Of a stretch of DNA of 64,000 bases, positions 1 to 64,000 are shown one piece after another. The first letter of the stretch is position 1. The number at the start of each line of letters is the position of its first letter. The notes under the pieces were generated by a model. The model saw nothing but the letters and a program-made list of their open reading frames with translations, did no database searches and had not been told where the DNA came from. The DNA is from Agromyces sp. Root81 (GTDB lineage Bacteria; Actinomycetota; Actinomycetes; Actinomycetales; Microbacteriaceae). The stretch lies in the NCBI RefSeq assembly GCF_001429165.1, contig NZ_LMIR01000001.1, positions 890,875-954,874 of the forward strand, written 5' to 3'. Position numbers and translations under genes: made by a program.

Positions 1-214
1 CGAGGTGGGCGACGCCGGGTACGACGTCCTGCCCGCAGCCGGGACAGAGGTAGGCCTTGACCGCCTGCGCCTCAGAAACGGGTTGCACGTTCCATTCGCG
101 GCCACCTCGCACCTCGGTGCGGCGCCACCCGGAGGTGAGCCGCTCGACGTCGAGTTCGGGGTGCTCCTCGCGGGCACGGGCCGCCCGGCTCCGGGATCGG
201 TTCGAGCGCGCCAT
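1..214 (-). CDS. ATP/GTP-binding-protein-like small zinc-knuckle protein, C-terminal part cut off by the window edge
   Basis: Only the first 71 codons are inside the window; the gene runs off the left end. The protein starts MARSNRSRSRAARAREE, has a very basic N-terminus, and reaches a CPGCGQDVVPG motif at about residues 57-67. That motif resembles the single zinc-knuckle of a short actinobacterial family usually labelled 'ATP/GTP-binding protein', a name with no experimental support that I know of. The start is the ATG at 214. Function is unknown; RNA or DNA binding would fit the basic N-terminus and the Cys pair, but that is inference. Confidence 0.6.
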   Translation of the reverse strand, partial: MARSNRSRSRAARAREEHPELDVERLTSGWRRTEVRGGREWNVQPVSEAQAVKAYLCPGCGQDVVPGVAHL

Positions 215-282
215 GGAGATCAGTCTAGGCGAGCGGACGAGGCCGCCGGCGCCGCGACCGGAGCGGTGCGGAGTCGGTGGAC

Positions 283-963
283 TCAGTACCAGCCGACGTC
301 CTGCGAGTGCGCCCAGGCGCCGCAGGGGGTGCCGTACCGACCCGAGACGTAACCGAGGCCCCATTCGATCTGCGTCGCGGCGTTCGTCTCCCAGTCGGCT
401 CCGGCGGTGGCCATCTTCGAACCCGGCAGCGCCTGCGGGATGCCGTACGCGCCGCTCCCGGCGTTGTAGGCGTTCACGCGCCAGCCGGACTCCTTGTTCC
501 AGAGCGCCACGAGGCAGTCGAACTCGCTCGACGCCCATCCGCGAGCGGCGACGGCACCGGCGGCGTACGCCTGGGCCGAGCCGGGATCGGGGGTCACCGC
601 GGGAGGCGCCCACCCGCTGCCTGCGCTCGTCGACGCGGGCGCGAGCTTGGCTTCGGGCTTCTTCTCGACGTCGTAGCCCTCTCGGGCGACGTCGATCGAG
701 TAGTCGCCCTCGACCTCGAAGGCCTGCACGCTGGCCCCGCCGAAGCGGTCGCCTCCGCCGGCGTAGGTCGAGGAGGCGGTCGCGCCCGAGAACGGGTCGA
801 CGACGTTCACGAGCAGGAAACTGACGGATGCCGTGAACGCGAACACGACCGTCGCGGCCTGCTTGACCCTGCCGACACGGGGCTTCCTCACCGCGGGAGC
901 CGGCGAAACCGTCGCCTGGGGACGCGACTCGACGGTCTCGTCACTTCCAGCATGTCTACCCAC
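283..963 (-). CDS. Lysozyme-like / aggregation-promoting-factor C-terminal domain protein
   Basis: A 226-residue protein starting at GTG 963. It has a short cytoplasmic N-terminus, one hydrophobic segment at about residues 33-55 (signal anchor) and a low-complexity linker. The C-terminal lysozyme-like domain (about 135-226) carries FDCLVALWNKESGW, YGIPQALPGSKMA and a terminal GAWAHSQDVGWY. In this family the Glu of the 'NKESGW' motif corresponds to the catalytic acid of soluble lytic transglycosylases. It probably cuts or remodels peptidoglycan outside the cell. It sits just downstream of the DivIVA-motif gene, also a cell-envelope or division gene. The family call is firm; the enzymatic activity is inferred. 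Confidence 0.75.
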   Translation of the reverse strand: MGRHAGSDETVESRPQATVSPAPAVRKPRVGRVKQAATVVFAFTASVSFLLVNVVDPFSGATASSTYAGGGDRFGGASVQAFEVEGDYSIDVAREGYDVEKKPEAKLAPASTSAGSGWAPPAVTPDPGSAQAYAAGAVAARGWASSEFDCLVALWNKESGWRVNAYNAGSGAYGIPQALPGSKMATAGADWETNAATQIEWGLGYVSGRYGTPCGAWAHSQDVGWY

Positions 964-1017
964 GGTTCGATGAGTGTATCGAAAGCGGGGTGACGGATAC
1001 CAACTCGACGCGCGAGT

Positions 1018-1572
1018 TCATCGCACCGCGAGCATGACATCGACGACGGCATCGAGCAGGAGGTCGACCTGCGCCTCGCGATACCCGCCGCGCTGGGTCT
1101 TGAACACGACCGCGCGGACGTCGTCGATCGCGATCGGCCAGCCATCGCTGAAGTACCTCGTGAGCTTGTCGGCGAAGCGATCGACGTCGCGCGTGCTGTA
1201 GCCGCGCACGAGCGGGCTGACCCGGTCGAATCGGTGCCCCTCGGGCCGCGCGAGCCGGTTGGAGACGACCTGTGCGGTCGTGCGCGCCTCACGCAGCCAT
1301 GCGTCGCTGCCGTGCAGCTGCGCTGCGACCTGCCGCTCCTGGGCCGCGAAGGCGTCTTCCAGACGCTCGAGGGCCTGGTCGACGTGCGTCGTGGAGTAGC
1401 CGCCCTTCTGCATGCCGAACGCGGTGAGTCGGATGCGATCAGAGGTCAGGGGCGCGTCGTCGGGCCTGGCGGTGCCGTCGTACGCGCGTCGTGCCAACTG
1501 GAGGAACGCCTCGACCTGGGCCGTGTTGTACCCGAGCTTTGGCTTGCGTGCGCGAGGGAAGGTGGAGTCCAC
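1018..1572 (-). CDS. DivIVA-domain protein with four repeated GY motifs
   Basis: About 184 residues from GTG 1572; ATG 1593 is an alternative start adding seven residues. The N-terminus STFPRARKPKLGY matches the start of DivIVA-domain proteins. Four copies of a GY-x4-V-D/E motif are visible at residues 14-15, 58-59, 124-125 and 163-164 (GYNTAQVE, GYSTTHVD, GYSTRDVD, GYREAQVD). Ordinary DivIVA/Wag31 has a single such N-terminal membrane-binding hook followed by a long coiled coil; here no long coiled coil follows. It lies 35 bases after the cdsA stop, so it is probably cotranscribed. A role in polar or septal membrane organisation is inferred. Confidence 0.7.
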   Translation of the reverse strand: MDSTFPRARKPKLGYNTAQVEAFLQLARRAYDGTARPDDAPLTSDRIRLTAFGMQKGGYSTTHVDQALERLEDAFAAQERQVAAQLHGSDAWLREARTTAQVVSNRLARPEGHRFDRVSPLVRGYSTRDVDRFADKLTRYFSDGWPIAIDDVRAVVFKTQRGGYREAQVDLLLDAVVDVMLAVR

Positions 1573-1607
1573 CGCTCCATTATTGCGGAGCATCGGTGAG
1601 GAAGCGC

Positions 1608-2591
1608 TCACCCGAAGATCCGGAATGCGACGAAGGCGACGGCCGCCGACGGGAGGATCGAGTCCAGCCGGTCGAGGAATCCACCGTGCCCCGGAAGCCA
1701 CGAGCTCATGTCCTTGATGCCGATGTCGCGCTTGATCAACGACTCGACGAGGTCGCCGAGCGTCGCGCTGAGGAAGATCGCGGCACCGAAGATGAGACCG
1801 AACCACCAGGTGTTGCCGAGCATCAGCGTCGAGAGCAGCACACCGGCGATGAGGCTCGCGGCCGCCCCGCCCGCGAAGCCCTCCCATGTCTTCTTCGGGC
1901 TGATGATCGGCGCCATCTTGTGCTTGCCGAACATGAGTCCGGACGCGTACGCCCCGGTGTCGGCAGCCACCGCGACGATGATGAACGCGAGGGTCCAGAA
2001 CTGGCCGTCTTCGGCCGCGGTGAGCACCACCGCGAACGTCGCGAGAAACGTGACGTAACCCTGCACGAACGCACCGGCCGCGAGATCGCGACCGAGGTCG
2101 CGCCCCGAGCTTCGCATCGTCGGTACTGCCTGCTCGCAGAGCCGCCAGACGGTGACGATCAGGATGCCGCCGAGCACCGCGAGCAGCTGACCGCTCGCGC
2201 TCCCGTAGTAGGCGAGGGGCACGGCGGCCACCGCGACGACGACGGTCGGGATGCGCGGAACGTGGTAGCCGCCCTTGCGCAGTGCCTGCGCGAGTTCATA
2301 GCTCGCGAAGGCCGCGATGACGACCGCGAAGAGCATGAAGAGCTCTTTGAACACGAGGAGGCTGAGCAGGAGCACCGCTCCGAACCCGAGCCCGATCAGG
2401 GTCGCGAGGATCAGGTTGCGACCGGTGCGGGCCTGGATCTTCTCCTGCGCCTGATCGAACTGGGCCTTGCCGACCTCGAACTGCCGCTCCAGGTCTGCCT
2501 TTCGCGCATTGACCTGCGCTCGGAACTCCTCGCGCGAGGTTCGCTCTGGCCCCCCGGCGTCCGACTCATCCTCTTCTGGGACGCCTGACAT
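1608..2591 (-). CDS. cdsA: Phosphatidate cytidylyltransferase
   Basis: Makes CDP-diacylglycerol from phosphatidate and CTP, the precursor of phosphatidylglycerol, cardiolipin and phosphatidylinositol. The protein has 327 residues: a charged N-terminal segment of about 50 residues, then multiple membrane segments. The C-terminal CDP-DAG synthase signature is visible as SPKKTWEGFAGG and, near the end, SWLPGHGGFLDRLDSI. It starts at ATG 2591, eight bases after the frr stop, in the classic pyrH-frr-cdsA order. The charged N-terminal extension is common in actinobacterial homologues. Confidence 0.95.
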   Translation of the reverse strand: MSGVPEEDESDAGGPERTSREEFRAQVNARKADLERQFEVGKAQFDQAQEKIQARTGRNLILATLIGLGFGAVLLLSLLVFKELFMLFAVVIAAFASYELAQALRKGGYHVPRIPTVVVAVAAVPLAYYGSASGQLLAVLGGILIVTVWRLCEQAVPTMRSSGRDLGRDLAAGAFVQGYVTFLATFAVVLTAAEDGQFWTLAFIIVAVAADTGAYASGLMFGKHKMAPIISPKKTWEGFAGGAAASLIAGVLLSTLMLGNTWWFGLIFGAAIFLSATLGDLVESLIKRDIGIKDMSSWLPGHGGFLDRLDSILPSAAVAFVAFRIFG

Positions 2592-2599
2592 CGTCTGCC

Positions 2600-3154
2600 T
2601 CAGACCTCGAGGAGTTCGGCTTCCTTGCGCTTCAGGGCATCGTCGATCGCGTCCACGTGGGACTTCGTGATCTGCTCGAGTTCCTTCTCTGCGCGCGAAA
2701 CCTCGTCATCGCCGACGTCGCCCTTGAGCGCGTCGAGGTCGTCCTTCGTCTTACGGCGGATGTTGCGAACCGACACGCGGGCGTCTTCGGCCTTGCCGCG
2801 CACGATCTTGACGAACTCGCGGCGACGCTCCTCGGTCAACTCGGGCAGCGTCACGCGGATGATGTTGCCGTCGTTCGTGGGGTTCGCACCGAGGTTCGGG
2901 GTGTCGCGGATCGCCTGCTCGATGTCCTTCAGCGCGCTCTTGTCGTACGGGGTGACCACGAGGGTACGCGCTTCGGGGTTCTGCATCGACGCGAGCTGCG
3001 CGAGCGGCGTCGGGGTGCCGTAGTAGCTCACCATGATCTTCTGGAAGAGCTGGGGGTTCGCCCGGCCGGTGCGAACGCTCGAGAAGTCGTCTTTGGCGAC
3101 CTCCACGGCCTTCTGCATGCGTGCGGTGGCATCGGAAAGTACGTCCGCGATCAC
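2600..3154 (-). CDS. frr: Ribosome recycling factor
   Basis: Splits post-termination 70S ribosomes together with EF-G. The protein has 184 residues, the normal length, starting [19 protein letters not shown] and containing the family core [10 protein letters not shown] and [16 protein letters not shown]. It starts at GTG 3154 with GGAG in the sequence gaaggagcccccGTG. It follows pyrH after a short gap and precedes cdsA, the usual bacterial order. Confidence 0.97.
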
Positions 3155-3187
3155 GGGGGCTCCTTCTGGTTCGCTACTCGGGACAGT

Positions 3188-3919
3188 CTATCGACTGGAG
3201 GCGGGCTCGCCGTTGCTGACGATCGTGCCGAGGTCGGCGCCGAGGAGCGCCGCGGTGACGTTGCCGTGCGGCGCCATGCCGAACACCTGCATCGGCATGC
3301 CGTTGTCCATGCAGAGACTGAACGCCGTCGAGTCGACGACCTTGAGTCCGCGCTGCAGGGCCTCCTGGTAGCTGATGCGGTCGATCTTGTGCGCGTCGGG
3401 GTTCGTGCGGGGGTCGTCGGAGTAGACGCCGTCGACGCCGTTCTTCGCGACGAGCACGACCTCGGCGTCGATCTCGAGCGCGCGCTGGGCGGCCACGGTG
3501 TCGGTCGAGAAGTAGGGCAGGCCGGCGCCGGCGCCGAAGATGACGACCCGGCCCTTCTCGAGGTGCCGCTCTGCACGTCGCGGAATGTAGGGCTCGGCGA
3601 CCTGCGTCATGGAGATCGCCGACTGCACGCGCGTCTCGGCGCCCGCCTGCTCGAGGAAGTCCTGCAGTGCGAGCGCGTTCATCACGGTGCCGAGCATGCC
3701 CATGTAGTCGGCTCGGCCGCGGTCCATACCGCGCTGGGAGAGCTCGGCGCCGCGGAAGAAGTTGCCACCGCCCACGACGATCGCGATCTCGACCGTGCGT
3801 GCGGCATCGGCGATCTCGCGTGCGAGCGAGCTGATCACGTCGGGGTTCACCCCGAGTGAACCGGCGCCGAACGCCTCACCCGAGAGTTTCAGCAGGACCC
3901 TGCGCTTGTGTTCCGTCAT
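3188..3919 (-). CDS. pyrH: UMP kinase
   Basis: Phosphorylates UMP to UDP with ATP for pyrimidine nucleotide synthesis. The protein has 243 residues from ATG 3919 ([17 protein letters not shown]). Amino-acid-kinase landmarks are LLKLSGEAF at the start, [11 protein letters not shown] in the phosphate loop, and [27 protein letters not shown]. Reading further upstream would only add low-complexity residues from the tsf terminator region, so 3919 is preferred. It is separated from tsf by a strong hairpin but probably begins a pyrH-frr-cdsA transcript. Confidence 0.96.
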
Positions 3920-4044
3920 GCCGACCGATCCTTCCCCTCTGGGAGTCAAAGCTACTGGTTCGCCGGGCCCGGCGCAGTGCCGGGCCGCAGGCGATTTCGA
4001 CGGGCACTGCCCGCCAGGCATCCGGAATCGCTCCGGACACAGCA

Positions 4045-4078
4045 AAGGAGTCCGGATCGCGAACGATCCGGACTCCTT
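4045..4078 (-). terminator. Intrinsic-type terminator after tsf
   Basis: A perfect 15-bp stem (4045-4059 with 4064-4078, AAGGAGTCCGGATCG arm) closes on a four-base CGAA loop eight bases beyond the tsf stop. On the minus strand the stem is followed by a short T-containing stretch (tttgctgtg). It separates rpsB-tsf from pyrH. Confidence 0.85.
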
Positions 4079-4086
4079 CGAGGCAC

Positions 4087-4917
4087 TTAGGCGCCGACCT
4101 TGAAGCGAGCGAAGTCGCTCACCGTGAGGCCCGCGTCGGAGAGGACCTTGGCGACGGACAGCTTGTTGTCCTTCGCGTAGTCCTGCTCGAGCAGTGCGAC
4201 CTGCTTGAAGTAGGCACCGAGGCGACCCTCGATGATCTTCGGGAGGGCGGCCTCGGGCTTGCCCTCCTCACGCGAGATCTGCTCGACGATCGCGCGCTCC
4301 TTCTCGACCGACTCCGCCGGAACATCCTCACGGGTGAGGTACTCCGGGTTCGCGAACGAGATGTGCTGGGCGACCGAACGGGCGGTCTCAGCGTCTGCAC
4401 CGGCGTAGCCGAGCACGACGCCGACCTGCGGGGGCAGGTCCTTCGACGTCTTGTGCAGGTAGATCGAGAACTGCTCGCCCTTGACGAGACGGACCTGACG
4501 GAGCTCGACCTTCTCGCCGAGGATCGCGGCTTCCTCGTCGATCACGGTCGCGACGGTCTTGCCGTCGGCCGGAGCGGCGAGTGCTGCCTCGATGTTCTCG
4601 GCACGGGCCGCTGCGACTGCAGCGAGCACGCGGTCGGCGAGCCCGACGAACTTGTCGCCCTTGGCGACGAAGTCGGTCTCGCAGGCGAGCTCGATCATGG
4701 TCGCGGTGCCGTCGCCGTTGTCGACGGCGCCCACGAGGCCCTCAGCGGTGGAGCGGTCGGCGCGCTTGGCGTTGCCCTTCGCGCCCTTCAGGCGGAGGAT
4801 CTCCACCGCCTTCTCCATGTCGCCGTCGGCCTCGACGAGTGCGTTCTTCGTGTCGACCATGCCGGTGCCGAGGCGCTCGCGCAGGTTCTTGACGTCTTCG
4901 AGAGTGAAGTTAGCCAT
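4087..4917 (-). CDS. tsf: Translation elongation factor Ts
   Basis: Nucleotide-exchange factor for EF-Tu. The protein has 276 residues from ATG 4917 ([20 protein letters not shown]). The EF-Ts signature is visible as the UBA-like N-terminus with [27 protein letters not shown] and the core motif [15 protein letters not shown]. It lies 28 bases after rpsB in the universal rpsB-tsf pair and ends at the 4045-4078 hairpin. Confidence 0.97.
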
Positions 4918-4945
4918 ATCTCTGAAGTCTCCTGAACTCGTGGTC

Positions 4946-5887
4946 TTACTTGGACTCGGCGGCTTCGGCGGCCTCGGCGCCTTCGACGTCGGCGGCGGTC
5001 TCGGTCGCGGCGACCTCGGTCGCACCCTCGTCGACGACCTCGGCGGCTTCGGCCTTGGCCTCTGCGACGGTCTCGGCGACGACCTCGGTCTCGGCCGAAG
5101 CCTGCGCCGGGGTGGTCTCGGAACCGGCCTGGAGGAGCTCCTGCTCCCACTCGGCGAGCGGCTCGACGGCGGAGACGTTGCCCTCGGCCTCGGGCTTCTG
5201 GTGACGCTCGATGAGGCCCTCAGCAGCAGCGTCGGCGACGATGCGGGTGAGCAGGCTCACCGAACGGATCGCGTCGTCGTTGCCCGGAATCGGGTACTGG
5301 ACCTCGTCGGGGTCGCAGTTGGTGTCGAGGATGCCGATGACGGGGATGCCGAGCTTCTTGGCCTCGTCGATCGCGAGGTGCTCCTTCTTGGTGTCGACAA
5401 CCCAGAGCGCCGACGGCGTCTTCGTCAGGTTGCGGATACCGCCGAGCGACTTGTGCAGCTTGTCGAGCTCGCGCTTCTTGATGAGGAGTTCCTTCTTGGT
5501 GAAGCCACTCGTGGTGCCTTCGAAGTCGAGCTCCTCGAGCTCCTTCATGCGCGCGAGGCGCTTGGAGACCGTCTGGAAGTTGGTGAGGAGGCCACCGAGC
5601 CAGCGCTGGTTCACGTACGGCTGGCCGACGCGGGTCGCCTGCTCGGCGATCGCGTTCTGCGCCTGCTTCTTGGTGCCGACGAAGAGGATGGTGCCGCCGT
5701 GGGCGACCGTCTCACGCACGAAGTCGTACGTCTTGTCGATGTACGCGAGCGACTGCTGCAGGTCGATGATGTAGCTGCCCGAACGCTCCGTGAGGATGAA
5801 GCGCTTCATCTTCGGGTTCCAACGGCGGGTCTGGTGCCCGAAGTGAACGCCGCTGTCGAGCAGCTGGCGAATGGTGACGACGGCCAT
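4946..5887 (-). CDS. rpsB: 30S ribosomal protein S2 with long acidic Ala/Glu tail
   Basis: Small-subunit ribosomal protein. The protein has 313 residues, starting [27 protein letters not shown], with core motifs [21 protein letters not shown] and [19 protein letters not shown]. Bacterial S2 is usually about 230-260 residues. Here roughly the last 65 residues are an Ala/Glu/Val-rich, low-complexity acidic tail ending [10 protein letters not shown]. It is the first gene of the rpsB-tsf transcript, with a predicted promoter about 165 bases upstream. Confidence 0.97.
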
Positions 5888-5922
5888 GAGCCGTACTCCT
5901 TTGTTCTCAGTTGTCGCTCCGG

Positions 5923-6081
5923 CCGGCGGCTGGAGCCCTGGCGCCCGGCACGGCTCCGCCGGTTTCTGCGATGAAGCAGAGAACTGGACTGAGTGGAGTC
6001 GTCGGCCGAAATGGCGCGCGTAGTCACCCTGGAAGACCGGGGTGCTCCCGATACTCTACCATCGGCACTCCCCCTCCCCAA
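5923..6081 (-). promoter_or_regulatory. rpsB-tsf promoter and structured leader
   Basis: On the minus strand a -35-like TTGGGG (6076-6081) is followed after exactly 17 bases by a -10-like TAGAGT (6053-6058). This would start transcription near 6046 and leave a leader of about 155-160 bases before the rpsB ATG at 5887. Within the leader a bulged hairpin pairs 5923-5928 and 5933-5937 with 5952-5962 (CCGGCG, GAGCC and their complements). Ribosomal-protein leaders often bind their own product; feedback by S2 here is inference only. Confidence 0.5.
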
Positions 6082-6157
6082 CCGCGGCCGGCACGGGCTC
6101 GTCCACGTCTCCGACGTCCGCGCGCGCGGATGCCCCGTGCACGCCGATCATCGGATC

Positions 6158-6748
6158 ATGAACGCTCCGAGACCGGCCCGCCGGCGCTGGGTGGCGAGGC
6201 CGACATCGTCCATTGCCATCGTCGCGGTGCTCGCCCTGGCCGTGGCGGGATCCGCGGCGTCGGCGTCGGCATCCGCCCCGTCGCCGGGAGCGACTGAGCG
6301 GGTCGCGCTTGCCGGCTCGCCGTCGCCCGATGGACCGGCGGAGCCGTGGCGATGGCCGGTTCCCGCCCCCATCCGCGTCGTCGCCCCGTTCCGCGCCCCG
6401 CCGACGCCGTATGCGGCCGGCCATCGCGGCATCGACATCGCGTCGACCACCGCGGCCACCGTGGTCGCTCCAGCGCCCGGTGTGGTCAGCTTCGCGGGGA
6501 TGGTCGCGGGGCGCCCGGTCGTCGCGATCGACCATGGAGCGGGGGTCGTGAGCGCGATCGAGCCCGTCGCGGCGCTCGTCGAAGCCGGCGCACCGGTGGC
6601 GGCAGGCGACGCGATCGGCACCGTCTCGATGGGCGGACACTGCGCCTCGGGCTGCGTGCACTTCGGAGTGCGGGTCGACGGCGAGTACGTGTCGCCGTTC
6701 CTGTTCCTCGGAGGTCTGCCGCGAGCGGTGCTGCTGCCGTTCGACTGA
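6158..6748 (+). CDS. Secreted M23-family (LytM-type) peptidoglycan peptidase
   Basis: The protein has 196 residues from ATG 6158 (MNAPRPARRRWVARPTSS), with a clear signal peptide (hydrophobic residues about 18-40). A LytM/M23 domain follows from about residue 66. The zinc ligands His89 and Asp93 are seen in GHRGIDIA, and the last ligand is His168 in GCVHFGV. The usual HxH pair is Cys-x-His here (Cys166-Val-His168), in an HC...C.HFG arrangement I recall as common in a small actinobacterial M23 subfamily. It ends one base before the convergent xerC stop. It is probably a cell-wall hydrolase or an amidase activator. Confidence 0.85.
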   Translation: MNAPRPARRRWVARPTSSIAIVAVLALAVAGSAASASASAPSPGATERVALAGSPSPDGPAEPWRWPVPAPIRVVAPFRAPPTPYAAGHRGIDIASTTAATVVAPAPGVVSFAGMVAGRPVVAIDHGAGVVSAIEPVAALVEAGAPVAAGDAIGTVSMGGHCASGCVHFGVRVDGEYVSPFLFLGGLPRAVLLPFD

Positions 6749-6749
6749 G

Positions 6750-7700
6750 TCAGGCGCGCGGGTGGGCCGTGCGATAGCTCTGCTTCAGTCGCTCCGATGA
6801 CACATGCGTGTAGATCTGGGTGGTGCCGAGGCTCGCGTGCCCCAGGAACTCCTGCACCGCGCGCAGGTCGGCGCCGCCGTCGAGCAGGTGCGTCGCCGCA
6901 GTATGCCGGAAGGCGTGCGGCCCACTCGGCCCGGTGCCCGGAATCTCGGCGAGGATGGCGGCGACGAGCCGGTACACGCTCCGCACCCCCATGCGGCCGC
7001 CTCGTGCGCCGAGAAACACGGCGTGCGTGTCGGCGGATACGCTCACGGCGCTCTTGCCGGCAGCCGCACTCGTGCCCGCTCCCGCGACGATCATCGGCCG
7101 CGCTTCGTCGAGATACCGATCGATCGCGCGGGCCGCCGGCGCCCCGTAGGGAACCATCCGCTCTTTGGACCCCTTGCCGAGCACGCGGACGATGCGCCGC
7201 CGTCGATCGACATCGCCGAGATCGAGTCCGACGAGTTCGGAGACGCGGAGCGCCGAGGCGTACAGCAGCTCGATGATCGCGACGTCGCGCACCTCGGTGG
7301 GCGCGCCGTCGGCCGCCCGGGCCGACAGGGCGGAGAGCGCGTCGGTGACGGCCTGCTCGGTGACGACACGCGGCAGGGTGCGCTGCGCGCGCGGCGCTTT
7401 CAGTCGCACGCCCGGGTCGGCGTCGAGGAGCCCGCGCCGGGTGAGCCAGGCGGTGAATCCACGGGCGGATGCCGCCCGCCGCGCGATGCTCGTGCGGGCG
7501 AGTCCCCGCTCGGTTGCCGTCCAGAGCCAGTCACGCAGCAGCGGCAGATCGATGGCGGTCGCCTCGACCCCGCCGCGAGTCTCGGCGAAGGCGATGAGCT
7601 CGATGAGGTCGCTCCGGTAGGCGGCGACGGTGTGCGGCGAGTAGCCGCGCTCGATCGCGACGTGCGACAGGTAGTCGTCGAGCAGTCGGTCGAGGTTCAC
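6750..7700 (-). CDS. xerC: Tyrosine recombinase, XerC type
   Basis: The protein has 316 residues from GTG 7700. It has an N-terminal SAM-like core-binding domain (about 1-90) and a C-terminal catalytic domain with all expected residues: Arg152 (ASALRVSEL), Lys176 (GKGSKERM), His262 and Arg265 (HAFRHTAATHLL), His288 (LGHASL) and the nucleophile Tyr297 (QIYTHV). With XerD it would resolve chromosome dimers at dif. A solitary position between dprA and rpsB is normal for actinobacterial xerC. An ordinary integrase is unlikely: no mobile-element neighbours or att-like repeats were seen. Confidence 0.9.
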   Translation of the reverse strand: MNLDRLLDDYLSHVAIERGYSPHTVAAYRSDLIELIAFAETRGGVEATAIDLPLLRDWLWTATERGLARTSIARRAASARGFTAWLTRRGLLDADPGVRLKAPRAQRTLPRVVTEQAVTDALSALSARAADGAPTEVRDVAIIELLYASALRVSELVGLDLGDVDRRRRIVRVLGKGSKERMVPYGAPAARAIDRYLDEARPMIVAGAGTSAAAGKSAVSVSADTHAVFLGARGGRMGVRSVYRLVAAILAEIPGTGPSGPHAFRHTAATHLLDGGADLRAVQEFLGHASLGTTQIYTHVSSERLKQSYRTAHPRA

Positions 7701-7758
7701 GAGTCCAGCTTGCTCCCGTGCAGGCCGGCACGACGCACGGCACGCCCGGAAGTGCGGC

Positions 7759-8667
7759 TCACTCCCCCTCGCGCTTGCGCGAGAAGCGCTCGAGGCGCTC
7801 GTCGGGCGATGCTGCTTCGATCTCGGCGAGGAAGTCCTCGTCGAGAGTCGTGACGGCCGCGTACCGGCCGACGGGCACGACGGAGGTCACCACCCCGTCG
7901 GGATAGAGGTGCACGAGGGAGAACGAGCGGCCTCCGTCGACGCCGGCGAGCGTCCGCGGCGACCTCGTGAGGTCCATCGTGTACGCCGTGGCCCCGGCGA
8001 CCGAGACGGGAATGCCGGCGAAGCTCCCGTTCGTCGCGTAGTGCAGGTGACCTCCGAGGATGAGCCGCACGTCGCGACCGCGCACGACCTCGGCCAAGCG
8101 GTCCTGACCGCGGAGCTCGATCACATCCATGAGGGCGAGCGGTGTGGCGATGGGTGCGTGATGCAGCGCGATGACCGTGCCGTTCGCCGCGGGTTCGTCG
8201 ATCGCAGCTGCCAGCCAGTCGAGCGCAGCGTCGTCGAGCTCGCCGTGGTGGTACCCGGGCACCGTGGAGTCGAGCGCGATGATGCGCAGCCCGTCGACCT
8301 CGATGACGCGATGCACGGGCGAGTCACCGGCCGGCTCGCCGAGCAGCTCCGCGCGGAACGCGGCACGCTCGTCGTGATTGCCCATCACCCAGATGAGTCG
8401 AGCACGCGCGCGCTCGGCGAGCGGCTCGAGCGATGCCCGTGCGAGGCGGTAGGCATCGGACTCGCCGAGGTCGGCGACATCGCCGGTGACGATGATCGCA
8501 TCGATCGAACCGCCGAGTCGTTCGAGCTGCTCGGAGACCTCCGCGAGAGCCGCGACGGTGTCGGCCACCCCGCCGAGCGGTGCACCGCCGTGCAGAAGGT
8601 GCGTATCGCTGACATGGGCGATGACGTGTCGGGCCGCCGCGTACCGGCCGAGTTGCGGATGCTGCAT
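7759..8667 (-). CDS. Metallophosphoesterase, CpdA-like
   Basis: The protein has 302 residues from ATG 8667, preceded by GGAAGG eight bases upstream. Calcineurin-like phosphoesterase motifs appear in order: HVSDTHLL (DxH), VTGDVADLGE (GDxxD), VMGNHDER (GNHD), ALHHAPI (H) and GGHLHY (GHxH). The pattern matches class III cyclic-nucleotide phosphodiesterase CpdA/Rv0805-type enzymes, so hydrolysis of cyclic nucleotides or another phosphodiester is the likely activity. The true substrate cannot be told from sequence. It lies upstream of xerC on the same strand with a 58-base gap. Confidence 0.85.
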   Translation of the reverse strand: MQHPQLGRYAAARHVIAHVSDTHLLHGGAPLGGVADTVAALAEVSEQLERLGGSIDAIIVTGDVADLGESDAYRLARASLEPLAERARARLIWVMGNHDERAAFRAELLGEPAGDSPVHRVIEVDGLRIIALDSTVPGYHHGELDDAALDWLAAAIDEPAANGTVIALHHAPIATPLALMDVIELRGQDRLAEVVRGRDVRLILGGHLHYATNGSFAGIPVSVAGATAYTMDLTRSPRTLAGVDGGRSFSLVHLYPDGVVTSVVPVGRYAAVTTLDEDFLAEIEAASPDERLERFSRKREGE

Positions 8668-8987
8668 CGAACCATCCTTCCGCCGCAAGCCTAGGGCGTG
8701 CCGCCGACGCGCCAACGACCGCCCCCGCAGCTTTCACTGGCGCGCGGCTTCGATGAAGCGGCGTCGAGCACCGTCGGACCGGGCGACGAATCGAGGATGC
8801 AGGACGGTCCCCAGAAGTGAGGACTTATTCAACTTCGGAAATGGGTATATGACTGCGAAGAGGGCCCAACTTCGGTCGGGACAACGGAAGAGACGGCACT
8901 GACCGATCTGACAGGACCTCGAGACACCAGGATGATCACCGCTCTCGCGTGATCGATGCGTGTCGAGTCGAGGAAGAGGTTGGTGAC
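8668..8987. other. Divergent intergenic region with lower-GC patch, no gene seen
   Basis: This 320-base gap separates the leftward phosphoesterase from the rightward 8988 gene. A relatively A/T-rich patch around 8820-8860 contains TATATG (a possible -10) and the word CAACTTCGG twice, about 39 bases apart. A small inverted repeat (GATCAC at 8934-8939 with GTGATC at 8949-8954) sits just before the 8988 gene. No convincing -35, tRNA or small ORF was found. Confidence 0.4.
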
Positions 8988-9722
8988 ATGAACCAGGAAG
9001 CTGGTGTCTACGACGTCGAGAAGCCGGCTTTCACAGCCGGACACGCGACAGCGGGTGAAGGCCCCCCGCTGACCCCCGAGACCCTTGACGACTTCGTCGT
9101 ATGGGCTGCCGGCGTGCCGGTCGGCGACATCGACGCCGTTCGACGAAGCATCGCCGATGTCCAGGACTCCGCGATCGCCGAGAGCCTGGGTGAGGAACTG
9201 TGGAAGCTCCCGGTCGAAGACGTCTCCCGCCACATGGTGCTGCTCTCGATCATCGGAGAACTCAGGGACCCTGCCCTCGAGGACGCTCTCGAGGCATTCG
9301 TCTGGCACGAACGCCTCGTCGACGAGAAGGTGGACGACGAGCCGGAGGCGTGCACCTTCGAAGCCCGTCCAGCGGAGATGCTGCAAGCACGCGCTGCCGA
9401 GATGCTCTCGTATCTGCGCACCGAATCGTCGGACAACGCGACGTTGCGGATCGCTACCGAGCACCCGAGCCGCGCAGTGCGGGCCTCCGCAATCGACGCC
9501 CACCTCTTCAACCATGACGACTCCCTGCACGAGATCGACCGGCTGAACTCGATCGTCAAGGCGGAGGACGTCGGGCTGGTCGGTGTCGCGAGGTTCACCC
9601 GAGGCTCCGACCGGGAAGACTTCGACCGTGCCATCGCGGAGTACTTCGACCGCCATCCCGATCAGGCCGCGCCCGCCGTGCATCCAGGTACGGAGCCGGA
9701 TCCGCGGACCGACCGGCAGTAA
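8988..9722 (+). CDS. Unrecognised HEAT-like repeat protein, first gene of a two-gene cassette
   Basis: The protein has 244 residues from ATG 8988, with GAGGAAGAGG upstream. I do not recognise a named family. It is soluble and acidic, with an Ala/Glu/Leu-rich helical character. The segment around HPSRAVRASAIDAHLFNHDDS looks like a HEAT repeat turn, and an earlier part (LSIIGELRDPALEDALEAF) could be another helical hairpin. The Asp/Glu-rich C-terminus ends at RTDRQ. It is followed after 11 bases by the HEXXH metallopeptidase-like gene on the same strand, so the two are probably cotranscribed. A partner, inhibitor or substrate-adaptor role for the peptidase is possible but speculative. Confidence 0.6.
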   Translation: MNQEAGVYDVEKPAFTAGHATAGEGPPLTPETLDDFVVWAAGVPVGDIDAVRRSIADVQDSAIAESLGEELWKLPVEDVSRHMVLLSIIGELRDPALEDALEAFVWHERLVDEKVDDEPEACTFEARPAEMLQARAAEMLSYLRTESSDNATLRIATEHPSRAVRASAIDAHLFNHDDSLHEIDRLNSIVKAEDVGLVGVARFTRGSDREDFDRAIAEYFDRHPDQAAPAVHPGTEPDPRTDRQ

Positions 9723-9733
9723 GGGAGTGCACG

Positions 9734-10501
9734 ATGTGCGAAGACAACAGGAATCTCGAAGAGATCGTCGTTCACGGTCTCATCGGAGTGATGGGCGTCA
9801 ACTACGACGCCTTCAACTCGTGGGCACGCAACTACTTTCAGATCACGAACGACTCTTGGAACCCATGGGGGGTCGGTGACCCGAACGACAAGAGCCGCCC
9901 CTATGGGAAGACGCTCAACGCGATCTTCCTCATCGGGTATGCGCTGAGCGATGACATGAATCGTCAGTGGCATTCGCTGGAGGACTACGAGTCCTTGGCG
10001 GCGGGACCGAACAACAGGTTTCACGACCATAACTACAAACGGCGACTCGTGCAGGTGCAGCCGGAGGCGAGCGCCTCCGGGTCGAGGATCGACATGTTCT
10101 GCCCCCTCTTCGCGCAGGGGTCCATCTCGAATTTCGCGAGCCATCGAGCCGGTGTCCTCATTCATGAGGCGTGGCATCACTGGCAGTACAAGTACAACTT
10201 CAACTCGACGCACCCGACTGGCGGTGCAAGCACGTGGTCGCAGGGCGATAAGTACTACTTCCACGGGGTCGGCGCCTACGCCTTCGGACACTTGCATGCC
10301 TACAACACCAACCCGGCCCAGCTGCGTTTCCACTCGCCGTACCAAGTCGAAGCAGAGTTCTTCGCGGATCTTGCGGAACTCTCGCGCCCACAGGTCCCGA
10401 CGATAGTGACGCAGACCGCCCGCAGCCATGGCAACATCCTTCTGGCCAACGCATTCGTCAACACGGTTGCCTATCGCATCGGAGATCCGAGACCCTGGTG
10501 A
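9734..10501 (+). CDS. Unrecognised putative zinc metallopeptidase (HEXXH)
   Basis: The protein has 255 residues from ATG 9734 with AAGGGAG seven bases upstream. A textbook zinc-binding motif is present at residues 144-148 (LIHEAWHHWQ), with a plausible third ligand in YQVEAEFFADLAEL (Glu206 or Glu208, about 60 residues later). This spacing and the 'HE..H.WQ' context recall the putative peptidases with HEMTHVWQ-type motifs found near secretion systems and toxins, but overall identity cannot be judged here. No signal peptide or membrane segment is seen. Codon use is less GC-biased than in neighbours, suggesting acquisition. Substrate unknown. Confidence 0.65.
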   Translation: MCEDNRNLEEIVVHGLIGVMGVNYDAFNSWARNYFQITNDSWNPWGVGDPNDKSRPYGKTLNAIFLIGYALSDDMNRQWHSLEDYESLAAGPNNRFHDHNYKRRLVQVQPEASASGSRIDMFCPLFAQGSISNFASHRAGVLIHEAWHHWQYKYNFNSTHPTGGASTWSQGDKYYFHGVGAYAFGHLHAYNTNPAQLRFHSPYQVEAEFFADLAELSRPQVPTIVTQTARSHGNILLANAFVNTVAYRIGDPRPW

Positions 10502-10525
10502 GGTCACGGTCAGCTGCATGAGAGA

Positions 10526-11785
10526 TCAGCTGCGTTTGGCGCGCAGCCAGCCGAACGGATGCCGATTGGCCTGGCCCACCGCCTCGAGCCCGCCGAGTAC
10601 GCCCATCACCGCCGATGGCGTCATGCCGCACCGACGTGCGATGTCGGCGAGCTCGCGTGGACTGCGAGTGCTCAGTGCGTCGAGCACGCGCACCGTCTCG
10701 GGCGACGCTGCGGTGCCGCGGGCGCCGCGATCGTCGGACTCCGACCTTGGCGGCCGACCTTCGAACCCGCCACGACGCCCGACTCCCCCGACGAGCTCGG
10801 CCATCTACTCGGCGTCGGTGACGCAGACGGCGTCGTACTCGCGGAACAGCCGATGGCATCCGGCGGAAGCGGGGCTGGTGACCGGGCCGGGCACCGCGCC
10901 GAGCGGCCGGCCGAGCGCGGCCGCATGGCCCGCCGTGTTCAGGGAGCCCGAGCGGAATCCGGCTTCGAGCACGACGGTGCCCTCGCTGGCCGCTGCGATC
11001 AGCCTGTTGCGCTGCAGGAACCGCCATTTCGTGGGCGCAGCGCCGCAGGGCAGCTCGGAGACGACCGCCCCCGTGTCGACGATGCGGGAGAGCAGCGTCT
11101 CGTGCCCCATGGGGTAGAACCGGTCGACTCCCCCGGCGAGGAAGGCGACCGTCGCGCCCTCGCTCGCGAGGGCGGACCGGTGCGCCATGCCGTCGATGCC
11201 GTACGCGCCGCCGGAGACGATCGTGAATCCGCGATCGACGAGTCCGGCGGAGGCCTCCATCGTGACGTGCTCTCCGTACCCGGTCGCCGCCCTGGCGCCG
11301 ACCAGGGCGATCGAACCCGACGACCCGTCGAGTGCCCCCGTACGCCCGCGCACCCACAACCCGAGCGGTGCATGGACACCGAGCTCGTCGACGCCCACCG
11401 GCCAGCCCGCGTCGCCCGGGATCAGGAGACGCGCTCCGACGCGAGCGGCTTGATCCAGGGATCGAGCGAACGCTCCGTGATCGAGTCGCGGCGTCCATCG
11501 CTCGAGCCCGGTCGTCGCCTCGCGTTCATCGATCGTGCCCCCGGCCCGCGTGAGCCTGTCGGCGAACTCGGCCGGACTCACCGCGTCGAGCAGCAGGCCG
11601 GCCGTCGGAACGGCGCCGATCGCGTCGATCGCGCGGCCGAGGAGTCCGTCGCCGGGCTCGGCCACCGAACCGAGGAGCGCCCGGGCGTACACCTCGCCGA
11701 GTGCGAGGTCGTCGGTGATCGGAGCCGATCGCACGGCGGAGAGCTGGGGCAGGGCGGCTCGTGCCGCGCGATGGACGGTGTTCAC
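10526..11785 (-). pseudogene. dprA: dprA (DNA-processing protein A) interrupted by an in-frame amber codon
   Basis: DprA loads RecA on incoming single-stranded DNA during transformation. From GTG 11785 (overlapping the comM stop as GTGA) the reading frame runs through the Rossmann-like DprA core. Visible motifs are ALVGARAATGYGEH, VSGGAYGIDGMAHRSAL, FLAGGVDRFYP and LQRNRLIAAASEGTVVLEA. The frame then hits TAG at 10805-10807, immediately after CVTDAE. The very next codon is ATG and the same frame continues MAELVGG through a DprA C-terminal winged helix (SPRELADIARRCGM...SAVMGVLGGLE) to 10526. The product is thus either a 326-residue core plus a separate 92-residue winged-helix protein made by reinitiation, or a read-through protein of about 418 residues, or a recent pseudogene. 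Confidence 0.85.
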
Positions 11786-13332
11786 AGTGGAAGCCCCTTT
11801 CTGAGGAAGAGTGCGCGCCCGACCTGCTCGAGCCCTGGAGCGCCGGCACCGTCGAGATCGGCGAGCGTCCAGGCGACCTTGAGGATGCGGTCGTAGCCGC
11901 GCATCGTGACGGTGCCGAGCTCGAGGGCGCGATCGAGGTCGGCGGTCGCGCGCCCGCCGGGATGGAGTCCGCCGGCACCGCGGAGCCACGGCCCCGGCAT
12001 CTGGGCGTTCGTGCGCCACGGCGTGCCGCGAAGGCGGTGGGCGGCGCGAGCACGAGCCTCGATCACGCGTTCGCGGGCGACGGCGGTCGAGACTCCGGGG
12101 CGCTCCGCCCCGAGGCGGAGCCCTGCCGCAGTGATGCGCGGAACCCAGAGCTGCACGTCGAGACGGTCGAGGAGCGGGCCGGAGATTCGGGCGAGGTACC
12201 GGCGTCGCGCGGCGGGCGGACAGGTGCATTCGCCGACCTTCGCCCCGTGGTTGCCGCACGGGCACGGATTGGCGGCGAGCACGAGCTGGAACCGAGCCGG
12301 GAACGAGGCGACGGCGTTCGCCCTGTGAATGGCGATCGTGCCCGATTCGAGCGGCTGGCGCAGCACGTCGAGCACCGCCGACGGGAACTCGGGGGCCTCG
12401 TCGAGGAAGAGCACGCCGTGCGAGGCGCGTGCGGCCGCGCCGGGGCGGATCAGCCTGCTGCCGCCGCCGACCATCGCCGCGGCCGTTGCCGTGTGGTGGG
12501 GTGCTTCGAACGGAGGTCGGAGCGAGAGCCCGGATCGCGGCGGCCTGCCGGCGAGCGAGCGGAGGGACGCCGCCTCGAGCGCCTCATCGGCATCGAGGTC
12601 TGGCAGGATGCCCGGCAGCCGGGAAGCCAGCATCGTCTTGCCGGCCCCCGGTGGGCCGAGGAGGAACACGTGATGCCCGCCGGCCGCGGCAGCGAGGAGC
12701 GCCTCGACGGCGTCGTCGTTGCCCGAGACGTCGGCGAGGTCGCCGGACGAGGCGTCGTTCGCCTCGGACGGATCGGCTCGATCCGGCGCCGGAACCGGCT
12801 CGAAGATCCGCTCGTCGAACACACCGCCGTGGCGGACCGCCGCGTCGAGCAGCGAGGCGACTCCGATGACGCTGACCCCGGGCACGAGGCCCGCCTCATC
12901 GGCATTCGCCGTCGGCACCATGACCGTGTCGTACCCCGAACGCACCGCGGCGAGCACGGCCGGGAGGATGCCGTCGATCGGTCGCAGCCGGCCGTCGAGG
13001 CCGAGTTCGCCGAGGTGCACGACCCGCTCGACCGACTCGGCCGAGATCTCCCCGGCCGCCGCGAGGCAGGCGACCGCGATCGCGAGGTCGAACCCCGACC
13101 CGTGCTTCGGCAGTGCCGCCGGCGAGAGGTTGACGGTGAGTCGCCGCTGCGGAAGCGGACAGCCGGCGTTCACCGCTGCGGCGCGTACGCGGTCCCTGGC
13201 CTCGCCGAGCGCTGCATCGGGCAGGCCGATGATGATGAACGCGGGCAGCTGCGACGAGAGGTCGGCCTCGACCTCGACGATCGAACCGGTCAGGCCGAGG
13301 AGCGCCACCGAGCGCGTGCGGGCGACCGGCAT
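11782..13332 (-). CDS. comM: YifB/ComM-family Mg-chelatase-like AAA+ ATPase
   Basis: The protein has 516 residues from ATG 13332 (MPVARTRSVALLGLTGSIVEVEADLS). Domains are an N-terminal Lon-protease-like ChlI fold (about 20-140), then the AAA+ module with Walker A GPPGAGKTML and Walker B GVLFLDEAPEF, then the Mg-chelatase C-terminal region with NPCPCGNHGAKVGECTC. In other bacteria ComM helps branch migration when transforming DNA is integrated. It overlaps yraN by one base (TGATG) and dprA by four (GTGA), so the three form a tight translational unit. Confidence 0.92.
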   Translation of the reverse strand: MPVARTRSVALLGLTGSIVEVEADLSSQLPAFIIIGLPDAALGEARDRVRAAAVNAGCPLPQRRLTVNLSPAALPKHGSGFDLAIAVACLAAAGEISAESVERVVHLGELGLDGRLRPIDGILPAVLAAVRSGYDTVMVPTANADEAGLVPGVSVIGVASLLDAAVRHGGVFDERIFEPVPAPDRADPSEANDASSGDLADVSGNDDAVEALLAAAAGGHHVFLLGPPGAGKTMLASRLPGILPDLDADEALEAASLRSLAGRPPRSGLSLRPPFEAPHHTATAAAMVGGGSRLIRPGAAARASHGVLFLDEAPEFPSAVLDVLRQPLESGTIAIHRANAVASFPARFQLVLAANPCPCGNHGAKVGECTCPPAARRRYLARISGPLLDRLDVQLWVPRITAAGLRLGAERPGVSTAVARERVIEARARAAHRLRGTPWRTNAQMPGPWLRGAGGLHPGGRATADLDRALELGTVTMRGYDRILKVAWTLADLDGAGAPGLEQVGRALFLRKGLPL

Positions 13333-13688
13333 CAGCTGATGCCCTCGAGGTGCTCGATGAGGGCCGGTGCCTCGCTCGGGGCGAGCACGGCGACGGCGTC
13401 GATGCGGATGCGCGAGGCCGCGGCATCCGTCGCCTCGCACCAGGCGATCGCGAGGCGCCGCATGCGCGCGAGCTTCAGGGGCGTGATCGCCTCGAACGGA
13501 TGCCCGTAGTCACCGGACGTGCGCGTCTTGACCTCGATGAACACCGTGTCACGGCCGTCGCGCGCGATGATGTCGATCTCGCCGATTCGGCACCGCCAGT
13601 TGCGCTCGAGCACCTGCATGCCGCGCGCCTCGAGATGCTCGACCGCGAGTTGTTCACCGTGCCGGCCGAGCTCTGCATTGTGCGACAT
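13332..13688 (-). CDS. yraN: UPF0102 / YraN-family endonuclease-like protein
   Basis: The protein has 118 residues from ATG 13688 (MSHNAELGRHGEQLAVEHLEARG), preceded by GGAGGTGG. The restriction-endonuclease-like fold residues are visible in NWRCRIGEIDIIARD (GEIDLI-type) and TVFIEVKTRTSGDYGHP (EVK). The family is ubiquitous and of uncertain function, often beside rnhB and comM as here. Confidence 0.9.
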   Translation of the reverse strand: MSHNAELGRHGEQLAVEHLEARGMQVLERNWRCRIGEIDIIARDGRDTVFIEVKTRTSGDYGHPFEAITPLKLARMRRLAIAWCEATDAAASRIRIDAVAVLAPSEAPALIEHLEGIS

Positions 13689-13856
13689 CCGCACCACCTC
13701 CGCGACCAGCGTCGTGGCTCGCGTCGCCCGCCATGCACGCCGGCCGCACAGCGGTGGAGAACGCGCGAAGATCCGGATTGGGGAGGCGGAGTGTCGCCGC
13801 GGCGGGCAGGATGGAGCGCAACACCGACCCGAGGAACGACGACACGAAGGATCGAC

Positions 13857-14147
13857 ATGACCATCGAACCGATGCCCCTCGACCACGAGTTCACCGCGCC
13901 GATCGGCGTCGACGTCAAGGGTGAGATCTGGGCCTGCGTCGAGATGCCGGGTTCAGCCGAGTTCTTCGGAACCGGCAAGGCCGTCAAGGTCGACGCGACG
14001 GTCGACGGGGTTCCACTGCGCGACGTGGGGCTCATGGTCACCGGAACCGGCGGGCACATGCTCTCGTTGAACGCGAAACTCCGGGCGAAGCTCGGCAAGG
14101 ACATCGGCGACACCGTCACGGTGCGCCTCGAACGCCGCCTCAGCTGA
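13857..14147 (+). CDS. DUF1905-domain protein
   Basis: The protein has 96 residues from ATG 13857 (MTIEPMPLDHEFTAPIGV) with GAAGG six bases upstream. It has the beta-barrel-like pattern of DUF1905 proteins: ...AVKVDATVDGVPLRDVGLMVTGTGGHMLSLN and a closing IGDTVTVRLERRL. The function is unknown. It is the only rightward gene between yraN and DUF2469 and looks like a single-gene insertion in the otherwise leftward cluster. Confidence 0.8.
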   Translation: MTIEPMPLDHEFTAPIGVDVKGEIWACVEMPGSAEFFGTGKAVKVDATVDGVPLRDVGLMVTGTGGHMLSLNAKLRAKLGKDIGDTVTVRLERRLS

Positions 14148-14194
14148 AGCTCGCGGTCGACAGCGACGAGCCCGGCCGGAGCAACCGGCGGCGA

Positions 14195-14527
14195 CTACTC
14201 GTCGAGCGCGAGCTCTTTCGGCAGTTCGAACTCGCGCGTGGCGAGCTCCTCGACGTTCACGTCCTTGAAGGTGAGCACGCGCACGGACTTCACGAAGCGG
14301 TCGGCGCGGTAGACGTCCCAGACCCAGACGTCCTTCATCGTCAGCTCGAAGTAGAAGTCGTGCTCGGTGTCGCGGCGCACGAGTTCGACCTCGTTGGCGA
14401 GGTAGAACCGTCGCTCGGTCTCGACCACGTACTTGAACTGCGACACGATGTCGCGGTACTCCCGATACAGGGCCAGCTCGACCTCGCGGTCGTAGTCTTC
14501 GAACTCGTCCTCATCCATCGCACTCAT
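14195..14527 (-). CDS. DUF2469-family protein
   Basis: The protein has 110 residues from ATG 14527, which overlaps the rnhB stop as ATGA; ATG 14518 is an alternative start with an AGGATGAG upstream. The core EVELALYREYRDIVSQFKYV and ETERRFYLANEVEL identify the actinobacterial DUF2469 family that always sits after rnhB (as Rv2901c does in mycobacteria). The function is unknown. No membrane segment is seen and the protein is strongly acidic at the N-terminus. Confidence 0.9.
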   Translation of the reverse strand: MSAMDEDEFEDYDREVELALYREYRDIVSQFKYVVETERRFYLANEVELVRRDTEHDFYFELTMKDVWVWDVYRADRFVKSVRVLTFKDVNVEELATREFELPKELALDE

Positions 14528-15204
14528 CCTACGCTGAGGTCGAAGAGCGTCGGCGTCGGCGGCACGCGATCGTGCAGCCACGTGGTGCGGTGCAGCTCGC
14601 TCGCGCCGTGCTCGTAGATCGCGGCGAAGTGCGCCTTGCTCGAGTAGCCCTTGTTCTCGTCCCACGAGTAGAGCGGACGCTCGTCGTGGGCGCGGCGCAT
14701 GAACCGGTCGCGGTGCACTTTGGCGATGACGGATGCCGCGGCGACCGACGCGCAGTCGCGGTCGGCCTTGATGCGGGTGACGACTCGCGCCCGGCGTTCG
14801 ATCGACGCACTCAGCCAATCGTGGTTGCCGTCGAGGAGGAGCGGCACATCGTCGATGAGCTCGTTGGCTGCCGACAGCTCGGCGTAGGCGCGTGCGCCGG
14901 CGAGCCCGAGGCAGGCCATGATGCCGAGCTCGTCGATCTCGGCCGCGCTGGCCTCGCCCACTGCGGACGCCCGCACCCAGGCGGCGGCGCGCGGCGCCAT
15001 CGCCTCGCGACGCGGCTCGCTCAGGAGCTTCGAGTCGCGAAGGCCTGCCGGCATGCGTCGGTCGGCGGAGTCGATCAGCACGAGACCGATCGTGACCGGG
15101 CCGGCGAGGGCGCCGCGACCGACCTCGTCGCAGGCGAGCATCATGGGGGCGTCGGCGAGGAACTCCCGTTCGACGCGGAGCGACGGAACCGCTGCGGGCG
15201 CCAT
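14524..15204 (-). CDS. rnhB: Ribonuclease HII
   Basis: Cleaves RNA in RNA-DNA hybrids and removes misincorporated ribonucleotides. The protein has 226 residues from ATG 15204. The catalytic D-E pair is in LACDEVGRGALAGPV (Asp26, Glu27), with RDSKLLS and the conserved ADRDCASVAAASVIAKVHRD. It overlaps lepB by one base (TGATG) and DUF2469 by four (ATGA). Confidence 0.95.
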   Translation of the reverse strand: MAPAAVPSLRVEREFLADAPMMLACDEVGRGALAGPVTIGLVLIDSADRRMPAGLRDSKLLSEPRREAMAPRAAAWVRASAVGEASAAEIDELGIMACLGLAGARAYAELSAANELIDDVPLLLDGNHDWLSASIERRARVVTRIKADRDCASVAAASVIAKVHRDRFMRRAHDERPLYSWDENKGYSSKAHFAAIYEHGASELHRTTWLHDRVPPTPTLFDLSVG

Positions 15205-15950
15205 CAGTCGCTCGCCTCTTCGACGCCGTCGAAGACCTCGGGGTAGTTGCCGAGCCATGCCCAGTGCTCGACGGGCCAGCTGACGACGAACGCACGACCC
15301 ACGACGTTGTCGATCGGCACGAAGCCCTTGAGCGGCGTCTCGCCGTTGTAGCGCGAGTCTTTGGAGTTGTTGCGATTGTCGCCCATGACCCAGAGCGAGC
15401 CCTCGGGCACGACCACGTCGAAGTCGTCGCGCGAGGCCTTGGTGTCGCCGGGCGGCAATGCCACGTAGGGCTCGTCGAGCGGCACGTCGTTGACGCTCAT
15501 CTGGCCGAGCGCGTTGCAGCAGACGACGTGGTCGCCTGGCAGCCCGATCAGGCGCTTGACGAGGTGGTCGTTCGAATCGGGAGCCGAGAGGCCCACGAAC
15601 GACATGAACCAGTCGACGGCGGCCACGAGGGGCGGCTGCTCGGTCTCGACACGGGCCGGGAGCCATCCGCCCGGGTCTTTGAAGACGACGACGTCACCGC
15701 GTTCGAGCGGCGTGACATCGGGCACCAGCTGGTTCACGATGATGCGATCGTCTTTCACCAGCGTCTCCTCCATCGACTGCGATGGGATGAAGAACGACCT
15801 GATGAGGAACGTCTTGATGAGGAACGAGACGAGCACCGCCACGACGAAGATGACGAGCAGGTCTCGGAGGAACAGCAGAACGCCGCGTCGTCTGTTCGGC
15901 GTCGCCGAAGCCGCGCGATCCGTTCGCGTGCCTGTGTCTTCTTCTGTCAT
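15204..15950 (-). CDS. lepB: Signal peptidase I
   Basis: Removes signal peptides from secreted proteins at the outer face of the membrane. The protein has 248 residues: a cytoplasmic N-terminus of about 22 residues, one membrane segment (about 24-50), then the catalytic domain. The Ser nucleophile is in FIPSQSMEETL (Ser59) and the Lys base in LVKRLIGLPGD (Lys132); the GDNRNNSKDSR box E is present. An in-frame TAA abuts the ATG at 15950, so no longer start is possible. The upstream region is occupied by a strong hairpin (15958-15996). Confidence 0.95.
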   Translation of the reverse strand: MTEEDTGTRTDRAASATPNRRRGVLLFLRDLLVIFVVAVLVSFLIKTFLIRSFFIPSQSMEETLVKDDRIIVNQLVPDVTPLERGDVVVFKDPGGWLPARVETEQPPLVAAVDWFMSFVGLSAPDSNDHLVKRLIGLPGDHVVCCNALGQMSVNDVPLDEPYVALPPGDTKASRDDFDVVVPEGSLWVMGDNRNNSKDSRYNGETPLKGFVPIDNVVGRAFVVSWPVEHWAWLGNYPEVFDGVEEASD

Positions 15951-15957
15951 TTAACCG

Positions 15958-15996
15958 CCCGAGCTCCCCACCCAGTCTAGGGGTGGGGAGCTCGGG
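15958..15996 (-). terminator. Strong hairpin between rplS and lepB
   Basis: A perfect 16-bp stem (15958-15973 with 15981-15996) closes on a seven-base loop. It is built from CCCGAGCTCCCCACCC and its complement. It lies after the rplS stop and only eight bases before the lepB ATG, and no T-run follows on the minus strand. It could end rplS transcription, stabilise its 3' end, or control lepB translation. Confidence 0.7.
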
Positions 15997-16031
15997 GAAG
16001 AGTTCGCGTGAACCGCGATCCGCGTGGCGGA

Positions 16032-16379
16032 TCAGGCGTCGCGCTTCTCCTTGATCTTCGCCTTCTTGCCGCGCAGCTTGCGCAGGTAGTACAGCTTCGC
16101 GCGACGCACGTCACCGCGGGTGACGACCTCGATGTGGTCGATCACGGGCGAGTGCACCGGGAACTTGCGCTCGACGCCGACCTGGAAGCTGACCTTGCGG
16201 ACCGTGAAGGTCTCGCGCACGCCCTCGCCCTGGCGGCCGATGACGACGCCCTGGAAGACCTGGATGCGCGCGCGCGTGCCTTCGATGATGTTGACGTGCA
16301 CCTTGACGGTGTCGCCGGGGCGGAAGTCGGGGACATCCGACCTCAGGCTCGCGGCGTCGACGTGGTCGAGAATGTGCAT
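16032..16379 (-). CDS. rplS: 50S ribosomal protein L19
   Basis: Large-subunit protein at the subunit interface. The protein has 115 residues from ATG 16379 ([19 protein letters not shown]), with the L19 signature [16 protein letters not shown] and the basic C-terminus [18 protein letters not shown]. In many bacteria rplS directly follows trmD; here map, a CbiX-like gene and a membrane-protein gene separate them. Confidence 0.97.
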
Positions 16380-16449
16380 GTTGGTTCGCTCTCTGCGCCC
16401 GCAACCGGTCGAACGCGGATCATTGGATGGAAGTGTCTGGTGCCGCCTC

Positions 16450-16519
16450 GCACGATCGGATCGTGCGTGCGCGCTCCCCGGAGGCAGAGACCTGCGGCGG
16501 CACAATCCTCTATTGTGCC
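16450..16519 (-). promoter_or_regulatory. Two inverted repeats in the rplS upstream region
   Basis: Upstream of rplS a 7-bp inverted repeat (16450-16456 with 16460-16466, GCACGAT and complement) is followed by an 8-bp one (16499-16506 with 16512-16519, GGCACAAT and complement, five-base loop). The second contains CACAAT, a possible minus-strand -10, with TTGCCC about 18 bases upstream. They could be an operator, a promoter or an L19-responsive leader; the sequence does not decide. Confidence 0.35.
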
Positions 16520-16588
16520 ATGCCGGGGGCCGGGTGGGCAAAAGCGGGTGACGGATGACCCGCGCGATCGCACCCCGAGCGGCGAACG

Positions 16589-17125
16589 CTACTCGCGCAC
16601 CTCGTGGATGATGATCACCTCGTCGCCCCCGTCGTCGAACGGCGGACGCCGCACGCCGGGGCCCGTGGCACCTGCCGAACCGCCCGATGCGCTGCCGGCC
16701 TGAGCGCCGCTCTGCTCGCCGGCGAGCCGTTCGAACTCGGCCATCGAGGCCTTCATGCGGTTCGCGCCGTCGGTGACGAGCTGCCACACGGCGACCCAGA
16801 ACGCGGCGATGCCGAGGAGGATCGCGAGCACGCCGAAGGCCGTCGCGGACGCACCGTAGAACCCGGTGCCGATGATCGAGAGCTGCCAGGCCGTGAGCAC
16901 GCCGACGTCGGTCCACGAGAGCGCACGCTCTTGGCGCACGGTCGGCCGCACATTCGTGAGGAGCGCGACGACGCCGAGCACCACGAACGCGACGGGAACG
17001 ACGATGACGAGCCCGAGCGTGCCCCAGCCGCCTCCGCCGAAGATGGCCCAGCCCACGGCGAGCCACACCGGCAGCACGACGATCGCGATCATCTGCCATC
17101 TGTACAGCGCACGCCTCAGGAGCAT
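16589..17125 (-). CDS. Small multi-pass membrane protein, function unknown
   Basis: The protein has 178 residues from ATG 17125. Four hydrophobic segments are visible, at about 12-30, 35-57, 72-88 and 95-115. A flexible Gly/Ser/Ala-rich linker and an acidic C-terminal tail ending [15 protein letters not shown] follow. I recognise no functional motif. It lies between map (divergent) and rplS (same strand); the 209 bases before rplS suggest separate expression. Confidence 0.6.
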
Positions 17126-17198
17126 GGTTTCAGCGTAATCCGGACTCGCTGCGCGCGTGCCGAGTGTTCACTCAGGGCGGAGCCGCCAGAATGGAGTC

Positions 17199-17966
17199 GT
17201 GATTGAACTTCGGACCCCTGCCGAGATCGAGGAGATGCGACCCGCCGGTCGCTTCGTGGCGAGCGTGCTGGAGGCCACCTCGGCCGCCGCCGCGGTCGGC
17301 GTGAACCTGCTCGAGCTCGATGCCCTCGCGCACGAGATGATCCGCAAGGCGGGCGCTGAGAGCTGCTACATCGACTACCACCCTTCGTTCGGCGCGAGCC
17401 CGTTCGGCAAGGTCATCTGCACCTCGGTCAACGACGCGGTGCTGCACGGCCTCCCCCGCGACTACGCGCTGCGCGACGGCGACCTGCTGAGCCTCGACTT
17501 CGCGGCCTCGGTGAACGGATGGGTCGCCGACTCGGCGATCTCGGTCGTCGTCGGCACGCCCCGCGAGGAGGACCTGCGCCTCATCGACACGAGCCGGCGC
17601 GCACTCGACGCCGGCATCGCCGCGGCGCGCACGGGCAACCGCATCGGCGACATCTCGCGGGCGATCGCGGATGTCGCGAAGGCGGAGGGCTACTCGATCA
17701 ACACCGACTTCGGCGGCCACGGAGTCGGCCGCACGATGCACGGCGACCCCCACATCCCGAACAACGGCCGCCCGGGTCGCGGTCTGCCGCTGAAGCCCGG
17801 ACTCGTCGTCGCGATCGAGCCGTGGTTCCTCGAGACGACCGATCGCATCTTCACCGACCCCGACGGGTGGACCCTGCGCAGCGCCGACGGCTCGCGCGGC
17901 GCGCACTCCGAGCACACGATCGCGATCACCGACGGCGACCCGATCGTGCTCACCCAGCGCGGCTGA
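17199..17966 (+). CDS. map: Type I methionine aminopeptidase
   Basis: Removes the initiator methionine from nascent proteins. The protein has 255 residues from GTG 17199 (V-IELRTPAEIEEMRPAGR). The five metal ligands are visible: Asp100 (LSLDFA), Asp111 (VADSAIS), His174 (FGGHGVG), Glu207 (VAIEPW) and Glu238 (SEHTIAI). It lacks the N-terminal SH3-binding extension of some actinobacterial paralogues. Its rightward orientation and place between rplS and trmD mark it as an insertion in the ribosomal cluster. Confidence 0.95.
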   Translation: MIELRTPAEIEEMRPAGRFVASVLEATSAAAAVGVNLLELDALAHEMIRKAGAESCYIDYHPSFGASPFGKVICTSVNDAVLHGLPRDYALRDGDLLSLDFAASVNGWVADSAISVVVGTPREEDLRLIDTSRRALDAGIAAARTGNRIGDISRAIADVAKAEGYSINTDFGGHGVGRTMHGDPHIPNNGRPGRGLPLKPGLVVAIEPWFLETTDRIFTDPDGWTLRSADGSRGAHSEHTIAITDGDPIVLTQRG

Positions 17967-17994
17967 GTCCGGCGGCTCGTCGATCCGTTCGCCG

Positions 17995-18807
17995 TCACGC
18001 CCGTTCCAAGCGGCTGACGGCGACGTCGTCGTACCGTTCGAGCACGAGTTCGACGAGCCGGCGCGGTGCCGGCTCGCCGGGCAGCAGCAGCGGCTCGGCG
18101 ATCGCATCCGCACCGACGGATGCCGCGGTGTCGTAGAAGGTGCCCGGCGCGAGCAGGTAGCTGCCGACGACAACGCGCACACCGGGATGCACCTCGCGGA
18201 TCATCTCGATCGCATCGTGCAACCGGGGAATCGCCGCGGCGATGAACCCGACGGTCACCGATCGACCGAGTCGATGCCCGAGTCGGCGGGCCGTCTCGAA
18301 GCACTCCCGCACCGCGCGAGGGTCGTTGGAGCCCGCAGCTGCGAGCACGACGGCGTCGGTGTCGGCGAGCTTCAGTCGAGCGAGCCGCTCGGCGAGCACC
18401 TCGACGATGCGGTCGTCGGGGCCGAGCTCTGCAGCGAGCCTCGTGCCGGAGCCGGTGCCGGTGGCCCCGGCGACGCCGTCGGCGGAGCCCCGGGCCGCAC
18501 CGCGCCGATCGAGCCCGAGCGAGAGCCCGGTGCGCACGTGGAAGCCCGCCGAGAGCACGAGCGGCACGATGACCGCAGGGGCGTCGTCGTCGGCGCCGAG
18601 GGCGGCAGCCGCGACATCCGATCGGCTGGCGTCGACGAAGCTGATGGAGACGTCGAGTTCGGGTCGTGCAGAGGCCACGCCGTCGACGAGCCGGATGACG
18701 GCCTCGCGGTTGGCGCTGGAGGGCTCCCCGTGGGTGACGGCGACGAGTCGGAGCGGATGCGCCTCGACGTGCTCCGCCGGGGCGCCGGCGCCTCTCGACC
18801 CGACCAT
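17995..18807 (-). CDS. Sirohydrochlorin chelatase / CbiX-family protein
   Basis: About 270 residues from ATG 18807; GTG 18843 would add 12. A chelatase half-domain begins at LRLVAVTHGEPSSANREAV (His of the metal-insertion site). A second half carries VLAAAGSNDPRAVRECFETA and VVVGSYLLAPGTFYD. The arrangement matches the CbiX/SirB tandem-fold enzymes that insert Co2+ or Fe2+ into sirohydrochlorin. No other sirohaem or cobalamin genes are near, so the pathway link is uncertain. It is convergent with map. Confidence 0.75.
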   Translation of the reverse strand: MVGSRGAGAPAEHVEAHPLRLVAVTHGEPSSANREAVIRLVDGVASARPELDVSISFVDASRSDVAAAALGADDDAPAVIVPLVLSAGFHVRTGLSLGLDRRGAARGSADGVAGATGTGSGTRLAAELGPDDRIVEVLAERLARLKLADTDAVVLAAAGSNDPRAVRECFETARRLGHRLGRSVTVGFIAAAIPRLHDAIEMIREVHPGVRVVVGSYLLAPGTFYDTAASVGADAIAEPLLLPGEPAPRRLVELVLERYDDVAVSRLERA

Positions 18808-18952
18808 GTGCAACCCGCGCTTTCCGGCGGGAACCGGTCTCACCCGCCGGTTCGACGCTAGGGAGGGCGTGTTTCACGCACCGCACCCGCGTGTTTCCGG
18901 CAGGTGAAGACTGGCGCGCGACTGCGCACGCGCCGGCGACGAGCCGGCCGGG

Positions 18953-19642
18953 CTACTCGCCGAGCAGCTCGGGACGCACGCGCCGCGTGCGTTCGATCTG
19001 CTGCTCGCGGCGCCAGGCGGCGATCGCCCCGTGGTTGCCCGAGAGCAGCACCGGCGGCACGTCGAGCCCGCGCCACGAGGCCGGCTTCGTGTAGCTCGGG
19101 TACTCGAGCAGGCCGTCCTCGTGGGATTCCTCGACGAGGCTCTCGGGGTTGCCGACGACGCCCGGCACGAGACGTCCGGCGGCCTCGATCATCGCCATGA
19201 CGGCGACTTCGCCGCCGTTCAGCACGTAGTCGCCGAGGCTGATGAGCCGCACGCGCATGCGCGTCGCGTAGTGGTCGACCACACGCTGGTCGATGCCCTC
19301 GTAGCGGCCGCAGGCGAACACGAGGTGCTCTTCGGCGGCCAGCTCGCGGGCGATCTGCTGGGTGAACGGCTCGCCGGCGGGCGACGGCACGATGAGCAGG
19401 GCATCGGATGCCCCGTCGCCCACGATGCCGTCGATCGCCTCGCCCCACGGCTCGGGCTTCATGACCATGCCCGCACCGCCGCCGTACGGGGTGTCGTCGA
19501 CCGTGCGATGCCGATCGTGTGTGGCATCGCGCAAGTCGTGCGCCGTCACCTCGATGAGGCCCGACTGGCGCGCCTTGCCGAGGAGCGACAAGTCGAGCAC
19601 CGAGAAGAACTCGGGGAAGATCGTGACGATGTCGACGTGCAT
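18953..19642 (-). CDS. trmD: tRNA (guanine-N1)-methyltransferase
   Basis: Methylates G37 of tRNAs, preventing +1 frameshifting. The protein has 229 residues from ATG 19642 ([16 protein letters not shown]). It has the SPOUT-knot motif [33 protein letters not shown] and [15 protein letters not shown]. It starts just after rimM ends, on the same transcript. Confidence 0.96.
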
Positions 19643-19649
19643 CGGCGGA

Positions 19650-20303
19650 CTACTCGTCGCGGTCGGCCTCGACGGGCGCCGAGGCATCCGTCTCGGCTTC
19701 ATCGACCGGTGCCGCTTCGGACTCGGCCGGCGCCTCGGGCTCGGCTGCTGGCGCCGGCTCGGCCTCGGGGATCTCTTCGAAGAGTCCGGGAGGCGGCGTC
19801 ACCGTGAGCGTGCCGGCGTGGAGGTCGACCTCGGGCACGATGGCCGCGACGAACGGCACCATGACCTCGCCGTTGCCGGTCTTGACGATCAACAGGTCTT
19901 GGGCCGGGAAGTGCTCGACGTGCGCGACCTCGCCCACCCGCTGACCATCGCGGATGACCGCGAGGCCGATGAGCTGGTGGTCGTACCAGGCGTCGTCCTC
20001 CTGCGCCTCTTCCTCGACGTGCGAGACCCAGAGGATCGCCTTCGCGAGGCCCTCGGCCGCGGTGCGGTCGTCGACGCCGTCGAAGAACCCGACAGCGTGC
20101 CCGTTGTACCAGCGGAGCTCACGGAGCGTGAGGCTCTTGCCGTGCCACGGCGAGTCGCCGGGCACCTGCAGCGAGAACTCCGCGCCCGGAACGAAACGCC
20201 GGTCGGGGTCGTCGGTGTAGAGCTCGATCTTGATGGCGCCCTTGAGGCCGTGCGCCTTCAGCAGGCGCCCGACCCGGAGCTGTGTACCTGAAGTGTCGGC
20301 CAC
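19650..20303 (-). CDS. rimM: Ribosome maturation factor RimM with acidic Pro/Ala/Glu tail
   Basis: Assists assembly of the 30S head. The protein has 217 residues from GTG 20303. The RimM N-terminal beta-barrel ([21 protein letters not shown]) and the PRC-barrel ([30 protein letters not shown]) are complete by about residue 175. The remaining roughly 40 residues are an acidic Glu/Ala/Pro tail that is not part of the family core. It lies one base after the khpA stop. Confidence 0.95.
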
Positions 20304-20304
20304 G

Positions 20305-20541
20305 TCAGTCGTCGGTGTCGACGACGTCGACGCGAACGCGACGACCGTCGGCGAGGGCGGTGACGAGCGTGCGGAGCGCCTTCGCAGTGCGGCCGGCGCG
20401 GCCGATCACGCGACCGAGGTCCTCGGGGTTCACATGAACCTCGAGGACCTCGCCACGTGCGCTCGACGCGGAGACGACCTTCACATCGTCAGGGTGATCG
20501 ACGATCCCCTTGACGAGGTGTTCGAGCGCGGACTGGAGCAA
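20305..20541 (-). CDS. khpA: KH-domain RNA-binding protein KhpA
   Basis: The protein has 78 residues from a TTG start at 20541, with GAGG about ten bases upstream. It is a single KH domain with the nucleic-acid-binding loop VIGRAGRTAKALRTLV. KhpA pairs with KhpB in Gram-positive bacteria to control cell size and RNA stability. Its place between rpsP and rimM is conserved. Confidence 0.93.
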   Translation of the reverse strand: MLQSALEHLVKGIVDHPDDVKVVSASSARGEVLEVHVNPEDLGRVIGRAGRTAKALRTLVTALADGRRVRVDVVDTDD

Positions 20542-20545
20542 GGCT

Positions 20546-20953
20546 TTACGCCTCGTCCGTCGCGGTCTCGGCGGGAGCCTCTTCGACCTTGGCCGCAGGC
20601 TTCTCGGCCTTGGGCTTCAGCACCGGCTTCTTCTTCTCGTCGGCGACGAAGGCGGCCTTCGGCTCCGCGACCTGAACGGTCGAGACGGCGTTCTTGTCGC
20701 CCTTGAACTTGCCCCAGTCGCCCGTGAGCTTGAGGATCGCCGCGACCTGCTCGGTCGGCTGAGCGCCGACGGAGAGCCAGTACTGCGCGCGGTCGGAGTC
20801 GACCTCGATGAACGAGGGGTTCTGGGTGGGGTGGTACTTGCCGATCTCCTCGATCACGCGACCGTCGCGCTTGGTGCGCGAGTCGGCGACGACGATGCGG
20901 TAGTACGGCGCACGGATCTTGCCGAGACGCTTGAGACGAATCTTGACAGCCAC
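20546..20953 (-). CDS. rpsP: 30S ribosomal protein S16 with C-terminal extension
   Basis: The protein has 135 residues from GTG 20953 with AGGAGAATT directly upstream. The S16 core [31 protein letters not shown] identifies it. The core is about 80-85 residues; the rest is a Lys/Ala/Glu-rich tail ending AETATDEA. It heads the rpsP-khpA-rimM-trmD operon; its upstream gap (20954-21162) must hold the promoter, but I could not pick one with confidence. Confidence 0.96.
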
Positions 20954-21121
20954 AATTCTCCTGAAATGTTGTGAGTTGGCGAACTGACAGCCGTGAGCGT
21001 GGGGTGCACACTCGGCGGAAGCTCAAAGGGGTTCTGCGCGCCTGATAGAGGGTCGGGCGATACAGAACTCGACTGATCATTCTTGCAGATTCCGCGCCGA
21101 AACGAGAATCGGACCGCGCCA

Positions 21122-21149
21122 TGCGTCCCGACTGCAGCATCGGGACGCA
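21122..21149 (-). terminator. Hairpin terminating the peptide-utilisation operon
   Basis: A 10-bp stem (21122-21131 with 21140-21149, TGCGTCCCGA arm) with an eight-base loop lies 14 bases beyond the stop of the M24 gene. No T-run follows on the minus strand. It separates the catabolic island from rpsP. Confidence 0.6.
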
Positions 21150-21162
21150 CGACACGCGGGAC

Positions 21163-22674
21163 TCAGCGACCGGAGACGGCCTCCTGGGCTGATGCGCTCA
21201 GTTCGCCCGATCGCGCCGCCGCCAACCAGGCCTCGAGGCCCGTCGCGTCGATCGGCAGTCCGCTCGAGAGCACCTCGTGGCCCGTCGCCGTCACTACCAG
21301 GTCGTCCTCGATGCGCACGCCGAGGCCGCGGAGCTCCGGCGGCACCGTCTCGTCGAAGGCGTGGAAGTACAGGCCCGGCTCGACAGTGAGGGCCATGCCC
21401 GGCTGCATCACAGCGCCCTGATAGGCGGCGTAGCTCGCCGACGCGCAGTCGTGCAGGTCGATGCCGAGGTGGTGCCCGACGCCGCACACGATGTAGCGGC
21501 GATGCTGCTGGCCGTCGGGAGCGAGCGCCTCGTCGACGGAGACGGGCAGCATCCCCCAGTCGTGGAGGCCCTGCGCGATGACCTCCATGCTCGCGGTGTG
21601 GAAGTCCGACCACGGCCGGCCAGGCGCGACCGCTGCGAGACCGGCACGGTGCGACGCCTCGACGAGGTCGTGCACGGCTCGCTGCGCGGTGCTGAACCGC
21701 CCGCCGGCCGGGATCGTGCGGGTGACGTCGGCGGTGAAGCCCGACCGGCGCTCGACGCCGACGTCGAGCAGCAGCAGCTCGTCGGGGCTGATGTCGCCCT
21801 CGGCGCGCACCCAGTGCAGGATCGGCGCGTGGGCGCCGGACCCCACGATCGACGCGTAGCCCGGACCGTTGCCGACCGTGCGCGCGTAGCGGTCAAAGGT
21901 GCCCTGCAGCCAACGCTCGCCGCCCCATTCGATGGCCGAGGAGAGTTCGCGCGCCATCGCTGCGAAGCCCTGCTCGGTCGAGGCGACGGCGGCCGCGAGT
22001 TCGGCGACCTCCCAATCGTCCTTGATCATGCGGAGCTCGGCGAGCACGCGGGCGAGGTCGGCGGAGCGCGACCGTCCGTAGAGGGCCGCGGCGGCGGGCC
22101 CGGCCTGCGCGGGTGTCCCCGCCGTCAGGGTGCCGTCGCGCAGCACGAGTTCCTCGATGCGGCGCGTGCGGATGTCGAGCGCATCGGCGTACTCGGCGAG
22201 ACCGGGCATCGGCCCGACCCAGAGTTCGCCTCGGAGCGGGTCGGCGTGGAACCCGGCATCGCCCGGACGCGCGGGGGCGGGCAGGTACAGGGTGGCGTCG
22301 TGACCGCCGGGCACCGGCTCGAGCACGAGCACGGCATCCTCGATGCCGCAGCCCACGAGCCAGAGGAAGTCGCTGTCGGCGCGGAACTCGAAGGTCGTGT
22401 CGTTCGCGCGCACCGGGGCGCGGCCGGCGGCGACGGCGATCGTGCGCCCCGGCAGCGCTGCGGAGAGCCGACTCCGGTGGTGGTGCGCGGCGAGCGCGGC
22501 GCCGTCCGGGATGACCGGCGTGCGCACGGGCGTGCCCCAGCCGCTGCGCATGGACTCGTTGAACCCCGGAGACTGCGCGAGGCGGGGCATCCGCGGGTCT
22601 CGCTCGGCCGGAGCGGGCATCGATGATCCTCCCCCGCTCGCTGCGTGGGCGTGGGTGTGGGTGGGTTCGGTCAT
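21163..22674 (-). CDS. M24-family aminopeptidase P-like (Xaa-Pro aminopeptidase)
   Basis: The protein has 503 residues from ATG 22674, with AAAGGA upstream. It has an N-terminal aminopeptidase-P domain (about 40-215) and a C-terminal pita-bread domain. The metal ligands are seen in LLLLDVGVERRSGFTADVTRTIP (two Asp), CGVGHHLGIDLHD (His), LTVEPGLYF (Glu) and VRIEDDLVV (Glu). Such enzymes release an N-terminal residue before proline (X-|-Pro), which fits collagen fragments. It is last in the operon with the peptide ABC transporter and the S33 peptidase. Substrate preference is inferred. Confidence 0.85.
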   Translation of the reverse strand: MTEPTHTHAHAASGGGSSMPAPAERDPRMPRLAQSPGFNESMRSGWGTPVRTPVIPDGAALAAHHHRSRLSAALPGRTIAVAAGRAPVRANDTTFEFRADSDFLWLVGCGIEDAVLVLEPVPGGHDATLYLPAPARPGDAGFHADPLRGELWVGPMPGLAEYADALDIRTRRIEELVLRDGTLTAGTPAQAGPAAAALYGRSRSADLARVLAELRMIKDDWEVAELAAAVASTEQGFAAMARELSSAIEWGGERWLQGTFDRYARTVGNGPGYASIVGSGAHAPILHWVRAEGDISPDELLLLDVGVERRSGFTADVTRTIPAGGRFSTAQRAVHDLVEASHRAGLAAVAPGRPWSDFHTASMEVIAQGLHDWGMLPVSVDEALAPDGQQHRRYIVCGVGHHLGIDLHDCASASYAAYQGAVMQPGMALTVEPGLYFHAFDETVPPELRGLGVRIEDDLVVTATGHEVLSSGLPIDATGLEAWLAAARSGELSASAQEAVSGR

Positions 22675-22706
22675 TCCGGGTCCTTTCAAGGGCGCTGTCG
22701 GGCGCG

Positions 22707-24020
22707 TCACGGGCGCTGTCGGGTGCGCGGGGCGTGGGCCGAGCCGGCGACGCGCCGGTCGAGAGCGTCGAACAGGCGTCCGGCGACCTTTCCCGTGTGC
22801 AGTCCGTCGTGCTCGAACTCGTTGGTGATCCAGGCTTCGAGGCCGCCGACCCGTTCGACGGTGTCGAGCGAGAACGCGGCGTCCGCGTACATGTCGTCGA
22901 GGTAGACGACGGCCTCGACGGGCACGGCGTTCGCCGCGAGCCGGTCGTGGTCGTACAGTTCGATCGGCCGGGCGGTCTCGGCGAGCCGCTCGACGCCAGC
23001 GCGGAAGCCGCGCAGCGCCCGCACCTCCTCGAACATCCACGGGAAGACCATCTCGCCGGTGAAGAGCAGCGGGCGGGCGTCGGGCGCGAAGTCGGGATTG
23101 TCGGCACGTGCCCGCTCGGCCGCCCACGCGGTGGGGCCGGGGCCGTAGATGCTCTCCTGCAGGGCGATGAAGAGCGGGTTCCGATCGAACGCGGTGAGTG
23201 CGCCGACGTTCGAGCGGAAGGTCTCGCTGATGAGCGTTTCGCCGGCGTCGGCGAACGCCTCGTCGAACACCCAGTGCACCCGGTCGAAGCCCGGGGCCAT
23301 GCCGAAGTCGAAGCCGAGGGTCTGCAGGCGCTGCACGGTGAGCCGGTCGCCGTCGGGGAGGCGCACGTCGCCGGCGTCGAGCACATCGGCGACCCGCGCG
23401 ATGCGCTCGGTCAGATGCGGCAGCCGCTCGGCGAACCGGCGGTTCTTCGCCCGCACGCGGGGGAAGGTGCGAGCGTAGACGTCGTCGGCCGACGGGTCGA
23501 GGCTCGGCAGCCCTCCGGCGATCGCCGAGGCCGTGATCGCCTCGGGCGCCACCGAGAGGTAGTGCAGGGTGAGGAAGCCGCCGTAGCTCTGGCCGAGCGT
23601 CCACCACGGCCGACCGTCGTAGTGCGCGTGTCGCAGCGCCTCGAGGTCGCGCACGATGGAGTCGGCCCGGTGCAGGGCCAGGATCCTCGCCGATGCGTCG
23701 GCGGTGAGCCCCTCGAGCTGCCGACCCTCGATGGGGGTCGAGCGGCCGGTCCCCCGTTGATCGGGCAGCACCACGCGGAACCGGGCGAGCGCCTCGTCGA
23801 GGAAACCGTCACGGCCGAGCGGCCGCGGCGACTTGCCGCCGGGCCCGCCCTGCAGGTAGACGAGCACCGGCAGGTCCTCGTCGCGGCGCGCGGCGTCGAC
23901 GAGCTCGCGTGCGAAGAGGCGGATCGTCGGCCCGTCGGGGTCGGCCCAGTCGAGCGGGACGTCGAGCCACAGCTCGCGGGCCACGACATCCGAGCCGATC
24001 GGATACCAGCGCGCGCTCAT
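22707..24020 (-). CDS. S33 prolyl aminopeptidase-like alpha/beta hydrolase
   Basis: The protein has 437 residues from ATG 24020, whose ATGA overlaps the permease stop. Features are the oxyanion-hole region VYLQGGPGGKSP (residues about 54-65), the nucleophile elbow GQSYGG (Ser145) and a late NEFEHDGLHTG segment that should supply the catalytic His. This GGPG plus GxSYGG pattern is that of proline iminopeptidases, which release N-terminal proline, and some accept hydroxyproline. Its translational coupling to the transporter strongly suggests it processes imported proline-rich peptides. Confidence 0.85.
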   Translation of the reverse strand: MSARWYPIGSDVVARELWLDVPLDWADPDGPTIRLFARELVDAARRDEDLPVLVYLQGGPGGKSPRPLGRDGFLDEALARFRVVLPDQRGTGRSTPIEGRQLEGLTADASARILALHRADSIVRDLEALRHAHYDGRPWWTLGQSYGGFLTLHYLSVAPEAITASAIAGGLPSLDPSADDVYARTFPRVRAKNRRFAERLPHLTERIARVADVLDAGDVRLPDGDRLTVQRLQTLGFDFGMAPGFDRVHWVFDEAFADAGETLISETFRSNVGALTAFDRNPLFIALQESIYGPGPTAWAAERARADNPDFAPDARPLLFTGEMVFPWMFEEVRALRGFRAGVERLAETARPIELYDHDRLAANAVPVEAVVYLDDMYADAAFSLDTVERVGGLEAWITNEFEHDGLHTGKVAGRLFDALDRRVAGSAHAPRTRQRP

Positions 24021-24982
24021 CGGGTCGCCGTCCGCACCCGCGAGTCGAGCAACGCGTACGTCGTGTCGACGACGAGATTCGAGACGACGACGAAGACGCC
24101 GCCGAGGAGGACGATCGCGATCACCACCGGTCGATCCTGCATGGCGACCGACGTCACCGCGAGGCTGCCGACGCCGAGCAGGCCGAAGACCTGCTCGATC
24201 ACGATGACGCCGCCGAGCATGAGCCCGATGTCGATGCCCAGCTGGGTGACGAGTGGCGGCATCGCACTGCGGAACGCGTGCACGTACGTCACGCGGCGTT
24301 CGTCGACGCCCTTGGCGCGAGCGGTGCGGATGTAGTCCTGGCCGAGCACCTCGAGCATCTGCCCCCGCGTCAGCCGCGCGTACACGGCGGCCACGACGAG
24401 CGCGAGCGTCAACCACGGCAGCAGCAGGTGCCAGGCCCACTGCAGCGGGCTCTGCTCGAACGGCACGTAGCCGCTCGGGGGGAACAGCATGAACCCGAGC
24501 TTCGTCGGCACGAAGTACAGCAGGTACAGCGCGAGCATGCCGAGCACGAAGGTCGGGAAGCTGATGCCGACGATCGCGAAGCCCTGTCCGAGCCGGTCGC
24601 GCACCGAGCCCGGATGCTTCGCCGAGACGATGCCGATGGGGATGCCGATCGCGAGCCAGAAGACCATGCCGCCGAAGACGAGGGACATGGTGACCGGGAT
24701 GCGCGAGACGACGAGCTCCGAGACCGGCATGCTCGAGCGGTAGGAGTAGCCGAGGTCGCCCTGCAGGAGGTTGCCGATGAAGGTCACGTACTGCTCGGTG
24801 ATCGGGCGGTCGAGCCCGAGGTTCGCGCGGATCTGCGCCATGAGCTCCTCGGTCGCCTTGTCGCCCGCGATGATGCGGGCGGGGTCCGACGGCGAGACGT
24901 AGAAGAGCATGAACACGAACACGCTCAGGAGGAACAGCACGAGCACGCCGAAGGCGATGCGGGACAGGATGAACCGGGTCAT
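24017..24982 (-). CDS. Peptide ABC transporter permease (DppB/OppB type)
   Basis: The protein has 321 residues from ATG 24982 (ATGA overlap with the previous gene). It has six hydrophobic segments and the family EAA-type loop QDYIRTARAKGVDERRVTYVHAFRSAM. Its N-terminal membrane segment (RFILSRIAFGVLVLFLLSVFVFML) is typical of DppB. It forms the channel with the DppC-type partner encoded upstream. Confidence 0.93.
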   Translation of the reverse strand: MTRFILSRIAFGVLVLFLLSVFVFMLFYVSPSDPARIIAGDKATEELMAQIRANLGLDRPITEQYVTFIGNLLQGDLGYSYRSSMPVSELVVSRIPVTMSLVFGGMVFWLAIGIPIGIVSAKHPGSVRDRLGQGFAIVGISFPTFVLGMLALYLLYFVPTKLGFMLFPPSGYVPFEQSPLQWAWHLLLPWLTLALVVAAVYARLTRGQMLEVLGQDYIRTARAKGVDERRVTYVHAFRSAMPPLVTQLGIDIGLMLGGVIVIEQVFGLLGVGSLAVTSVAMQDRPVVIAIVLLGGVFVVVSNLVVDTTYALLDSRVRTATR

Positions 24983-25926
24983 GCGCGCTTGCCTTTCGAG
25001 ACGGCGGCGGGGTCGAGTGCGTCGCGGAGGCCGTCGCCGAGCAGGTTGAATGCGAGGGTCAGTGCGAGCAGGGCGCCGCCGGGCACGACGACCATCCACC
25101 ACGCCACGAGGTAGAGGGAGCCGTTCGCAGCATCCGCCAGCATGTTGCCCCAGCTGGGCGTGGGCGGCACGATGCCGAGGCCGAGGAACGAGAGCGTCGC
25201 CTCGAACACGATCGCCGCCGGGATCATGAGCGTCGTGTAGACGATGATCGGCACGACCAGGTTGGGCAGGATGTCGCGGAACATGATCGACGTGCGCGAT
25301 GCGCCGAGCGAGCGGGCCGCCTCGACGAACTCTCGATGGCGGAGGGCCAGCACCTGTCCGCGGATGACGCGGGCGAGGCCCGTCCAGCTGAAGAACACGA
25401 TCACCGCGATCGACAGGCTCAGGCTCGGGCCGAGCACCGAGACGAGGGCGATCGCGCAGAGCAGGAACGGCACGCTCATGACGAGGTCCATGGTGCGGCT
25501 GAGCACCGTGTCGACGACCCCGCCCGAGAACCCGGAGATCGTGCCGATCGCGATGCCGATCACCGACGCCACGATCGAGGCGAGCACGCCGACCAGGAGG
25601 GACACCTGCGCACCGTAGGCGAGGCGCACGAGCACATCGCGTCCGAGCTGGTCGGTGCCGAGCAGGAACTCGGAGTTCGGACCCACCGGGATCCCCTCGG
25701 GCGTGAGCCCGGTCTCGCGGAACTGCTCGGTCGGGCCGTGACCGGTCCACGCCGCGATGAGCGGGGCGCAGAGCGCGAACGCGATGATCAGGAGGATCGC
25801 GATCATCGAGGCGATGCTCGCGGGGTCGCGCAGCAGCCGGGTGAGCGTGAGCCGACCGGAGCCGCGCGCCTGCACCTCGGTCGAGGCGCGCGCCGCAGCC
25901 GCGGGGGTCTTGGGCATGAGGCTCAC
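24979..25926 (-). CDS. Peptide ABC transporter permease (DppC/OppC type)
   Basis: The protein has 315 residues from GTG 25926 (GTGA overlap with the ATPase stop). A cytoplasmic N-terminus is followed by a membrane segment at about 38-58, then a GTDQLGRDVLVRLAYGAQVSL motif and the permease loop VEAARSLGASRTSIMFRDILPN. It is the partner of the 24017-24982 permease. Confidence 0.93.
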   Translation of the reverse strand: MSLMPKTPAAAARASTEVQARGSGRLTLTRLLRDPASIASMIAILLIIAFALCAPLIAAWTGHGPTEQFRETGLTPEGIPVGPNSEFLLGTDQLGRDVLVRLAYGAQVSLLVGVLASIVASVIGIAIGTISGFSGGVVDTVLSRTMDLVMSVPFLLCAIALVSVLGPSLSLSIAVIVFFSWTGLARVIRGQVLALRHREFVEAARSLGASRTSIMFRDILPNLVVPIIVYTTLMIPAAIVFEATLSFLGLGIVPPTPSWGNMLADAANGSLYLVAWWMVVVPGGALLALTLAFNLLGDGLRDALDPAAVSKGKRA

Positions 25927-27824
25927 GAGGCGACCTCCACGGCGATGCGATCGGCGGCGTGCCGATCGGCGGGGTGCCCGGATACGGGCTGTTGGCCGGC
26001 GCCGGCCACCGACAGCGGCAGCAGACGGCGATCGCGCGGCTCTCTCGGGATCTCGGGTGCGGCCGCGGCGAGCAGGCGCCGGGTGAACGGCTGCTGCGGG
26101 TCGTTCCAGACCTCGTCGGCGGTGCCGAGCTCGACGATGCGCCCGCCCTCCATCACGGCGATGCGATCGCAGACGTGGCGGACGACGGCGAGGTCGTGCG
26201 AGATGAACAGATAGGTGAGGCCGAGCCGGCGCTGCAGCTCGTCGAGGAGGTTCAGCACCTGCGCCTGGATCGACACGTCGAGCGCCGAAACCGGCTCGTC
26301 GAGGATCACGAGCTCGGGGTTCAGGGCGAGCGCCCGCGCGATGCCGATGCGCTGCCGCTGCCCGCCCGAGAACTGCGACGGGAAGCGGTTGTAGTGCTCG
26401 GGGTTCAGCCCGACGAGCTCCATGAGCTCCTGCACCTTCGCCTGTCGTTCTGCGCCGCTCGCGAGCCGGTGGATGCGGAACGGGTCGCCGATGATCGAGC
26501 CGACGCGACGGCGGGGGTTCAGCGAGCCGAATGGATCCTGGAAGACGAGCTGCACCCGGCGACGCAGATCACGCCACTGAGCGCGATCGAGGTTCCCCGT
26601 CGGGGCGCCGTCGAACTCGACGGTGCCCGCGGTCGGCGCGACGAGCCCGGCGATCGCACGGGCGAGGGTGGTCTTGCCGCAGCCGCTCTCGCCCACGAGG
26701 CCGAGCGTCTCGCCCCGCCGCACCTCGAGCGAGATGTCGTCGAGGACGACGCGCGGCTCCCCACGGCGCTGCGGGAACGTGAGCCGGAGCCCGTCGACCT
26801 TCACGATGGGGTCGTCGGGACTCGCGAGCAGGCTGGGCGGCGGGAGCACCGGCGGGTCCGGCTCCACCGGCGTCGACTCGAGCCAGCAGGCCACCTCGGT
26901 GCCGTCGTCGTAGTGGCGAACGGGCGGCTTCGTGCCGCAGATCGACATCGCGTCCGGGCAGCGGTCGCGGAACGCGCAGCCCTCGGGCGGTGCGAGCAGG
27001 CTCGGTGGGCGCCCCCCGATGGGCACGAGCGGCGTGCCCGGCTCCCGGTTGAACGACGACGACCGCAGGAGCCCCGCGGTGTAGGGGTGTGCTGGGCCGC
27101 ACAGCACCGCATCGGCGGCCCCGAGTTCCATGCGACGACCGCCGTACATGACCATGACCCGATCGGCGACGCGCGAGAGCACGCCGAGATCGTGGCTGAT
27201 CATGAGCACGGTCGTGCCGAACTCGCTGCGCATCTCGCCGAGCAGGTCGAGGATCTGCGCCTGCACGGTCGAGTCGAGGGCGGTGGTCGGCTCGTCGGCG
27301 ATGATGAGCGCCGGTCCGAGCGAGAGGCCCATCGCGATCATCACGCGCTGTCGCATGCCCCCCGAGAACTGGTGCGGGTACGCGTCGAAGCGTGCCGCGG
27401 CATCCGGGATGCGCACCCGGTCGAGCAGGTCGATCGCACGCGCCTTCGCGGCCTTCGTGCTGACCTTCTCGTGCGCCTGGATCTGCTCGACGATCTGCCA
27501 GCCCACCGTGTACTGGGGGTGCAGGCTCGAGAGCGGGTCCTGGAAGATCATGCTGATCTCCCGCCCGCGCACCGAGCGCAGCTGCTCGGGCGCGAGGGAG
27601 AGCAGGTCGCGGTCGCGGAACAGCACGGAGCCGCTGGTGCGAGCGCCGGGCACGAGGCCCATGATCGACTGCACCATCACGGACTTTCCGGAGCCGGATT
27701 CGCCGACGACGCCGAAGAACTCGCCCTCGTTCACGGCGAACGAGACGTGCTGCACCGCATGCACGGTGCCGTCTTCTGTTGGGATGTCGACGGCGAGGTC
27801 GCGCACGTCGAGGAGGATCGTCAT
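25923..27824 (-). CDS. Fused peptide ABC transporter ATPase (DppD-DppF in one chain)
   Basis: The protein has 633 residues with two complete ATP-binding cassettes. The first has Walker A GESGSGKS (41-48) and signature FSGGMRQR. It is followed by the oligopeptide-transporter C-terminal motif with CAFRDRCPDAMSICG and VACWLE, which may hold an Fe-S cluster or Zn. The second has GESGCGKTTLARAIAG and FSGGQRQRIGIARAL. A single chain therefore supplies both ATPases of the importer. The start at ATG 27824 lies after a hairpin. Confidence 0.93.
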   Translation of the reverse strand: MTILLDVRDLAVDIPTEDGTVHAVQHVSFAVNEGEFFGVVGESGSGKSVMVQSIMGLVPGARTSGSVLFRDRDLLSLAPEQLRSVRGREISMIFQDPLSSLHPQYTVGWQIVEQIQAHEKVSTKAAKARAIDLLDRVRIPDAAARFDAYPHQFSGGMRQRVMIAMGLSLGPALIIADEPTTALDSTVQAQILDLLGEMRSEFGTTVLMISHDLGVLSRVADRVMVMYGGRRMELGAADAVLCGPAHPYTAGLLRSSSFNREPGTPLVPIGGRPPSLLAPPEGCAFRDRCPDAMSICGTKPPVRHYDDGTEVACWLESTPVEPDPPVLPPPSLLASPDDPIVKVDGLRLTFPQRRGEPRVVLDDISLEVRRGETLGLVGESGCGKTTLARAIAGLVAPTAGTVEFDGAPTGNLDRAQWRDLRRRVQLVFQDPFGSLNPRRRVGSIIGDPFRIHRLASGAERQAKVQELMELVGLNPEHYNRFPSQFSGGQRQRIGIARALALNPELVILDEPVSALDVSIQAQVLNLLDELQRRLGLTYLFISHDLAVVRHVCDRIAVMEGGRIVELGTADEVWNDPQQPFTRRLLAAAAPEIPREPRDRRLLPLSVAGAGQQPVSGHPADRHAADRIAVEVAS

Positions 27825-27844
27825 TGGGGTCCCTCGATCTGACC

Positions 27845-27870
27845 CGGCGGCCGGCCGAGGCCGGCCGCCG
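27845..27870 (-). terminator. GC-rich hairpin between the binding-protein and ATPase genes
   Basis: A near-perfect 12-bp inverted repeat (27845-27856 with 27859-27870, CGGCGGCCGGCC arm) has almost no loop, so 10-11 pairs are realistic. It sits 31 bases after the substrate-binding-protein stop. Such hairpins usually lower expression of the membrane components relative to the binding protein by partial termination or mRNA 3'-end protection. Confidence 0.6.
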
Positions 27871-27900
27871 GATACCTGATGATTCGGATGATGCGGATGG

Positions 27901-29664
27901 CTACTTCGTGAGCCAGACGTTCGTCCAGTCGCCGTTCTGGCTCTGGGCGTACGGCTCGAATCCGCCGACGCGGGCCGAGTGGTAGTTCGACTTCAGCCGG
28001 TAGGCGATGCTGACGATCGGCGCGTCGGCCATGACGGCCTCGTCGACCTGGTGCCAGAGGTCGGCCGCCTCATCGGGCGTCTCCGCGGCGAGGGCCTCGG
28101 CGGCGAGCTCGTTCGCCGCGTCGCTGTTGAAGTCGACGTAGTTGTACGACTGGGGCGTGCCGTCGAAGACGAACTGCGGCTGGAAGACGCTGCGCGCTGC
28201 GCCGCCCTGCCAGTCGGGCGACCAGCCGACGAGCGCGATGTCCCAGGCGCCCGAGCTCGCATTGTCGCGGTTCGTCATGAAGTTCGCGTAGTAGTCGGTC
28301 GGCGGCACGGGCGTCAGCTCGACGGTGATGCCGGCGCGCTCGAGGCTCGCCTGCACCGTCTGGGCGATGTCGGGCTGCGTGCCGACGTTGCGGTACGGCA
28401 TCTTGAGGGTGAGTCCGTCGGGGTAGCCCGCCTCGGCGAGAAGCTCCTTCGCCTTCTCGGGATCGCCCTTGCCGCCCTCGGTCGCGTACTGGTCGGACTC
28501 CTGGTAGCCGAGGATGCCGGGGCCGAAGATGCCGTTCGTGACGCCGGCGAGGTCGGCGCCGCCCATGGTCTGCACGACGGCCGACTTGTCGACCGCGTAC
28601 TGCAGTGCCTGGCGGACCTCGAGCTTGGCGAGCGCGCCCTCGTTGTTGGTCGACGCGGTGTTCATCCACATGAACTGGTCGACGCCGCCGTTCTCCATGG
28701 TCGAGAACTTCTCGTCGTTCGCCGCCTTGAGCTGCTGGATGTTCGCGGGACTCGGGGAGAGGTCGAAGAGCATGTCGGCCGAGCCGGCCTGCAGCTGCTG
28801 CATCGCGGCGTCGCCCTCGACGCCCATCGTCATCTCGATGCCGTCGACGTAGGCCTTGCGGAGCGGGTCGCTCTCGGGGTCCCACGCGGGGTTGCGCTCG
28901 AGCACGAGCTTCGCGTCGGGCGTGTACTCGGCGACCTGGTAGGGGCCGGACGACACGAAGCCGCGACGGTACTCGGGCGAGTCGGGCAGCGCGTCGAGCG
29001 CCTCGATCGGCGCCGGGTCGGCCGCGTCGAGCGAGAGCATGAACGGGAAGTCGCTCGCGGGCTCGACGAGGGTGAACTCGATCGTGCGGTCGTCGGGCGT
29101 CTGGATGCCGGAGATCTCGTTGCCCTCGATGTACTCCTTCATCGGGCCGACCTCGGGGGCGACGGCGGCGAAGCCGGTGCAGAACTCGTCCATGCCGGCG
29201 ATGAGTCCTTGGAAGTAGCCGGCCAGGGCGCCCGAGATGTGCGGGTTGCAGAGGCGCTCGATGCCGCGGGCGACGTCGCTCGCGACGATCGGGCGGGCGC
29301 CGTCGGGCGCGCCCCACGTGACGCCGTCGCGAAGGGTCACGGTGTAGGTGAGCCCGTCGGCGCTCGGTGTGGGCACCTCCTCGACGAGGTCGGGCTGGAG
29401 CACGATGCGCTCTGCGGCGTCGTCGCTGGCCGCGTAGCTCAGCAGCGAGCGTGACACCGAGCGCATCACGTTGTAGGTCGGCACGTACGAGACGAGCTGC
29501 GGGTCGAGGTGGTCGACGTCGCCGTTCGCGAGCACCTTGAGGGTGCCGCCGGTCTGCGGTTCACCGTCGCCGGAATCGGCGCTGGGCGAAGTCGAACACG
29601 CGGTCAACGCGAGCGCCGTCGAGACGGCGAGCACCGCCGCGACGCGAAGAGTGGATCGAGCCAT
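27901..29664 (-). CDS. Peptide ABC transporter substrate-binding lipoprotein (family 5)
   Basis: The protein has 587 residues from ATG 29664, with AAAGGTG upstream. It has a signal peptide with lipobox LTAC (Cys23). The SBP family 5 fold is supported by its length and by motifs such as DVARGIERLCNPHISGAL and TVTLRDGVTWGAPDGARP. It would capture peptides outside the cell. It is the first gene of the leftward transporter-peptidase operon and its 5' side faces the 29811-29827 palindrome. Collagen-type peptides are the likely cargo by context only. Confidence 0.92.
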   Translation of the reverse strand: MARSTLRVAAVLAVSTALALTACSTSPSADSGDGEPQTGGTLKVLANGDVDHLDPQLVSYVPTYNVMRSVSRSLLSYAASDDAAERIVLQPDLVEEVPTPSADGLTYTVTLRDGVTWGAPDGARPIVASDVARGIERLCNPHISGALAGYFQGLIAGMDEFCTGFAAVAPEVGPMKEYIEGNEISGIQTPDDRTIEFTLVEPASDFPFMLSLDAADPAPIEALDALPDSPEYRRGFVSSGPYQVAEYTPDAKLVLERNPAWDPESDPLRKAYVDGIEMTMGVEGDAAMQQLQAGSADMLFDLSPSPANIQQLKAANDEKFSTMENGGVDQFMWMNTASTNNEGALAKLEVRQALQYAVDKSAVVQTMGGADLAGVTNGIFGPGILGYQESDQYATEGGKGDPEKAKELLAEAGYPDGLTLKMPYRNVGTQPDIAQTVQASLERAGITVELTPVPPTDYYANFMTNRDNASSGAWDIALVGWSPDWQGGAARSVFQPQFVFDGTPQSYNYVDFNSDAANELAAEALAAETPDEAADLWHQVDEAVMADAPIVSIAYRLKSNYHSARVGGFEPYAQSQNGDWTNVWLTK

Positions 29665-29810
29665 GAGTCACCTTTGAATCATTCGCTGTCCGCGTCGTCG
29701 GACGACGTCGCGGATCGCCGTGCTCGAGCGAGCGCTGCACGGGGGCTCCGGCGCTCGTGGCGGCCGAATCCCGATCGCAGCTCGTCGGGTCGAGAGCTTC
29801 GAGCCGTCGG

Positions 29811-29844
29811 CGATATGTGACATATTACGCATTACCCGTACGAT
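29811..29844 (+). promoter_or_regulatory. Operator palindrome (site 1) overlapping the promoter of the pyrroline-reductase operon
   Basis: The 17-bp site CGATATGTGACATATTA (29811-29827) is one of three near-identical palindromes in the window. It overlaps a -35-like GTGACA (29817-29822), followed after 16 bases by a -10-like TACGAT (29839-29844). Transcription would begin at about 29851, the A of the ATG. The minus strand also reads TAATAT here, so the site may act on the leftward peptide-transporter operon as well. Confidence 0.7.
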
Positions 29845-29850
29845 GTGTCC

Positions 29851-30792
29851 ATGCCCGGCATCTTCGACTCGCTCCGACTCCTCGACGGCCCCGCCATCGC
29901 CGAGCGCATCACCATGCGCCAGGCCATCGACGCTCTGCAGCAGGCCCTCCGCGGCGGGTTCGACCCCGACGCCGATCCGCCGCGTGCGATCGTCGACGTG
30001 CGGCACGGCCAGCTCCTGCTCATGCCGTCGGACCTCGGCGCGTACACCGGCCAGAAGCTCGCGACCGTGGCACCGGCGAACCCGGCGCGCGGCCTCGAGC
30101 GCATCCAGGCGATCTACGTCGTGCTCGACGCCCTGACCCTCGCACCGGTCGCCCTCCTCGACGGCACGGAGCTCACGAGCCTGCGCACGCCGGCCGTGTC
30201 GGCCGCCGTCGCCGACGTCGTCGCCGCGCCGGATGCCTCGTCGCTCGTCGTCTTCGGCACCGGCCCCCAGGGCGTGCGACACGTCGAGGCCATGCGCGCC
30301 ATCCGTCCGATCGATCGCGTTCGCTTCGTCGGCCGCGACCGGGCGAAGGCCGAGCACGCAGTGGCGCTCGTCGCCGCGAGAGGTCTCGACGTCGCCGTCG
30401 GCACGGCAGCGGATGTCGCGGAGGCCGACCTCGTCGTCTGCGCCACTACCGCTCGCGAGCCGCTCTTCGACGCCGCACTCGTGCGCGACCGGACCGCGGT
30501 CGTCGCCGTCGGCTCCCACGAACGCGACGCCCGCGAACTGCCGGGCGAGCTCCTCGGTCGCGCTCGCGTGATCGTCGAGTCGCAGCGGGTGGCGCTCGCC
30601 GAGGCCGGCGACGTCATCCTGGCCATCGCCGAGGGGCACCTCTCCCCCGACGCGCTCACCCCGATGGCGCAGCTGTTCGGCGACGGCGGCCCCGAGGCAT
30701 CCGCTCGGCCCGTCGTGATCAAGACCTGCGGCATGGGCTGGCAGGATCTCGCCGTCGCCCAGCTCGCCCTGACGAACGAACGGAAGGCATGA
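29851..30792 (+). CDS. Ornithine cyclodeaminase/mu-crystallin family; likely delta1-pyrroline-2-carboxylate reductase
   Basis: The protein has 313 residues from ATG 29851 (GTG 29845 is an alternative). A Rossmann-type NAD(P) site appears as LVVFGTGPQGVRHVEAM, with QKLATVAPAN and LLDGTELTSLRTPAVSA in the substrate half. In the 3-hydroxyproline pathway such an enzyme reduces delta1-pyrroline-2-carboxylate to L-proline. That job fits because the next gene encodes a proline-racemase-family enzyme and overlaps this one (ATGA). No Shine-Dalgarno is obvious, and the promoter position suggests a leaderless mRNA. Confidence 0.8.
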   Translation: MPGIFDSLRLLDGPAIAERITMRQAIDALQQALRGGFDPDADPPRAIVDVRHGQLLLMPSDLGAYTGQKLATVAPANPARGLERIQAIYVVLDALTLAPVALLDGTELTSLRTPAVSAAVADVVAAPDASSLVVFGTGPQGVRHVEAMRAIRPIDRVRFVGRDRAKAEHAVALVAARGLDVAVGTAADVAEADLVVCATTAREPLFDAALVRDRTAVVAVGSHERDARELPGELLGRARVIVESQRVALAEAGDVILAIAEGHLSPDALTPMAQLFGDGGPEASARPVVIKTCGMGWQDLAVAQLALTNERKA

Positions 30793-31775
30793 TGCACTGG
30801 AAGACCGAAGACTGGCACACCGCGGGCGAACCGTTCCGCATCGTGCTCGACGTCCCGACCGAGGGCGGCACCGTCGCGGCCCGGCGGGTCGAGGCGATGA
30901 CGGGGCGGGCCGACGCCGTGCGCCGGTTCCTCTGCCTCGAACCGCGCGGCCACGACGACATGTACGGCGGATTCATCACTCCGCCCGATGACGACGGCGC
31001 CGACTTCGGTGTGCTGTTCTGGCACAAGGACGGCTTCTCGACCGCATGCGGGCACGGCACCATGGCGCTCGGCGCCTGGGCGGTGCAGACGGGCCGTGTC
31101 GCCGCGCCCGACGACGGCGAGGCGCTCGTCACGATCGATGTGCCGAGCGGCCGGGTGCAGGCGCGCGTGCAGCGGAGCGGCGGCGAGACCACGGGCGTCG
31201 TGTTCCGCAACGTCCCGTCCCGGGTGCTGGCGACCGGAATCCCCCTCTCGACGAGCCGCGGCGACGTCGCCGTCGACCTCGTCTTCGGCGGCGCGGTCTA
31301 CGCGACCCTGCCCGCCGCCTCCCTCGGCCTCACCGTGACGCCGGCCGACACGACCGAGCTCATCCGCCTCGGCCGCGAGATCAAGTGGGCGCTGAACGAC
31401 CACCCGGCCGCCCAGCTCGCCGACGACCGACTGTCGGGCGTGTACGGCACGATCCTCGTCGACGACCTCGGCCGCACCGCCGACGGCCCATGGCAGCGCA
31501 ACGTCACCGTCTTCGCCGACGGCGAGGTCGACCGGAGCCCGTGCGGCTCGGGCACTGCGTCGAGGGTGGCGCTGCTCGCGCACACCGGCGAGCTCGCCGA
31601 CGGCGAGGTGCTGACCCACGACTCGATCATCGGCACGCGCTTCCTCGCGCGCGTGGCCGAACGCACGGAGGGCGCCGTGGTGCCCGAGGTCACCGGCCAG
31701 GCGTACCGCGTGGGCAGCTGCGAGTTCGAGCTCGATCCGGCCGACCCGCTCGCCGAGGGCTTCAGCCTGCGCTGA
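30789..31775 (+). CDS. Proline racemase-superfamily enzyme; candidate trans-3-hydroxy-L-proline dehydratase or epimerase
   Basis: The protein has 328 residues from ATG 30789 (ATGA overlap; ATG 30792 is equally possible). Superfamily motifs are HTAGEPFR at the start, LCLEPRGHDDMYGGF, TACGHGT with Cys87, and DRSPCGSGT with Cys252. The EPRGH-DMYG segment and the reductase partner favour 3-hydroxyproline dehydratase. As I recall, though, known dehydratases carry Thr in place of the second Cys, whereas racemases and epimerases carry two Cys as here. The operon ends at the 31790-31821 hairpin. Confidence 0.75.
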   Translation: MMHWKTEDWHTAGEPFRIVLDVPTEGGTVAARRVEAMTGRADAVRRFLCLEPRGHDDMYGGFITPPDDDGADFGVLFWHKDGFSTACGHGTMALGAWAVQTGRVAAPDDGEALVTIDVPSGRVQARVQRSGGETTGVVFRNVPSRVLATGIPLSTSRGDVAVDLVFGGAVYATLPAASLGLTVTPADTTELIRLGREIKWALNDHPAAQLADDRLSGVYGTILVDDLGRTADGPWQRNVTVFADGEVDRSPCGSGTASRVALLAHTGELADGEVLTHDSIIGTRFLARVAERTEGAVVPEVTGQAYRVGSCEFELDPADPLAEGFSLR

Positions 31776-31789
31776 GCGCATGAGACGAC

Positions 31790-31821
31790 GAACGGCCCGG
31801 GCGGATCCGCCCGGGCCGTTC
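31790..31821. terminator. Bidirectional terminator between convergent operons
   Basis: A perfect 32-base palindrome (arm GAACGGCCCGGGCGGA, 31790-31805, with 31806-31821) lies between the rightward racemase-family gene (stop 31775) and the leftward dehydrogenase gene (stop 31850). Being symmetric it can end transcription from both sides. Confidence 0.85.
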
Positions 31822-31849
31822 GCGTACCTGAGATCTCGTGGATGCCGGC

Positions 31850-33343
31850 TCAGTGGTCGCCGGTGAGGCTCCCCCACCCGCTCGACGCGCCCGCCTCGCT
31901 GCGGCGCTGCGGAACACCCCACGGGTTGTCGTCGCGCAGCGCTTCCGGCAGCAGCGACTGGGGCGCGTTCTGGTACGCGACGCCGCGGAGGAACCGCGTG
32001 ATCGCCGCCGTGCCGACGCTCGTGGCGTCGGTCGTGGTGGCGGGGAACGGCCCGCCGTGCTGCATGGCGGCCGTCACCGAGACGCCGGTCGGCCAACCGC
32101 CGAAGAGCACGCGGCCGCTGGTCTCGGCGAGCGCGTCGACGAGTTCGCCGAGCCCGGCCGCCTCATCGTCGGTCGCGTGCAGTGTCGAGGTCAGGTTGCC
32201 GGGGAACAGCTCGCGATGGAGGGCGGGGAGCGCTGCGGCATCCGAGTACCGCACGATCACCGACAGCGGACCGAATGACTCCTCGAGGAGCGCCTCCGGC
32301 TGCTCGCGCAACTGCTCGACCGGGACCTCGACCACGGTCGGCGTCACGAAGCGCTGCCCGTCGTCGTCGACTCGCACTTCGCCCTCGGCGAGTACTGTGA
32401 CGCCGTCCGCGCCGAGCACGGCTCGGCGACGTTCCTCGAAGGCGCGGCCGATGCCCGGATTCAGGAGGCGATGCTCGCCGACCGCGGCCGCGGCCTCGGC
32501 CAGCCCGTCGAGCTCGGCGCCCGCCGGCACGAAGAGGAAGCCCGGCTTCGTGCAGAGCTGACCGGCCGAGCCGGCCACGGAAGCGAGGAACCCCTGCAGC
32601 AGCTCGGGCTCGGCGGCGACGGCGCCGGCCGTGGCGTAGACGGGGTTCATGCTGCCGAGCTCCCCGTAGAACGGGATCGGCCGCGGCCGGGTCGCCGCGA
32701 TGTCGGCGAGCAGCCGGCCGACGTGCGTCGAGCCGGTGAAGGCGCCCGCGCGGATGCGGTCGTCCTTCAGCAGGGCGACGCCGTTCTGCTGCCCCTCGAT
32801 GAGCTGGAACACGCCATCCGGCATGCCGGCGGCGGCGAGCGCCTCGACGACGACCTCTGCAGTGCGCCGGGAGAGCTCGAGGTGCCCCGAGTGCGCCTTG
32901 ACCACGACGGGGCAGCCGGCGGCAAGCGCCGCCGCCGAGTCGCCGCCCGCGACCGAGAACGCGAACGGGAAGTTCGACGCCGCGAAGTTCAGCACGGGTC
33001 CGACCGGCTCGAGCACGCGGCGCAGGTCGGGCCGCGGACCGATGACGTACTCGGGGTCGGATGCGTCGATGCGGGCGTCGAGGTAGGCGCCGTCGACGAT
33101 CGCCTCGGCGAAGAGCCGGAGCTGGTTCGAGGTGCGGCGCACCTCGCCGATGAGACGCGGTGCGGTGAGGCCCGTCTCGCGCATCGCGATCGCGATGAGC
33201 TCGGCGGCGTTGCGGTCGAGGGCGTCGGCCACGGCGACCAGTGCCGCGGCTCGGGCGCGCGGCTCGGTCGCGGCGAAGGCGCGCGCGACGGTGGCCGCCC
33301 GTTCGGCGATGCGATCGAGGTCGGGTTCGGTGGAGGTCGTCAT
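31850..33343 (-). CDS. Alpha-ketoglutarate semialdehyde dehydrogenase (2,5-dioxopentanoate dehydrogenase)
   Basis: Oxidises alpha-ketoglutarate semialdehyde to alpha-ketoglutarate, the last step of hydroxyproline breakdown. The protein has 497 residues from ATG 33343. Aldehyde-dehydrogenase landmarks are NFPFAFSVAGGDSAAALAAG, Glu228 in YGELGSMNP and the nucleophile Cys264 in SAGQLCTKPG. This ELGSxNP / AGQxCTxPG style belongs to the subgroup found with hydroxyproline and sugar-acid pathways. It is the last gene of the long leftward operon. Confidence 0.9.
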   Translation of the reverse strand: MTTSTEPDLDRIAERAATVARAFAATEPRARAAALVAVADALDRNAAELIAIAMRETGLTAPRLIGEVRRTSNQLRLFAEAIVDGAYLDARIDASDPEYVIGPRPDLRRVLEPVGPVLNFAASNFPFAFSVAGGDSAAALAAGCPVVVKAHSGHLELSRRTAEVVVEALAAAGMPDGVFQLIEGQQNGVALLKDDRIRAGAFTGSTHVGRLLADIAATRPRPIPFYGELGSMNPVYATAGAVAAEPELLQGFLASVAGSAGQLCTKPGFLFVPAGAELDGLAEAAAAVGEHRLLNPGIGRAFEERRRAVLGADGVTVLAEGEVRVDDDGQRFVTPTVVEVPVEQLREQPEALLEESFGPLSVIVRYSDAAALPALHRELFPGNLTSTLHATDDEAAGLGELVDALAETSGRVLFGGWPTGVSVTAAMQHGGPFPATTTDATSVGTAAITRFLRGVAYQNAPQSLLPEALRDDNPWGVPQRRSEAGASSGWGSLTGDH

Positions 33344-33381
33344 GGGTCGATCCGCTCTGTGCTGGGGGTCGGTCAGGGTGG

Positions 33382-34383
33382 TCAGAAGACGAACCCCTCG
33401 GGGAACGGGTCGTCGTCGTCGAGGAAGTACTGGCCGAGCCCGGTCACCCATGCTCGGCCCGTGATGGTGGGCACCACGGCGGGCACGCCGCCGACGGTGG
33501 TCTCCCGCAGCAGTCGCCCGGTGAACTCGGTGCCGATGAACGACTCGTTGACGAAGTCGGTCTCGAGGGCGAGCTCGCCGCGCGCGTGCAGCTCGGCCAT
33601 GCGCGCCGACGTGCCGGTGCCGCAGGGCGAGCGATCGAACCACCCCGGGTGGATCGCCATCGCGTGCCGCGAACGCACGGCGTCGGAGCCGGGCGCGATG
33701 AACTCGACGTGATGCACGTGGTTCGCGCCGTCGAGTTCCGGATGGCGCGGCGGCGCCTGGGTGTTGATCGCCTTCATGATCGCCAGGCCCGCGGCGACGA
33801 TGTCGTCCTTCCTGGCGCGATCGAACGGCAGCCCGATGTCGTCGAGCTCGACGAGCGCGTAGAAGTTGCCGCCGAAGGCGACGGAGTAGGGTACGGCGCC
33901 GTAGCCGGGCACCTCGATCGAGGCATCCAGTCGCTCGACGAAGCTCGGCACGTTCTCGATCGTGACGTGCACGGCGCGCCCGCCCTCGACCGCGACACGG
34001 GCGATGACGAGCCCGGCGGGCACGTCGAGCCGGATCTCGGTCACGGGCTCCGTCACCTCGACCATGCCCGTCTCGACGAGCACCGTGGCGACGCCGATCG
34101 TGCCGTGTCCGCACATCGGCAGGAAGCCGCTGGCCTCGATGAAGACGACGCCCCAGTCGGCGTCGTCACGCGCGGGCGGCTGCAGGAGCGCCCCCGACAT
34201 GGAAGCGTGGCCGCGCGGCTCGTTCATGAGGAGGCCGCGCAGCCCGTCGAGGTGCTCCATGGCGTAGAGGCGCCGATCGTTCATGGTGGCGCCGGGGATC
34301 CGGCCGACGCCGCCCGTGACGACGCGGGTCGGCATGCCCTCGGTGTGCGAGTCGACGGCCGAGACGACCCGGCGCCCACGCAT
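33382..34383 (-). CDS. 4-hydroxyproline epimerase
   Basis: Converts trans-4-hydroxy-L-proline to cis-4-hydroxy-D-proline, the entry step. The protein has 333 residues from ATG 34383. The acid/base pair is Cys91 (LPMCGHGTIGV) and Cys254 (FDRSPCGTGTSARM), with the family DSHTEGMPTRVV start, NEPRGHASMSGA and the NHVHHVEF segment. All are as expected for the epimerase branch of the proline racemase superfamily. Its start overlaps the stop of a 22-codon mini-ORF (TGATG), which in turn overlaps the deaminase stop. Confidence 0.9.
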   Translation of the reverse strand: MRGRRVVSAVDSHTEGMPTRVVTGGVGRIPGATMNDRRLYAMEHLDGLRGLLMNEPRGHASMSGALLQPPARDDADWGVVFIEASGFLPMCGHGTIGVATVLVETGMVEVTEPVTEIRLDVPAGLVIARVAVEGGRAVHVTIENVPSFVERLDASIEVPGYGAVPYSVAFGGNFYALVELDDIGLPFDRARKDDIVAAGLAIMKAINTQAPPRHPELDGANHVHHVEFIAPGSDAVRSRHAMAIHPGWFDRSPCGTGTSARMAELHARGELALETDFVNESFIGTEFTGRLLRETTVGGVPAVVPTITGRAWVTGLGQYFLDDDDPFPEGFVF

Positions 34384-34463
34384 CAGCGGGCCGCCGTCGA
34401 GATTCGCGGCGAACGACGGCCTCGACACTGCGCCGACAGCGACCCACGCATCAGCGGGCCGCC
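34375..34463. repeat. 21-bp direct repeat, 68-bp offset
   Basis: The segment 34375-34395 is repeated exactly at 34443-34463. On the minus strand each copy reads through GGCCCGCTGATGCGTGGG and so contains a TGATG stop/start overlap. The first copy met by the ribosome ends the deaminase gene; the second starts the epimerase gene. The 47 bases between the copies are not themselves repeated. Confidence 0.9.
34383..34451 (-). CDS. 22-codon mini-ORF bridging the deaminase and epimerase genes
   Basis: ATG at 34451 overlaps the deaminase TGA (TGATG). The frame reads MRGSLSAQCRGRRSPRISTA plus two residues, then stops with TGA at 34383-34385, which overlaps the epimerase ATG, again as TGATG. It has no homology I recognise and probably matters only as a translational relay. 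It exists because the stop/start junction is duplicated (see repeat 34375-34463). Confidence 0.45.
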   Translation of the reverse strand: MRGSLSAQCRGRRSPRISTAAR

Positions 34464-35365
34464 AGCGCGGCGAGCGCCCGCTCGGTGTCGACGGTGACCT
34501 GGGCGCGATGCTCGTCGCTGAGCGGGCCCCGCGGCGGACGCGTCGGCCCGCCGTAGGAGTTGCCGCAGATGTCCATCGAGAGCTTGATCGCCTGCACGAA
34601 CTCGGTGCGCGAGTCCCAGCGGAAGACGGCGACGAGCTGCGTGTAGAGCTCGCGCGCCTCGTGCCACTTGCCCTCGATGAGCAGGTTGTAGAGCTCGACC
34701 GCCTCCTTCGGGAAGGCGTTGGGGTAGCCGGCGAACCAGCCGACGGCACCGTTCACCATGAATTCGAAGAGCACGTCGTCGGCGCCCGCGATGATGTCGA
34801 TGTCGCAGCGTTCCTTGATCTCGTAGACCCGGCGCACGTCGCCCGAGAACTCCTTGATCGCCACGACCTCCGGGATCTCGGCGAGCTTCGCGACGAGCGA
34901 CGGCACGAGGTCGACCTTCGTGTCGAACGGGTTGTTGTACGCCATGATCGGCAGGCCGACCTTGGCGACCTCCTCGTAGTGCGCGATGACCTCGCCCTCG
35001 TTCGCACGGTAGAGCGTGGGCGGCAGCAGCAGCACGCCGTCGGCGCCGTCCTCGCGGGCCCACTCGGCCCACTTGCGTGCCTGGTGGCTGCCGACGCCGT
35101 GGGCGCCGGCGATGACGATGCCGCGCCCGTCGACGGCCTCGACGGCGACCTGGATCACCTTGCGCCGCTCCTCGTCGGTGAGCGATGAGTACTCGCCGAG
35201 CGAGCCGTTGGGGCCGACCCCGCGGCATCCGTTGCTCATCAGGAAGTCGACGTGCTCGGCGAACTTGTCGTAGTCCACCGCGAGTCCGGCGGGCGCCGAG
35301 TCGTCTTCGGTGAAGGCGAGCGTCGTGGCGACGACGACGCCGCCGAGGTCCATGGTGCTGGTCAT
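34451..35365 (-). CDS. DapA-family delta1-pyrroline-4-hydroxy-2-carboxylate deaminase
   Basis: Predicted to deaminate and open the pyrroline ring, giving alpha-ketoglutarate semialdehyde. The protein has 304 residues from ATG 35365, with GGAAG upstream. Dihydrodipicolinate-synthase-fold residues are visible: GPNGSLGEYSSLTDEER, Tyr143 (MAYNNPF) and the Schiff-base Lys171 (VAIKEFSGD). The family alone would not give the substrate; the neighbouring epimerase, dehydrogenase and semialdehyde dehydrogenase do. A promoter with an operator lies 40 bases upstream. Confidence 0.88.
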   Translation of the reverse strand: MTSTMDLGGVVVATTLAFTEDDSAPAGLAVDYDKFAEHVDFLMSNGCRGVGPNGSLGEYSSLTDEERRKVIQVAVEAVDGRGIVIAGAHGVGSHQARKWAEWAREDGADGVLLLPPTLYRANEGEVIAHYEEVAKVGLPIMAYNNPFDTKVDLVPSLVAKLAEIPEVVAIKEFSGDVRRVYEIKERCDIDIIAGADDVLFEFMVNGAVGWFAGYPNAFPKEAVELYNLLIEGKWHEARELYTQLVAVFRWDSRTEFVQAIKLSMDICGNSYGGPTRPPRGPLSDEHRAQVTVDTERALAALAAR

Positions 35366-35404
35366 CTGATCTTCCGTTTCTCTGGTCCGCTCTTCGCGGA
35401 TCGG

Positions 35405-35444
35405 TAATATGTCACATATTACTGCTGTGCCTCGACGGCGGCAA
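35405..35444 (-). promoter_or_regulatory. Operator palindrome (site 2) overlapping an internal operon promoter
   Basis: TAATATGTCACATATTA (35405-35421) is a perfect 8-1-8 palindrome. On the minus strand TAATAT (35416-35421) serves as a -10, exactly 17 bases after a -35-like TTGCCG (35439-35444). Transcription would begin near 35409, about 43 bases before the deaminase ATG. The first three bases of the site on the minus strand are also the TAA stop codon of the upstream oxidoreductase gene. Confidence 0.75.
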
Positions 35445-36864
35445 CCGTCGTTTCGGCATCATCGCGTCGAGCGGGCTCCGTGTCGATCACGGCGCTCCCC
35501 CGCCCGAGTGCCGCGACCTCGCCGAGCCGCACCGGCGCGAGCACCGGCCGGCGGTCGAATCCCTCCGGCGCTCCGCCGGCCTCCGCCACGATCGCCTCGA
35601 CGGCCCTGCCGCACGTGCGGCCCTGGCACGGGCCGAGCCCGGCCCGAGTCGCGAGCTTCATCGCCCGCAGCGGCGCATCGGCCCGATCGGCGATCGCGCG
35701 GCGCGTGACGTTCTCGCAGCGGCACACGACGGTGTCGTCGGCGAGCCACGAGGTCCAGCCCGGCCGGATGCCGTGGGCGCGTTCGAGCCGCGCCGCGAAG
35801 GCTCGCATGCGTCGCCGCACGGCGAGCGGACCGCTGATGCGTGCGTCGTCGCGCGCACCCCCCGCCGCGGCGAAGCCGGCTACGGCCCCTTCGGCGAGCG
35901 CGGCGTCCGCACCGCCGATGCCCGTGATCTCACCGGCCGCGTACACGCCGGCCACGCTCGTGCGCTGGGCCTCGTCGACGACGACGAATCGCCCGCGGCG
36001 ATCCCCCTCGATCGTGCACCCCAGGGCGATCGCGACCTCGAGGCGCGGCGTGAACCCGTGCCCGAGCGCCACGGCATCGCACGCGACCTCGCGCTCGGTG
36101 CCCGGAATGGGGCGCCACTCGGCATCGAGCGCGGCGATGACCACGCCTTCGACCCGGTCGGTGCCGAGCACCCGCACCACGCCGCTGCCGATCCGGTACG
36201 GAATGCCGTGCCGGGCCAGGGCGCCGACGTACTCGACGAGTTCGCCCGCCTTGCCGGCGAGCTGCCACGGCCGCGGCAGCCAGCCGGCCGCGAGCGCTCC
36301 GATGCGGGATGCCTCGTGCACGCCGACGACCTCGGAGCCCGCGACGGCGAGCGACTGCGCGACCGGCAGCAGGAACGGGCCCGCACCGCTCACGACCGTG
36401 CGCCGCCCGACCGTGACGCCGTCGCGCTTGGCGAGCGCCTGGGCCGCGCCCGCGGTCGTGACGCCCGGGAGGGTCCAGCCGGGCACGGGGAGGGCGAGAT
36501 CGTGGGCGCCCGTCGCGACGACCACGGCATCGGCCTCGATGTCGAGTGCGGCCCGCGCCGTGGCATCCGCTGGACCGACGACGGCCTGCAGCCGCACCAG
36601 GCCATCGGATGCCTCGACCGACCAGACGCTCGCACCGGTGTGCACCTCGGCGCGGTCGAGGACGCCTCGGAGCCGCTCGAACCGCGCCCAGCCGTGCTGG
36701 AGACGCCGGTCGGTGAGCTGCTCGTGATGCCGCCAGTACTGGCCGCCGAGCCGGCCGCCCTCGTCGAGCAGCGTGACGTCGGCTCCGGCGGCGAGGGCCG
36801 CCTGCGCGGCGGCGAGCCCGGCCGGACCGCCGCCGAGGATCGCGACCCGCTTGGCGCCGGTCAT
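35419..36864 (-). CDS. FAD/NAD-binding subunit with BFD-like [2Fe-2S] domain of D-hydroxyproline dehydrogenase
   Basis: The protein has 481 residues from ATG 36864 (ATGA overlap with the ferredoxin-like gene). It has an N-terminal dinucleotide fold (VAILGGGPAGLAAAQAAL), a second one (VVSGAGPFLLPVAQSL) and GVYAAGEITGIGGAD. A C-terminal BFD-type Fe-S domain carries VCRCENVTRRAI and GLGPCQGRTCG. In this three-gene dehydrogenase type the subunit passes electrons from the DAO-like subunit to the respiratory chain. The gene ends inside the site 2 operator. Confidence 0.88.
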   Translation of the reverse strand: MTGAKRVAILGGGPAGLAAAQAALAAGADVTLLDEGGRLGGQYWRHHEQLTDRRLQHGWARFERLRGVLDRAEVHTGASVWSVEASDGLVRLQAVVGPADATARAALDIEADAVVVATGAHDLALPVPGWTLPGVTTAGAAQALAKRDGVTVGRRTVVSGAGPFLLPVAQSLAVAGSEVVGVHEASRIGALAAGWLPRPWQLAGKAGELVEYVGALARHGIPYRIGSGVVRVLGTDRVEGVVIAALDAEWRPIPGTEREVACDAVALGHGFTPRLEVAIALGCTIEGDRRGRFVVVDEAQRTSVAGVYAAGEITGIGGADAALAEGAVAGFAAAGGARDDARISGPLAVRRRMRAFAARLERAHGIRPGWTSWLADDTVVCRCENVTRRAIADRADAPLRAMKLATRAGLGPCQGRTCGRAVEAIVAEAGGAPEGFDRRPVLAPVRLGEVAALGRGSAVIDTEPARRDDAETTVAAVEAQQ

Positions 36865-37103
36865 GCCCGCACCTCCCGCTCGACTCGGTCGCCGTCGACG
36901 GCCTCCCGCTGACACGCCCGCACTCCTTCGACGCCGTTCACGGTCACGAGGCAGTCGTGGCAGACGCCGATGCCGCAGAACACGCCGCGATCGCCGGTCT
37001 GCGCCGTGCGCCACGCGGTGCGGCCGGCGCCGATGAGCACGCCGGCGATGGTCTGGCCGTCGCGTCCCTCGATCGACTCGGCGTCGACGGTGATGCGGAT
37101 CAT
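36861..37103 (-). CDS. Small (2Fe-2S) ferredoxin-like subunit of D-hydroxyproline dehydrogenase
   Basis: The protein has 80 residues from ATG 37103. Cluster ligands are Cys43, Cys48, Cys51 (GVFCGIGVCHDCLV) and Cys64 (VRACQRE). This Fer2_4-type subunit sits between the two flavin subunits, overlapping both (ATGA each side), so all three should be made in equal amount and form one complex. Confidence 0.92.
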   Translation of the reverse strand: MIRITVDAESIEGRDGQTIAGVLIGAGRTAWRTAQTGDRGVFCGIGVCHDCLVTVNGVEGVRACQREAVDGDRVEREVRA

Positions 37104-38257
37104 GCGGTCTCCTGCAGGCTGGCCCGGCTCGGGAGGAACGGGGTCGGGTCGAGGGCGGTCGGTGCGCCGAGCACGGTGTGCGCGACGAGTTCGGCGGTGG
37201 CGGGAGCGAGGCCGATGCCCGCGCCCTCGTGACCGGTCGCGTGCACGAGCCCCGAGACCTCGGGATCGGCTCCGATGACCGGGAGGTGGTCGGGCGCGTA
37301 CGGGCGGAAGCCGAAGTAGCTGCGCAGCAGGGTCGTCTGCTCGAGGAACGGGAAGAGGCGCACCGCCTTCGCCGCGATGGCTGCAGCGGGGGCAACGCCC
37401 GGGTGCTCGTCGAAGCCGACCCGCTCACGACTCGAACCGATGAGCACGGTGCCGCCCGGAGTCGACTCGACGACCGTCGAGGTCTGCAGGGCGGCGTCGC
37501 CCGAGCCCACCGCGCCGACGTAGTCGCTGTCGTACACCTTGTGGAACACGCGCTGCGGCATCGGCGTCGTGACGAGGATCACTCCCCTGCGCGGCCGGAT
37601 GTCCAGGCGGGCGCCGAGCCGGGCGGCCACCTCGCCGGCCCACGGCCCGGCGCAGTTCACGACGACGTCGGCCTCGATCGGCCCGGCCGTCGTCATCACC
37701 CCGGAGAGCCGGCCCGGCCGACCGAGCGCGCCGGTCACCTCGCCGATCACGAGTCGGGCGCCGCCGCGCACCGCCGTGTCGAGCAGGGCCTGGGTCGCCG
37801 TCGACGGCTGCACCTGGGCGTCGTCGGGATAGTGCACCGCGTGCACGACCTCGCGCGACAGGAACGGCTCGGCCGCGGCGAGCGCCGCGACATCCAGCGC
37901 CTCCGCGCGGATGCCGGTGGCCCGCTGCGCGTCGGCGAACCGCTCGAGCGCCGCCTCGCCGCCGCCGAAGGCGACGACGATGCCGCCCTTCGCCTCGAAC
38001 TCCGTCGCCGGCTGCCCGTTCGGCCGGTCGGCGTCGAGCCGCTCGGCGAGCGCGCGCCACATCGCGTTCGAGGAGACGGCGAGGTCGGCCTCGGCGCCCG
38101 GCGCCTTGTCGCTGACGAGCAGGTTGCCTTCGCAGCGACTGGATGTCTCGCCGGCCACGCCCACCCGGTCGATCACGACGACCTCCGCGCCGCCCTCGAC
38201 GAGTGCGAGCGCGCACGCGGCACCCACGATGCCCGAACCGATCACCGCGACACGCAC
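37100..38257 (-). CDS. DAO-family FAD oxidoreductase, catalytic subunit of D-hydroxyproline dehydrogenase
   Basis: The protein has 385 residues from GTG 38257, with GAGGAGG upstream. The N-terminal FAD site is VIGSGIVGAACALALVEGG, followed by RVGVAGETSSRCEGN; the late FGFRPYAPDHLPVIG and GHEGAGIGLAPATAELV are typical of glycine/D-amino-acid oxidases. It should oxidise cis-4-hydroxy-D-proline to delta1-pyrroline-4-hydroxy-2-carboxylate. Assignment rests on the linked pathway; a general D-amino-acid or proline dehydrogenase is the alternative. Confidence 0.87.
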   Translation of the reverse strand: MRVAVIGSGIVGAACALALVEGGAEVVVIDRVGVAGETSSRCEGNLLVSDKAPGAEADLAVSSNAMWRALAERLDADRPNGQPATEFEAKGGIVVAFGGGEAALERFADAQRATGIRAEALDVAALAAAEPFLSREVVHAVHYPDDAQVQPSTATQALLDTAVRGGARLVIGEVTGALGRPGRLSGVMTTAGPIEADVVVNCAGPWAGEVAARLGARLDIRPRRGVILVTTPMPQRVFHKVYDSDYVGAVGSGDAALQTSTVVESTPGGTVLIGSSRERVGFDEHPGVAPAAAIAAKAVRLFPFLEQTTLLRSYFGFRPYAPDHLPVIGADPEVSGLVHATGHEGAGIGLAPATAELVAHTVLGAPTALDPTPFLPSRASLQETA

Positions 38258-38278
38258 GATGCACCTCCTCGTCGCAAG

Positions 38279-38989
38279 TCAACCACCGAGGTACGCCTCG
38301 ATGACACGCGGATCCTTCGCGAGTTCGGCGGCGGGCCCCTCGAGGGTCGCCCTCCCGGTCTCGACGACGTACGCGCGGTGGGCGATCTTCAGCGCTGCAC
38401 GCGCGTTCTGCTCGACGAGCAGCACGGTCGTGCCCGTCGCGTTGACCGCGGCGATGATCTCCATGACCTGCTTCACGACGAGCGGTGCGAGTCCCATCGA
38501 CGGCTCGTCGAGCAGCAGCAGCTTCGGCCCCCCGATCAGGGCCCGGCCGATCGCGACCATCTGCTGTTCGCCGCCGGAGAGCGTGCCGCCCTGCTGCGAG
38601 CGGCGCTCGGCGAGGCGCGGCATCATGGCGTACACCTCGTCGAGACGCGCTGCGATCGCCTTGGCGTCGCTCACGGTGTAGCCGCCGAGCAGCAGGTTCT
38701 CGTGCACCGTCATGGTCGAGAAGATCCGTCGTCCTTCGGGAACGTGGATGAGCCCGGCGGAGACGATGTCCCACGGCTTGGCCGTCGCGAGGTCCATCCC
38801 CTGCCAGGTCACCGAGCCCGAACGCGGGCGCACGAGCCCGGAGAGCATGTTCATGGTGGTCGACTTGCCGGCGCCGTTGTTGCCGAGCAGGCACACGATC
38901 TCGCCCTCGCCCACGGTGAAGCTCAGTTCACGGAGTGCGTGCACCCGGCCGTAGACGACATCCGCGTCCCGCACCTCGAGCGTCGTCAT
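38279..38989 (-). CDS. Branched-chain-type amino acid ABC transporter ATPase (LivF type)
   Basis: The protein has 236 residues from ATG 38989 (TGATG overlap with the LivG-type gene). It has Walker A GNNGAGKSTTM, signature LSGGEQQMVAIGRAL, Walker B LLLLDEPSMGLAP and the LivF-type HVPEGRRIFSTMTVHENLLLG. It is the second ATPase of the importer; it lies 21 bases upstream of the DAO gene, linking transport to catabolism in one transcript. Confidence 0.93.
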   Translation of the reverse strand: MTTLEVRDADVVYGRVHALRELSFTVGEGEIVCLLGNNGAGKSTTMNMLSGLVRPRSGSVTWQGMDLATAKPWDIVSAGLIHVPEGRRIFSTMTVHENLLLGGYTVSDAKAIAARLDEVYAMMPRLAERRSQQGGTLSGGEQQMVAIGRALIGGPKLLLLDEPSMGLAPLVVKQVMEIIAAVNATGTTVLLVEQNARAALKIAHRAYVVETGRATLEGPAAELAKDPRVIEAYLGG

Positions 38990-39831
38990 CACGCGTCCTC
39001 GCTCTCGTCGACGCCGAGGTAGGCCTCGATCACGGCGGGATCCCGCTTCACGACCTCGGGGGCGCCGTCGGCGATCTCCTTGCCGTAGTTCAGCACCACG
39101 ATGCGCTCGGCGAGTTCCATGACCAGTCCCATGTCGTGTTCGATGAGCACCACGGCGACGCCGAGCCCCCTGATCTTGCGGATGAGCCGCATGAGCGCCT
39201 GCTTCTCGTTGAAGTTCAGGCCCGCGGCGGGTTCGTCGAGCAGCAGGAGCTTCGGGCTCGTGGCCAGCGCCCTGGCGATCTCGACCCGCCGCTGCTCGCC
39301 GTACGGCAGCTGGGTGACGTAGAGCTGCTCGTCGTCCTCGAAGCCGACGAAGTCGAGCCATCCCCTCGCCTCCCGGACGCACGCCGCCTCGGCACGGCGG
39401 TAGCCGGGCGTGTGCAGCAGGGTCGCCCAGAATCCCTCGCGGAGGTTCGCGTGCATCGCGGTGGTGACGTTCTCGAGCACCGAGAGCTCGCGGAACAGCC
39501 GGAGGTTCTGGAACGTGCGGGCCATGCCCCATTTCGTCACCCGCGACGGGAGCACCCGGTAGAGGCCGAAGCTCTGGAGCAGGTTCACGAGTCCGAGCCT
39601 GCGCCAGAGTTCGGGTACGGCCCGCACGATCGCCTTGCCGTCGAAGACCACCGCGCCGGCGGTCGGCAGGTAGAAGCCGGAGATGCAGTTGAACGCGCTC
39701 GTCTTGCCGGCGCCGTTCGGGCCGATGACGGCGAGGATCTCGCCCTCGCGGACCTCGAAGCTGAGTCCGTCGACGGCCGTGACCCCGCCGAACTGCAGCC
39801 TGAGATCGCGGACCTCGAGCAGGGCGCTCAT
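38989..39831 (-). CDS. Branched-chain-type amino acid ABC transporter ATPase (LivG type)
   Basis: The protein has 280 residues from ATG 39831 (ATGA overlap). It has Walker A GPNGAGKTSAFN and the LivG-specific MARTFQNLRLFRELSVLENV. The signature is replaced by LPYGEQRRVEIARAL, as usual in LivG, followed by LLLLDEPAAGLNF. A stretch of about 20 residues before MARTFQN is longer than in E. coli LivG. Confidence 0.93.
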   Translation of the reverse strand: MSALLEVRDLRLQFGGVTAVDGLSFEVREGEILAVIGPNGAGKTSAFNCISGFYLPTAGAVVFDGKAIVRAVPELWRRLGLVNLLQSFGLYRVLPSRVTKWGMARTFQNLRLFRELSVLENVTTAMHANLREGFWATLLHTPGYRRAEAACVREARGWLDFVGFEDDEQLYVTQLPYGEQRRVEIARALATSPKLLLLDEPAAGLNFNEKQALMRLIRKIRGLGVAVVLIEHDMGLVMELAERIVVLNYGKEIADGAPEVVKRDPAVIEAYLGVDESEDA

Positions 39832-41000
39832 GCGCGGTCTCCTTCGTGTGCGTCGGTCGTCGGCGTGCCGTCGACCGACTCCATGATGCTCGCCGGCACG
39901 GCCGTCGCCTCGGTGAACGCCGGCGGGGTCGGACGGCTGCGCCGCAGCCAGGGCAGCACGGCGGTGGCCGGCCAGAGCCCCGACGGGCGGAACAGCATGA
40001 CGACGACGAGCAGCACGCCGAAGATGAGGTAGCGCCATTCGGCGAAGTCGCGCAGCAGCTCGGGTGCCAGCGACACGAACAGCGCGCCGATGATGACACC
40101 GGGCGTGGAGCCCATGCCGCCGAGCACCACGGCCATCAGGATGAGGGCCGAGTAGAGGAACTGGAAGCTGTTCGGGCTGATCGCCGACAGGTGCGTGGCC
40201 ATCAGCTGACCGGCCATGCCGGCCCAGACGGCGCCGATGATGTACGCCGAGATCTTGGCGATGTAGGTGTTGATACCCATCGCCTCAGCGGCGTCCTCGT
40301 CGTCGCGCACGGCCTTCCACGCCCGGCCGAGTCGGCCTTTCGCGAGGCGCCCGGCGCCGATCACGCCGACGACGATCACGACGAGCGCGACGAAGTAGTA
40401 GAACACCACGCGCTCGGGGAAGTCGATGCCGAGCAGCGAGAAGCCGTCGTCGAAGCTCCACGGCCCGAAGCTCCAGCTGGGGATGCCGTGGATGCCGGAG
40501 GGGCCGCCCGTGATCTTCAGGTTGTTGGCCGTGATGCGGATGATCTCGCCGAACCCGAGGGTGACGATCGCGAGATAGTCGCTGCGGAGGCGCAGGGTCG
40601 GTGCTCCGATGATGATGCCCGCCGTGATGCAGGCGATGATCGTCGCGATGAGCGCGGCCCACATCGGCCAGCCGAGCACCGTCGTGAAGATGCCGGAGAC
40701 GTAGGCGCCGACCGCGAAGAACGCGATGTAGCCGAGGTCGAGGAGCCCGGCGTAGCCGACCACGACGTTCAGGCCCATGCAGAGCATCACGTAGATGAGC
40801 GCACTCGTCGCGATCGACATCGTGTACCGGGAGGCATCCATGAACGGCAGCACGGCGACCAGGAGGACAGCCAGGAGACCGAGCGCGCGCATGAAGCCGC
40901 GCTGGGAGGTGAAGACGCCCTTCGGCGGCTGCGGCCGCTCGAACAGGGGCGCGGGGGCACGCAACGGCACGTGCTTCAGGGCGAGGTCGAGATCGCGCAC
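39828..41000 (-). CDS. Branched-chain-type amino acid ABC transporter permease (LivM type)
   Basis: About 390 residues from GTG 41000, chosen because AGAGGA sits eight bases upstream and it clears the LivH-type stop by four bases. A long cytoplasmic N-terminus is followed by about nine membrane segments and the LivM motif MGINTYIAKISAYIIGAVWAGMAGQLMA. It ends with a Thr/Asp-rich cytoplasmic tail. Confidence 0.9.
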   Translation of the reverse strand: MRDLDLALKHVPLRAPAPLFERPQPPKGVFTSQRGFMRALGLLAVLLVAVLPFMDASRYTMSIATSALIYVMLCMGLNVVVGYAGLLDLGYIAFFAVGAYVSGIFTTVLGWPMWAALIATIIACITAGIIIGAPTLRLRSDYLAIVTLGFGEIIRITANNLKITGGPSGIHGIPSWSFGPWSFDDGFSLLGIDFPERVVFYYFVALVVIVVGVIGAGRLAKGRLGRAWKAVRDDEDAAEAMGINTYIAKISAYIIGAVWAGMAGQLMATHLSAISPNSFQFLYSALILMAVVLGGMGSTPGVIIGALFVSLAPELLRDFAEWRYLIFGVLLVVVMLFRPSGLWPATAVLPWLRRSRPTPPAFTEATAVPASIMESVDGTPTTDAHEGDRA

Positions 41001-41004
41001 CAGG

Positions 41005-41895
41005 TCACATCCTCTCAACGACGCGGGCACCGAGCAGGCCCGTGGGTTTCAGCGTCAGGAACAGGATGAGGAACCCGAAGGCGAACACATCCCGCCATTC
41101 GCCGCCGAACCACGCCGAGCCGAAGGACTCGAGCATGCCGAGCAGCACGCCGCCGAGCATGGCGCCGTACAGGTTGCCGATGCCGCCGATGACCGCGGCG
41201 GTGAACGCCTTCAGCCCGATGATGAAGCCCATGAGGAAGTCGATCGACCCGTAGTAGGCCCCGGCCATGACACCGGCCGCTCCGGCGAGCGCGGAGCCGA
41301 TGAAGAACACCATCGCGATCACCCGGTCGACGTTGACGCCCATGAGCTGCGCGCCCGTCGGGTCGAGGGCGATCGCCCGCATCGCGCGGCCCTGCCGCGT
41401 GCGCTCCACGATGTGGGCGAGCACGAGCATGAGCACGGCGGCGATGACGACGAGCACGATCTGCGATGCCGTGACGCGCATGCCGAGCACGTCGAACCCG
41501 CTGGACTCCAGGCGGATGGGGAACGCCTCGGGGTTCGGGCCGAAGATCTGGCGCACGCCGTACTCGAGGGTGAACGAGACGCCGATCGCCGTGATGAGCA
41601 CCGCCAGCCGCGGGCTCCTGCGGAGCGGGCGGTACGCGATGCGTTCGATGCCCACGCCGATGAGGCCGGTGGTGACCATCGACAGCAGGAGCACGACGAG
41701 CAGGAGCGGGATCGACGTCTCGTTCGAGATGCCGAACGCCGAGAGCGTGAAGAACCCGACGAACGCGCCGAGCATGTAGATGTCGCCGTGCGCGAAGTTC
41801 AGGAGCTTGATGATCCCGTAGACCATGCTGTAGCCGAGCGCGACGAGGGCGTAGAACGATCCGACGATGAGACCGTTCCAGATGAGCTGCATCAT
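41005..41895 (-). CDS. Branched-chain-type amino acid ABC transporter permease (LivH type)
   Basis: The protein has 296 residues from ATG 41895 or ATG 41892 (MMQLIWNGLIVGSFYALVALG). It has LivH hallmarks GYSMVYGIIKLLNFAHGDIYMLGAF and MGVNVDRVIAMVFFIGSALAG, with eight or so membrane segments. Related Liv-type importers carry branched-chain amino acids, urea or amides; hydroxyproline as cargo is inferred from the operon. Confidence 0.92.
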   Translation of the reverse strand: MMQLIWNGLIVGSFYALVALGYSMVYGIIKLLNFAHGDIYMLGAFVGFFTLSAFGISNETSIPLLLVVLLLSMVTTGLIGVGIERIAYRPLRRSPRLAVLITAIGVSFTLEYGVRQIFGPNPEAFPIRLESSGFDVLGMRVTASQIVLVVIAAVLMLVLAHIVERTRQGRAMRAIALDPTGAQLMGVNVDRVIAMVFFIGSALAGAAGVMAGAYYGSIDFLMGFIIGLKAFTAAVIGGIGNLYGAMLGGVLLGMLESFGSAWFGGEWRDVFAFGFLILFLTLKPTGLLGARVVERM

Positions 41896-41951
41896 TGCAG
41901 AGGAGTTCCTTCCGACGAGTCGGGGCGGGGCCGGAGCCCCGCCCCGATGCG

Positions 41952-43133
41952 TCAACCCTGCAGGTCGTCCTCGAGGACGAACGCGCCGGTCGCGGGGTCG
42001 ATGGCGACGATCACGAATCCGCCGCCCGACAGGGTGTGGGTGTCCGTGAACGTGAGCGGTCCGGCGAAGGTGTCGAAGTCCTTCAGGCCCTCGAGACCGG
42101 CCACGACGTTGTCGAACTCGGTGTCGCCGGCATCCTCGATCGCCTGCGCCATCACGCGCACGGCGTCGTACGCCTGGGTCGAGTAGGGCCCGGGCGGGTC
42201 GCCGGCGAGCTCCTCGTAGTCGGCGATCCACTGGTCGGCACCCTCGATCATGTCGGGCGTCTGGGTGAAGGTGCCGACGACGTTGTCGATGTAGCCCTCA
42301 CCTGCGATCTCGGCGAACTTGGCGTCGACCGAGCCGTCGGCGACGAGGAACACGCCCTGGAACCCGGCGTCCTGCGACTGCCGGGCGATGAGGCCGCCCT
42401 CCTGGTAGTAGCCGGTCCAGTAGACGAGTGCGGGCTGCTGGCTCGCGAGCGTCGTCGCGACCGCGGAGTAGTCGTTCTCACCGGGGGTGATGGTCTCGTG
42501 CGCGACGACCTCGAGCCCGGCCGCGGTGGCCTGCTCGGTGAACGCCTCGGCGAGGTCGGCCGAGTAGCTCGTGGCATCGTCGACGACCGCGACGTTCGTC
42601 GCGCCGATCTGCTTGGCGTAGGTCACGGCGGCCTCGGCCTGCTGGTCGCCGGTGCCGTTGATGAGGAAGACGCCGGGCAGGCCCTGGTCGACGAGTTCGT
42701 TGGAGTTCGCCGCCGGGATCACCATCGGGATGCCCGCTTCGTCGAAGATCGGCAGCGTCGGCAGCGTCGCGCCCGAACAGTAGCCGCCGACCGAGGCGAC
42801 GATGCCGTCGGTGACGAGCTTGTTGGCGCCCGAGACGGCCGTCGTGGCATCGCATGCGTCGTCCTCGACGAGGAGCTCGAGGTCGCGGCCGAGCACGCCG
42901 CCCGCCGCGTTGATCTCGTTCACGGCGAGCTGGGCGCCGTTCTGCATGTAGACGCCGAAGGCCGATTCACTGCCCGAGAAGGGCGCGAGCATGCCGATCT
43001 TGATGGGTCCGTCATCGGTGGCTTCCGAGCCTCCGCCGGCGAGACCGCTCGAGCATCCCGCGGTCAGCGCGAGGACGCCGGCTGCGACGGCGACGTGGAG
43101 GAGGCGCTTGCGGCGCCGAGATCCGAACTGCAT
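41952..43133 (-). CDS. Branched-chain-type ABC transporter substrate-binding lipoprotein
   Basis: The protein has 393 residues from ATG 43133, with GGAGAG upstream. It has a signal peptide and lipobox ending at Cys27 (LTAGC). The periplasmic-binding-protein type I fold is seen in IKIGMLAPFSGSESAFGVYMQNG, NEINAAGGVLGRDLEL and YCSGATLPTLPIFDEAGIP. It is the first gene of the long transport-catabolism operon; its promoter contains operator site 3. Free hydroxyproline or proline is the probable ligand. Confidence 0.9.
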   Translation of the reverse strand: MQFGSRRRKRLLHVAVAAGVLALTAGCSSGLAGGGSEATDDGPIKIGMLAPFSGSESAFGVYMQNGAQLAVNEINAAGGVLGRDLELLVEDDACDATTAVSGANKLVTDGIVASVGGYCSGATLPTLPIFDEAGIPMVIPAANSNELVDQGLPGVFLINGTGDQQAEAAVTYAKQIGATNVAVVDDATSYSADLAEAFTEQATAAGLEVVAHETITPGENDYSAVATTLASQQPALVYWTGYYQEGGLIARQSQDAGFQGVFLVADGSVDAKFAEIAGEGYIDNVVGTFTQTPDMIEGADQWIADYEELAGDPPGPYSTQAYDAVRVMAQAIEDAGDTEFDNVVAGLEGLKDFDTFAGPLTFTDTHTLSGGGFVIVAIDPATGAFVLEDDLQG

Positions 43134-43175
43134 GTGACTCTCCTTCGAGTACGACAGTGCCTCATCGCCGGGCGG

Positions 43176-43214
43176 CGATATGTGACATATTACTGCCAGC
43201 GACGCTGCGCGCAA
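43176..43214 (-). promoter_or_regulatory. Operator palindrome (site 3) overlapping the promoter of the transport-catabolism operon
   Basis: TAATATGTCACATATCG as read on the minus strand (43176-43192). Its TAATAT (43187-43192) is a good -10, 16 bases after a -35-like TTGCGC (43209-43214). Transcription would begin near 43180, about 47 bases before the ATG at 43133. The GntR/FCD regulator gene ends just upstream at 43246. Confidence 0.75.
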
Positions 43215-43245
43215 GTCGGATCACCACGACGGGCGAGCGCCGGAT

Positions 43246-43908
43246 TCAGTCCTCGTGCTCGCCGCTCCAGATGCCGCCGACGTGCCCGATGTGGCGGCGC
43301 ATCAGCTCGGCCGCGGCATCGCCCTCGCCGTCGAGGAGGAGCTGCACGAGCTCGGCGTGCTCCAGCGCCGACTCGGTGAGCGCGCCCGTCTCCGCGAGCT
43401 CGACGAGCCCCGTCAGGCGCGTCTGCTGACGCAGCTCGCCGACCAGGGACACGAGGAACTGGTTGCCCGTCAGCTCGAGCAGCGTCAGGTGGAAGGTCGT
43501 GTCGGCCTCGAGGTAGTCCTGGAACCGGCCTTCGTCGCCGGCATGCACGATCTCCGCGGCGAGCCCGCGCAGGCGCTCGGCCGCCTCATCGGTGACGTGT
43601 CCGGCGAGCTGGCGCATCGGCGGCACCTCGAGCAGCTGCCGCACCTCGCGCAGCTGGCGGAGCTCGTCGAGCGACACCTCGGTCACGCGGAACCCGCGGT
43701 TGCGCATCGGTGCGAGGAACCCGCGGCGGGCGAGGTTCAGCATCGCCTCGCGCACGGGCGTCGCGCTGACGCCGAACTCGGCGGCCATCGTGGGAACGGT
43801 CAGCACGGCACCCGGCTCGTACTCCCCCGCGACGATGCGCGACGACATGGCGCGCTCCACCTGCTCGCGCAGGCTCACGACCTCCGCCAGCAGCGACGAG
43901 TCATTCAT
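43246..43908 (-). CDS. GntR-family (FadR/FCD subfamily) transcriptional regulator
   Basis: The protein has 220 residues from ATG 43908, with AGGGGAG upstream. It has an N-terminal winged helix (about 13-75, with VPTMAAEFGVSATPVREAMLNLARRG) and a C-terminal FCD ligand domain (about 80-212). The usual metal-binding residues are visible in EADTTFHLTL, LEHAELV and MRRHIGH. Such regulators normally bind short palindromes and are released by an acid or amino-acid ligand. The three nearby TAATATGTnACATATTA-type sites are the obvious targets, with hydroxyproline or a pathway intermediate as ligand (inference). Confidence 0.9.
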   Translation of the reverse strand: MNDSSLLAEVVSLREQVERAMSSRIVAGEYEPGAVLTVPTMAAEFGVSATPVREAMLNLARRGFLAPMRNRGFRVTEVSLDELRQLREVRQLLEVPPMRQLAGHVTDEAAERLRGLAAEIVHAGDEGRFQDYLEADTTFHLTLLELTGNQFLVSLVGELRQQTRLTGLVELAETGALTESALEHAELVQLLLDGEGDAAAELMRRHIGHVGGIWSGEHED

Positions 43909-44051
43909 GGCTGCTCCCCTGGTACGTCATGCACCACAGCGTAGTCGGGGGCGGCTGCCGAGATGGCGTTCCGTGACCCGCGCGCCACCGCGGATCCGGC
44001 CCGTCGTGTCATGATGGCCCTGCACCGGGAGGCACGGAACGGGGGTGCTGC

Positions 44052-45221
44052 ATGGCGATCGAATTCGCACGATCGGCACGGTCCACCGTGGGGCTCGAAT
44101 GGGAGATCGCCATCGTCGACCGCGCCACCGGCGAACTCGCCTCGGTCGCCGGCCAGGTGCTCGACGCGCTCGATGCAGGCAGTGACGGCGGGCACCATCC
44201 GTTCATCACCTCCGAGCTGCTGACGAACACCGTCGAGCTCGTGAGCGACGTGCACGACACGGTCGCGGGCGCCGTCGCCGACCTGGAGGGCCAGCTCGCC
44301 GAGGTGCGCGCGGTCATCGACGGACTCGGTGCCTACGACCTGATCTGCGCGGGCGCCCACCCCTTCAGCCAGTGGTACGACCAGCACCTCACGGACAAGC
44401 CGAGGTATCACAAGCTCATCGAGCGCACCCGCTGGTGGGGGCGCAACATGATGATCTGGGGCGTGCACGTGCACGTCGGCATCGAGGATCGCGACAAGGC
44501 GCTGCCGATCCTCGACGGGCTGCTCGCCTACCTCCCCCACCTGCAGGCGCTCTCGGCGTCGAGCCCGTACTGGGCCGGCGTCGACACCGGTTACGCCTCG
44601 AACCGCGCCCTCATGTTCCAGCAGCTGCCGACCGCGGGGCTCCCCTACCCGCTCGCCGACTGGCCCGCGTACGAGCGCTACGTCGACGACCTCGTTCGCA
44701 CGGGCGTCATCGACGACCACAGCGAGGTGCGCTGGGACATCCGTCCCTCCCCGAAGTGGGGCACGGTCGAGGTGCGCGTCTGCGACGGCCTCTCGACGGC
44801 CGCCGAGATCGCGGCGATCGGCGCACTCGTGCAGTGCCTCGTGGAGTGGATGAGCACCCGGCTCGACGAGGGCGGCACCCTCACCGTGCTGCAACCCTGG
44901 TACGTGCGGGAGAACAAATGGCGTGCGGCGCGCTACGGGCTCGACGCCGAGGTGATCACGGATGTCGCGGGCACCGAGCGCCCCGTCGCCGACGACCTCC
45001 GCGAGCTGTTGACGACCCTCGCCCCCATCGCCGATCGGCTGGGCTGCGCCGCTGAGCTGCAGGGGGTGCGCGCCATGCTCGACTCCGGCGCGAGCTACGC
45101 CCGCCAGCTGCGGGTCGCCGAGGCCGCCGACGGCGACCTCCGCGCGGTGGTCGCCCACCTCGCCCGCGAACTGCGGGACGGCATCGATGGCGAGCCGCCC
45201 GCGACATCCGTCGACGCCTGA
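44052..45221 (+). CDS. Glutamate-cysteine-ligase-like carboxylate-amine ligase (GCS2/YbdK family)
   Basis: The protein has 389 residues from ATG 44052. It shows TVGLEWEIAIVDRATGEL at the N-terminus and the family segments SELLTNTVELVSDVHDTVAGA, GVHVHVGIEDRDKAL, RWDIRPSPKWGTVEVRVCD and ENKWRAARYGLDAEV. The family makes gamma-glutamyl bonds; in some bacteria it is a weak glutamate-cysteine ligase, in actinobacteria its true substrate is mostly unknown. It is divergent from the GntR gene. Confidence 0.88.
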   Translation: MAIEFARSARSTVGLEWEIAIVDRATGELASVAGQVLDALDAGSDGGHHPFITSELLTNTVELVSDVHDTVAGAVADLEGQLAEVRAVIDGLGAYDLICAGAHPFSQWYDQHLTDKPRYHKLIERTRWWGRNMMIWGVHVHVGIEDRDKALPILDGLLAYLPHLQALSASSPYWAGVDTGYASNRALMFQQLPTAGLPYPLADWPAYERYVDDLVRTGVIDDHSEVRWDIRPSPKWGTVEVRVCDGLSTAAEIAAIGALVQCLVEWMSTRLDEGGTLTVLQPWYVRENKWRAARYGLDAEVITDVAGTERPVADDLRELLTTLAPIADRLGCAAELQGVRAMLDSGASYARQLRVAEAADGDLRAVVAHLARELRDGIDGEPPATSVDA

Positions 45222-45254
45222 CGCGAACGCGACGACGAGCCCGGCGACCGCCGC

Positions 45255-46688
45255 CTAGTCTGGCAGGCGCCGCGTGCGAATCAGCTCGGCGTACCAGAGC
45301 GCGCTGTCCTTCGGCAGGCGCTCGAAGGTGTCGAAGTCGACTCGCACGATGCCGAAGCGCTTGGAGTAGCCGTAGCCCCACTCGAAGTTGTCCATGAGCG
45401 ACCACACCTGGTAGCCGCGCAGGTCGACGCCGCGGGCCATGGCCCGGTGCGCCGCGGTGAAGTGCCGGCGCAGGTAGTCGGTGCGCTCGGGGTCGTGGAC
45501 CCCGGGGCCGGCAGGCCCGTCGACGACGACGTCGGGGAACGCCGCCCCGTTCTCCGTCACCATGAGCGGCAGCTCGGGGTACCGCTCGCTCAGCGAGACG
45601 AGCAGCTCCTCGAGGCCGGACGGGTCGATGTTCCAGCCCATGTCGGTGTACGGGCCGGGCTGGACGAGGAACTCGACGTGCTCGGACCCCGGCCACGGCG
45701 TGCCGCCCATGTCCTTGTGGCCGTCGGCGTTCACACGCGGCGAGACGCCGTCCCACAGGTCGACCGTCACCGTCGAGTAGTAGTTCACGCCGAGCAGGTC
45801 GAGCGGTTCGGCGATGATCTCGGTGTCGCCCGGCCGCACGAACGACCAGTCGGTGATCGCCGCGGTATCGGCGATCACGTCGGCCGGGTAGCCGTCGCCG
45901 AGCAGCGGCCCGAGGAACACACGGTTCGCGAGGCCGTCGATGCGACGGGCGGCTTCGGCGCCGCCCTCGCCCGCCGGCCGGATGACGTGGAGGTTCAGGG
46001 TGATCGAGTAGCCGGGGTCGTTCGTCACGACCTCGCGCAGCGCCGCGATCGCGAGGCCGTGGGCGAGGTTCAGGTGGTGCACCGCGGCGAGTGCCTTCGC
46101 GCCGTCCATGAGCCCGGGGGCGTGCGCGCCCGAGCCGTAGCCGAGGTAGGCGCTGCACCACGGCTCGTTGAGCGTCGTCCACACGGCTACGCGGTCGCCG
46201 AGCCGCTCGCCGACGAGACGGGCGTAGTCGGCGAAGGCGGAGGCGGTCTCGCGGTTGGCCCATCCACCCTCGTCTTCGAGCGCCTGCGGCAGGTCCCAGT
46301 GGTAGAGCGTCGCGATCGGGCGGATGCCGCGGGCGATGAGTCCGTCGACGAGACGCTCGTAGAAGGCGAGCCCGGCGTCGTTCGCGGCGCCCCGTCCGGT
46401 CGGCTGGATGCGCGGCCAGGCGATCGAGAACCGGTAGGCCTCGAGGCCGAGTCGCGCCATGAGGTCGAGGTCGTCATCGAGGCGGTGATAGTGGTCGCAC
46501 GCGGTGTCGCCCGTGTCGCCGTTCCAGACCTTGCCAGGAGTGTGGCTGAAGGTGTCCCAGATCGACGGACCCCGTCCGTCCTCATGCACGGCACCCTCGA
46601 TCTGGTACGACGCCGTGGCGGATCCGAAGAGGAACTCCTCGCCGAACTCGAGCCCGGCGTCGCGGTAGTCAGAGGTTCCGATCGCCAT
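45255..46688 (-). CDS. GH1 family beta-glucosidase
   Basis: The protein has 477 residues from ATG 46688. The acid/base is Glu175 (TLNEPW) and the nucleophile Glu379 (VTENGAAF), with the N-terminal GH1 signature [22 protein letters not shown]. No signal peptide is seen, so it acts inside the cell on imported beta-glucosides. No sugar transporter or regulator is adjacent; it stands alone between two rightward genes. Confidence 0.93.
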
Positions 46689-46837
46689 CGTCCGTGCTCC
46701 AGTCCTCGCAAGCGGGCTTCTGCGATCTCACTGTACCTCGGTGCATTCCGCCCGCTCGGAGCGTCGTCCGCACAGCCCGATCCTGCGCCGTTCCGGCACG
46801 GCTCCGACGCCCCCTCGGCATCGCCTAGGGTCGAGAC

Positions 46838-47641
46838 ATGGAGACTCCGCTGATCCTCGAGACCGCAACGTTCCGGGCGGAGCTCCAGCCGGATCGGGGC
46901 ACCAACGGCGGGTATTCGCTCGTCATCGACGACGTCACGCAGTCGCACGTCAACCCCGACGACCCGCGCGACCTGCAGCTGCCGTACGTGCGCCGCATCG
47001 CCGCTGTGCTCGCCACCGTCCCGGGCGAAGCGCCCGCCGTCCTCCATCTCGGCGCCGGCGCGCTCACGATCCCCCGCTACGTGCATGCGATGCATCCGAT
47101 GAGTCGACAGCGCGTCGTCGAGCTCCACGCCGACCTGCTCGCCTTCGTCACGCGGCACCTGCCGCTGCCCGCCGATGCGCCGATCGAGCTCGCGATCGGC
47201 GACGCGCGCGCCGAGGCGCAACGGCTCGCCGGCGAGGGCGACGACCAATGGGACATCGTGCTCGTCGACGTCTTCGCAGGGGGCGCGGTGCCCCGCCACG
47301 TCACGACGGTCGAGTTCTTCGCCGAGCTGGCCTCGCTCCTGTCACCTGGCGGCGTGCTGATCGTCAACTGCCTGAACGGGGCGGAGCCGCAGGTCACCGG
47401 CGACACCCTCGCTGCGGTGCTCGAACTGCTGCCCGACGTGCTGGTGGTCGGGTCGGAGGCGGTGCTTGCCCGAGTCGCGGCCGGCAACACGATCATCGTG
47501 GCGTCGCGGCATCCGCTCGACCCCGAATCGGTCGCGCACTGGCTCGCGACCGACCCGATTTCGGTCGCGACCGGCGCGACGGTCGTCGACGGCCCGGCCC
47601 TCGAGGAGCTCGCCGGCCGGGTGCGCCACGATGCCCGGTAG
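46838..47641 (+). CDS. Spermidine-synthase-like SAM-dependent methyltransferase-fold protein
   Basis: The protein has 267 residues from ATG 46838 with AGGG upstream. The Rossmann motif AVLHLGAGALTIPRYVHAM, the acidic strand end RVVELHADLL and WDIVLVDVFAGGAVPRHVTTVEFF resemble aminopropyltransferases. As in many actinobacterial homologues, the conserved Asp pair of true spermidine synthase (GGGDG..) is not retained, so polyamine synthesis is doubtful. It is a single gene with no clear partner. Confidence 0.75.
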   Translation: METPLILETATFRAELQPDRGTNGGYSLVIDDVTQSHVNPDDPRDLQLPYVRRIAAVLATVPGEAPAVLHLGAGALTIPRYVHAMHPMSRQRVVELHADLLAFVTRHLPLPADAPIELAIGDARAEAQRLAGEGDDQWDIVLVDVFAGGAVPRHVTTVEFFAELASLLSPGGVLIVNCLNGAEPQVTGDTLAAVLELLPDVLVVGSEAVLARVAAGNTIIVASRHPLDPESVAHWLATDPISVATGATVVDGPALEELAGRVRHDAR

Positions 47642-47707
47642 GCACGCGCGACGCACCGGAACGTCCCGCCCTGACGATCCACGACAAGCCCGCCTGTCCT
47701 CGGACGG

Positions 47708-48268
47708 TCAGCGGGTTGGGCGCCTCGACCGGTCCTCGCGGAGCACGGCTGCGAGCTTGATCCGGTAGACCGCGAGTACTGCGAAGAAGGCGCTCAGGTC
47801 GACCTTCTCGGAGGTCGGATCCTCGAGCTCCTTGAGTCGGATCGGACGGATCTTCGCGAGCTCGGCGATCTGCTTGTGCGTCGCATTGCCACGGCTCTTG
47901 ACGAGGAAGTCCGCCAGCGCCACTCGGTCGCCGAGGACGCGATGCGTCTCGGTCGCGAGGTCGATGCGACTGTGGCCGATGTGGAGGTGGCCGCAGTGCT
48001 GGCAGGTGTACCAGCTCGTCGACGGGTCCTCACGGAGCTTGCCCGGAATCTCGATCTCGCTCCGATACCGGCGCTTGAACTCCCACCGGCCGCCCCGCTC
48101 GGTCTTGCACTCGCGGGGTGCGTTCGCAGCATCGAGCACCAGCTCCGCGATGCCTGCGCACCGAGGCGTGCAGTACAGCCCCTGGTAGACCGGAACCCCG
48201 GGCCCGCCGAGCTTCTGCGCGCACTTCCTGCAGCGCTGCCGCTCAGGGAAGAGCTTCTCCTGGACCAT
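47708..48268 (-). CDS. Unrecognised zinc-ribbon protein with HTH-like C-terminus
   Basis: The protein has 186 residues from ATG 48268. Cys pairs at 13/16 (CRKC), 33/37 (CTPRC) and 89/92 (CQHCGH), plus Cys54, suggest two zinc ribbons. The C-terminal part (about 117-175: LADFLVKSRGNATHKQIAELAKIRPIRLKELE...) looks like an XRE-type helix-turn-helix. I know no characterised family with this layout. A DNA-binding or phage-defence-like role is possible but not shown. It lies nine bases upstream of the ffh stop side, on the same strand. Confidence 0.6.
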   Translation of the reverse strand: MVQEKLFPERQRCRKCAQKLGGPGVPVYQGLYCTPRCAGIAELVLDAANAPRECKTERGGRWEFKRRYRSEIEIPGKLREDPSTSWYTCQHCGHLHIGHSRIDLATETHRVLGDRVALADFLVKSRGNATHKQIAELAKIRPIRLKELEDPTSEKVDLSAFFAVLAVYRIKLAAVLREDRSRRPTR

Positions 48269-48277
48269 GGAGCGAAG

Positions 48278-49855
48278 TCAGCGGCGCAGCATCTTCTGCA
48301 GGGCCGCGAGCTCTTCCTCGCTCGGTGCGCCCTTCGCGCCGCCGCCACCCAGGCCGAAGCCCGAACCCGCCGGTGCGCTCGCGGCACCGGGCGTCGCGCC
48401 CGAGGCGATCGCCGCGTTCTCGGCCGCCCGCTTCGCGGGGTTGCCCGAGCGCGAGGCGTTCGACTTCTTGCCCTTGCCCGACTGGCGCTTGCCGTTGCCA
48501 TGGCCGCCGCCGCCCGGCATCGGCCCCATGCCGGGGATCTGCGGCATACCGCCGCGGGCGACGGTCTTCATCATCTTCGCGGCCTGCTCGAAGCGCGAGA
48601 CGAGCTGGTTCACGTCGGTGACGGTCATGCCGGAACCCCTGGCGATGCGCAGGCGTCGCGAGCCGTTCAGCAGCTTGGTGTTCTCGCGCTCGGCCGGGGT
48701 CATCGACTGGATGATCGCCTCGGTGCGCACGATCTCGCGCTCGTCGAAGTTCTCGAGCTGCTGCTTCATGCCGCCGGCGCCCGGCAGCATGCCGAGCATC
48801 TTCTTGATGGAGCCGGCACCGCGGAGCTGCTGCATCTGACCGAGGAAGTCGTTCAGCGTGAAGGTGTCGGTCGCGAACTTCTCGGCGACCTTCATCGCCT
48901 CTTCCTCATCGAACGCCGACTGCGCCTGCTCGATGAGGGTGAGGATGTCGCCGAGGTCGAGGATGCGGCTCGCCATGCGGTCGGGGTGGAACGGCTCGAA
49001 GTCGTCGAGGCCTTCACCCGTCGAGGCGAACATGATCGGACGTCCGGTGATCGAGGCCACGCTGAGCGCGGCACCGCCGCGCGCGTCGCCGTCGAGCTTG
49101 GAGAGCACGACACCGGTGAAGTCGACGCCCTCCTGGAACGCCTTCGCCGTGGTGACGGCGTCCTGACCGATCATCGCGTCGATGACGAAGAGCACCTCGT
49201 CGGGGTTCGTCGCCTTGCGGATGTTCGACGCCTGCTTCATGAGCTCGGCGTCGACGCCGAGGCGACCGGCGGTGTCGATGATGACGACGTCGTGCAGGGC
49301 GCGCTCGGCGTGCTTCACCGCGTCCTTCGCGACCTTCACGGGGTCGCCCGTGCCGTTGCCCGGCTCGGGGGCGAAGACCGGCACGCCGGCCTGGCCGCCG
49401 ACGACCTGCAGCTGGTTCACGGCGTTCGGACGCTGGAGGTCGGCCGCCACCAGCAGGGGCGTGTGGCCGTCTTTGACGAGCCACTTCGCGAGCTTGCCCG
49501 CGAGGGTGGTCTTCCCGGCGCCCTGGAGGCCGGCGAGCATGATGACGGTCGGCGGCTTCTTCGCGAACTGCAGTCGCCGCTGCTCGCCGCCGAGGATCCT
49601 GATGAGCTCTTCGTTGACGATCTGCACGACCTGCTGGGCCGGGTTCAGCGCCTTGTTGACCTCGTCGCCGAGCGCGCGCTCGCGCACGTGCGCCGTGAAC
49701 TCCTTGACGACGTCGAGCGAGACGTCGGCATCGAGCAGCGCGCGACGGATCTCGCGGACGGTGCCGTCGACGTCGGACGCGGAGAGCTTGCCCTTGGTGC
49801 GGAGATTCTTGAAGGTCTCGGCGAGGCGGTCAGACAGGTTTCCGAAGGTAGCCAT
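48278..49855 (-). CDS. ffh: Signal recognition particle protein Ffh
   Basis: Targets nascent membrane proteins to FtsY and the translocon. The protein has 525 residues from ATG 49855 (MATFGNLSDRLAETFKNL). It has an NG domain with GLQGAGKTTLAGKLA and DTAGRLGVDAELM, then the methionine-rich M domain (LGQMQQLRGAGSIKKMLGMLPG). It ends in a Gly/Ala-rich tail of about 60 residues beyond the core. Confidence 0.96.
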   Translation of the reverse strand: MATFGNLSDRLAETFKNLRTKGKLSASDVDGTVREIRRALLDADVSLDVVKEFTAHVRERALGDEVNKALNPAQQVVQIVNEELIRILGGEQRRLQFAKKPPTVIMLAGLQGAGKTTLAGKLAKWLVKDGHTPLLVAADLQRPNAVNQLQVVGGQAGVPVFAPEPGNGTGDPVKVAKDAVKHAERALHDVVIIDTAGRLGVDAELMKQASNIRKATNPDEVLFVIDAMIGQDAVTTAKAFQEGVDFTGVVLSKLDGDARGGAALSVASITGRPIMFASTGEGLDDFEPFHPDRMASRILDLGDILTLIEQAQSAFDEEEAMKVAEKFATDTFTLNDFLGQMQQLRGAGSIKKMLGMLPGAGGMKQQLENFDEREIVRTEAIIQSMTPAERENTKLLNGSRRLRIARGSGMTVTDVNQLVSRFEQAAKMMKTVARGGMPQIPGMGPMPGGGGHGNGKRQSGKGKKSNASRSGNPAKRAAENAAIASGATPGAASAPAGSGFGLGGGGAKGAPSEEELAALQKMLRR

Positions 49856-49948
49856 GGTTCGCCAAGTCTAATTGAGGTCGGATGCCGCCTCTGTCGCCTC
49901 TGCCGCGCAGCTCGCAGCGAACGGTGGGCGGCTTCGGCCCCCGTGCAT

Positions 49949-50431
49949 TCAGGCGTCGAAGCGGAGGTCGACCATGTCGCGCTGGATGTCGATCGACGCG
50001 ACGAGGCGCGAGTCGATCTCTTCGGGCGCGAGCCCGAACTCGAACTCGGCGAAGTGCTCGCCGTCGCCGTCGGCGTCGGGCCGGAGGTCGACGCGCACGA
50101 GGCTCAGCGACCGGAGTGCATCGATGTCACGGTCGCCGGAGTCGCGGGTGATCGCGTCGGTCGCGGCATCCGCTTCGTCGCCGTTCAGCACCGCTGCGAG
50201 GAACTGCGACACGGGGCTGCTGCCCGAATCGAGCTGGCCGACGAAGACGCCGCGCAGCTCGTCGTCGATGAGTTCGAGTTCACCGATCATCGTCGCCGCC
50301 GCGTCGAGCGACGCGGTCGAGACGTCGTCGACGTCCGCGTCGAGCACGACCTCGACGTCCTGGTCGCCGTACTCCTTGCGCTCGGCCCAGTAGTCGCCGA
50401 TGAGGCCGAAGTAGTCGTGTTCGATCGCCAT
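49949..50431 (-). CDS. DUF2004-family protein
   Basis: The protein has 160 residues from ATG 50431, very acidic, with no membrane segment. The opening DYFGLIGDYWAERKEYGDQDVEVVLD and closing VDLRFDA match the DUF2004 family, whose members resemble SUKH/immunity-type proteins but have no proven function. It sits between ftsY and ffh in an otherwise conserved pair. Confidence 0.7.
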   Translation of the reverse strand: MAIEHDYFGLIGDYWAERKEYGDQDVEVVLDADVDDVSTASLDAAATMIGELELIDDELRGVFVGQLDSGSSPVSQFLAAVLNGDEADAATDAITRDSGDRDIDALRSLSLVRVDLRPDADGDGEHFAEFEFGLAPEEIDSRLVASIDIQRDMVDLRFDA

Positions 50432-50453
50432 GTCGTTCTCCTTCTCAGCCTTC

Positions 50454-51329
<876 letters not shown>

Positions 51330-51436
51330 GTCTCCAGCCTAGAGCGCATGCCCGCTACACCGATCCAGTGGACGCCCGCAAGGGGTTGCCGGCCACCGCT
51401 CCAGCGCCGAACCTCGAGGTGACGGAAGGAACACCG

Positions 51437-52405
51437 ATGACGATCGTGGGATTCCATGCCTCGCACGAACAACTCCCGCCGAGCCGCTTGCTCGAGGCGG
51501 TCAGGCATGCCGAGCATGCGGGGTTCGATGCCGCGATGTGCAGCGACCACTTCGAACCCTGGAGCGTCCGCCAAGGTCACTCCGGATACGCATGGAGCTG
51601 GCTCGCCGCAGCGCTCGAAGCCACCCGGTTCTCGCTCGGTGTCGTCACTGCACCCGGGCAGCGCTACCACCCGGCGATCGCCGCGCAGAAGATCGCGACC
51701 CTCGCCGAGATGTACGCGGGACGATTCTGGGCTGCGATCGGCAGCGGCGAGGCGATCAACGAGCACGTCACCGGCGAGCCGTGGCCCGAGAAGGGCGAGC
51801 GCGACGCGCGGCTCATCGAGACCGTCGACGTCATGCGTCGCCTGCTCGCGGGCGAACAGGTGTCCGCCGCCGGCCGCATCCGAGTCGACCGGGCGCGCAT
51901 CTGGAGCCTGCCCGAGTCACCGGCGCCCCTGTTCGCAGCAGCCGTGGGCATCGAGACGGCGCGCGAGGCCGCTGCGTGGGCCGACGGCGTCATCACCGTC
52001 GACCAGCCCGGCGACGCGCTCCGCGCGTTCATCGACGCCTATCGGGATGCGGGCGGGCGCGGTCCGGTCTCGGTGCAGGTGCACCTCAGCTGGGCCGCGA
52101 CCGATGACGAGGCCCTCGCGATCGCGCACGACCAGTGGCGGCAGAGCATCGTTCCATCGCATGTCGCGTGGGAACTCGACACACCCGAGGCGTTCGACGA
52201 ACGCACTGCGGATGCCTCGGCGGAGCAGGTCGCCCGGACTCTGCTGGTCTCCTCGGACCCGAGCCGGCACCTCGACCACCTGATCGGACTCGCCGAGCTC
52301 GGGGTGGATCGCCTCTACCTCCACCACGTCGGCACCGAACAGACCGCCTTCATCGATACGTTCGGCGAGCACGTCGTGCCCACGCTCACGGAGGTCGGGC
52401 GATGA
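51437..52405 (+). CDS. LLM-class flavin-dependent oxidoreductase (TIGR03885-like)
   Basis: The protein has 322 residues from ATG 51437, with GGAAGGA upstream. It has the luciferase-like TIM barrel opening IVGFHASHEQLPPSRLLEAV and FDAAMCSDHFEPWSVRQGHSGYAWSW. This pattern matches a subgroup often described as FMN- rather than F420-dependent. It overlaps the following GH13 gene by ATGA, so their products probably work together, but the reaction is unknown. Confidence 0.85.
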   Translation: MTIVGFHASHEQLPPSRLLEAVRHAEHAGFDAAMCSDHFEPWSVRQGHSGYAWSWLAAALEATRFSLGVVTAPGQRYHPAIAAQKIATLAEMYAGRFWAAIGSGEAINEHVTGEPWPEKGERDARLIETVDVMRRLLAGEQVSAAGRIRVDRARIWSLPESPAPLFAAAVGIETAREAAAWADGVITVDQPGDALRAFIDAYRDAGGRGPVSVQVHLSWAATDDEALAIAHDQWRQSIVPSHVAWELDTPEAFDERTADASAEQVARTLLVSSDPSRHLDHLIGLAELGVDRLYLHHVGTEQTAFIDTFGEHVVPTLTEVGR

Positions 52406-54066
52406 GGATCACCGACCGCAGCGACCTCTGGTGGAAGACCGCGGTCGTCTACTGCCTCGACGTCGAGACCTACATGGACTGGAACGACGACGGCTCAGGC
52501 GACTTCGAGGGGCTGGCCCATCGGCTCGACCACCTGGCCGACCTGGGAGTGACGTGCATCTGGCTGATGCCGTTCCAGCCCACCCCCGATCGCGACGACG
52601 GCTACGACATCACCGACTTCCTCGGCGTCGACCCGCGACTCGGTTCGCTCGGCGACGTGGCCGAGTTCACGCGAACGGCGCGAGACGCCGGCATGCGCGT
52701 GATCATCGACTTCGTGATGAACCACACATCGGAGCGGCATCCGTGGTTCACGGCGGCCCGGCGGAGCCGCACCTCCCCGTACCGCGACTGGTACGTGTGG
52801 CGCGACGAACCCCCGAAGCAGCAGGCGGGCACGGTCTTCCCGGGCGAGGAGGACAGCGTCTGGGAGCTCGACGAGCGCACCGGCCAGTACTACCTGCACA
52901 GCTTCTACCGGCACCAGCCCGACCTGAACATCGCGAACCCCGCCGTGCGCGACGAGATCGCGAAGACGATCGGATTCTGGCTGGAGCTCGGCATCTCGGG
53001 GTTCCGGGTCGACGCGGTGCCGTTCCTCATCGAGGCGCCCGAGGGCGTCGACATCGGCGACCCGCACGAGATCCTGCGCGACATCCGTCGATTCCTGCAG
53101 CGTCGATCGAGCGAGGCCGTGCTGCTCGGCGAGGTGAACCTCGCGTACGACCAGCAGCTCGAGTTCTTCGGTCGCACGGGCGACCCGCCAGAGCTCACGA
53201 TGCAGTTCGACTTCCTCGGCATGCAGGCGCTCTACCTCTCGCTCGCCCGGGAGGACGCCCGACCGCTCGCCGCGTCGCTCGCGAAGCGTCCCGTGCTCGA
53301 GCCCGAGGCGCAGTGGGCGAACTTCGTGCGCAACCACGACGAGCTCACGCTCGACAAGCTCTCGGACGCGGAGCGGGAGGAGGTCTTCGAGGCGTTCGCG
53401 CCCGAGGAGTGGATGCGCGTCTACGGCCGCGGGATCGTGCGCCGGCTGCCGCCGATGCTCGACGGGGACCCGCGCCGCATCCGCCTGGTCTACAGCCTGC
53501 TCTTCTCGCTGCCCGGCACGCCCGTGCTGTTCTACGGCGAGGAGATCGGCATGGGCGAGAACCCGGCGCAGGAGGGGCGGCTGGCGGTTCGCACGCCGAT
53601 GCAGTGGACCGACGATCGCAACGGCGGCTTCTCCCGGGCCACGCCGGCGAAACTCGTCGCGACGCCGCCCGCCGACGGCTACGCGCCCGAGCACGTGAAC
53701 GTCGAGGCGCAGATGCACGACCCCGACTCGCTGCTCGCCTTCGTGTCGCGACTCGCCGTGCGGTACCGCAGCTCCCCCGAGATCGGATGGGGCGAGCTCG
53801 ACCTGCTGTCGACCGGACAGGACGCCGTGCTCGCGCACCGGATCACCGCCGACGTCGGACGGTTCGTCGCCGTCCACAACTTCGCGGCCGCGCCGACGGT
53901 GGTGCCGCTCGAGCTCGGCCGGGTCGCCCCGGGCACCGTGCTCTCCGACCTGTTCGCGGTCGGCGCCGAGCCGATCGACGAGCGCGGTCGCATCGACGTG
54001 CACCTCGACGCGTACGGGTACCGGTGGTTCCGGATCGTCGAGCCCGACGATCGTCGGCTGACCTGA
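52402..54066 (+). CDS. GH13 alpha-amylase-family enzyme, trehalose-synthase-like
   Basis: The protein has 554 residues from ATG 52402. Catalytic residues are Asp204 (GFRVDAVPF), Glu244 (LLGEVN) and Asp313 (RNHDEL), with DDGYDITDFLGVDPRLGSL and FVMNHTSERHPWF. The layout is like trehalose synthase or oligo-1,6-glucosidase but shorter at the C-terminus than a TreS-maltokinase fusion. It forms a tight pair with the preceding flavin oxidoreductase gene. Confidence 0.88.
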   Translation: MRITDRSDLWWKTAVVYCLDVETYMDWNDDGSGDFEGLAHRLDHLADLGVTCIWLMPFQPTPDRDDGYDITDFLGVDPRLGSLGDVAEFTRTARDAGMRVIIDFVMNHTSERHPWFTAARRSRTSPYRDWYVWRDEPPKQQAGTVFPGEEDSVWELDERTGQYYLHSFYRHQPDLNIANPAVRDEIAKTIGFWLELGISGFRVDAVPFLIEAPEGVDIGDPHEILRDIRRFLQRRSSEAVLLGEVNLAYDQQLEFFGRTGDPPELTMQFDFLGMQALYLSLAREDARPLAASLAKRPVLEPEAQWANFVRNHDELTLDKLSDAEREEVFEAFAPEEWMRVYGRGIVRRLPPMLDGDPRRIRLVYSLLFSLPGTPVLFYGEEIGMGENPAQEGRLAVRTPMQWTDDRNGGFSRATPAKLVATPPADGYAPEHVNVEAQMHDPDSLLAFVSRLAVRYRSSPEIGWGELDLLSTGQDAVLAHRITADVGRFVAVHNFAAAPTVVPLELGRVAPGTVLSDLFAVGAEPIDERGRIDVHLDAYGYRWFRIVEPDDRRLT

Positions 54067-54093
54067 CCTGAGCGGAGCGAGCCGCCGGCAGCG

Positions 54094-57000
54094 TCAGCTC
54101 GCCTTCGCCTCGCGCTCCTCGCGCACGCGCTGACCGACGACGGCCGACACGCCGTCTTGCCGCATCGAGACGCCGTAGAGGGCGTCGGCGATCTCCATCG
54201 TGCGCTTCTGGTGCGTGATCACGATGAGCTGGGAGTCGTCGCGCAGGGACTCCATGGTCGTCAGCAGGCGCCCGAGGTTCGCGTCGTCGAGCGCCGCCTC
54301 GACCTCGTCCATGATGTAGAACGGGCTGGGGCGGGCCTTGAAGATCGCGATGAGCAGCGCGACCGCGGCGAGGGAGCGCTCGCCGCCCGAGAGCAGCGAG
54401 AGGCGCTCGATCTTCTTGCCCGCGGGCTTGACGCTCACCTCGATGCCCGTCGTGAGCATGTTCTCGGGATCGGTGAGCGTGATACTGCCGACGCCGCCCG
54501 GGAAGAGCACGGGGAAGACCTCGGCGAACGCCGCCTGGGTGTCGTCGAACGCACTGCGGAAGATCGACTCCATCTTGCCGTCGATCTCCTCGATGATCGT
54601 CAACAGGTCCTTCCTCGTGTTGGCGAGGTCGGTGAGCTGCTCGGTGAGGAAGAGATGGCGCTGCTCGAGCGCCGCGAACTCCTCGAGCGCGAGCGGGTTG
54701 ACGCGGCCGAGCTGGGTGAACTTGCGCTCGGCCACCGCGAGGCGGCGCTGCTGCTCCTCGCGCCGGAACGGGCGCGGCTCACCGTCTTCGTCGTCCGCCG
54801 GAATGAGCTGCTCGGGCCCGTACTCGTCGACGAGCACGTCCTCGGTGAGCCCGAGCTCGGATTCCGCACGCTCGACGAGGCCGGCGACGTGGAGCTTCTT
54901 CTCATAGATGCGCAGTTCGAGGCCGTGCACGTCTTCGGTGACCGACTGCAGCCGCTCGCGCACGGCGGCCTCCTCCCGGCGCACCGCCTGCAGCTCCTCG
55001 TTGCGGCTGGCGCGTTCGGCCTCGGCATGGACGAGAGCTACGCGGGCTTCGGCGACGGATGCGTCGACGGAGGCGAGTGCTGCGGGCAGCACGTCGGCGA
55101 CCCTGGTGGCCGCCTCGAGCTGGGCCCGACGGATCACGGCGCGGCGCGCGGCATCCGCTGCGGCCTGTCGCTCCGCCTCGAACTGGGCCTCCATGGCGCG
55201 GATGCGGGCCTCTTCGGCGCGAACGCGCTCCTTGGCCGTCTCGAGTCGCAGCTTCGCCTCGACCTCGGCCTCCCGCGCCGTCTCGAGGATGGCGAGCGCG
55301 CCGTCGCGGGCACCTGTCTCGAGCACCGGTCGCGGCTCGGCACGGGCCGCCTCGAGCGCCGTCTTCGCTGCTGCGGCCAGCTGCTCGGCCTCGGCGACGC
55401 GCTCCTCCGCGAGGGCGGCGGCCTGACGCAGTCGCTCGGAGTCGGCGTCGGCCGCCTCGGCCTGCACGCGCGCGCGGTTCAGTCGTTCGGTGCGCTGGGC
55501 CAGTTGCGCGTCGAACTCGCGCAGTGCCGCGAGCGCACGCTTCGACTGCTCCTTCGACTGCTCGACGATCTGGCGCTGCTCGGTGAGCTCGAACCGGGCG
55601 CGCTCGATCTCGGCGCGCACCTCCTCGAGGCGGGCGGCGGCGCGATCGCGTTCGGCGATGAGCTCGATGCGGCTCTGCTTGCGGCCCGAGCCGCCGCGCA
55701 GCACGTAGCGGCCGACGACGGTGCCGTCCTTCGTGATGACGGTGGCCGGGGTGGAACGCCTCGCGAGTGCCGCCTCGGCGTCGCGGGCGGCCGCGAGGTC
55801 GTCGGCGATGAGCACCTCGGCGAGGAGACCGAGCACCCCGGGGGGTGCCGTGACGACCTCGGATGCGGCCGTGAGTCCGGCGACCGGTGCCGCCGCGGCC
55901 GGCGCCGCGCCGGCGTCGGCCAGTGCCAGGGCGACGCGTCCGAGTTCGCCGCGTTCGGCGTGCTCGAGGGCGCGGAACGCGGCGGCCCGGTCGTCGACGA
56001 GCACGGCGTCGCTCAGCGAGCCGAGGGCCGCGGCGATCGCCGGTTCGTAGCCGGGCTCGACCTGCAGCGCCTCGGCGAGGAGCCCGCGCACGCCGCTGAC
56101 ACCGGCCGTGACGAGTGCCGCCGAGCCGTCCTTCTGGTCGAGGGCGAGCGAGAGGGCCTGAGTGCGGGCGCCGAGTGCGCCGTGTTCGCGTTCGCGGCCG
56201 TGCAGCGACTCGCGGATGCGCTCGATCTCGGCTTCGGCCTCGAACACCGCCGCCTGGGCGAGCTCGTAGGCCTCGTCGAGGTCGGTCTCCGCGGTCTCGC
56301 CGTTGTCGGCTTCGGCCTCCGCCGCGGCGAGCGCGCCCGCCGCGGAGGTACGTCGCTCGGCCGAGGCGGCGAGGGCGTTCTCGTGGCGCAGCACCTCGCC
56401 GCGCACGGCGGCGAGCTTCGACGCCGCGGTGTCGGCCTGACCCGTGAGCTTGGAGAGTTCGAGGTCGTACGCCGAGACGAGCGCGCTCTGGCGGGCGATG
56501 CCCTCGTCGACGGTGTCGAGTTCGGCGCGGCGGTGCATCGTCGCCTCGTGCGCGTCGTCGAGAGCGGATGCCGCGCTGCCCACGCCGTCGCGGATGCCCG
56601 TGAGCTCGGTCACGGCCTCGTCGATCATCGCGCGGGTGACGCTCGGCGAGACATCCGTCTGCTCGGCCGCACTGCCGAGCAGGGCGATGCGCTGCCGGGC
56701 GAGCGAGTCGAGTGAGCGGAGACCACCCTGCGCCTGCTCGAGCGCGAAGGTCGTCGATCGCGCCCGGTCGACGGCATCGCCGACCTGAGCCTGCTCGAGG
56801 CGGGTGACCTTGGCCTGGTGCTGCTCGAGCCGATCCTGCAGCACGAGGCGTTCGGCGTGGCGTTCGTGTTCGCTCTTGCCGTGCTCGTCGAGCGCACTGC
56901 GGAGCCCGACGACCTCGTCGGCGAGGAGGCGCGCCTTGGCGTCGCGCACGACGGCGGCGATCGTGGCGGCCTCGCGGGCGACCTCGGCCTGGCGCCCGAG

Positions 57001-57612
57001 CGGCTTCAGCTGCCGCCGGATCTCTCCCGCGAGGTCGGAGAGCCGGGTGAGGTTCGCCTGCATGGCGTCGAGCTTGCGGAGCGTCTTCTCCTTGCGCCGA
57101 CGGTGCTTCAGGATGCCGGCGGCCTCCTCGATGAAGCCACGGCGGTCTTCGGGAGTGGCTCGCAGCACCTGGTCGAGCTGGCCCTGGCCGACGATGACGT
57201 GCATCTCACGGCCGAGACCGGAGTCGCTCAGGAGCTCCTGCACGTCGAGCAGGCGGCAGTTCTCGCCGTTGATCGCGTATTCGCTCGTGCCGTTGCGGAA
57301 GAGCGTGCGCGAGATCGTGACCTCGGTGTACTCGATCGGCAGCGCACCATCGCTGTTGTCGATCGTCAGGCTCACCTCGGCGCGGCCGAGCGGACCCCGG
57401 GTGGAGGTGCCCGCGAAGATGACGTCCTCCATCTTGCCGCCGCGCAGCGTCTTGGCGCCCTGCTCGCCCATGACCCAGGCGAGGGCGTCGACGACGTTGG
57501 ACTTGCCGGAGCCGTTGGGACCGACGATGCAGGTGACGCCGGGTTCGAACGCGAACGTCGTCGGCTGTGCGAAGGACTTGAAGCCCTTGAGCGTCAGGCT
57601 CTTCAGGTACAC
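54094..57612 (-). CDS. smc: Chromosome segregation protein SMC
   Basis: The protein has 1172 residues from GTG 57612 (V-YLKSLTLKGFKSFAQPTTF), with GGAGAGGGTGGG upstream. It has an N-terminal Walker A GPNGSGKSNVVDALAWVMG, two long coiled-coil arms around a hinge (about 490-660), and a C-terminal LSGGERSLAAVALL signature with FYIMDEVEAALDD. It organises and compacts the chromosome with ScpAB. Confidence 0.96.
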   Translation of the reverse strand: MYLKSLTLKGFKSFAQPTTFAFEPGVTCIVGPNGSGKSNVVDALAWVMGEQGAKTLRGGKMEDVIFAGTSTRGPLGRAEVSLTIDNSDGALPIEYTEVTISRTLFRNGTSEYAINGENCRLLDVQELLSDSGLGREMHVIVGQGQLDQVLRATPEDRRGFIEEAAGILKHRRRKEKTLRKLDAMQANLTRLSDLAGEIRRQLKPLGRQAEVAREAATIAAVVRDAKARLLADEVVGLRSALDEHGKSEHERHAERLVLQDRLEQHQAKVTRLEQAQVGDAVDRARSTTFALEQAQGGLRSLDSLARQRIALLGSAAEQTDVSPSVTRAMIDEAVTELTGIRDGVGSAASALDDAHEATMHRRAELDTVDEGIARQSALVSAYDLELSKLTGQADTAASKLAAVRGEVLRHENALAASAERRTSAAGALAAAEAEADNGETAETDLDEAYELAQAAVFEAEAEIERIRESLHGREREHGALGARTQALSLALDQKDGSAALVTAGVSGVRGLLAEALQVEPGYEPAIAAALGSLSDAVLVDDRAAAFRALEHAERGELGRVALALADAGAAPAAAAPVAGLTAASEVVTAPPGVLGLLAEVLIADDLAAARDAEAALARRSTPATVITKDGTVVGRYVLRGGSGRKQSRIELIAERDRAAARLEEVRAEIERARFELTEQRQIVEQSKEQSKRALAALREFDAQLAQRTERLNRARVQAEAADADSERLRQAAALAEERVAEAEQLAAAAKTALEAARAEPRPVLETGARDGALAILETAREAEVEAKLRLETAKERVRAEEARIRAMEAQFEAERQAAADAARRAVIRRAQLEAATRVADVLPAALASVDASVAEARVALVHAEAERASRNEELQAVRREEAAVRERLQSVTEDVHGLELRIYEKKLHVAGLVERAESELGLTEDVLVDEYGPEQLIPADDEDGEPRPFRREEQQRRLAVAERKFTQLGRVNPLALEEFAALEQRHLFLTEQLTDLANTRKDLLTIIEEIDGKMESIFRSAFDDTQAAFAEVFPVLFPGGVGSITLTDPENMLTTGIEVSVKPAGKKIERLSLLSGGERSLAAVALLIAIFKARPSPFYIMDEVEAALDDANLGRLLTTMESLRDDSQLIVITHQKRTMEIADALYGVSMRQDGVSAVVGQRVREEREAKAS

Positions 57613-57772
57613 GTCCCACCCTCTCCTGGTCGCGAGAACGCTGGGGACTACGGTATCCGAGGTTCGTGCCCTCGCCGCGCACGCGCGCCGTCGACGGCGT
57701 GATTCGTGCTTGTCGCCGCCGGGCACTGCCGATATCCTGATCGGCTGCCCGCGGGGCGGCGAGGAGGAAGAC

Positions 57773-58855
57773 GTGAGCATCGACATCCGACCACTGGACG
57801 CACCCGAGCGACTCGGCACACCCGATGCAGTGGAGTTCGAGGCGTACGTCGAGCTCACCGCGCAGGTCGAGGAGTCAGTGTGGGGGCACCGGCGCTTCTC
57901 CTACGAGGCCGCCGAGCTGCTGCCCGAGTTCCACGACGACCGCTACACCGGCCGGCAGGCGTTCGCCGCCTGGGACGCCGACCGCTGCATCGGCCGCGCC
58001 GAGGTGCAGTGGGAGCAGAGCGAGGGCGCCCGTACGGCCGAGATCACGGTCGGGGTCGCCGCCGCCGAGCGCCGACGCGGCATCGGCACTGCGCTGCTGC
58101 GCCGTGCAGAGGTGCACGCGCGATCGATCGGTCGCGAGGTGCTCACCGGGTTCTCGGATGTGCCGCCTGCCGGCCTCGAACTCGCAGGACCGCGTCTCGA
58201 GGCACCCGACGGCACCGGCTCGATCCCCGCGGCCGACCCGGGCGCCGCGTTCGCGACCCGTCACGGGTACCGCCTCGGCCAGCTCGAACGCGTGAGCGGG
58301 CTCACCGTGACCGGGCGGTTCGACGAATTCCGCTCGCTGCTCGCGGAGCGACTCGCCGCCCGCGACGCCGCCTCCGCCGCCTACCGGCTCGTCGGCTGGA
58401 TCGACCGCGCCCCCGAGGAACTGCTCGACTCCCTCGCAGTGGCGCACGCCTCGATGGCCACGGACCCGCCCGCCGGCGGCATCACGATCGACGAGGAGGC
58501 CTGGGACGCCGATCGGGTGCGGGCCGGCGAGACGCTCGCGCTCGCGGGTGGTCGCACGACGCTCGTGCAAGCCGCGATCGCCCCCGACGGCGCAGTGGCG
58601 GGCTATACGGAGCTCTCACTGCCGCCGAACTCGGTGGCGGTGTTCCAGTGGGACACGATCGTGCTCGGTCCGCACCGCGGTCACCGGCTCGGCATGCTGC
58701 TGAAGCTCGGCAACCTCGTGCGCCTCGGCGAGACCGCGCCCGAGCGCAGCGACATCTACACGTGGAACGCCGACGAGAACGAGCACATGCTCGCGATCAA
58801 CATCGCGCTCGGCTTCACACCCCGCGGCATGAGCGCCGAGTGGCAGCGCGCCTGA
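57773..58855 (+). CDS. GNAT-family N-acetyltransferase with two GNAT modules
   Basis: The protein has 360 residues from GTG 57773, with GAGGAGGAA upstream. The first acetyl-CoA site reads VGVAAAERRRGIGTALLRRAEVHA; a second module near the C-terminus has TIVLGPHRGHRLGMLLKLGNL and FTPRGMSAEWQR. Tandem-GNAT proteins of this type occur in antibiotic-modification or protein-acetylation roles (mycothiol synthase also has two modules), but the substrate is unknown. Confidence 0.82.
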   Translation: MSIDIRPLDAPERLGTPDAVEFEAYVELTAQVEESVWGHRRFSYEAAELLPEFHDDRYTGRQAFAAWDADRCIGRAEVQWEQSEGARTAEITVGVAAAERRRGIGTALLRRAEVHARSIGREVLTGFSDVPPAGLELAGPRLEAPDGTGSIPAADPGAAFATRHGYRLGQLERVSGLTVTGRFDEFRSLLAERLAARDAASAAYRLVGWIDRAPEELLDSLAVAHASMATDPPAGGITIDEEAWDADRVRAGETLALAGGRTTLVQAAIAPDGAVAGYTELSLPPNSVAVFQWDTIVLGPHRGHRLGMLLKLGNLVRLGETAPERSDIYTWNADENEHMLAINIALGFTPRGMSAEWQRA

Positions 58856-58912
58856 CCCGCCGGCAGTTCGGACACCCGAAACCATCCACGATCCCCACAG
58901 GAAGGAAGCCGA

Positions 58913-59338
58913 GTGATCACCTCTGCTCAGGTCGCCCGACGGATGGAGGGCGACCGCCTGCCCTTGCTCACCCTCGAAGAGTTCTTCGACGGCAACGAGG
59001 CGGAGGATTCACTCGCCCCGAACCAGTGGGGATACGGAAGGCCGCCACTGACTGAGATCCTGCGCCGACTTCGAGAAGCAGAGCAGGCCACGGACGTCGC
59101 CTGGGTCCGTGTCGGGCTGCACTGGGACACCGAGACGGACGAGGAGAACGGCGACGTGTGTGCCGAATCGATCCTCATCGCGACCACGGCGCCCGCGGTC
59201 GACCTGGAGGCCCGGCTCGATACCGAGTCGCTGCAGAGCGACGGAATCATCGAGTCGGACGAGCAGTCACTCGAGGACTACTGCAGCATCCCGGCGATCT
59301 CCGGACACGAGCGCATCGTGTTCCTGGTGTGGGACTGA
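58913..59338 (+). CDS. Small acidic protein of unknown function
   Basis: The protein has 141 residues from GTG 58913, with GGAAGGA upstream. It is acidic and soluble, with no motif I recognise. The opening MEGDRLPLLTLEEFFDGN and GYGRPPLTEILRRLREAE recall immunity-type proteins of polymorphic-toxin systems, but no toxin gene is seen. Codon use is less GC-biased than in its neighbours. Confidence 0.55.
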   Translation: MITSAQVARRMEGDRLPLLTLEEFFDGNEAEDSLAPNQWGYGRPPLTEILRRLREAEQATDVAWVRVGLHWDTETDEENGDVCAESILIATTAPAVDLEARLDTESLQSDGIIESDEQSLEDYCSIPAISGHERIVFLVWD

Positions 59339-59405
59339 CCGTCGCCGCCGTCACTCCGTCTGCCTCCACAGGCCTGGCTCCAGCGGCCCCGACCATACTC
59401 GAGTC

Positions 59406-59915
59406 ATGAGTTTCCCCGCGCCTGAATCCCCCTCGTTCGAGCATGTCGACTTCGAGGCACTCGATTCGTTCCGTTTCCCGGACGGCGGCGGGTATCCCCA
59501 GAGCTACCGCGAGTTCGTTCGCACCTGCGGCTGGGCTCGCACGTTCGGCCTGTGGCTCATCTACCCGCCCGTGCAACCCGGTTTCGCAGACGGGCGGGCC
59601 CGTGCAGCGAACCTCACCGCGCACTTCCACACGGTCTTCCGCGACGGCGAAGAGCAGGAGTTCGACTGGATGATCGAGCCAGACGGTGGCTGGGACCTCG
59701 CCGAACGACTCGACGTCTTCGGCTGGAGCGAGAACGGCGATCTTCTCCTCTGGGACGTCGCAAGCCGCAATGCCGACGGGGAGTTCCCGGTGTGGGAATC
59801 GCGCGGCATGAACACCCTCCATCTGCTCGGCTCGAACCTTGCCGAGGCGCTCCTCGAGCTGCGCGAGCGCTCCGAGGTCCAGGTCATTGAGCCGCTTCGA
59901 CCTGCCCGTCTCTGA
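59406..59915 (+). CDS. SMI1/KNR4 (SUKH)-like protein
   Basis: The protein has 169 residues from ATG 59406. The segments GGGYPQSYREFVRTCGWARTF and WSENGDLLLWDVAS fit the SMI1/KNR4 (SUKH) fold, a large family dominated by immunity proteins against secreted toxins. No cognate toxin lies in the window, so it may be an orphan immunity gene. Confidence 0.6.
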   Translation: MSFPAPESPSFEHVDFEALDSFRFPDGGGYPQSYREFVRTCGWARTFGLWLIYPPVQPGFADGRARAANLTAHFHTVFRDGEEQEFDWMIEPDGGWDLAERLDVFGWSENGDLLLWDVASRNADGEFPVWESRGMNTLHLLGSNLAEALLELRERSEVQVIEPLRPARL

Positions 59916-60079
59916 CCCACAGCTCATCCGGATCCGCGCCGAGTTCCGACATCCTTCCCGGCGCGCACCTGGACACCATGCCATCGCCCGAATCAGCCTC
60001 GGACCTGCTGCCTGAACTAGCTGTGGCCCAAGCGTGCAGCAGCCCTGTCCCTACTGTTTGCGCAGATAGGCTGGGGCCG

Positions 60080-60466
60080 ATGTCGCCCCTTGAGTTCGAG
60101 CCACTCTCCACCAACTTCTTCAGATGTGCAATCACGATTTCGGACTGCACGTATTCATCCGGTGTGCTTTTCGACAGCCAAGTTCCTTCTGCGGAGCAAG
60201 AAATCGCATTGCAGCAGGCGCGAACCGCTTTCAGTTTCGTGCAAGACAAGCATCCCGAAGACCTCCATGCAATTGTGGCTCACCGCCTTCCCCCTGAGGC
60301 GGATCCGCACATCTTCAGCGAGTGCGAGCTCGTGTCACTCAGCGCGGCATGGCGCTCTGAAACGCAGTCGCTCAGGCTCTCCCTTGCCTACGGTTTCGAT
60401 GGCGGAGTTTATGCAGTCGCGTCATTGTGCTGCGACACCGTGGACCACGTTTCGCTCGTCGACTGA
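60080..60466 (+). CDS. Small protein of unknown function, atypical base composition
   Basis: The protein has 128 residues from ATG 60080; an upstream in-frame ATG at 59978 would add 34 low-complexity residues. Many codons end in A or T (for example attgcattgcag), unlike the rest of the window. No motif is recognised. Its stop lies four bases before the convergent mutM stop. With its two neighbours it looks like a recently acquired immunity-type block. Confidence 0.5.
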   Translation: MSPLEFEPLSTNFFRCAITISDCTYSSGVLFDSQVPSAEQEIALQQARTAFSFVQDKHPEDLHAIVAHRLPPEADPHIFSECELVSLSAAWRSETQSLRLSLAYGFDGGVYAVASLCCDTVDHVSLVD

Positions 60467-60470
60467 TCGA

Positions 60471-61394
60471 CTACCGCCGCCGCTGGCACCTCGGGCAGAA
60501 GTGCGAACCGCGGTTCATGAACGCCTCGCGCACCATCGGCGTGCCGCAGCGCGAGCAGGGCTTGCCTGCGCGCCCGTACGCGTTCAGGGAGTGCTCGAAG
60601 TACCCGGATGCCCCGTTGACGTTGACGTACTGGGCGTCGAAGCTCGTGCCGCCCTCGGCGAGCGCCTTGCCGAGCACGTCGCGTACGGCGGCGAGGAGCT
60701 CGCGCGCCCTTCTCGTCGAGAGCGACGAGGCGGGCTGCTCGCCGTGCAGCTTCACGGCCCACAGCGACTCGTCGGCGTAGATGTTGCCGATGCCGCTGAC
60801 GACGCCCTGGTCGAGCAGCACGCGCTTGACGGCCGTGTCGCGCCTGTCGAGTGCGGCGAAGAACGCGCGATCGGAGAAGGCGGGATCGAGGGGATCTCGC
60901 GCGATGTGGGCCACCTGGGCCGGCACGAGCCGCGCCCACTCCCCCGACACCCCGTCGGAGAAGCCGGCGATCTCGCCATCGGCCGTCGGCACGAGACGAT
61001 CGACGGCGAGCGAGCCGAAGATGCGCTGGTCGACGAAGTCGACGCGCAGCTCGCCGTGCTCGGGATGCTCGAGGTGCAGCCGGACGCGCGCGTGGGCGTC
61101 GTCACCGGGATGGTCGGGCGTGCGCAGCAGCATCTGCCCGCTCATGCCGAGGTGGCCGACGACCGCGCGGCCGTCACGGCGCTCGTCACCCGAGAGCGGC
61201 AGCCAGAGGAACTTGCCGCGCCGCACGGCCGCTTCGATGCGAGCGCCGGTCAGCAACGTCTCGAAATCGCCGGATGCCGCGTCGTGCCGTTTCAGCGAAC
61301 GCGGCTCGAGCACCTCGACCGCAGCGACGACGGCACCGGTGACCGCAGGCGCGAGTCCCGCCCGCACCACCTCGACCTCGGGCAGCTCGGGCAC
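60471..61394 (-). CDS. mutM: Formamidopyrimidine-DNA glycosylase
   Basis: Removes 8-oxoguanine and nicks abasic sites. The protein has 307 residues from GTG 61394, giving the required N-terminal Pro2-Glu3 (MPELPEVEVVRAGL) after Met removal. It has the H2TH segment VLLDQGVVSGIGNIYADE and a C-terminal zinc finger with CSRCGTPMV and FCPRCQ. It begins one base after the rnc stop. Confidence 0.96.
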   Translation of the reverse strand: MPELPEVEVVRAGLAPAVTGAVVAAVEVLEPRSLKRHDAASGDFETLLTGARIEAAVRRGKFLWLPLSGDERRDGRAVVGHLGMSGQMLLRTPDHPGDDAHARVRLHLEHPEHGELRVDFVDQRIFGSLAVDRLVPTADGEIAGFSDGVSGEWARLVPAQVAHIARDPLDPAFSDRAFFAALDRRDTAVKRVLLDQGVVSGIGNIYADESLWAVKLHGEQPASSLSTRRARELLAAVRDVLGKALAEGGTSFDAQYVNVNGASGYFEHSLNAYGRAGKPCSRCGTPMVREAFMNRGSHFCPRCQRRR

Positions 61395-61395
61395 G

Positions 61396-62106
61396 TCAGT
61401 GCGAGTTCAGCAGGGTCCAGGCCTCGAGCGCAGCTGCCATCTCGGCCTGCTTCTTGCTCGAGCCCTCGCCCGACGCCTCGACGAGGTCGCTCACCGTCAC
61501 CGTTGCGACGAAGTGCTTGTTGTGGTCGGGGCCGCTCTCGGCCACCGTGTACACGGGCGCGGAGGCGCCACGACGCGCGGCGATCTCCTGCAGGCTCGTC
61601 TTCGGGTCCATGGCCGCGCCGAACCGGGCCGGGTCCTTCATGAGCGGTGCGACGAGTCGCAGCACGAGCGCAGTGGCGGCATCGCCGCCGGCGTCGAGGT
61701 ACACCGCGCCGATGATCGCCTCGACGGTGTCCGCGAGGATCGACGGCTTGTCGGCGCCGCCGGTCATCGTCTCGCCGCGGCCGAGCCTGATGAACGGGCC
61801 GACATCGATCGAACGACCGACCTCGGCGAGGGCGACACTCGAGACGAGGCTCGCCCGCCGCTTCGCGAGTTCGCCTTCGTCGAGGTCGGGATGATCGCGG
61901 AACAGCTTGACCGTCACGGCCTGCCCGAGGATCGAGTCGCCGAGGAACTCCAGGCGCTCGTTGGTCGGGATGCCGCCGTTCTCGTACGCGAATGACCGGT
62001 GCGTGAGCGCGAGCTGGAGCAGGGCGGGATCGATCGAGATCTGCAGACGCTGCTGCAGTTCCTCGATCGCTCGATCCTCAGCCCCGATGAGCTCCGTTCG
62101 CGTCAC
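61396..62106 (-). CDS. rnc: Ribonuclease III
   Basis: Cuts double-stranded RNA in rRNA and mRNA maturation. About 236 residues from GTG 62106 (V-TRTELIGAEDRAIEEL). Catalytic signature NERLEFLGDSILGQAV, a second acidic site LADTVEAIIGAVYLD, and a C-terminal dsRNA-binding domain ending SSKKQAEMAAALEAW. The Shine-Dalgarno at this GTG is weak, so the exact start is uncertain by a few codons. Confidence 0.95.
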   Translation of the reverse strand: MTRTELIGAEDRAIEELQQRLQISIDPALLQLALTHRSFAYENGGIPTNERLEFLGDSILGQAVTVKLFRDHPDLDEGELAKRRASLVSSVALAEVGRSIDVGPFIRLGRGETMTGGADKPSILADTVEAIIGAVYLDAGGDAATALVLRLVAPLMKDPARFGAAMDPKTSLQEIAARRGASAPVYTVAESGPDHNKHFVATVTVSDLVEASGEGSSKKQAEMAAALEAWTLLNSH

Positions 62107-62134
62107 GACCGGTCGTTCAGGTATCTGGGGCCGA

Positions 62135-62338
62135 CTAGACGTCGGCGACCTTGCGGCCCTTGTACTCGAGGAAGAGCGGGGTGCCCGCCGAGTCCTCGAC
62201 GACCTTGGCACGGTGAGGAAGGCTGTAGGTGACCTTGCCGTTCTCGACCGTCTTGACCAGGGTGGGGACCTCGGCCTTCCACTGCGCACGGCGCATGTGG
62301 GTTCGGGCGCGTGACTTCTTCCGCTTCGGAACAGCCAT
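62135..62338 (-). CDS. rpmF: 50S ribosomal protein L32
   Basis: The protein has 67 residues (MAVPKRKKSRARTHMRRAQW). The four-Cys zinc site of many L32 proteins is absent, the C-minus form common in high-GC actinobacteria and linked to zinc economy. It lies two bases after the yceD stop. Confidence 0.95.
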   Translation of the reverse strand: MAVPKRKKSRARTHMRRAQWKAEVPTLVKTVENGKVTYSLPHRAKVVEDSAGTPLFLEYKGRKVADV

Positions 62339-62340
62339 GA

Positions 62341-62910
62341 CTATCTCTCTTCTCTCTGCTGGTCGGCGCCGGATGCGTCATCCGGGCCGCTGTCTTCGGA
62401 AGCCTGGAACCCGGCGAGCGCGGACCATCGTGGATCGCTGTGCTCAGGGGTGACGAGTTCCGGATGATCGGCCAGTCGGAGCCCGGTCTCGAGGTCGAGA
62501 CCCGGGCAATCCGGTCGGCACACCGGCTGGAACGGCAGTGCCAGCACTACCGCATCTCGGATGAGTGGTTCAAGATCCACGTGGTCGTCTTGAACCTCAT
62601 ACTCGATGGCTTCCCCAGAATGATACCCGAAGAGTTCTTGGAACTCGACTTCGACCGGCAAGGCGATGTCAATGAGGCACCGACCGCACTCCCCTTCGGC
62701 GACCGCATCGATCTCGGCGGTGACGAGGATGCCCTCGTGCACCGACTCGAGTCGGACCTCGAGATCGAGCTCGGAACCGGCTCGGACTGCGACGAGTCCC
62801 TCGCCCATCTGGTCGCCTGCGGGGACGGTGAACGGGTGCTCGCGCATCTCGCCCGGACGGTTGACGAGATCTCGCACGTTCACGCGGAACGGAGAATGCT
62901 TGATGGCCAC
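62341..62910 (-). CDS. YceD/DUF177-family protein
   Basis: The protein has 189 residues from GTG 62910 (the Shine-Dalgarno is poor). The core FRVNVRDLVNRPGEMREH, EGECGRCL and the late CRPDCPGLD identify the family, which is nearly always beside rpmF and is linked to 23S rRNA accumulation in other organisms. The C-terminal tail is acidic and disordered. Confidence 0.9.
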   Translation of the reverse strand: MAIKHSPFRVNVRDLVNRPGEMREHPFTVPAGDQMGEGLVAVRAGSELDLEVRLESVHEGILVTAEIDAVAEGECGRCLIDIALPVEVEFQELFGYHSGEAIEYEVQDDHVDLEPLIRDAVVLALPFQPVCRPDCPGLDLETGLRLADHPELVTPEHSDPRWSALAGFQASEDSGPDDASGADQQREER

Positions 62911-62921
62911 GAGCGACGAGT

Positions 62922-64000
62922 CTACGCGTCGACGGATGGGCGTTCGCCGAAAGCCCGGCGCGCGGCGTCGAAGAGCGAACGCGGTGCGAACACGGCGTGC
63001 GCTCTCGCCGACAGCGCGGCATCCGCGAGCAGCGCTGCGCGCACCCGATCGAGTTGCTCCTGCAATTCGGATGCCTCGGGCGGCGAACCGGTCTCGGGCC
63101 CGTATCGTTCGCGTTCGACGGCATCGCGCAGGGCGGTGAGCGCGGCAAGCGCCGCCGCCTCGCCGAACGCCTCGCGCTCGGCGGCCGTGGCGGCGAAGGC
63201 CCGGGCGGTCTCGACGTCGTCACCGCCCGCCCCGAGATCGCGGGCCGTCGCGATGACCTCGTCCCACGCGGCATCCGCCGGCCGCTCGCCCTTCGCGATG
63301 CGGCGGCGGCGCGTCCAGCGCTGCCCGAGCCGCAGCATCGCCGGCAGGAGGAGCACGAGCACCGCGACGAGCACGACGGAAAGGCCGCGCTGCCACCACG
63401 AATCGGCGGTGGCGCCGCCGCCGCCCTGCCCTGCGAGCCCGCGGTCGGGATCGAGGTCGGGACGGCCACTCGCGCCTGGCGTGATCGGGGCGGTGCTCGG
63501 CGCAGCGGCGCCGGTGCCGTCGCCGGCCCCTGGGCGCGAGTAGTCGGGCACGCTGCCACGACCCGGCGTCGGCTCGAACGGCACCCAACCGACGCCCTCG
63601 AAGTACAGCTCGGGCCAGGAGTGCAGGTCGTGCGAGTCGACTTCGACGCGCTGCACGCCGTCGACCCGCTCCTGGGTCGGCGAGCCCTGCGTGTAGCCCA
63701 GCGAGATCCGCGAGGGGATGCCGAGTTCGCGTGCGAGCACCGCCATCGTCGAGGCGAAGTGCACGCAATAGCCCGACTTCGTCTCGAGGAACTGCGCGAT
63801 GACGTCGAACCCTCCCCCGTCGTAGCCCTCTGCGACAGGCGCCTCGGTGTCGTAGTCGAACTGCGACGAGCGCAGGAACGACTGGATCGCGACCGCCGCG
63901 TCGTACTTGGACGTCGTTCCGGCGGTCACGACGACGGCCGTGTCCGCGATGATCGGCGGCATCTCCTCGGGCAGCTCGAGATTGGCCTCGAGTTCGGCGG
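62922..64000 (-). CDS. Transglutaminase-like membrane protein, C-terminal part (N-terminus beyond the window)
   Basis: At least 359 codons are present and the frame stays open through the window edge. The papain-like transglutaminase core is complete: Cys in SGYCVHFASTMAVLARELGIPSR, His in DSHDLHSWPELYF and the acidic residue in GWVPFEPTPGRG. A Gly/Pro linker, one membrane segment (VVLVAVLVLLLPAML) and a cytoplasmic Ala/Arg-rich tail follow. This is the layout of TgpA-type proteins, whose missing part should be a multi-pass membrane domain. Confidence 0.85.
   Translation of the reverse strand, partial: AELEANLELPEEMPPIIADTAVVVTAGTTSKYDAAVAIQSFLRSSQFDYDTEAPVAEGYDGGGFDVIAQFLETKSGYCVHFASTMAVLARELGIPSRISLGYTQGSPTQERVDGVQRVEVDSHDLHSWPELYFEGVGWVPFEPTPGRGSVPDYSRPGAGDGTGAAAPSTAPITPGASGRPDLDPDRGLAGQGGGGATADSWWQRGLSVVLVAVLVLLLPAMLRLGQRWTRRRRIAKGERPADAAWDEVIATARDLGAGGDDVETARAFAATAAEREAFGEAAALAALTALRDAVERERYGPETGSPPEASELQEQLDRVRAALLADAALSARAHAVFAPRSLFDAARRAFGERPSVDA

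Follow-up and report, generated by a model that had tools for sequence, protein, structure and literature searches.

When a peptide importer and two putative proline peptidases lie next to genes for hydroxyproline (Hyp) catabolism, the question arises whether the two halves act as one system or are only neighbours. Such a locus is found in Agromyces sp. Root81 (genome of 4.16 Mb) on contig NZ_LMIR01000001.1, in a stretch of 64,000 nt that we call the window. A first-pass annotation had joined the halves by their position and tentatively read them as a complete collagen-peptide utilization system in one locus. From the genes present, the distribution of the operator and the patterns of linkage and co-occurrence, we assume with a probability of roughly 0.78 that the locus represents one regulon for the use of hydroxyproline-containing peptides, which is probably fed by collagen in this genome and probably by plant cell walls in many relatives. 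The hydroxyproline pathways that we found in print begin at free hydroxyproline, and less has been written on how bacteria use collagen or plant extensins via peptides.

Gene order, strands and coordinates of the first-pass annotation all hold when re-derived from the window, with reading frames backed by domain matches (codon-position analysis alone picked the wrong frame for some genes). The peptide half is a leftward operon on the minus strand, composed as had been claimed and in agreement with the Pfam domains. It comprises oppA for a peptide-binding protein (27901-29664, SBP_bac_5, PF00496), which is probably a lipoprotein as judged from an N-terminal LALTAC spotted by eye, the gene for the fused peptide ABC ATPases OppDF (25923-27824, two ABC_tran stretches plus oligo_HPY) and the genes for the permeases OppC (24979-25926, PF00528/PF12911) and OppB (24017-24982, PF00528/PF19300). 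The latter gene overlaps by 4 bases, as reported, with that of an alpha/beta hydrolase of the proline-iminopeptidase kind (22707-24020), here labelled S33, and about 33 bases further downstream follows the gene for an aminopeptidase-P-like M24 metallopeptidase with an AMP_N domain (21163-22674, PF00557, PF05195). The S33 protein contains both the alpha/beta hydrolase fold and the nucleophile motif; it matches the NCBIfam equivalog for prolyl aminopeptidase (TIGR01249, 307 model positions) with 31.6 bits, below the cut-off of 259.75, and the best stretch covers only residues 51-163 of its 437 aa. The M24 protein shows the AMP_N and M24 domain pair of aminopeptidase P (M24B), its best-scoring solved chains are aminopeptidase P, and its top NCBIfam model is Xaa-Pro aminopeptidase (PRK10879) with 193.6 bits, below the cut-off of 465. 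Reading the locus as one regulon gives likely roles to the importer and the two peptidases, which automatic annotation leaves general.

The gene set of the hydroxyproline half, including the Liv-type importer, is likewise borne out by domain matches. On the minus strand it encodes an aldehyde dehydrogenase family protein (ALDH, 31850-33343, PF00171), the 4-hydroxyproline epimerase-like HypE (33382-34383, PF05544 with 421.6 bits), the deaminase HypD of the DHDPS family (34451-35365, PF00701) and three D-hydroxyproline dehydrogenase-like subunits, namely the alpha-like DHa (35419-36864, Pyr_redox_2 plus Fer2_BFD), the small 2Fe-2S subunit DHs (36861-37103, Fer2_4) and the beta-like DHb (37100-38257, DAO). 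They are followed by the importer with two ATPases, two permeases and a binding protein (38279-43133, the binding protein at 41952-43133; assigned by Pfam) and by a HypR-like GntR/FCD regulator (43246-43908, PF00392, PF07729). By their domains, the window thus holds a HypR-type set of an epimerase, a dehydrogenase in three subunits and a deaminase of the DHDPS type together, and the enzyme activities named here are predicted ones. HypE is a Cys/Cys member of the proline-racemase family with the motifs MCGHGT and SPCGTG, and it scores below every NCBIfam cut-off among the matches listed. The ALDH is probably an alpha-ketoglutarate semialdehyde dehydrogenase, a substrate suggested by its position. 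In the regulator, Asp136, His140, His184 and His206 match the spacing of Asp138, His142, His186 and His208 given for HypR in the available text of its description (PMC6608401).

Between the halves sits a divergent pair on the plus strand (29851-31775), which was absent from the first-pass annotation. The first gene (29851-30792, with a GTG start at 29845 also possible; PF02423) encodes a protein of the OCD/mu-crystallin family that resembles pyrroline-2-carboxylate reductases. Its top NCBIfam model, a Pyr2C/Pip2C reductase, gives 184.9 bits, below the cut-off of 322, and a reductase specificity is predicted from this likeness. The end of this gene is the start of the next one (30792-31775, PF05544) for a second proline-racemase family enzyme, PR2, whose best-scoring solved chain is 6r76. 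By score, PR2 is nearest to trans-3-hydroxyproline dehydratases (NCBIfam 279.4 bits, below the cut-off of 540), which have Thr as second catalytic residue according to the accessible part of the literature (PMC4113996). PR2 has Cys in both catalytic motifs, the second one being SPCGSGT; we therefore rejected a firm naming as trans-3-hydroxyproline dehydratase. Among the NCBIfam matches listed, no model exceeded its curated cut-off for the S33, M24, OCD, PR2, HypE or ALDH proteins.

The halves share a rare predicted operator. With up to one mismatch allowed, the 4.16-Mb genome contains just three occurrences of the palindrome ATATGTSACATAT, and the reversed-pattern control gave 0. Operator 1, ATATGTGACATAT (29813-29825), lies in the divergent oppA/OCD promoter region and overlaps promoter-like hexamers in both directions. 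Operator 2, ATATGTCACATAT (35407-35419), precedes the deaminase gene with 42 bases to the HypD start, and operator 3, again ATATGTGACATAT (43178-43190), is found before the gene for the Liv binding protein and beside the GntR gene. At the level of sequence, an operator thus stands upstream of the catabolic operon, as in a HypR-type regulon; the palindrome contains ATGTCAC, as does the motif published for HypR of S. coelicolor in the text at hand (PMC6608401). For comparisons between genomes we used a matrix built from 26 sites, all of them upstream of DHb, HypD or livK genes and including two of the three window sites. With a threshold of 16.5 it recovers all three of them (scores 34.1, 39.5 and 34.1), and no site reached this value in 482,090 control positions and 305,745 further ones (788 kb together) or in 495,233 positions of reversed sequence.

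Co-occurrence of the halves in relatives had been proposed as a check. Among 219 genomes of the family, S33 was found in 44, HypE in 51 and both in 32, whereby S33 and HypE lie within 25 kb of each other in 20. These linked loci come from nine genera and hold two distinct types of peptide transporter (type I and type II), and in 15 of the 20 genomes the order opp-S33-M24-GntR-DHb to ALDH is colinear. However, the halves are separable: 19 of the 51 HypE genomes are without S33, and four genomes (G004, G010, G015, G034) hold Hyp or PR2/OCD genes at the site without the peptide block, which comes and goes within Agromyces.

Of the 12 type I operons in the family with Hyp or PR2/OCD genes at the same locus, each genome being counted once, 10 have an oppA site with a score of 16.9-37.1 (the own genome, G013, G020, G028, G033, G066, G145, G262, G210 and G146). 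Two Microbacterium loci (L109, L115) score 9.0 despite Hyp-like genes, three Leucobacter loci and G129, where no Hyp gene lies close by, score -0.3 to 1.9, and all 11 alphaproteobacterial oppA promoters stay below 16.5. Six of the ten positive loci share this site between oppA and OCD. Operator 1 might control only the reductase/PR2 pair while the peptide operon of the own genome answers another signal, since the distance from operator 1 to the start of OCD is 25 bases compared with 149 to oppA, and the OCD-adjacent site is kept in G004 and G015, both without opp there. We regard this as quite unlikely, because operator 1 overlaps a promoter-like TGGACA-18-TAATAT that points towards oppA and other loci carry an oppA site away from OCD. 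Six genomes (G210, G145, G262, G146, G103, G268) have the oppA site without divergent sharing by any Hyp gene found by our queries. The latter also argues against two independent neighbours, i.e. a general oligopeptide importer with proline peptidases placed beside a Hyp cluster by chance or by a common ffh-rpsP insertion site. Such an assumption would fit Leucobacter, where opp-S33-M24 sits between ffh and rpsP (in L107, L111 and L112 the block comes without an operator, and the fetched stretch is free of Hyp genes), and the variable gain or absence of the block in Agromyces, but not the colinear order in 15 of the 20 linked genomes or the occupation of the same place by two distinct transporter types. 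Given the operator and the recurrent linkage, we consider chance adjacency very improbable.

A regulon of this kind has known counterparts. HypR of S. coelicolor is described, in the portion of the paper at hand, as repressing an M9 collagenase gene and the Hyp operon via a motif with ATGTCAC (PMC6608401), and the window system resembles this regulon in the GntR/FCD metal-site spacing, the operator, the epimerase, the three-part dehydrogenase and the DHDPS-type deaminase; a collagenase under the same regulator may be a further common trait. In contrast, the regulon table of that paper holds no peptide importer, proline peptidase, reductase/PR2 pair or Liv importer, and no word starting with "peptide" occurs in its main text (PMC6608401). 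Proteobacterial HypR regulons similarly show GntR control of hypE, hypO, hypD and hypH, with an OCD-family gene in some species, and the accessible account names no peptide importer or peptidase among the members (PMC5343134). The idea of one locus has a precedent in the collagen utilization cluster of Colwellia, in which, according to the available text, M9 collagenase, transport, proline peptidases and Hyp catabolism were proposed as one system (PMC7883544). The latter is gammaproteobacterial, uses a TonB-dependent receptor and an MFS transporter and contains the collagenase inside the cluster, whereas the window system has ABC import, an unlinked collagenase and parts joined by an operator. 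The combination in Actinobacteria was not found in the literature searched, i.e. titles and starts of abstracts, with subscription papers mostly outside the coverage.

Regarding the collagenase, the own genome has a single M9 match, which is located on contig C2, with the window on C1. M9 is present in 6 of 60 Agromyces genomes, and these are exactly the ones with the full peptide block (Fisher 2e-8; block presence judged by S33 search and fetched neighbourhoods). It is absent from five other type I genomes of the family sample (G129, G145, G146, G210, G262). In the ffh tree, which holds 35 of the 60 Agromyces genomes and 3 outgroup rows, the six fall in two clades, which corresponds to few independent events. 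Upstream of M9, the matrix scores 17.0-18.1 in all six genomes, each time as top site of the 9-14 kb stretch, but these sites are weak matches to the palindrome, from which that of the own genome is 3 bases off. When the collagenase promoter was compared directly, over 22 bases, with the opp region of its genome, only G013 beat all 60 shuffles, and in the other five genomes 6 to 42 of the 60 shuffles equalled it. Hence, we relied on the matrix, and the assignment of the collagenase site to the operator kind of the regulon is only suggestive. With the shared rare operator, the S33-HypE linkage in nine genera and the co-occurrence with M9, the claimed coupling of both halves no longer depends on position alone. 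"Complete" and "one locus" went too far, since the collagenase gene lies on a different contig and relatives can have one half without the other.

Accordingly qualified, the regulon could work as follows, with inducer, regulator binding and substrates being predictions. The HypR-like repressor (43246-43908) would bind ATATGTSACATAT and release it when hydroxyproline is present. In the own genome, the M9 collagenase encoded on the other contig would cut collagen extracellularly, and Opp (24017-29664) would bring in Gly-X-Y peptides. The M24 enzyme may remove Gly from Gly-Pro-Hyp, and the S33 enzyme may split Pro-Hyp. Free 4-hydroxyproline would then pass epimerase, D-hydroxyproline dehydrogenase, deaminase and aldehyde dehydrogenase to alpha-ketoglutarate, while the divergent reductase/PR2 pair would probably handle 3-hydroxyproline or D-proline. 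The precise operator, the named gene set and the clean presence/absence pattern of the collagenase make this peptide route testable in cultured soil bacteria.

The same regulon could alternatively use peptides derived from hydroxyproline-rich glycoproteins of plants, such as extensins and arabinogalactan proteins, instead of collagen. Agromyces lives in soil, which counts for a plant source. In relatives, 21 of the 23 type II loci have a GH127 gene directly before oppA, and GH127 domains were confirmed in the three type II loci tested. According to the accessible literature, GH127 beta-L-arabinofuranosidases belong to a system acting on these plant glycoproteins (PMC7263609, PMC10850190). However, the own genome and the fetched stretches of all type I loci yielded no GH127, and the M9 collagenase with its regulon-like candidate site points to collagen. 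We thus consider a plant source unlikely for the own genome and keep it mainly for the relatives; the term collagen is likely appropriate here, but not in general, as many related loci are of type II with GH127 heading the operon. In the available descriptions, the GH127/GH121 system of Bifidobacterium longum combines GH127 with an ABC importer for plant hydroxyproline-rich glycoprotein material, as type II relatives may do, but it imports arabino-oligosaccharides, whereas in the relatives GH127 stands together with Hyp catabolism and an importer of the peptide type (PMC7263609, PMC10850190); the window differs from it in being without GH127. These relatives suggest how plant-wall protein might be used under the same control circuit. 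Tentatively, and with somewhat less than even odds, one may picture a modular regulon across the family that is retooled for animal or plant protein, in which GntR operator, peptidases and Hyp catabolism are constant and the front end is swapped, being M9 with the type I importer or an apparently intracellular GH127 with the type II importer for arabinosylated plant-wall peptides. If true, hydroxyproline glycopeptides would be imported and stripped inside the cell, a route for which we found no description in the literature searched. Sites with at most two mismatches gave 61 rows in the scanned loci, some of them being the same genome fetched twice, and 55 are at -60 to 260 bases from a gene detected by our queries. 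Two of the remaining six, at 106 (L222) and 17293 (L239), are unassigned, three are near a GH127 gene start (L232, L230, L223) and one lies further upstream of such a gene (L235). Among GH127-first operons, 9 of 21 have no site of at least 16.5 within the 320 bases tested, and 12 of 21 do.

The genome holding the window comprises 4,158,469 bases in 5 contigs. The first-pass annotation had placed peptide-import, peptidase and hydroxyproline (Hyp) genes at this locus, and reading frames together with domain matches bear this out. The leftward peptide half runs from an OppA-like binding protein (27901-29664, minus strand) through a fused OppDF, OppC and OppB to S33, an alpha/beta hydrolase resembling proline iminopeptidases (22707-24020, minus strand), and finally M24, an AMP_N peptidase (21163-22674, minus strand). 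The noted ATGA overlap between OppB and S33 was recovered, with 4 bases shared, and M24 starts approximately 33 bases beyond the end of S33. The hydroxyproline half comprises an aldehyde dehydrogenase (ALDH), the epimerase-like HypE (33382-34383; proline-racemase family, Cys/Cys), the DHDPS-family putative deaminase HypD (34451-35365), the three D-hydroxyproline dehydrogenase-like subunits DHa, DHs and DHb, a Liv-type importer and an adjoining GntR/FCD regulator. Between the halves lies a divergent pair absent from the earlier annotation: OCD (29851-30792, plus strand), an OCD-family gene nearest to pyrroline-2-carboxylate reductases, and PR2 (30792-31775, plus strand), a second proline-racemase family gene. 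Four relatives, G004, G011, G028 and G034, keep the catabolic genes but have no Liv-type importer (38279-43133 in the window) between GntR and DHb.

The genes are confirmed, and the proposed coupling of peptide uptake and peptidases to Hyp use is in part supported, being strengthened by a common operator, by linkage in relatives and by a match with an M9 collagenase. The palindrome ATATGTSACATAT occurs in three perfect copies within the window (shuffled-window expectation 0.02 at up to 2 mismatches). At up to 1 mismatch, the whole genome holds the three window copies only, and the reversed pattern, used as control, gave zero matches genome-wide. Operator 1 (29813-29825) is separated from the OCD start by 25 bases and from oppA by 149, and is overlapped by promoter-like TGGACA-18-TAATAT in the oppA direction and GTGACA-16-TACGAT in the OCD direction. 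Operator 2 (35407-35419) is 42 bases from HypD, operator 3 (43178-43190) 45 bases from the Liv binding-protein gene livK. According to excerpts of PMC6608401, the Streptomyces coelicolor HypR motif is CTNTGC(A/C)ATGTCAC, which has ATGTCAC in common with the palindrome; Asp136, His140, His184 and His206 of the window GntR correspond, by reported positions rather than by alignment, to HypR Asp138, His142, His186 and His208.

The two halves, linked by the first-pass annotation through position, indeed co-occur in relatives: S33 and HypE lie at most 25 kb apart in 20 of 219 family genomes from nine numbered genera, and 15 of these 20 show one colinear run of opp genes, S33, M24, GntR, DHb, DHs, DHa, HypD, HypE and ALDH. 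At E 1e-60 or better, the 219 genomes include 44 with S33, 51 with HypE and 32 with both genes (Fisher 1e-15, not corrected for kinship). Linked loci carry two transporter types, type I with the order A-DF-C-B as in the window (OppA at least 61% identical to the window's within the family) and type II with the order A-C-B-D-F (OppA 30-36%). In Rhizobium (loci L119, L120, L122, L123, L125, L146) a proline-racemase family gene directly precedes oppA-DF-C-B-S33; its second motif in L119, the one locus checked, carries Thr like that of trans-3-hydroxyproline (t3Hyp) dehydratases. M24 follows S33 in both loci looked at, Rhizobium L119 and Mesorhizobium L118. Separately, S33 sits between ffh and rpsP in L213, L214, L216, L217, L218 and the Leucobacter loci L113 and L114, where queries of the fetched loci found neither transporter nor M24 genes.

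The opp-Hyp link was examined with a 19-base matrix built on 26 different sites upstream of DHb, HypD and livK genes, with opp, OCD and collagenase promoters left out. The training set includes operators 2 and 3 of the window but not operator 1, whose 19 bases are nevertheless identical to the livK site. At a score of at least 16.5 the window yields exactly the three operator sites, and none appeared among 24 control loci (482,090 positions), 39 further loci (305,745 positions) or 495,233 positions of reversed sequence. The threshold is reached by 10 of 12 oppA promoters of family type I operons whose loci also carry Hyp or PR2/OCD genes; the remaining two, both of Microbacterium, score 9.0. 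In six of the ten (Root81, G013, G020, G028, G033, G066) the site is common to OCD and alone cannot tell oppA from OCD, but in G145, G262, G210 and G146 it is not shared with OCD. Where Hyp genes are absent nearby, in three Leucobacter loci and G129, scores range from -0.3 to 1.9; all 11 alphaproteobacterial oppA promoters fall under 16.5.

Another contig of the Root81 genome encodes an M9 collagenase, which shows M9_N, PKD and PPC domains and, by eye, a signal peptide. M9 was found in 6 of 60 Agromyces genomes (Root81, G013, G020, G028, G033, G066), which are exactly those with the full opp-S33-M24 block, located between OCD and rpsP. At this site G011, G018 and G032 have M24 alone of the block, and G004, G010, G015 and G034 no block gene; S33 matches of 43 and 42 residues in G011 and G064 are perhaps relics. 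An ffh tree of 35 of the 60 genomes splits the six into two clades, one of Root81, G020, G033 and G066 and one of G013 and G028. Its well supported branches require two changes or more, and G018 and G032, a sister pair, have neither M9 nor any of the block but M24. All six collagenase promoters score 17.0-18.1, approximately 120-140 bases before the presumed start, each the top site of its 9-14 kb stretch and within a block conserved among the six; direct comparison of collagenase and opp promoters exceeded all shuffles in G013 only. Among the 219 family genomes, M9 passed the cut-off in Root81 alone; it is therefore absent from the type I genomes G129, G145, G146, G210 and G262.

Aminopeptidase P takes Gly off Gly-Pro-Hyp and proline iminopeptidase cleaves Pro-Hyp; M24 and S33 would act in this way on Gly-X-Y pieces released outside the cell by the collagenase and taken in by Opp. 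Epimerisation, oxidation and deamination of 4-Hyp, with a further oxidation, would then yield alpha-ketoglutarate, and Hyp or a product may be sensed by the GntR protein, a presumed repressor. Excerpted reports describe the trimming of Gly-X-Y repeats by bacterial collagenases (PMC13284217) and this 4-Hyp pathway for S. coelicolor (PMC6608401). The kind of system is already known from the S. coelicolor HypR regulon and, in the portion seen of PMC7883544, a Colwellia cluster. New within the literature searched are the operator that ties two peptidases and a peptide importer to a HypR-type regulon, the exact collagenase/peptide-block match in Agromyces, and a GH127 variant in relatives.

In this variant, a GH127 gene, named as beta-L-arabinofuranosidase, directly precedes oppA in 21 of 23 type II loci (L223-L227, L229, L230, L232, L233, L235, L237, L240, L241, L243, L246, L261-L266; domains confirmed in 3 of 3 tested), and proline peptidases and Hyp genes come next in most. 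Twelve of these 21 GH127-first promoters score at least 16.5, as do the oppA promoters of G103 and G268, type II without adjacent GH127. No GH127 was found in the fetched stretches of type I loci or in the Root81 genome, and no signal peptide was seen by eye in three GH127 N-termini. Enzymes of the GH127 family form part of a system directed at plant hydroxyproline-rich glycoproteins (excerpts of PMC7263609, PMC10850190), and the type II loci are naturally read as putative importers of plant-wall peptides.

PR2 scores nearest to t3Hyp dehydratases, yet each of its catalytic motifs (ACGHGT, SPCGSGT) contains Cys, as they do in Microbacterium commune L115 and G146 L231. The Cys of the second motif stands in place of the Thr of those dehydratases (PMC4113996, in part). 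3-Hydroxyproline, also present in collagen (PMC9166765, excerpt), is a possible substrate of PR2 and its reductase partner; because of the Cys, racemase or epimerase activity is equally possible. Agromyces G006 carries two PR2-OCD pairs (L063-L066; PR2 identity 77 and 74%) and gave no HypE-type match in the same search. The G017 PR2 (L071/L072) appeared as two pieces in one search and as a single stretch over 98% of its length in another; both pieces lie within one open frame of 401 codons, which probably contains an extra stretch rather than being a broken gene.
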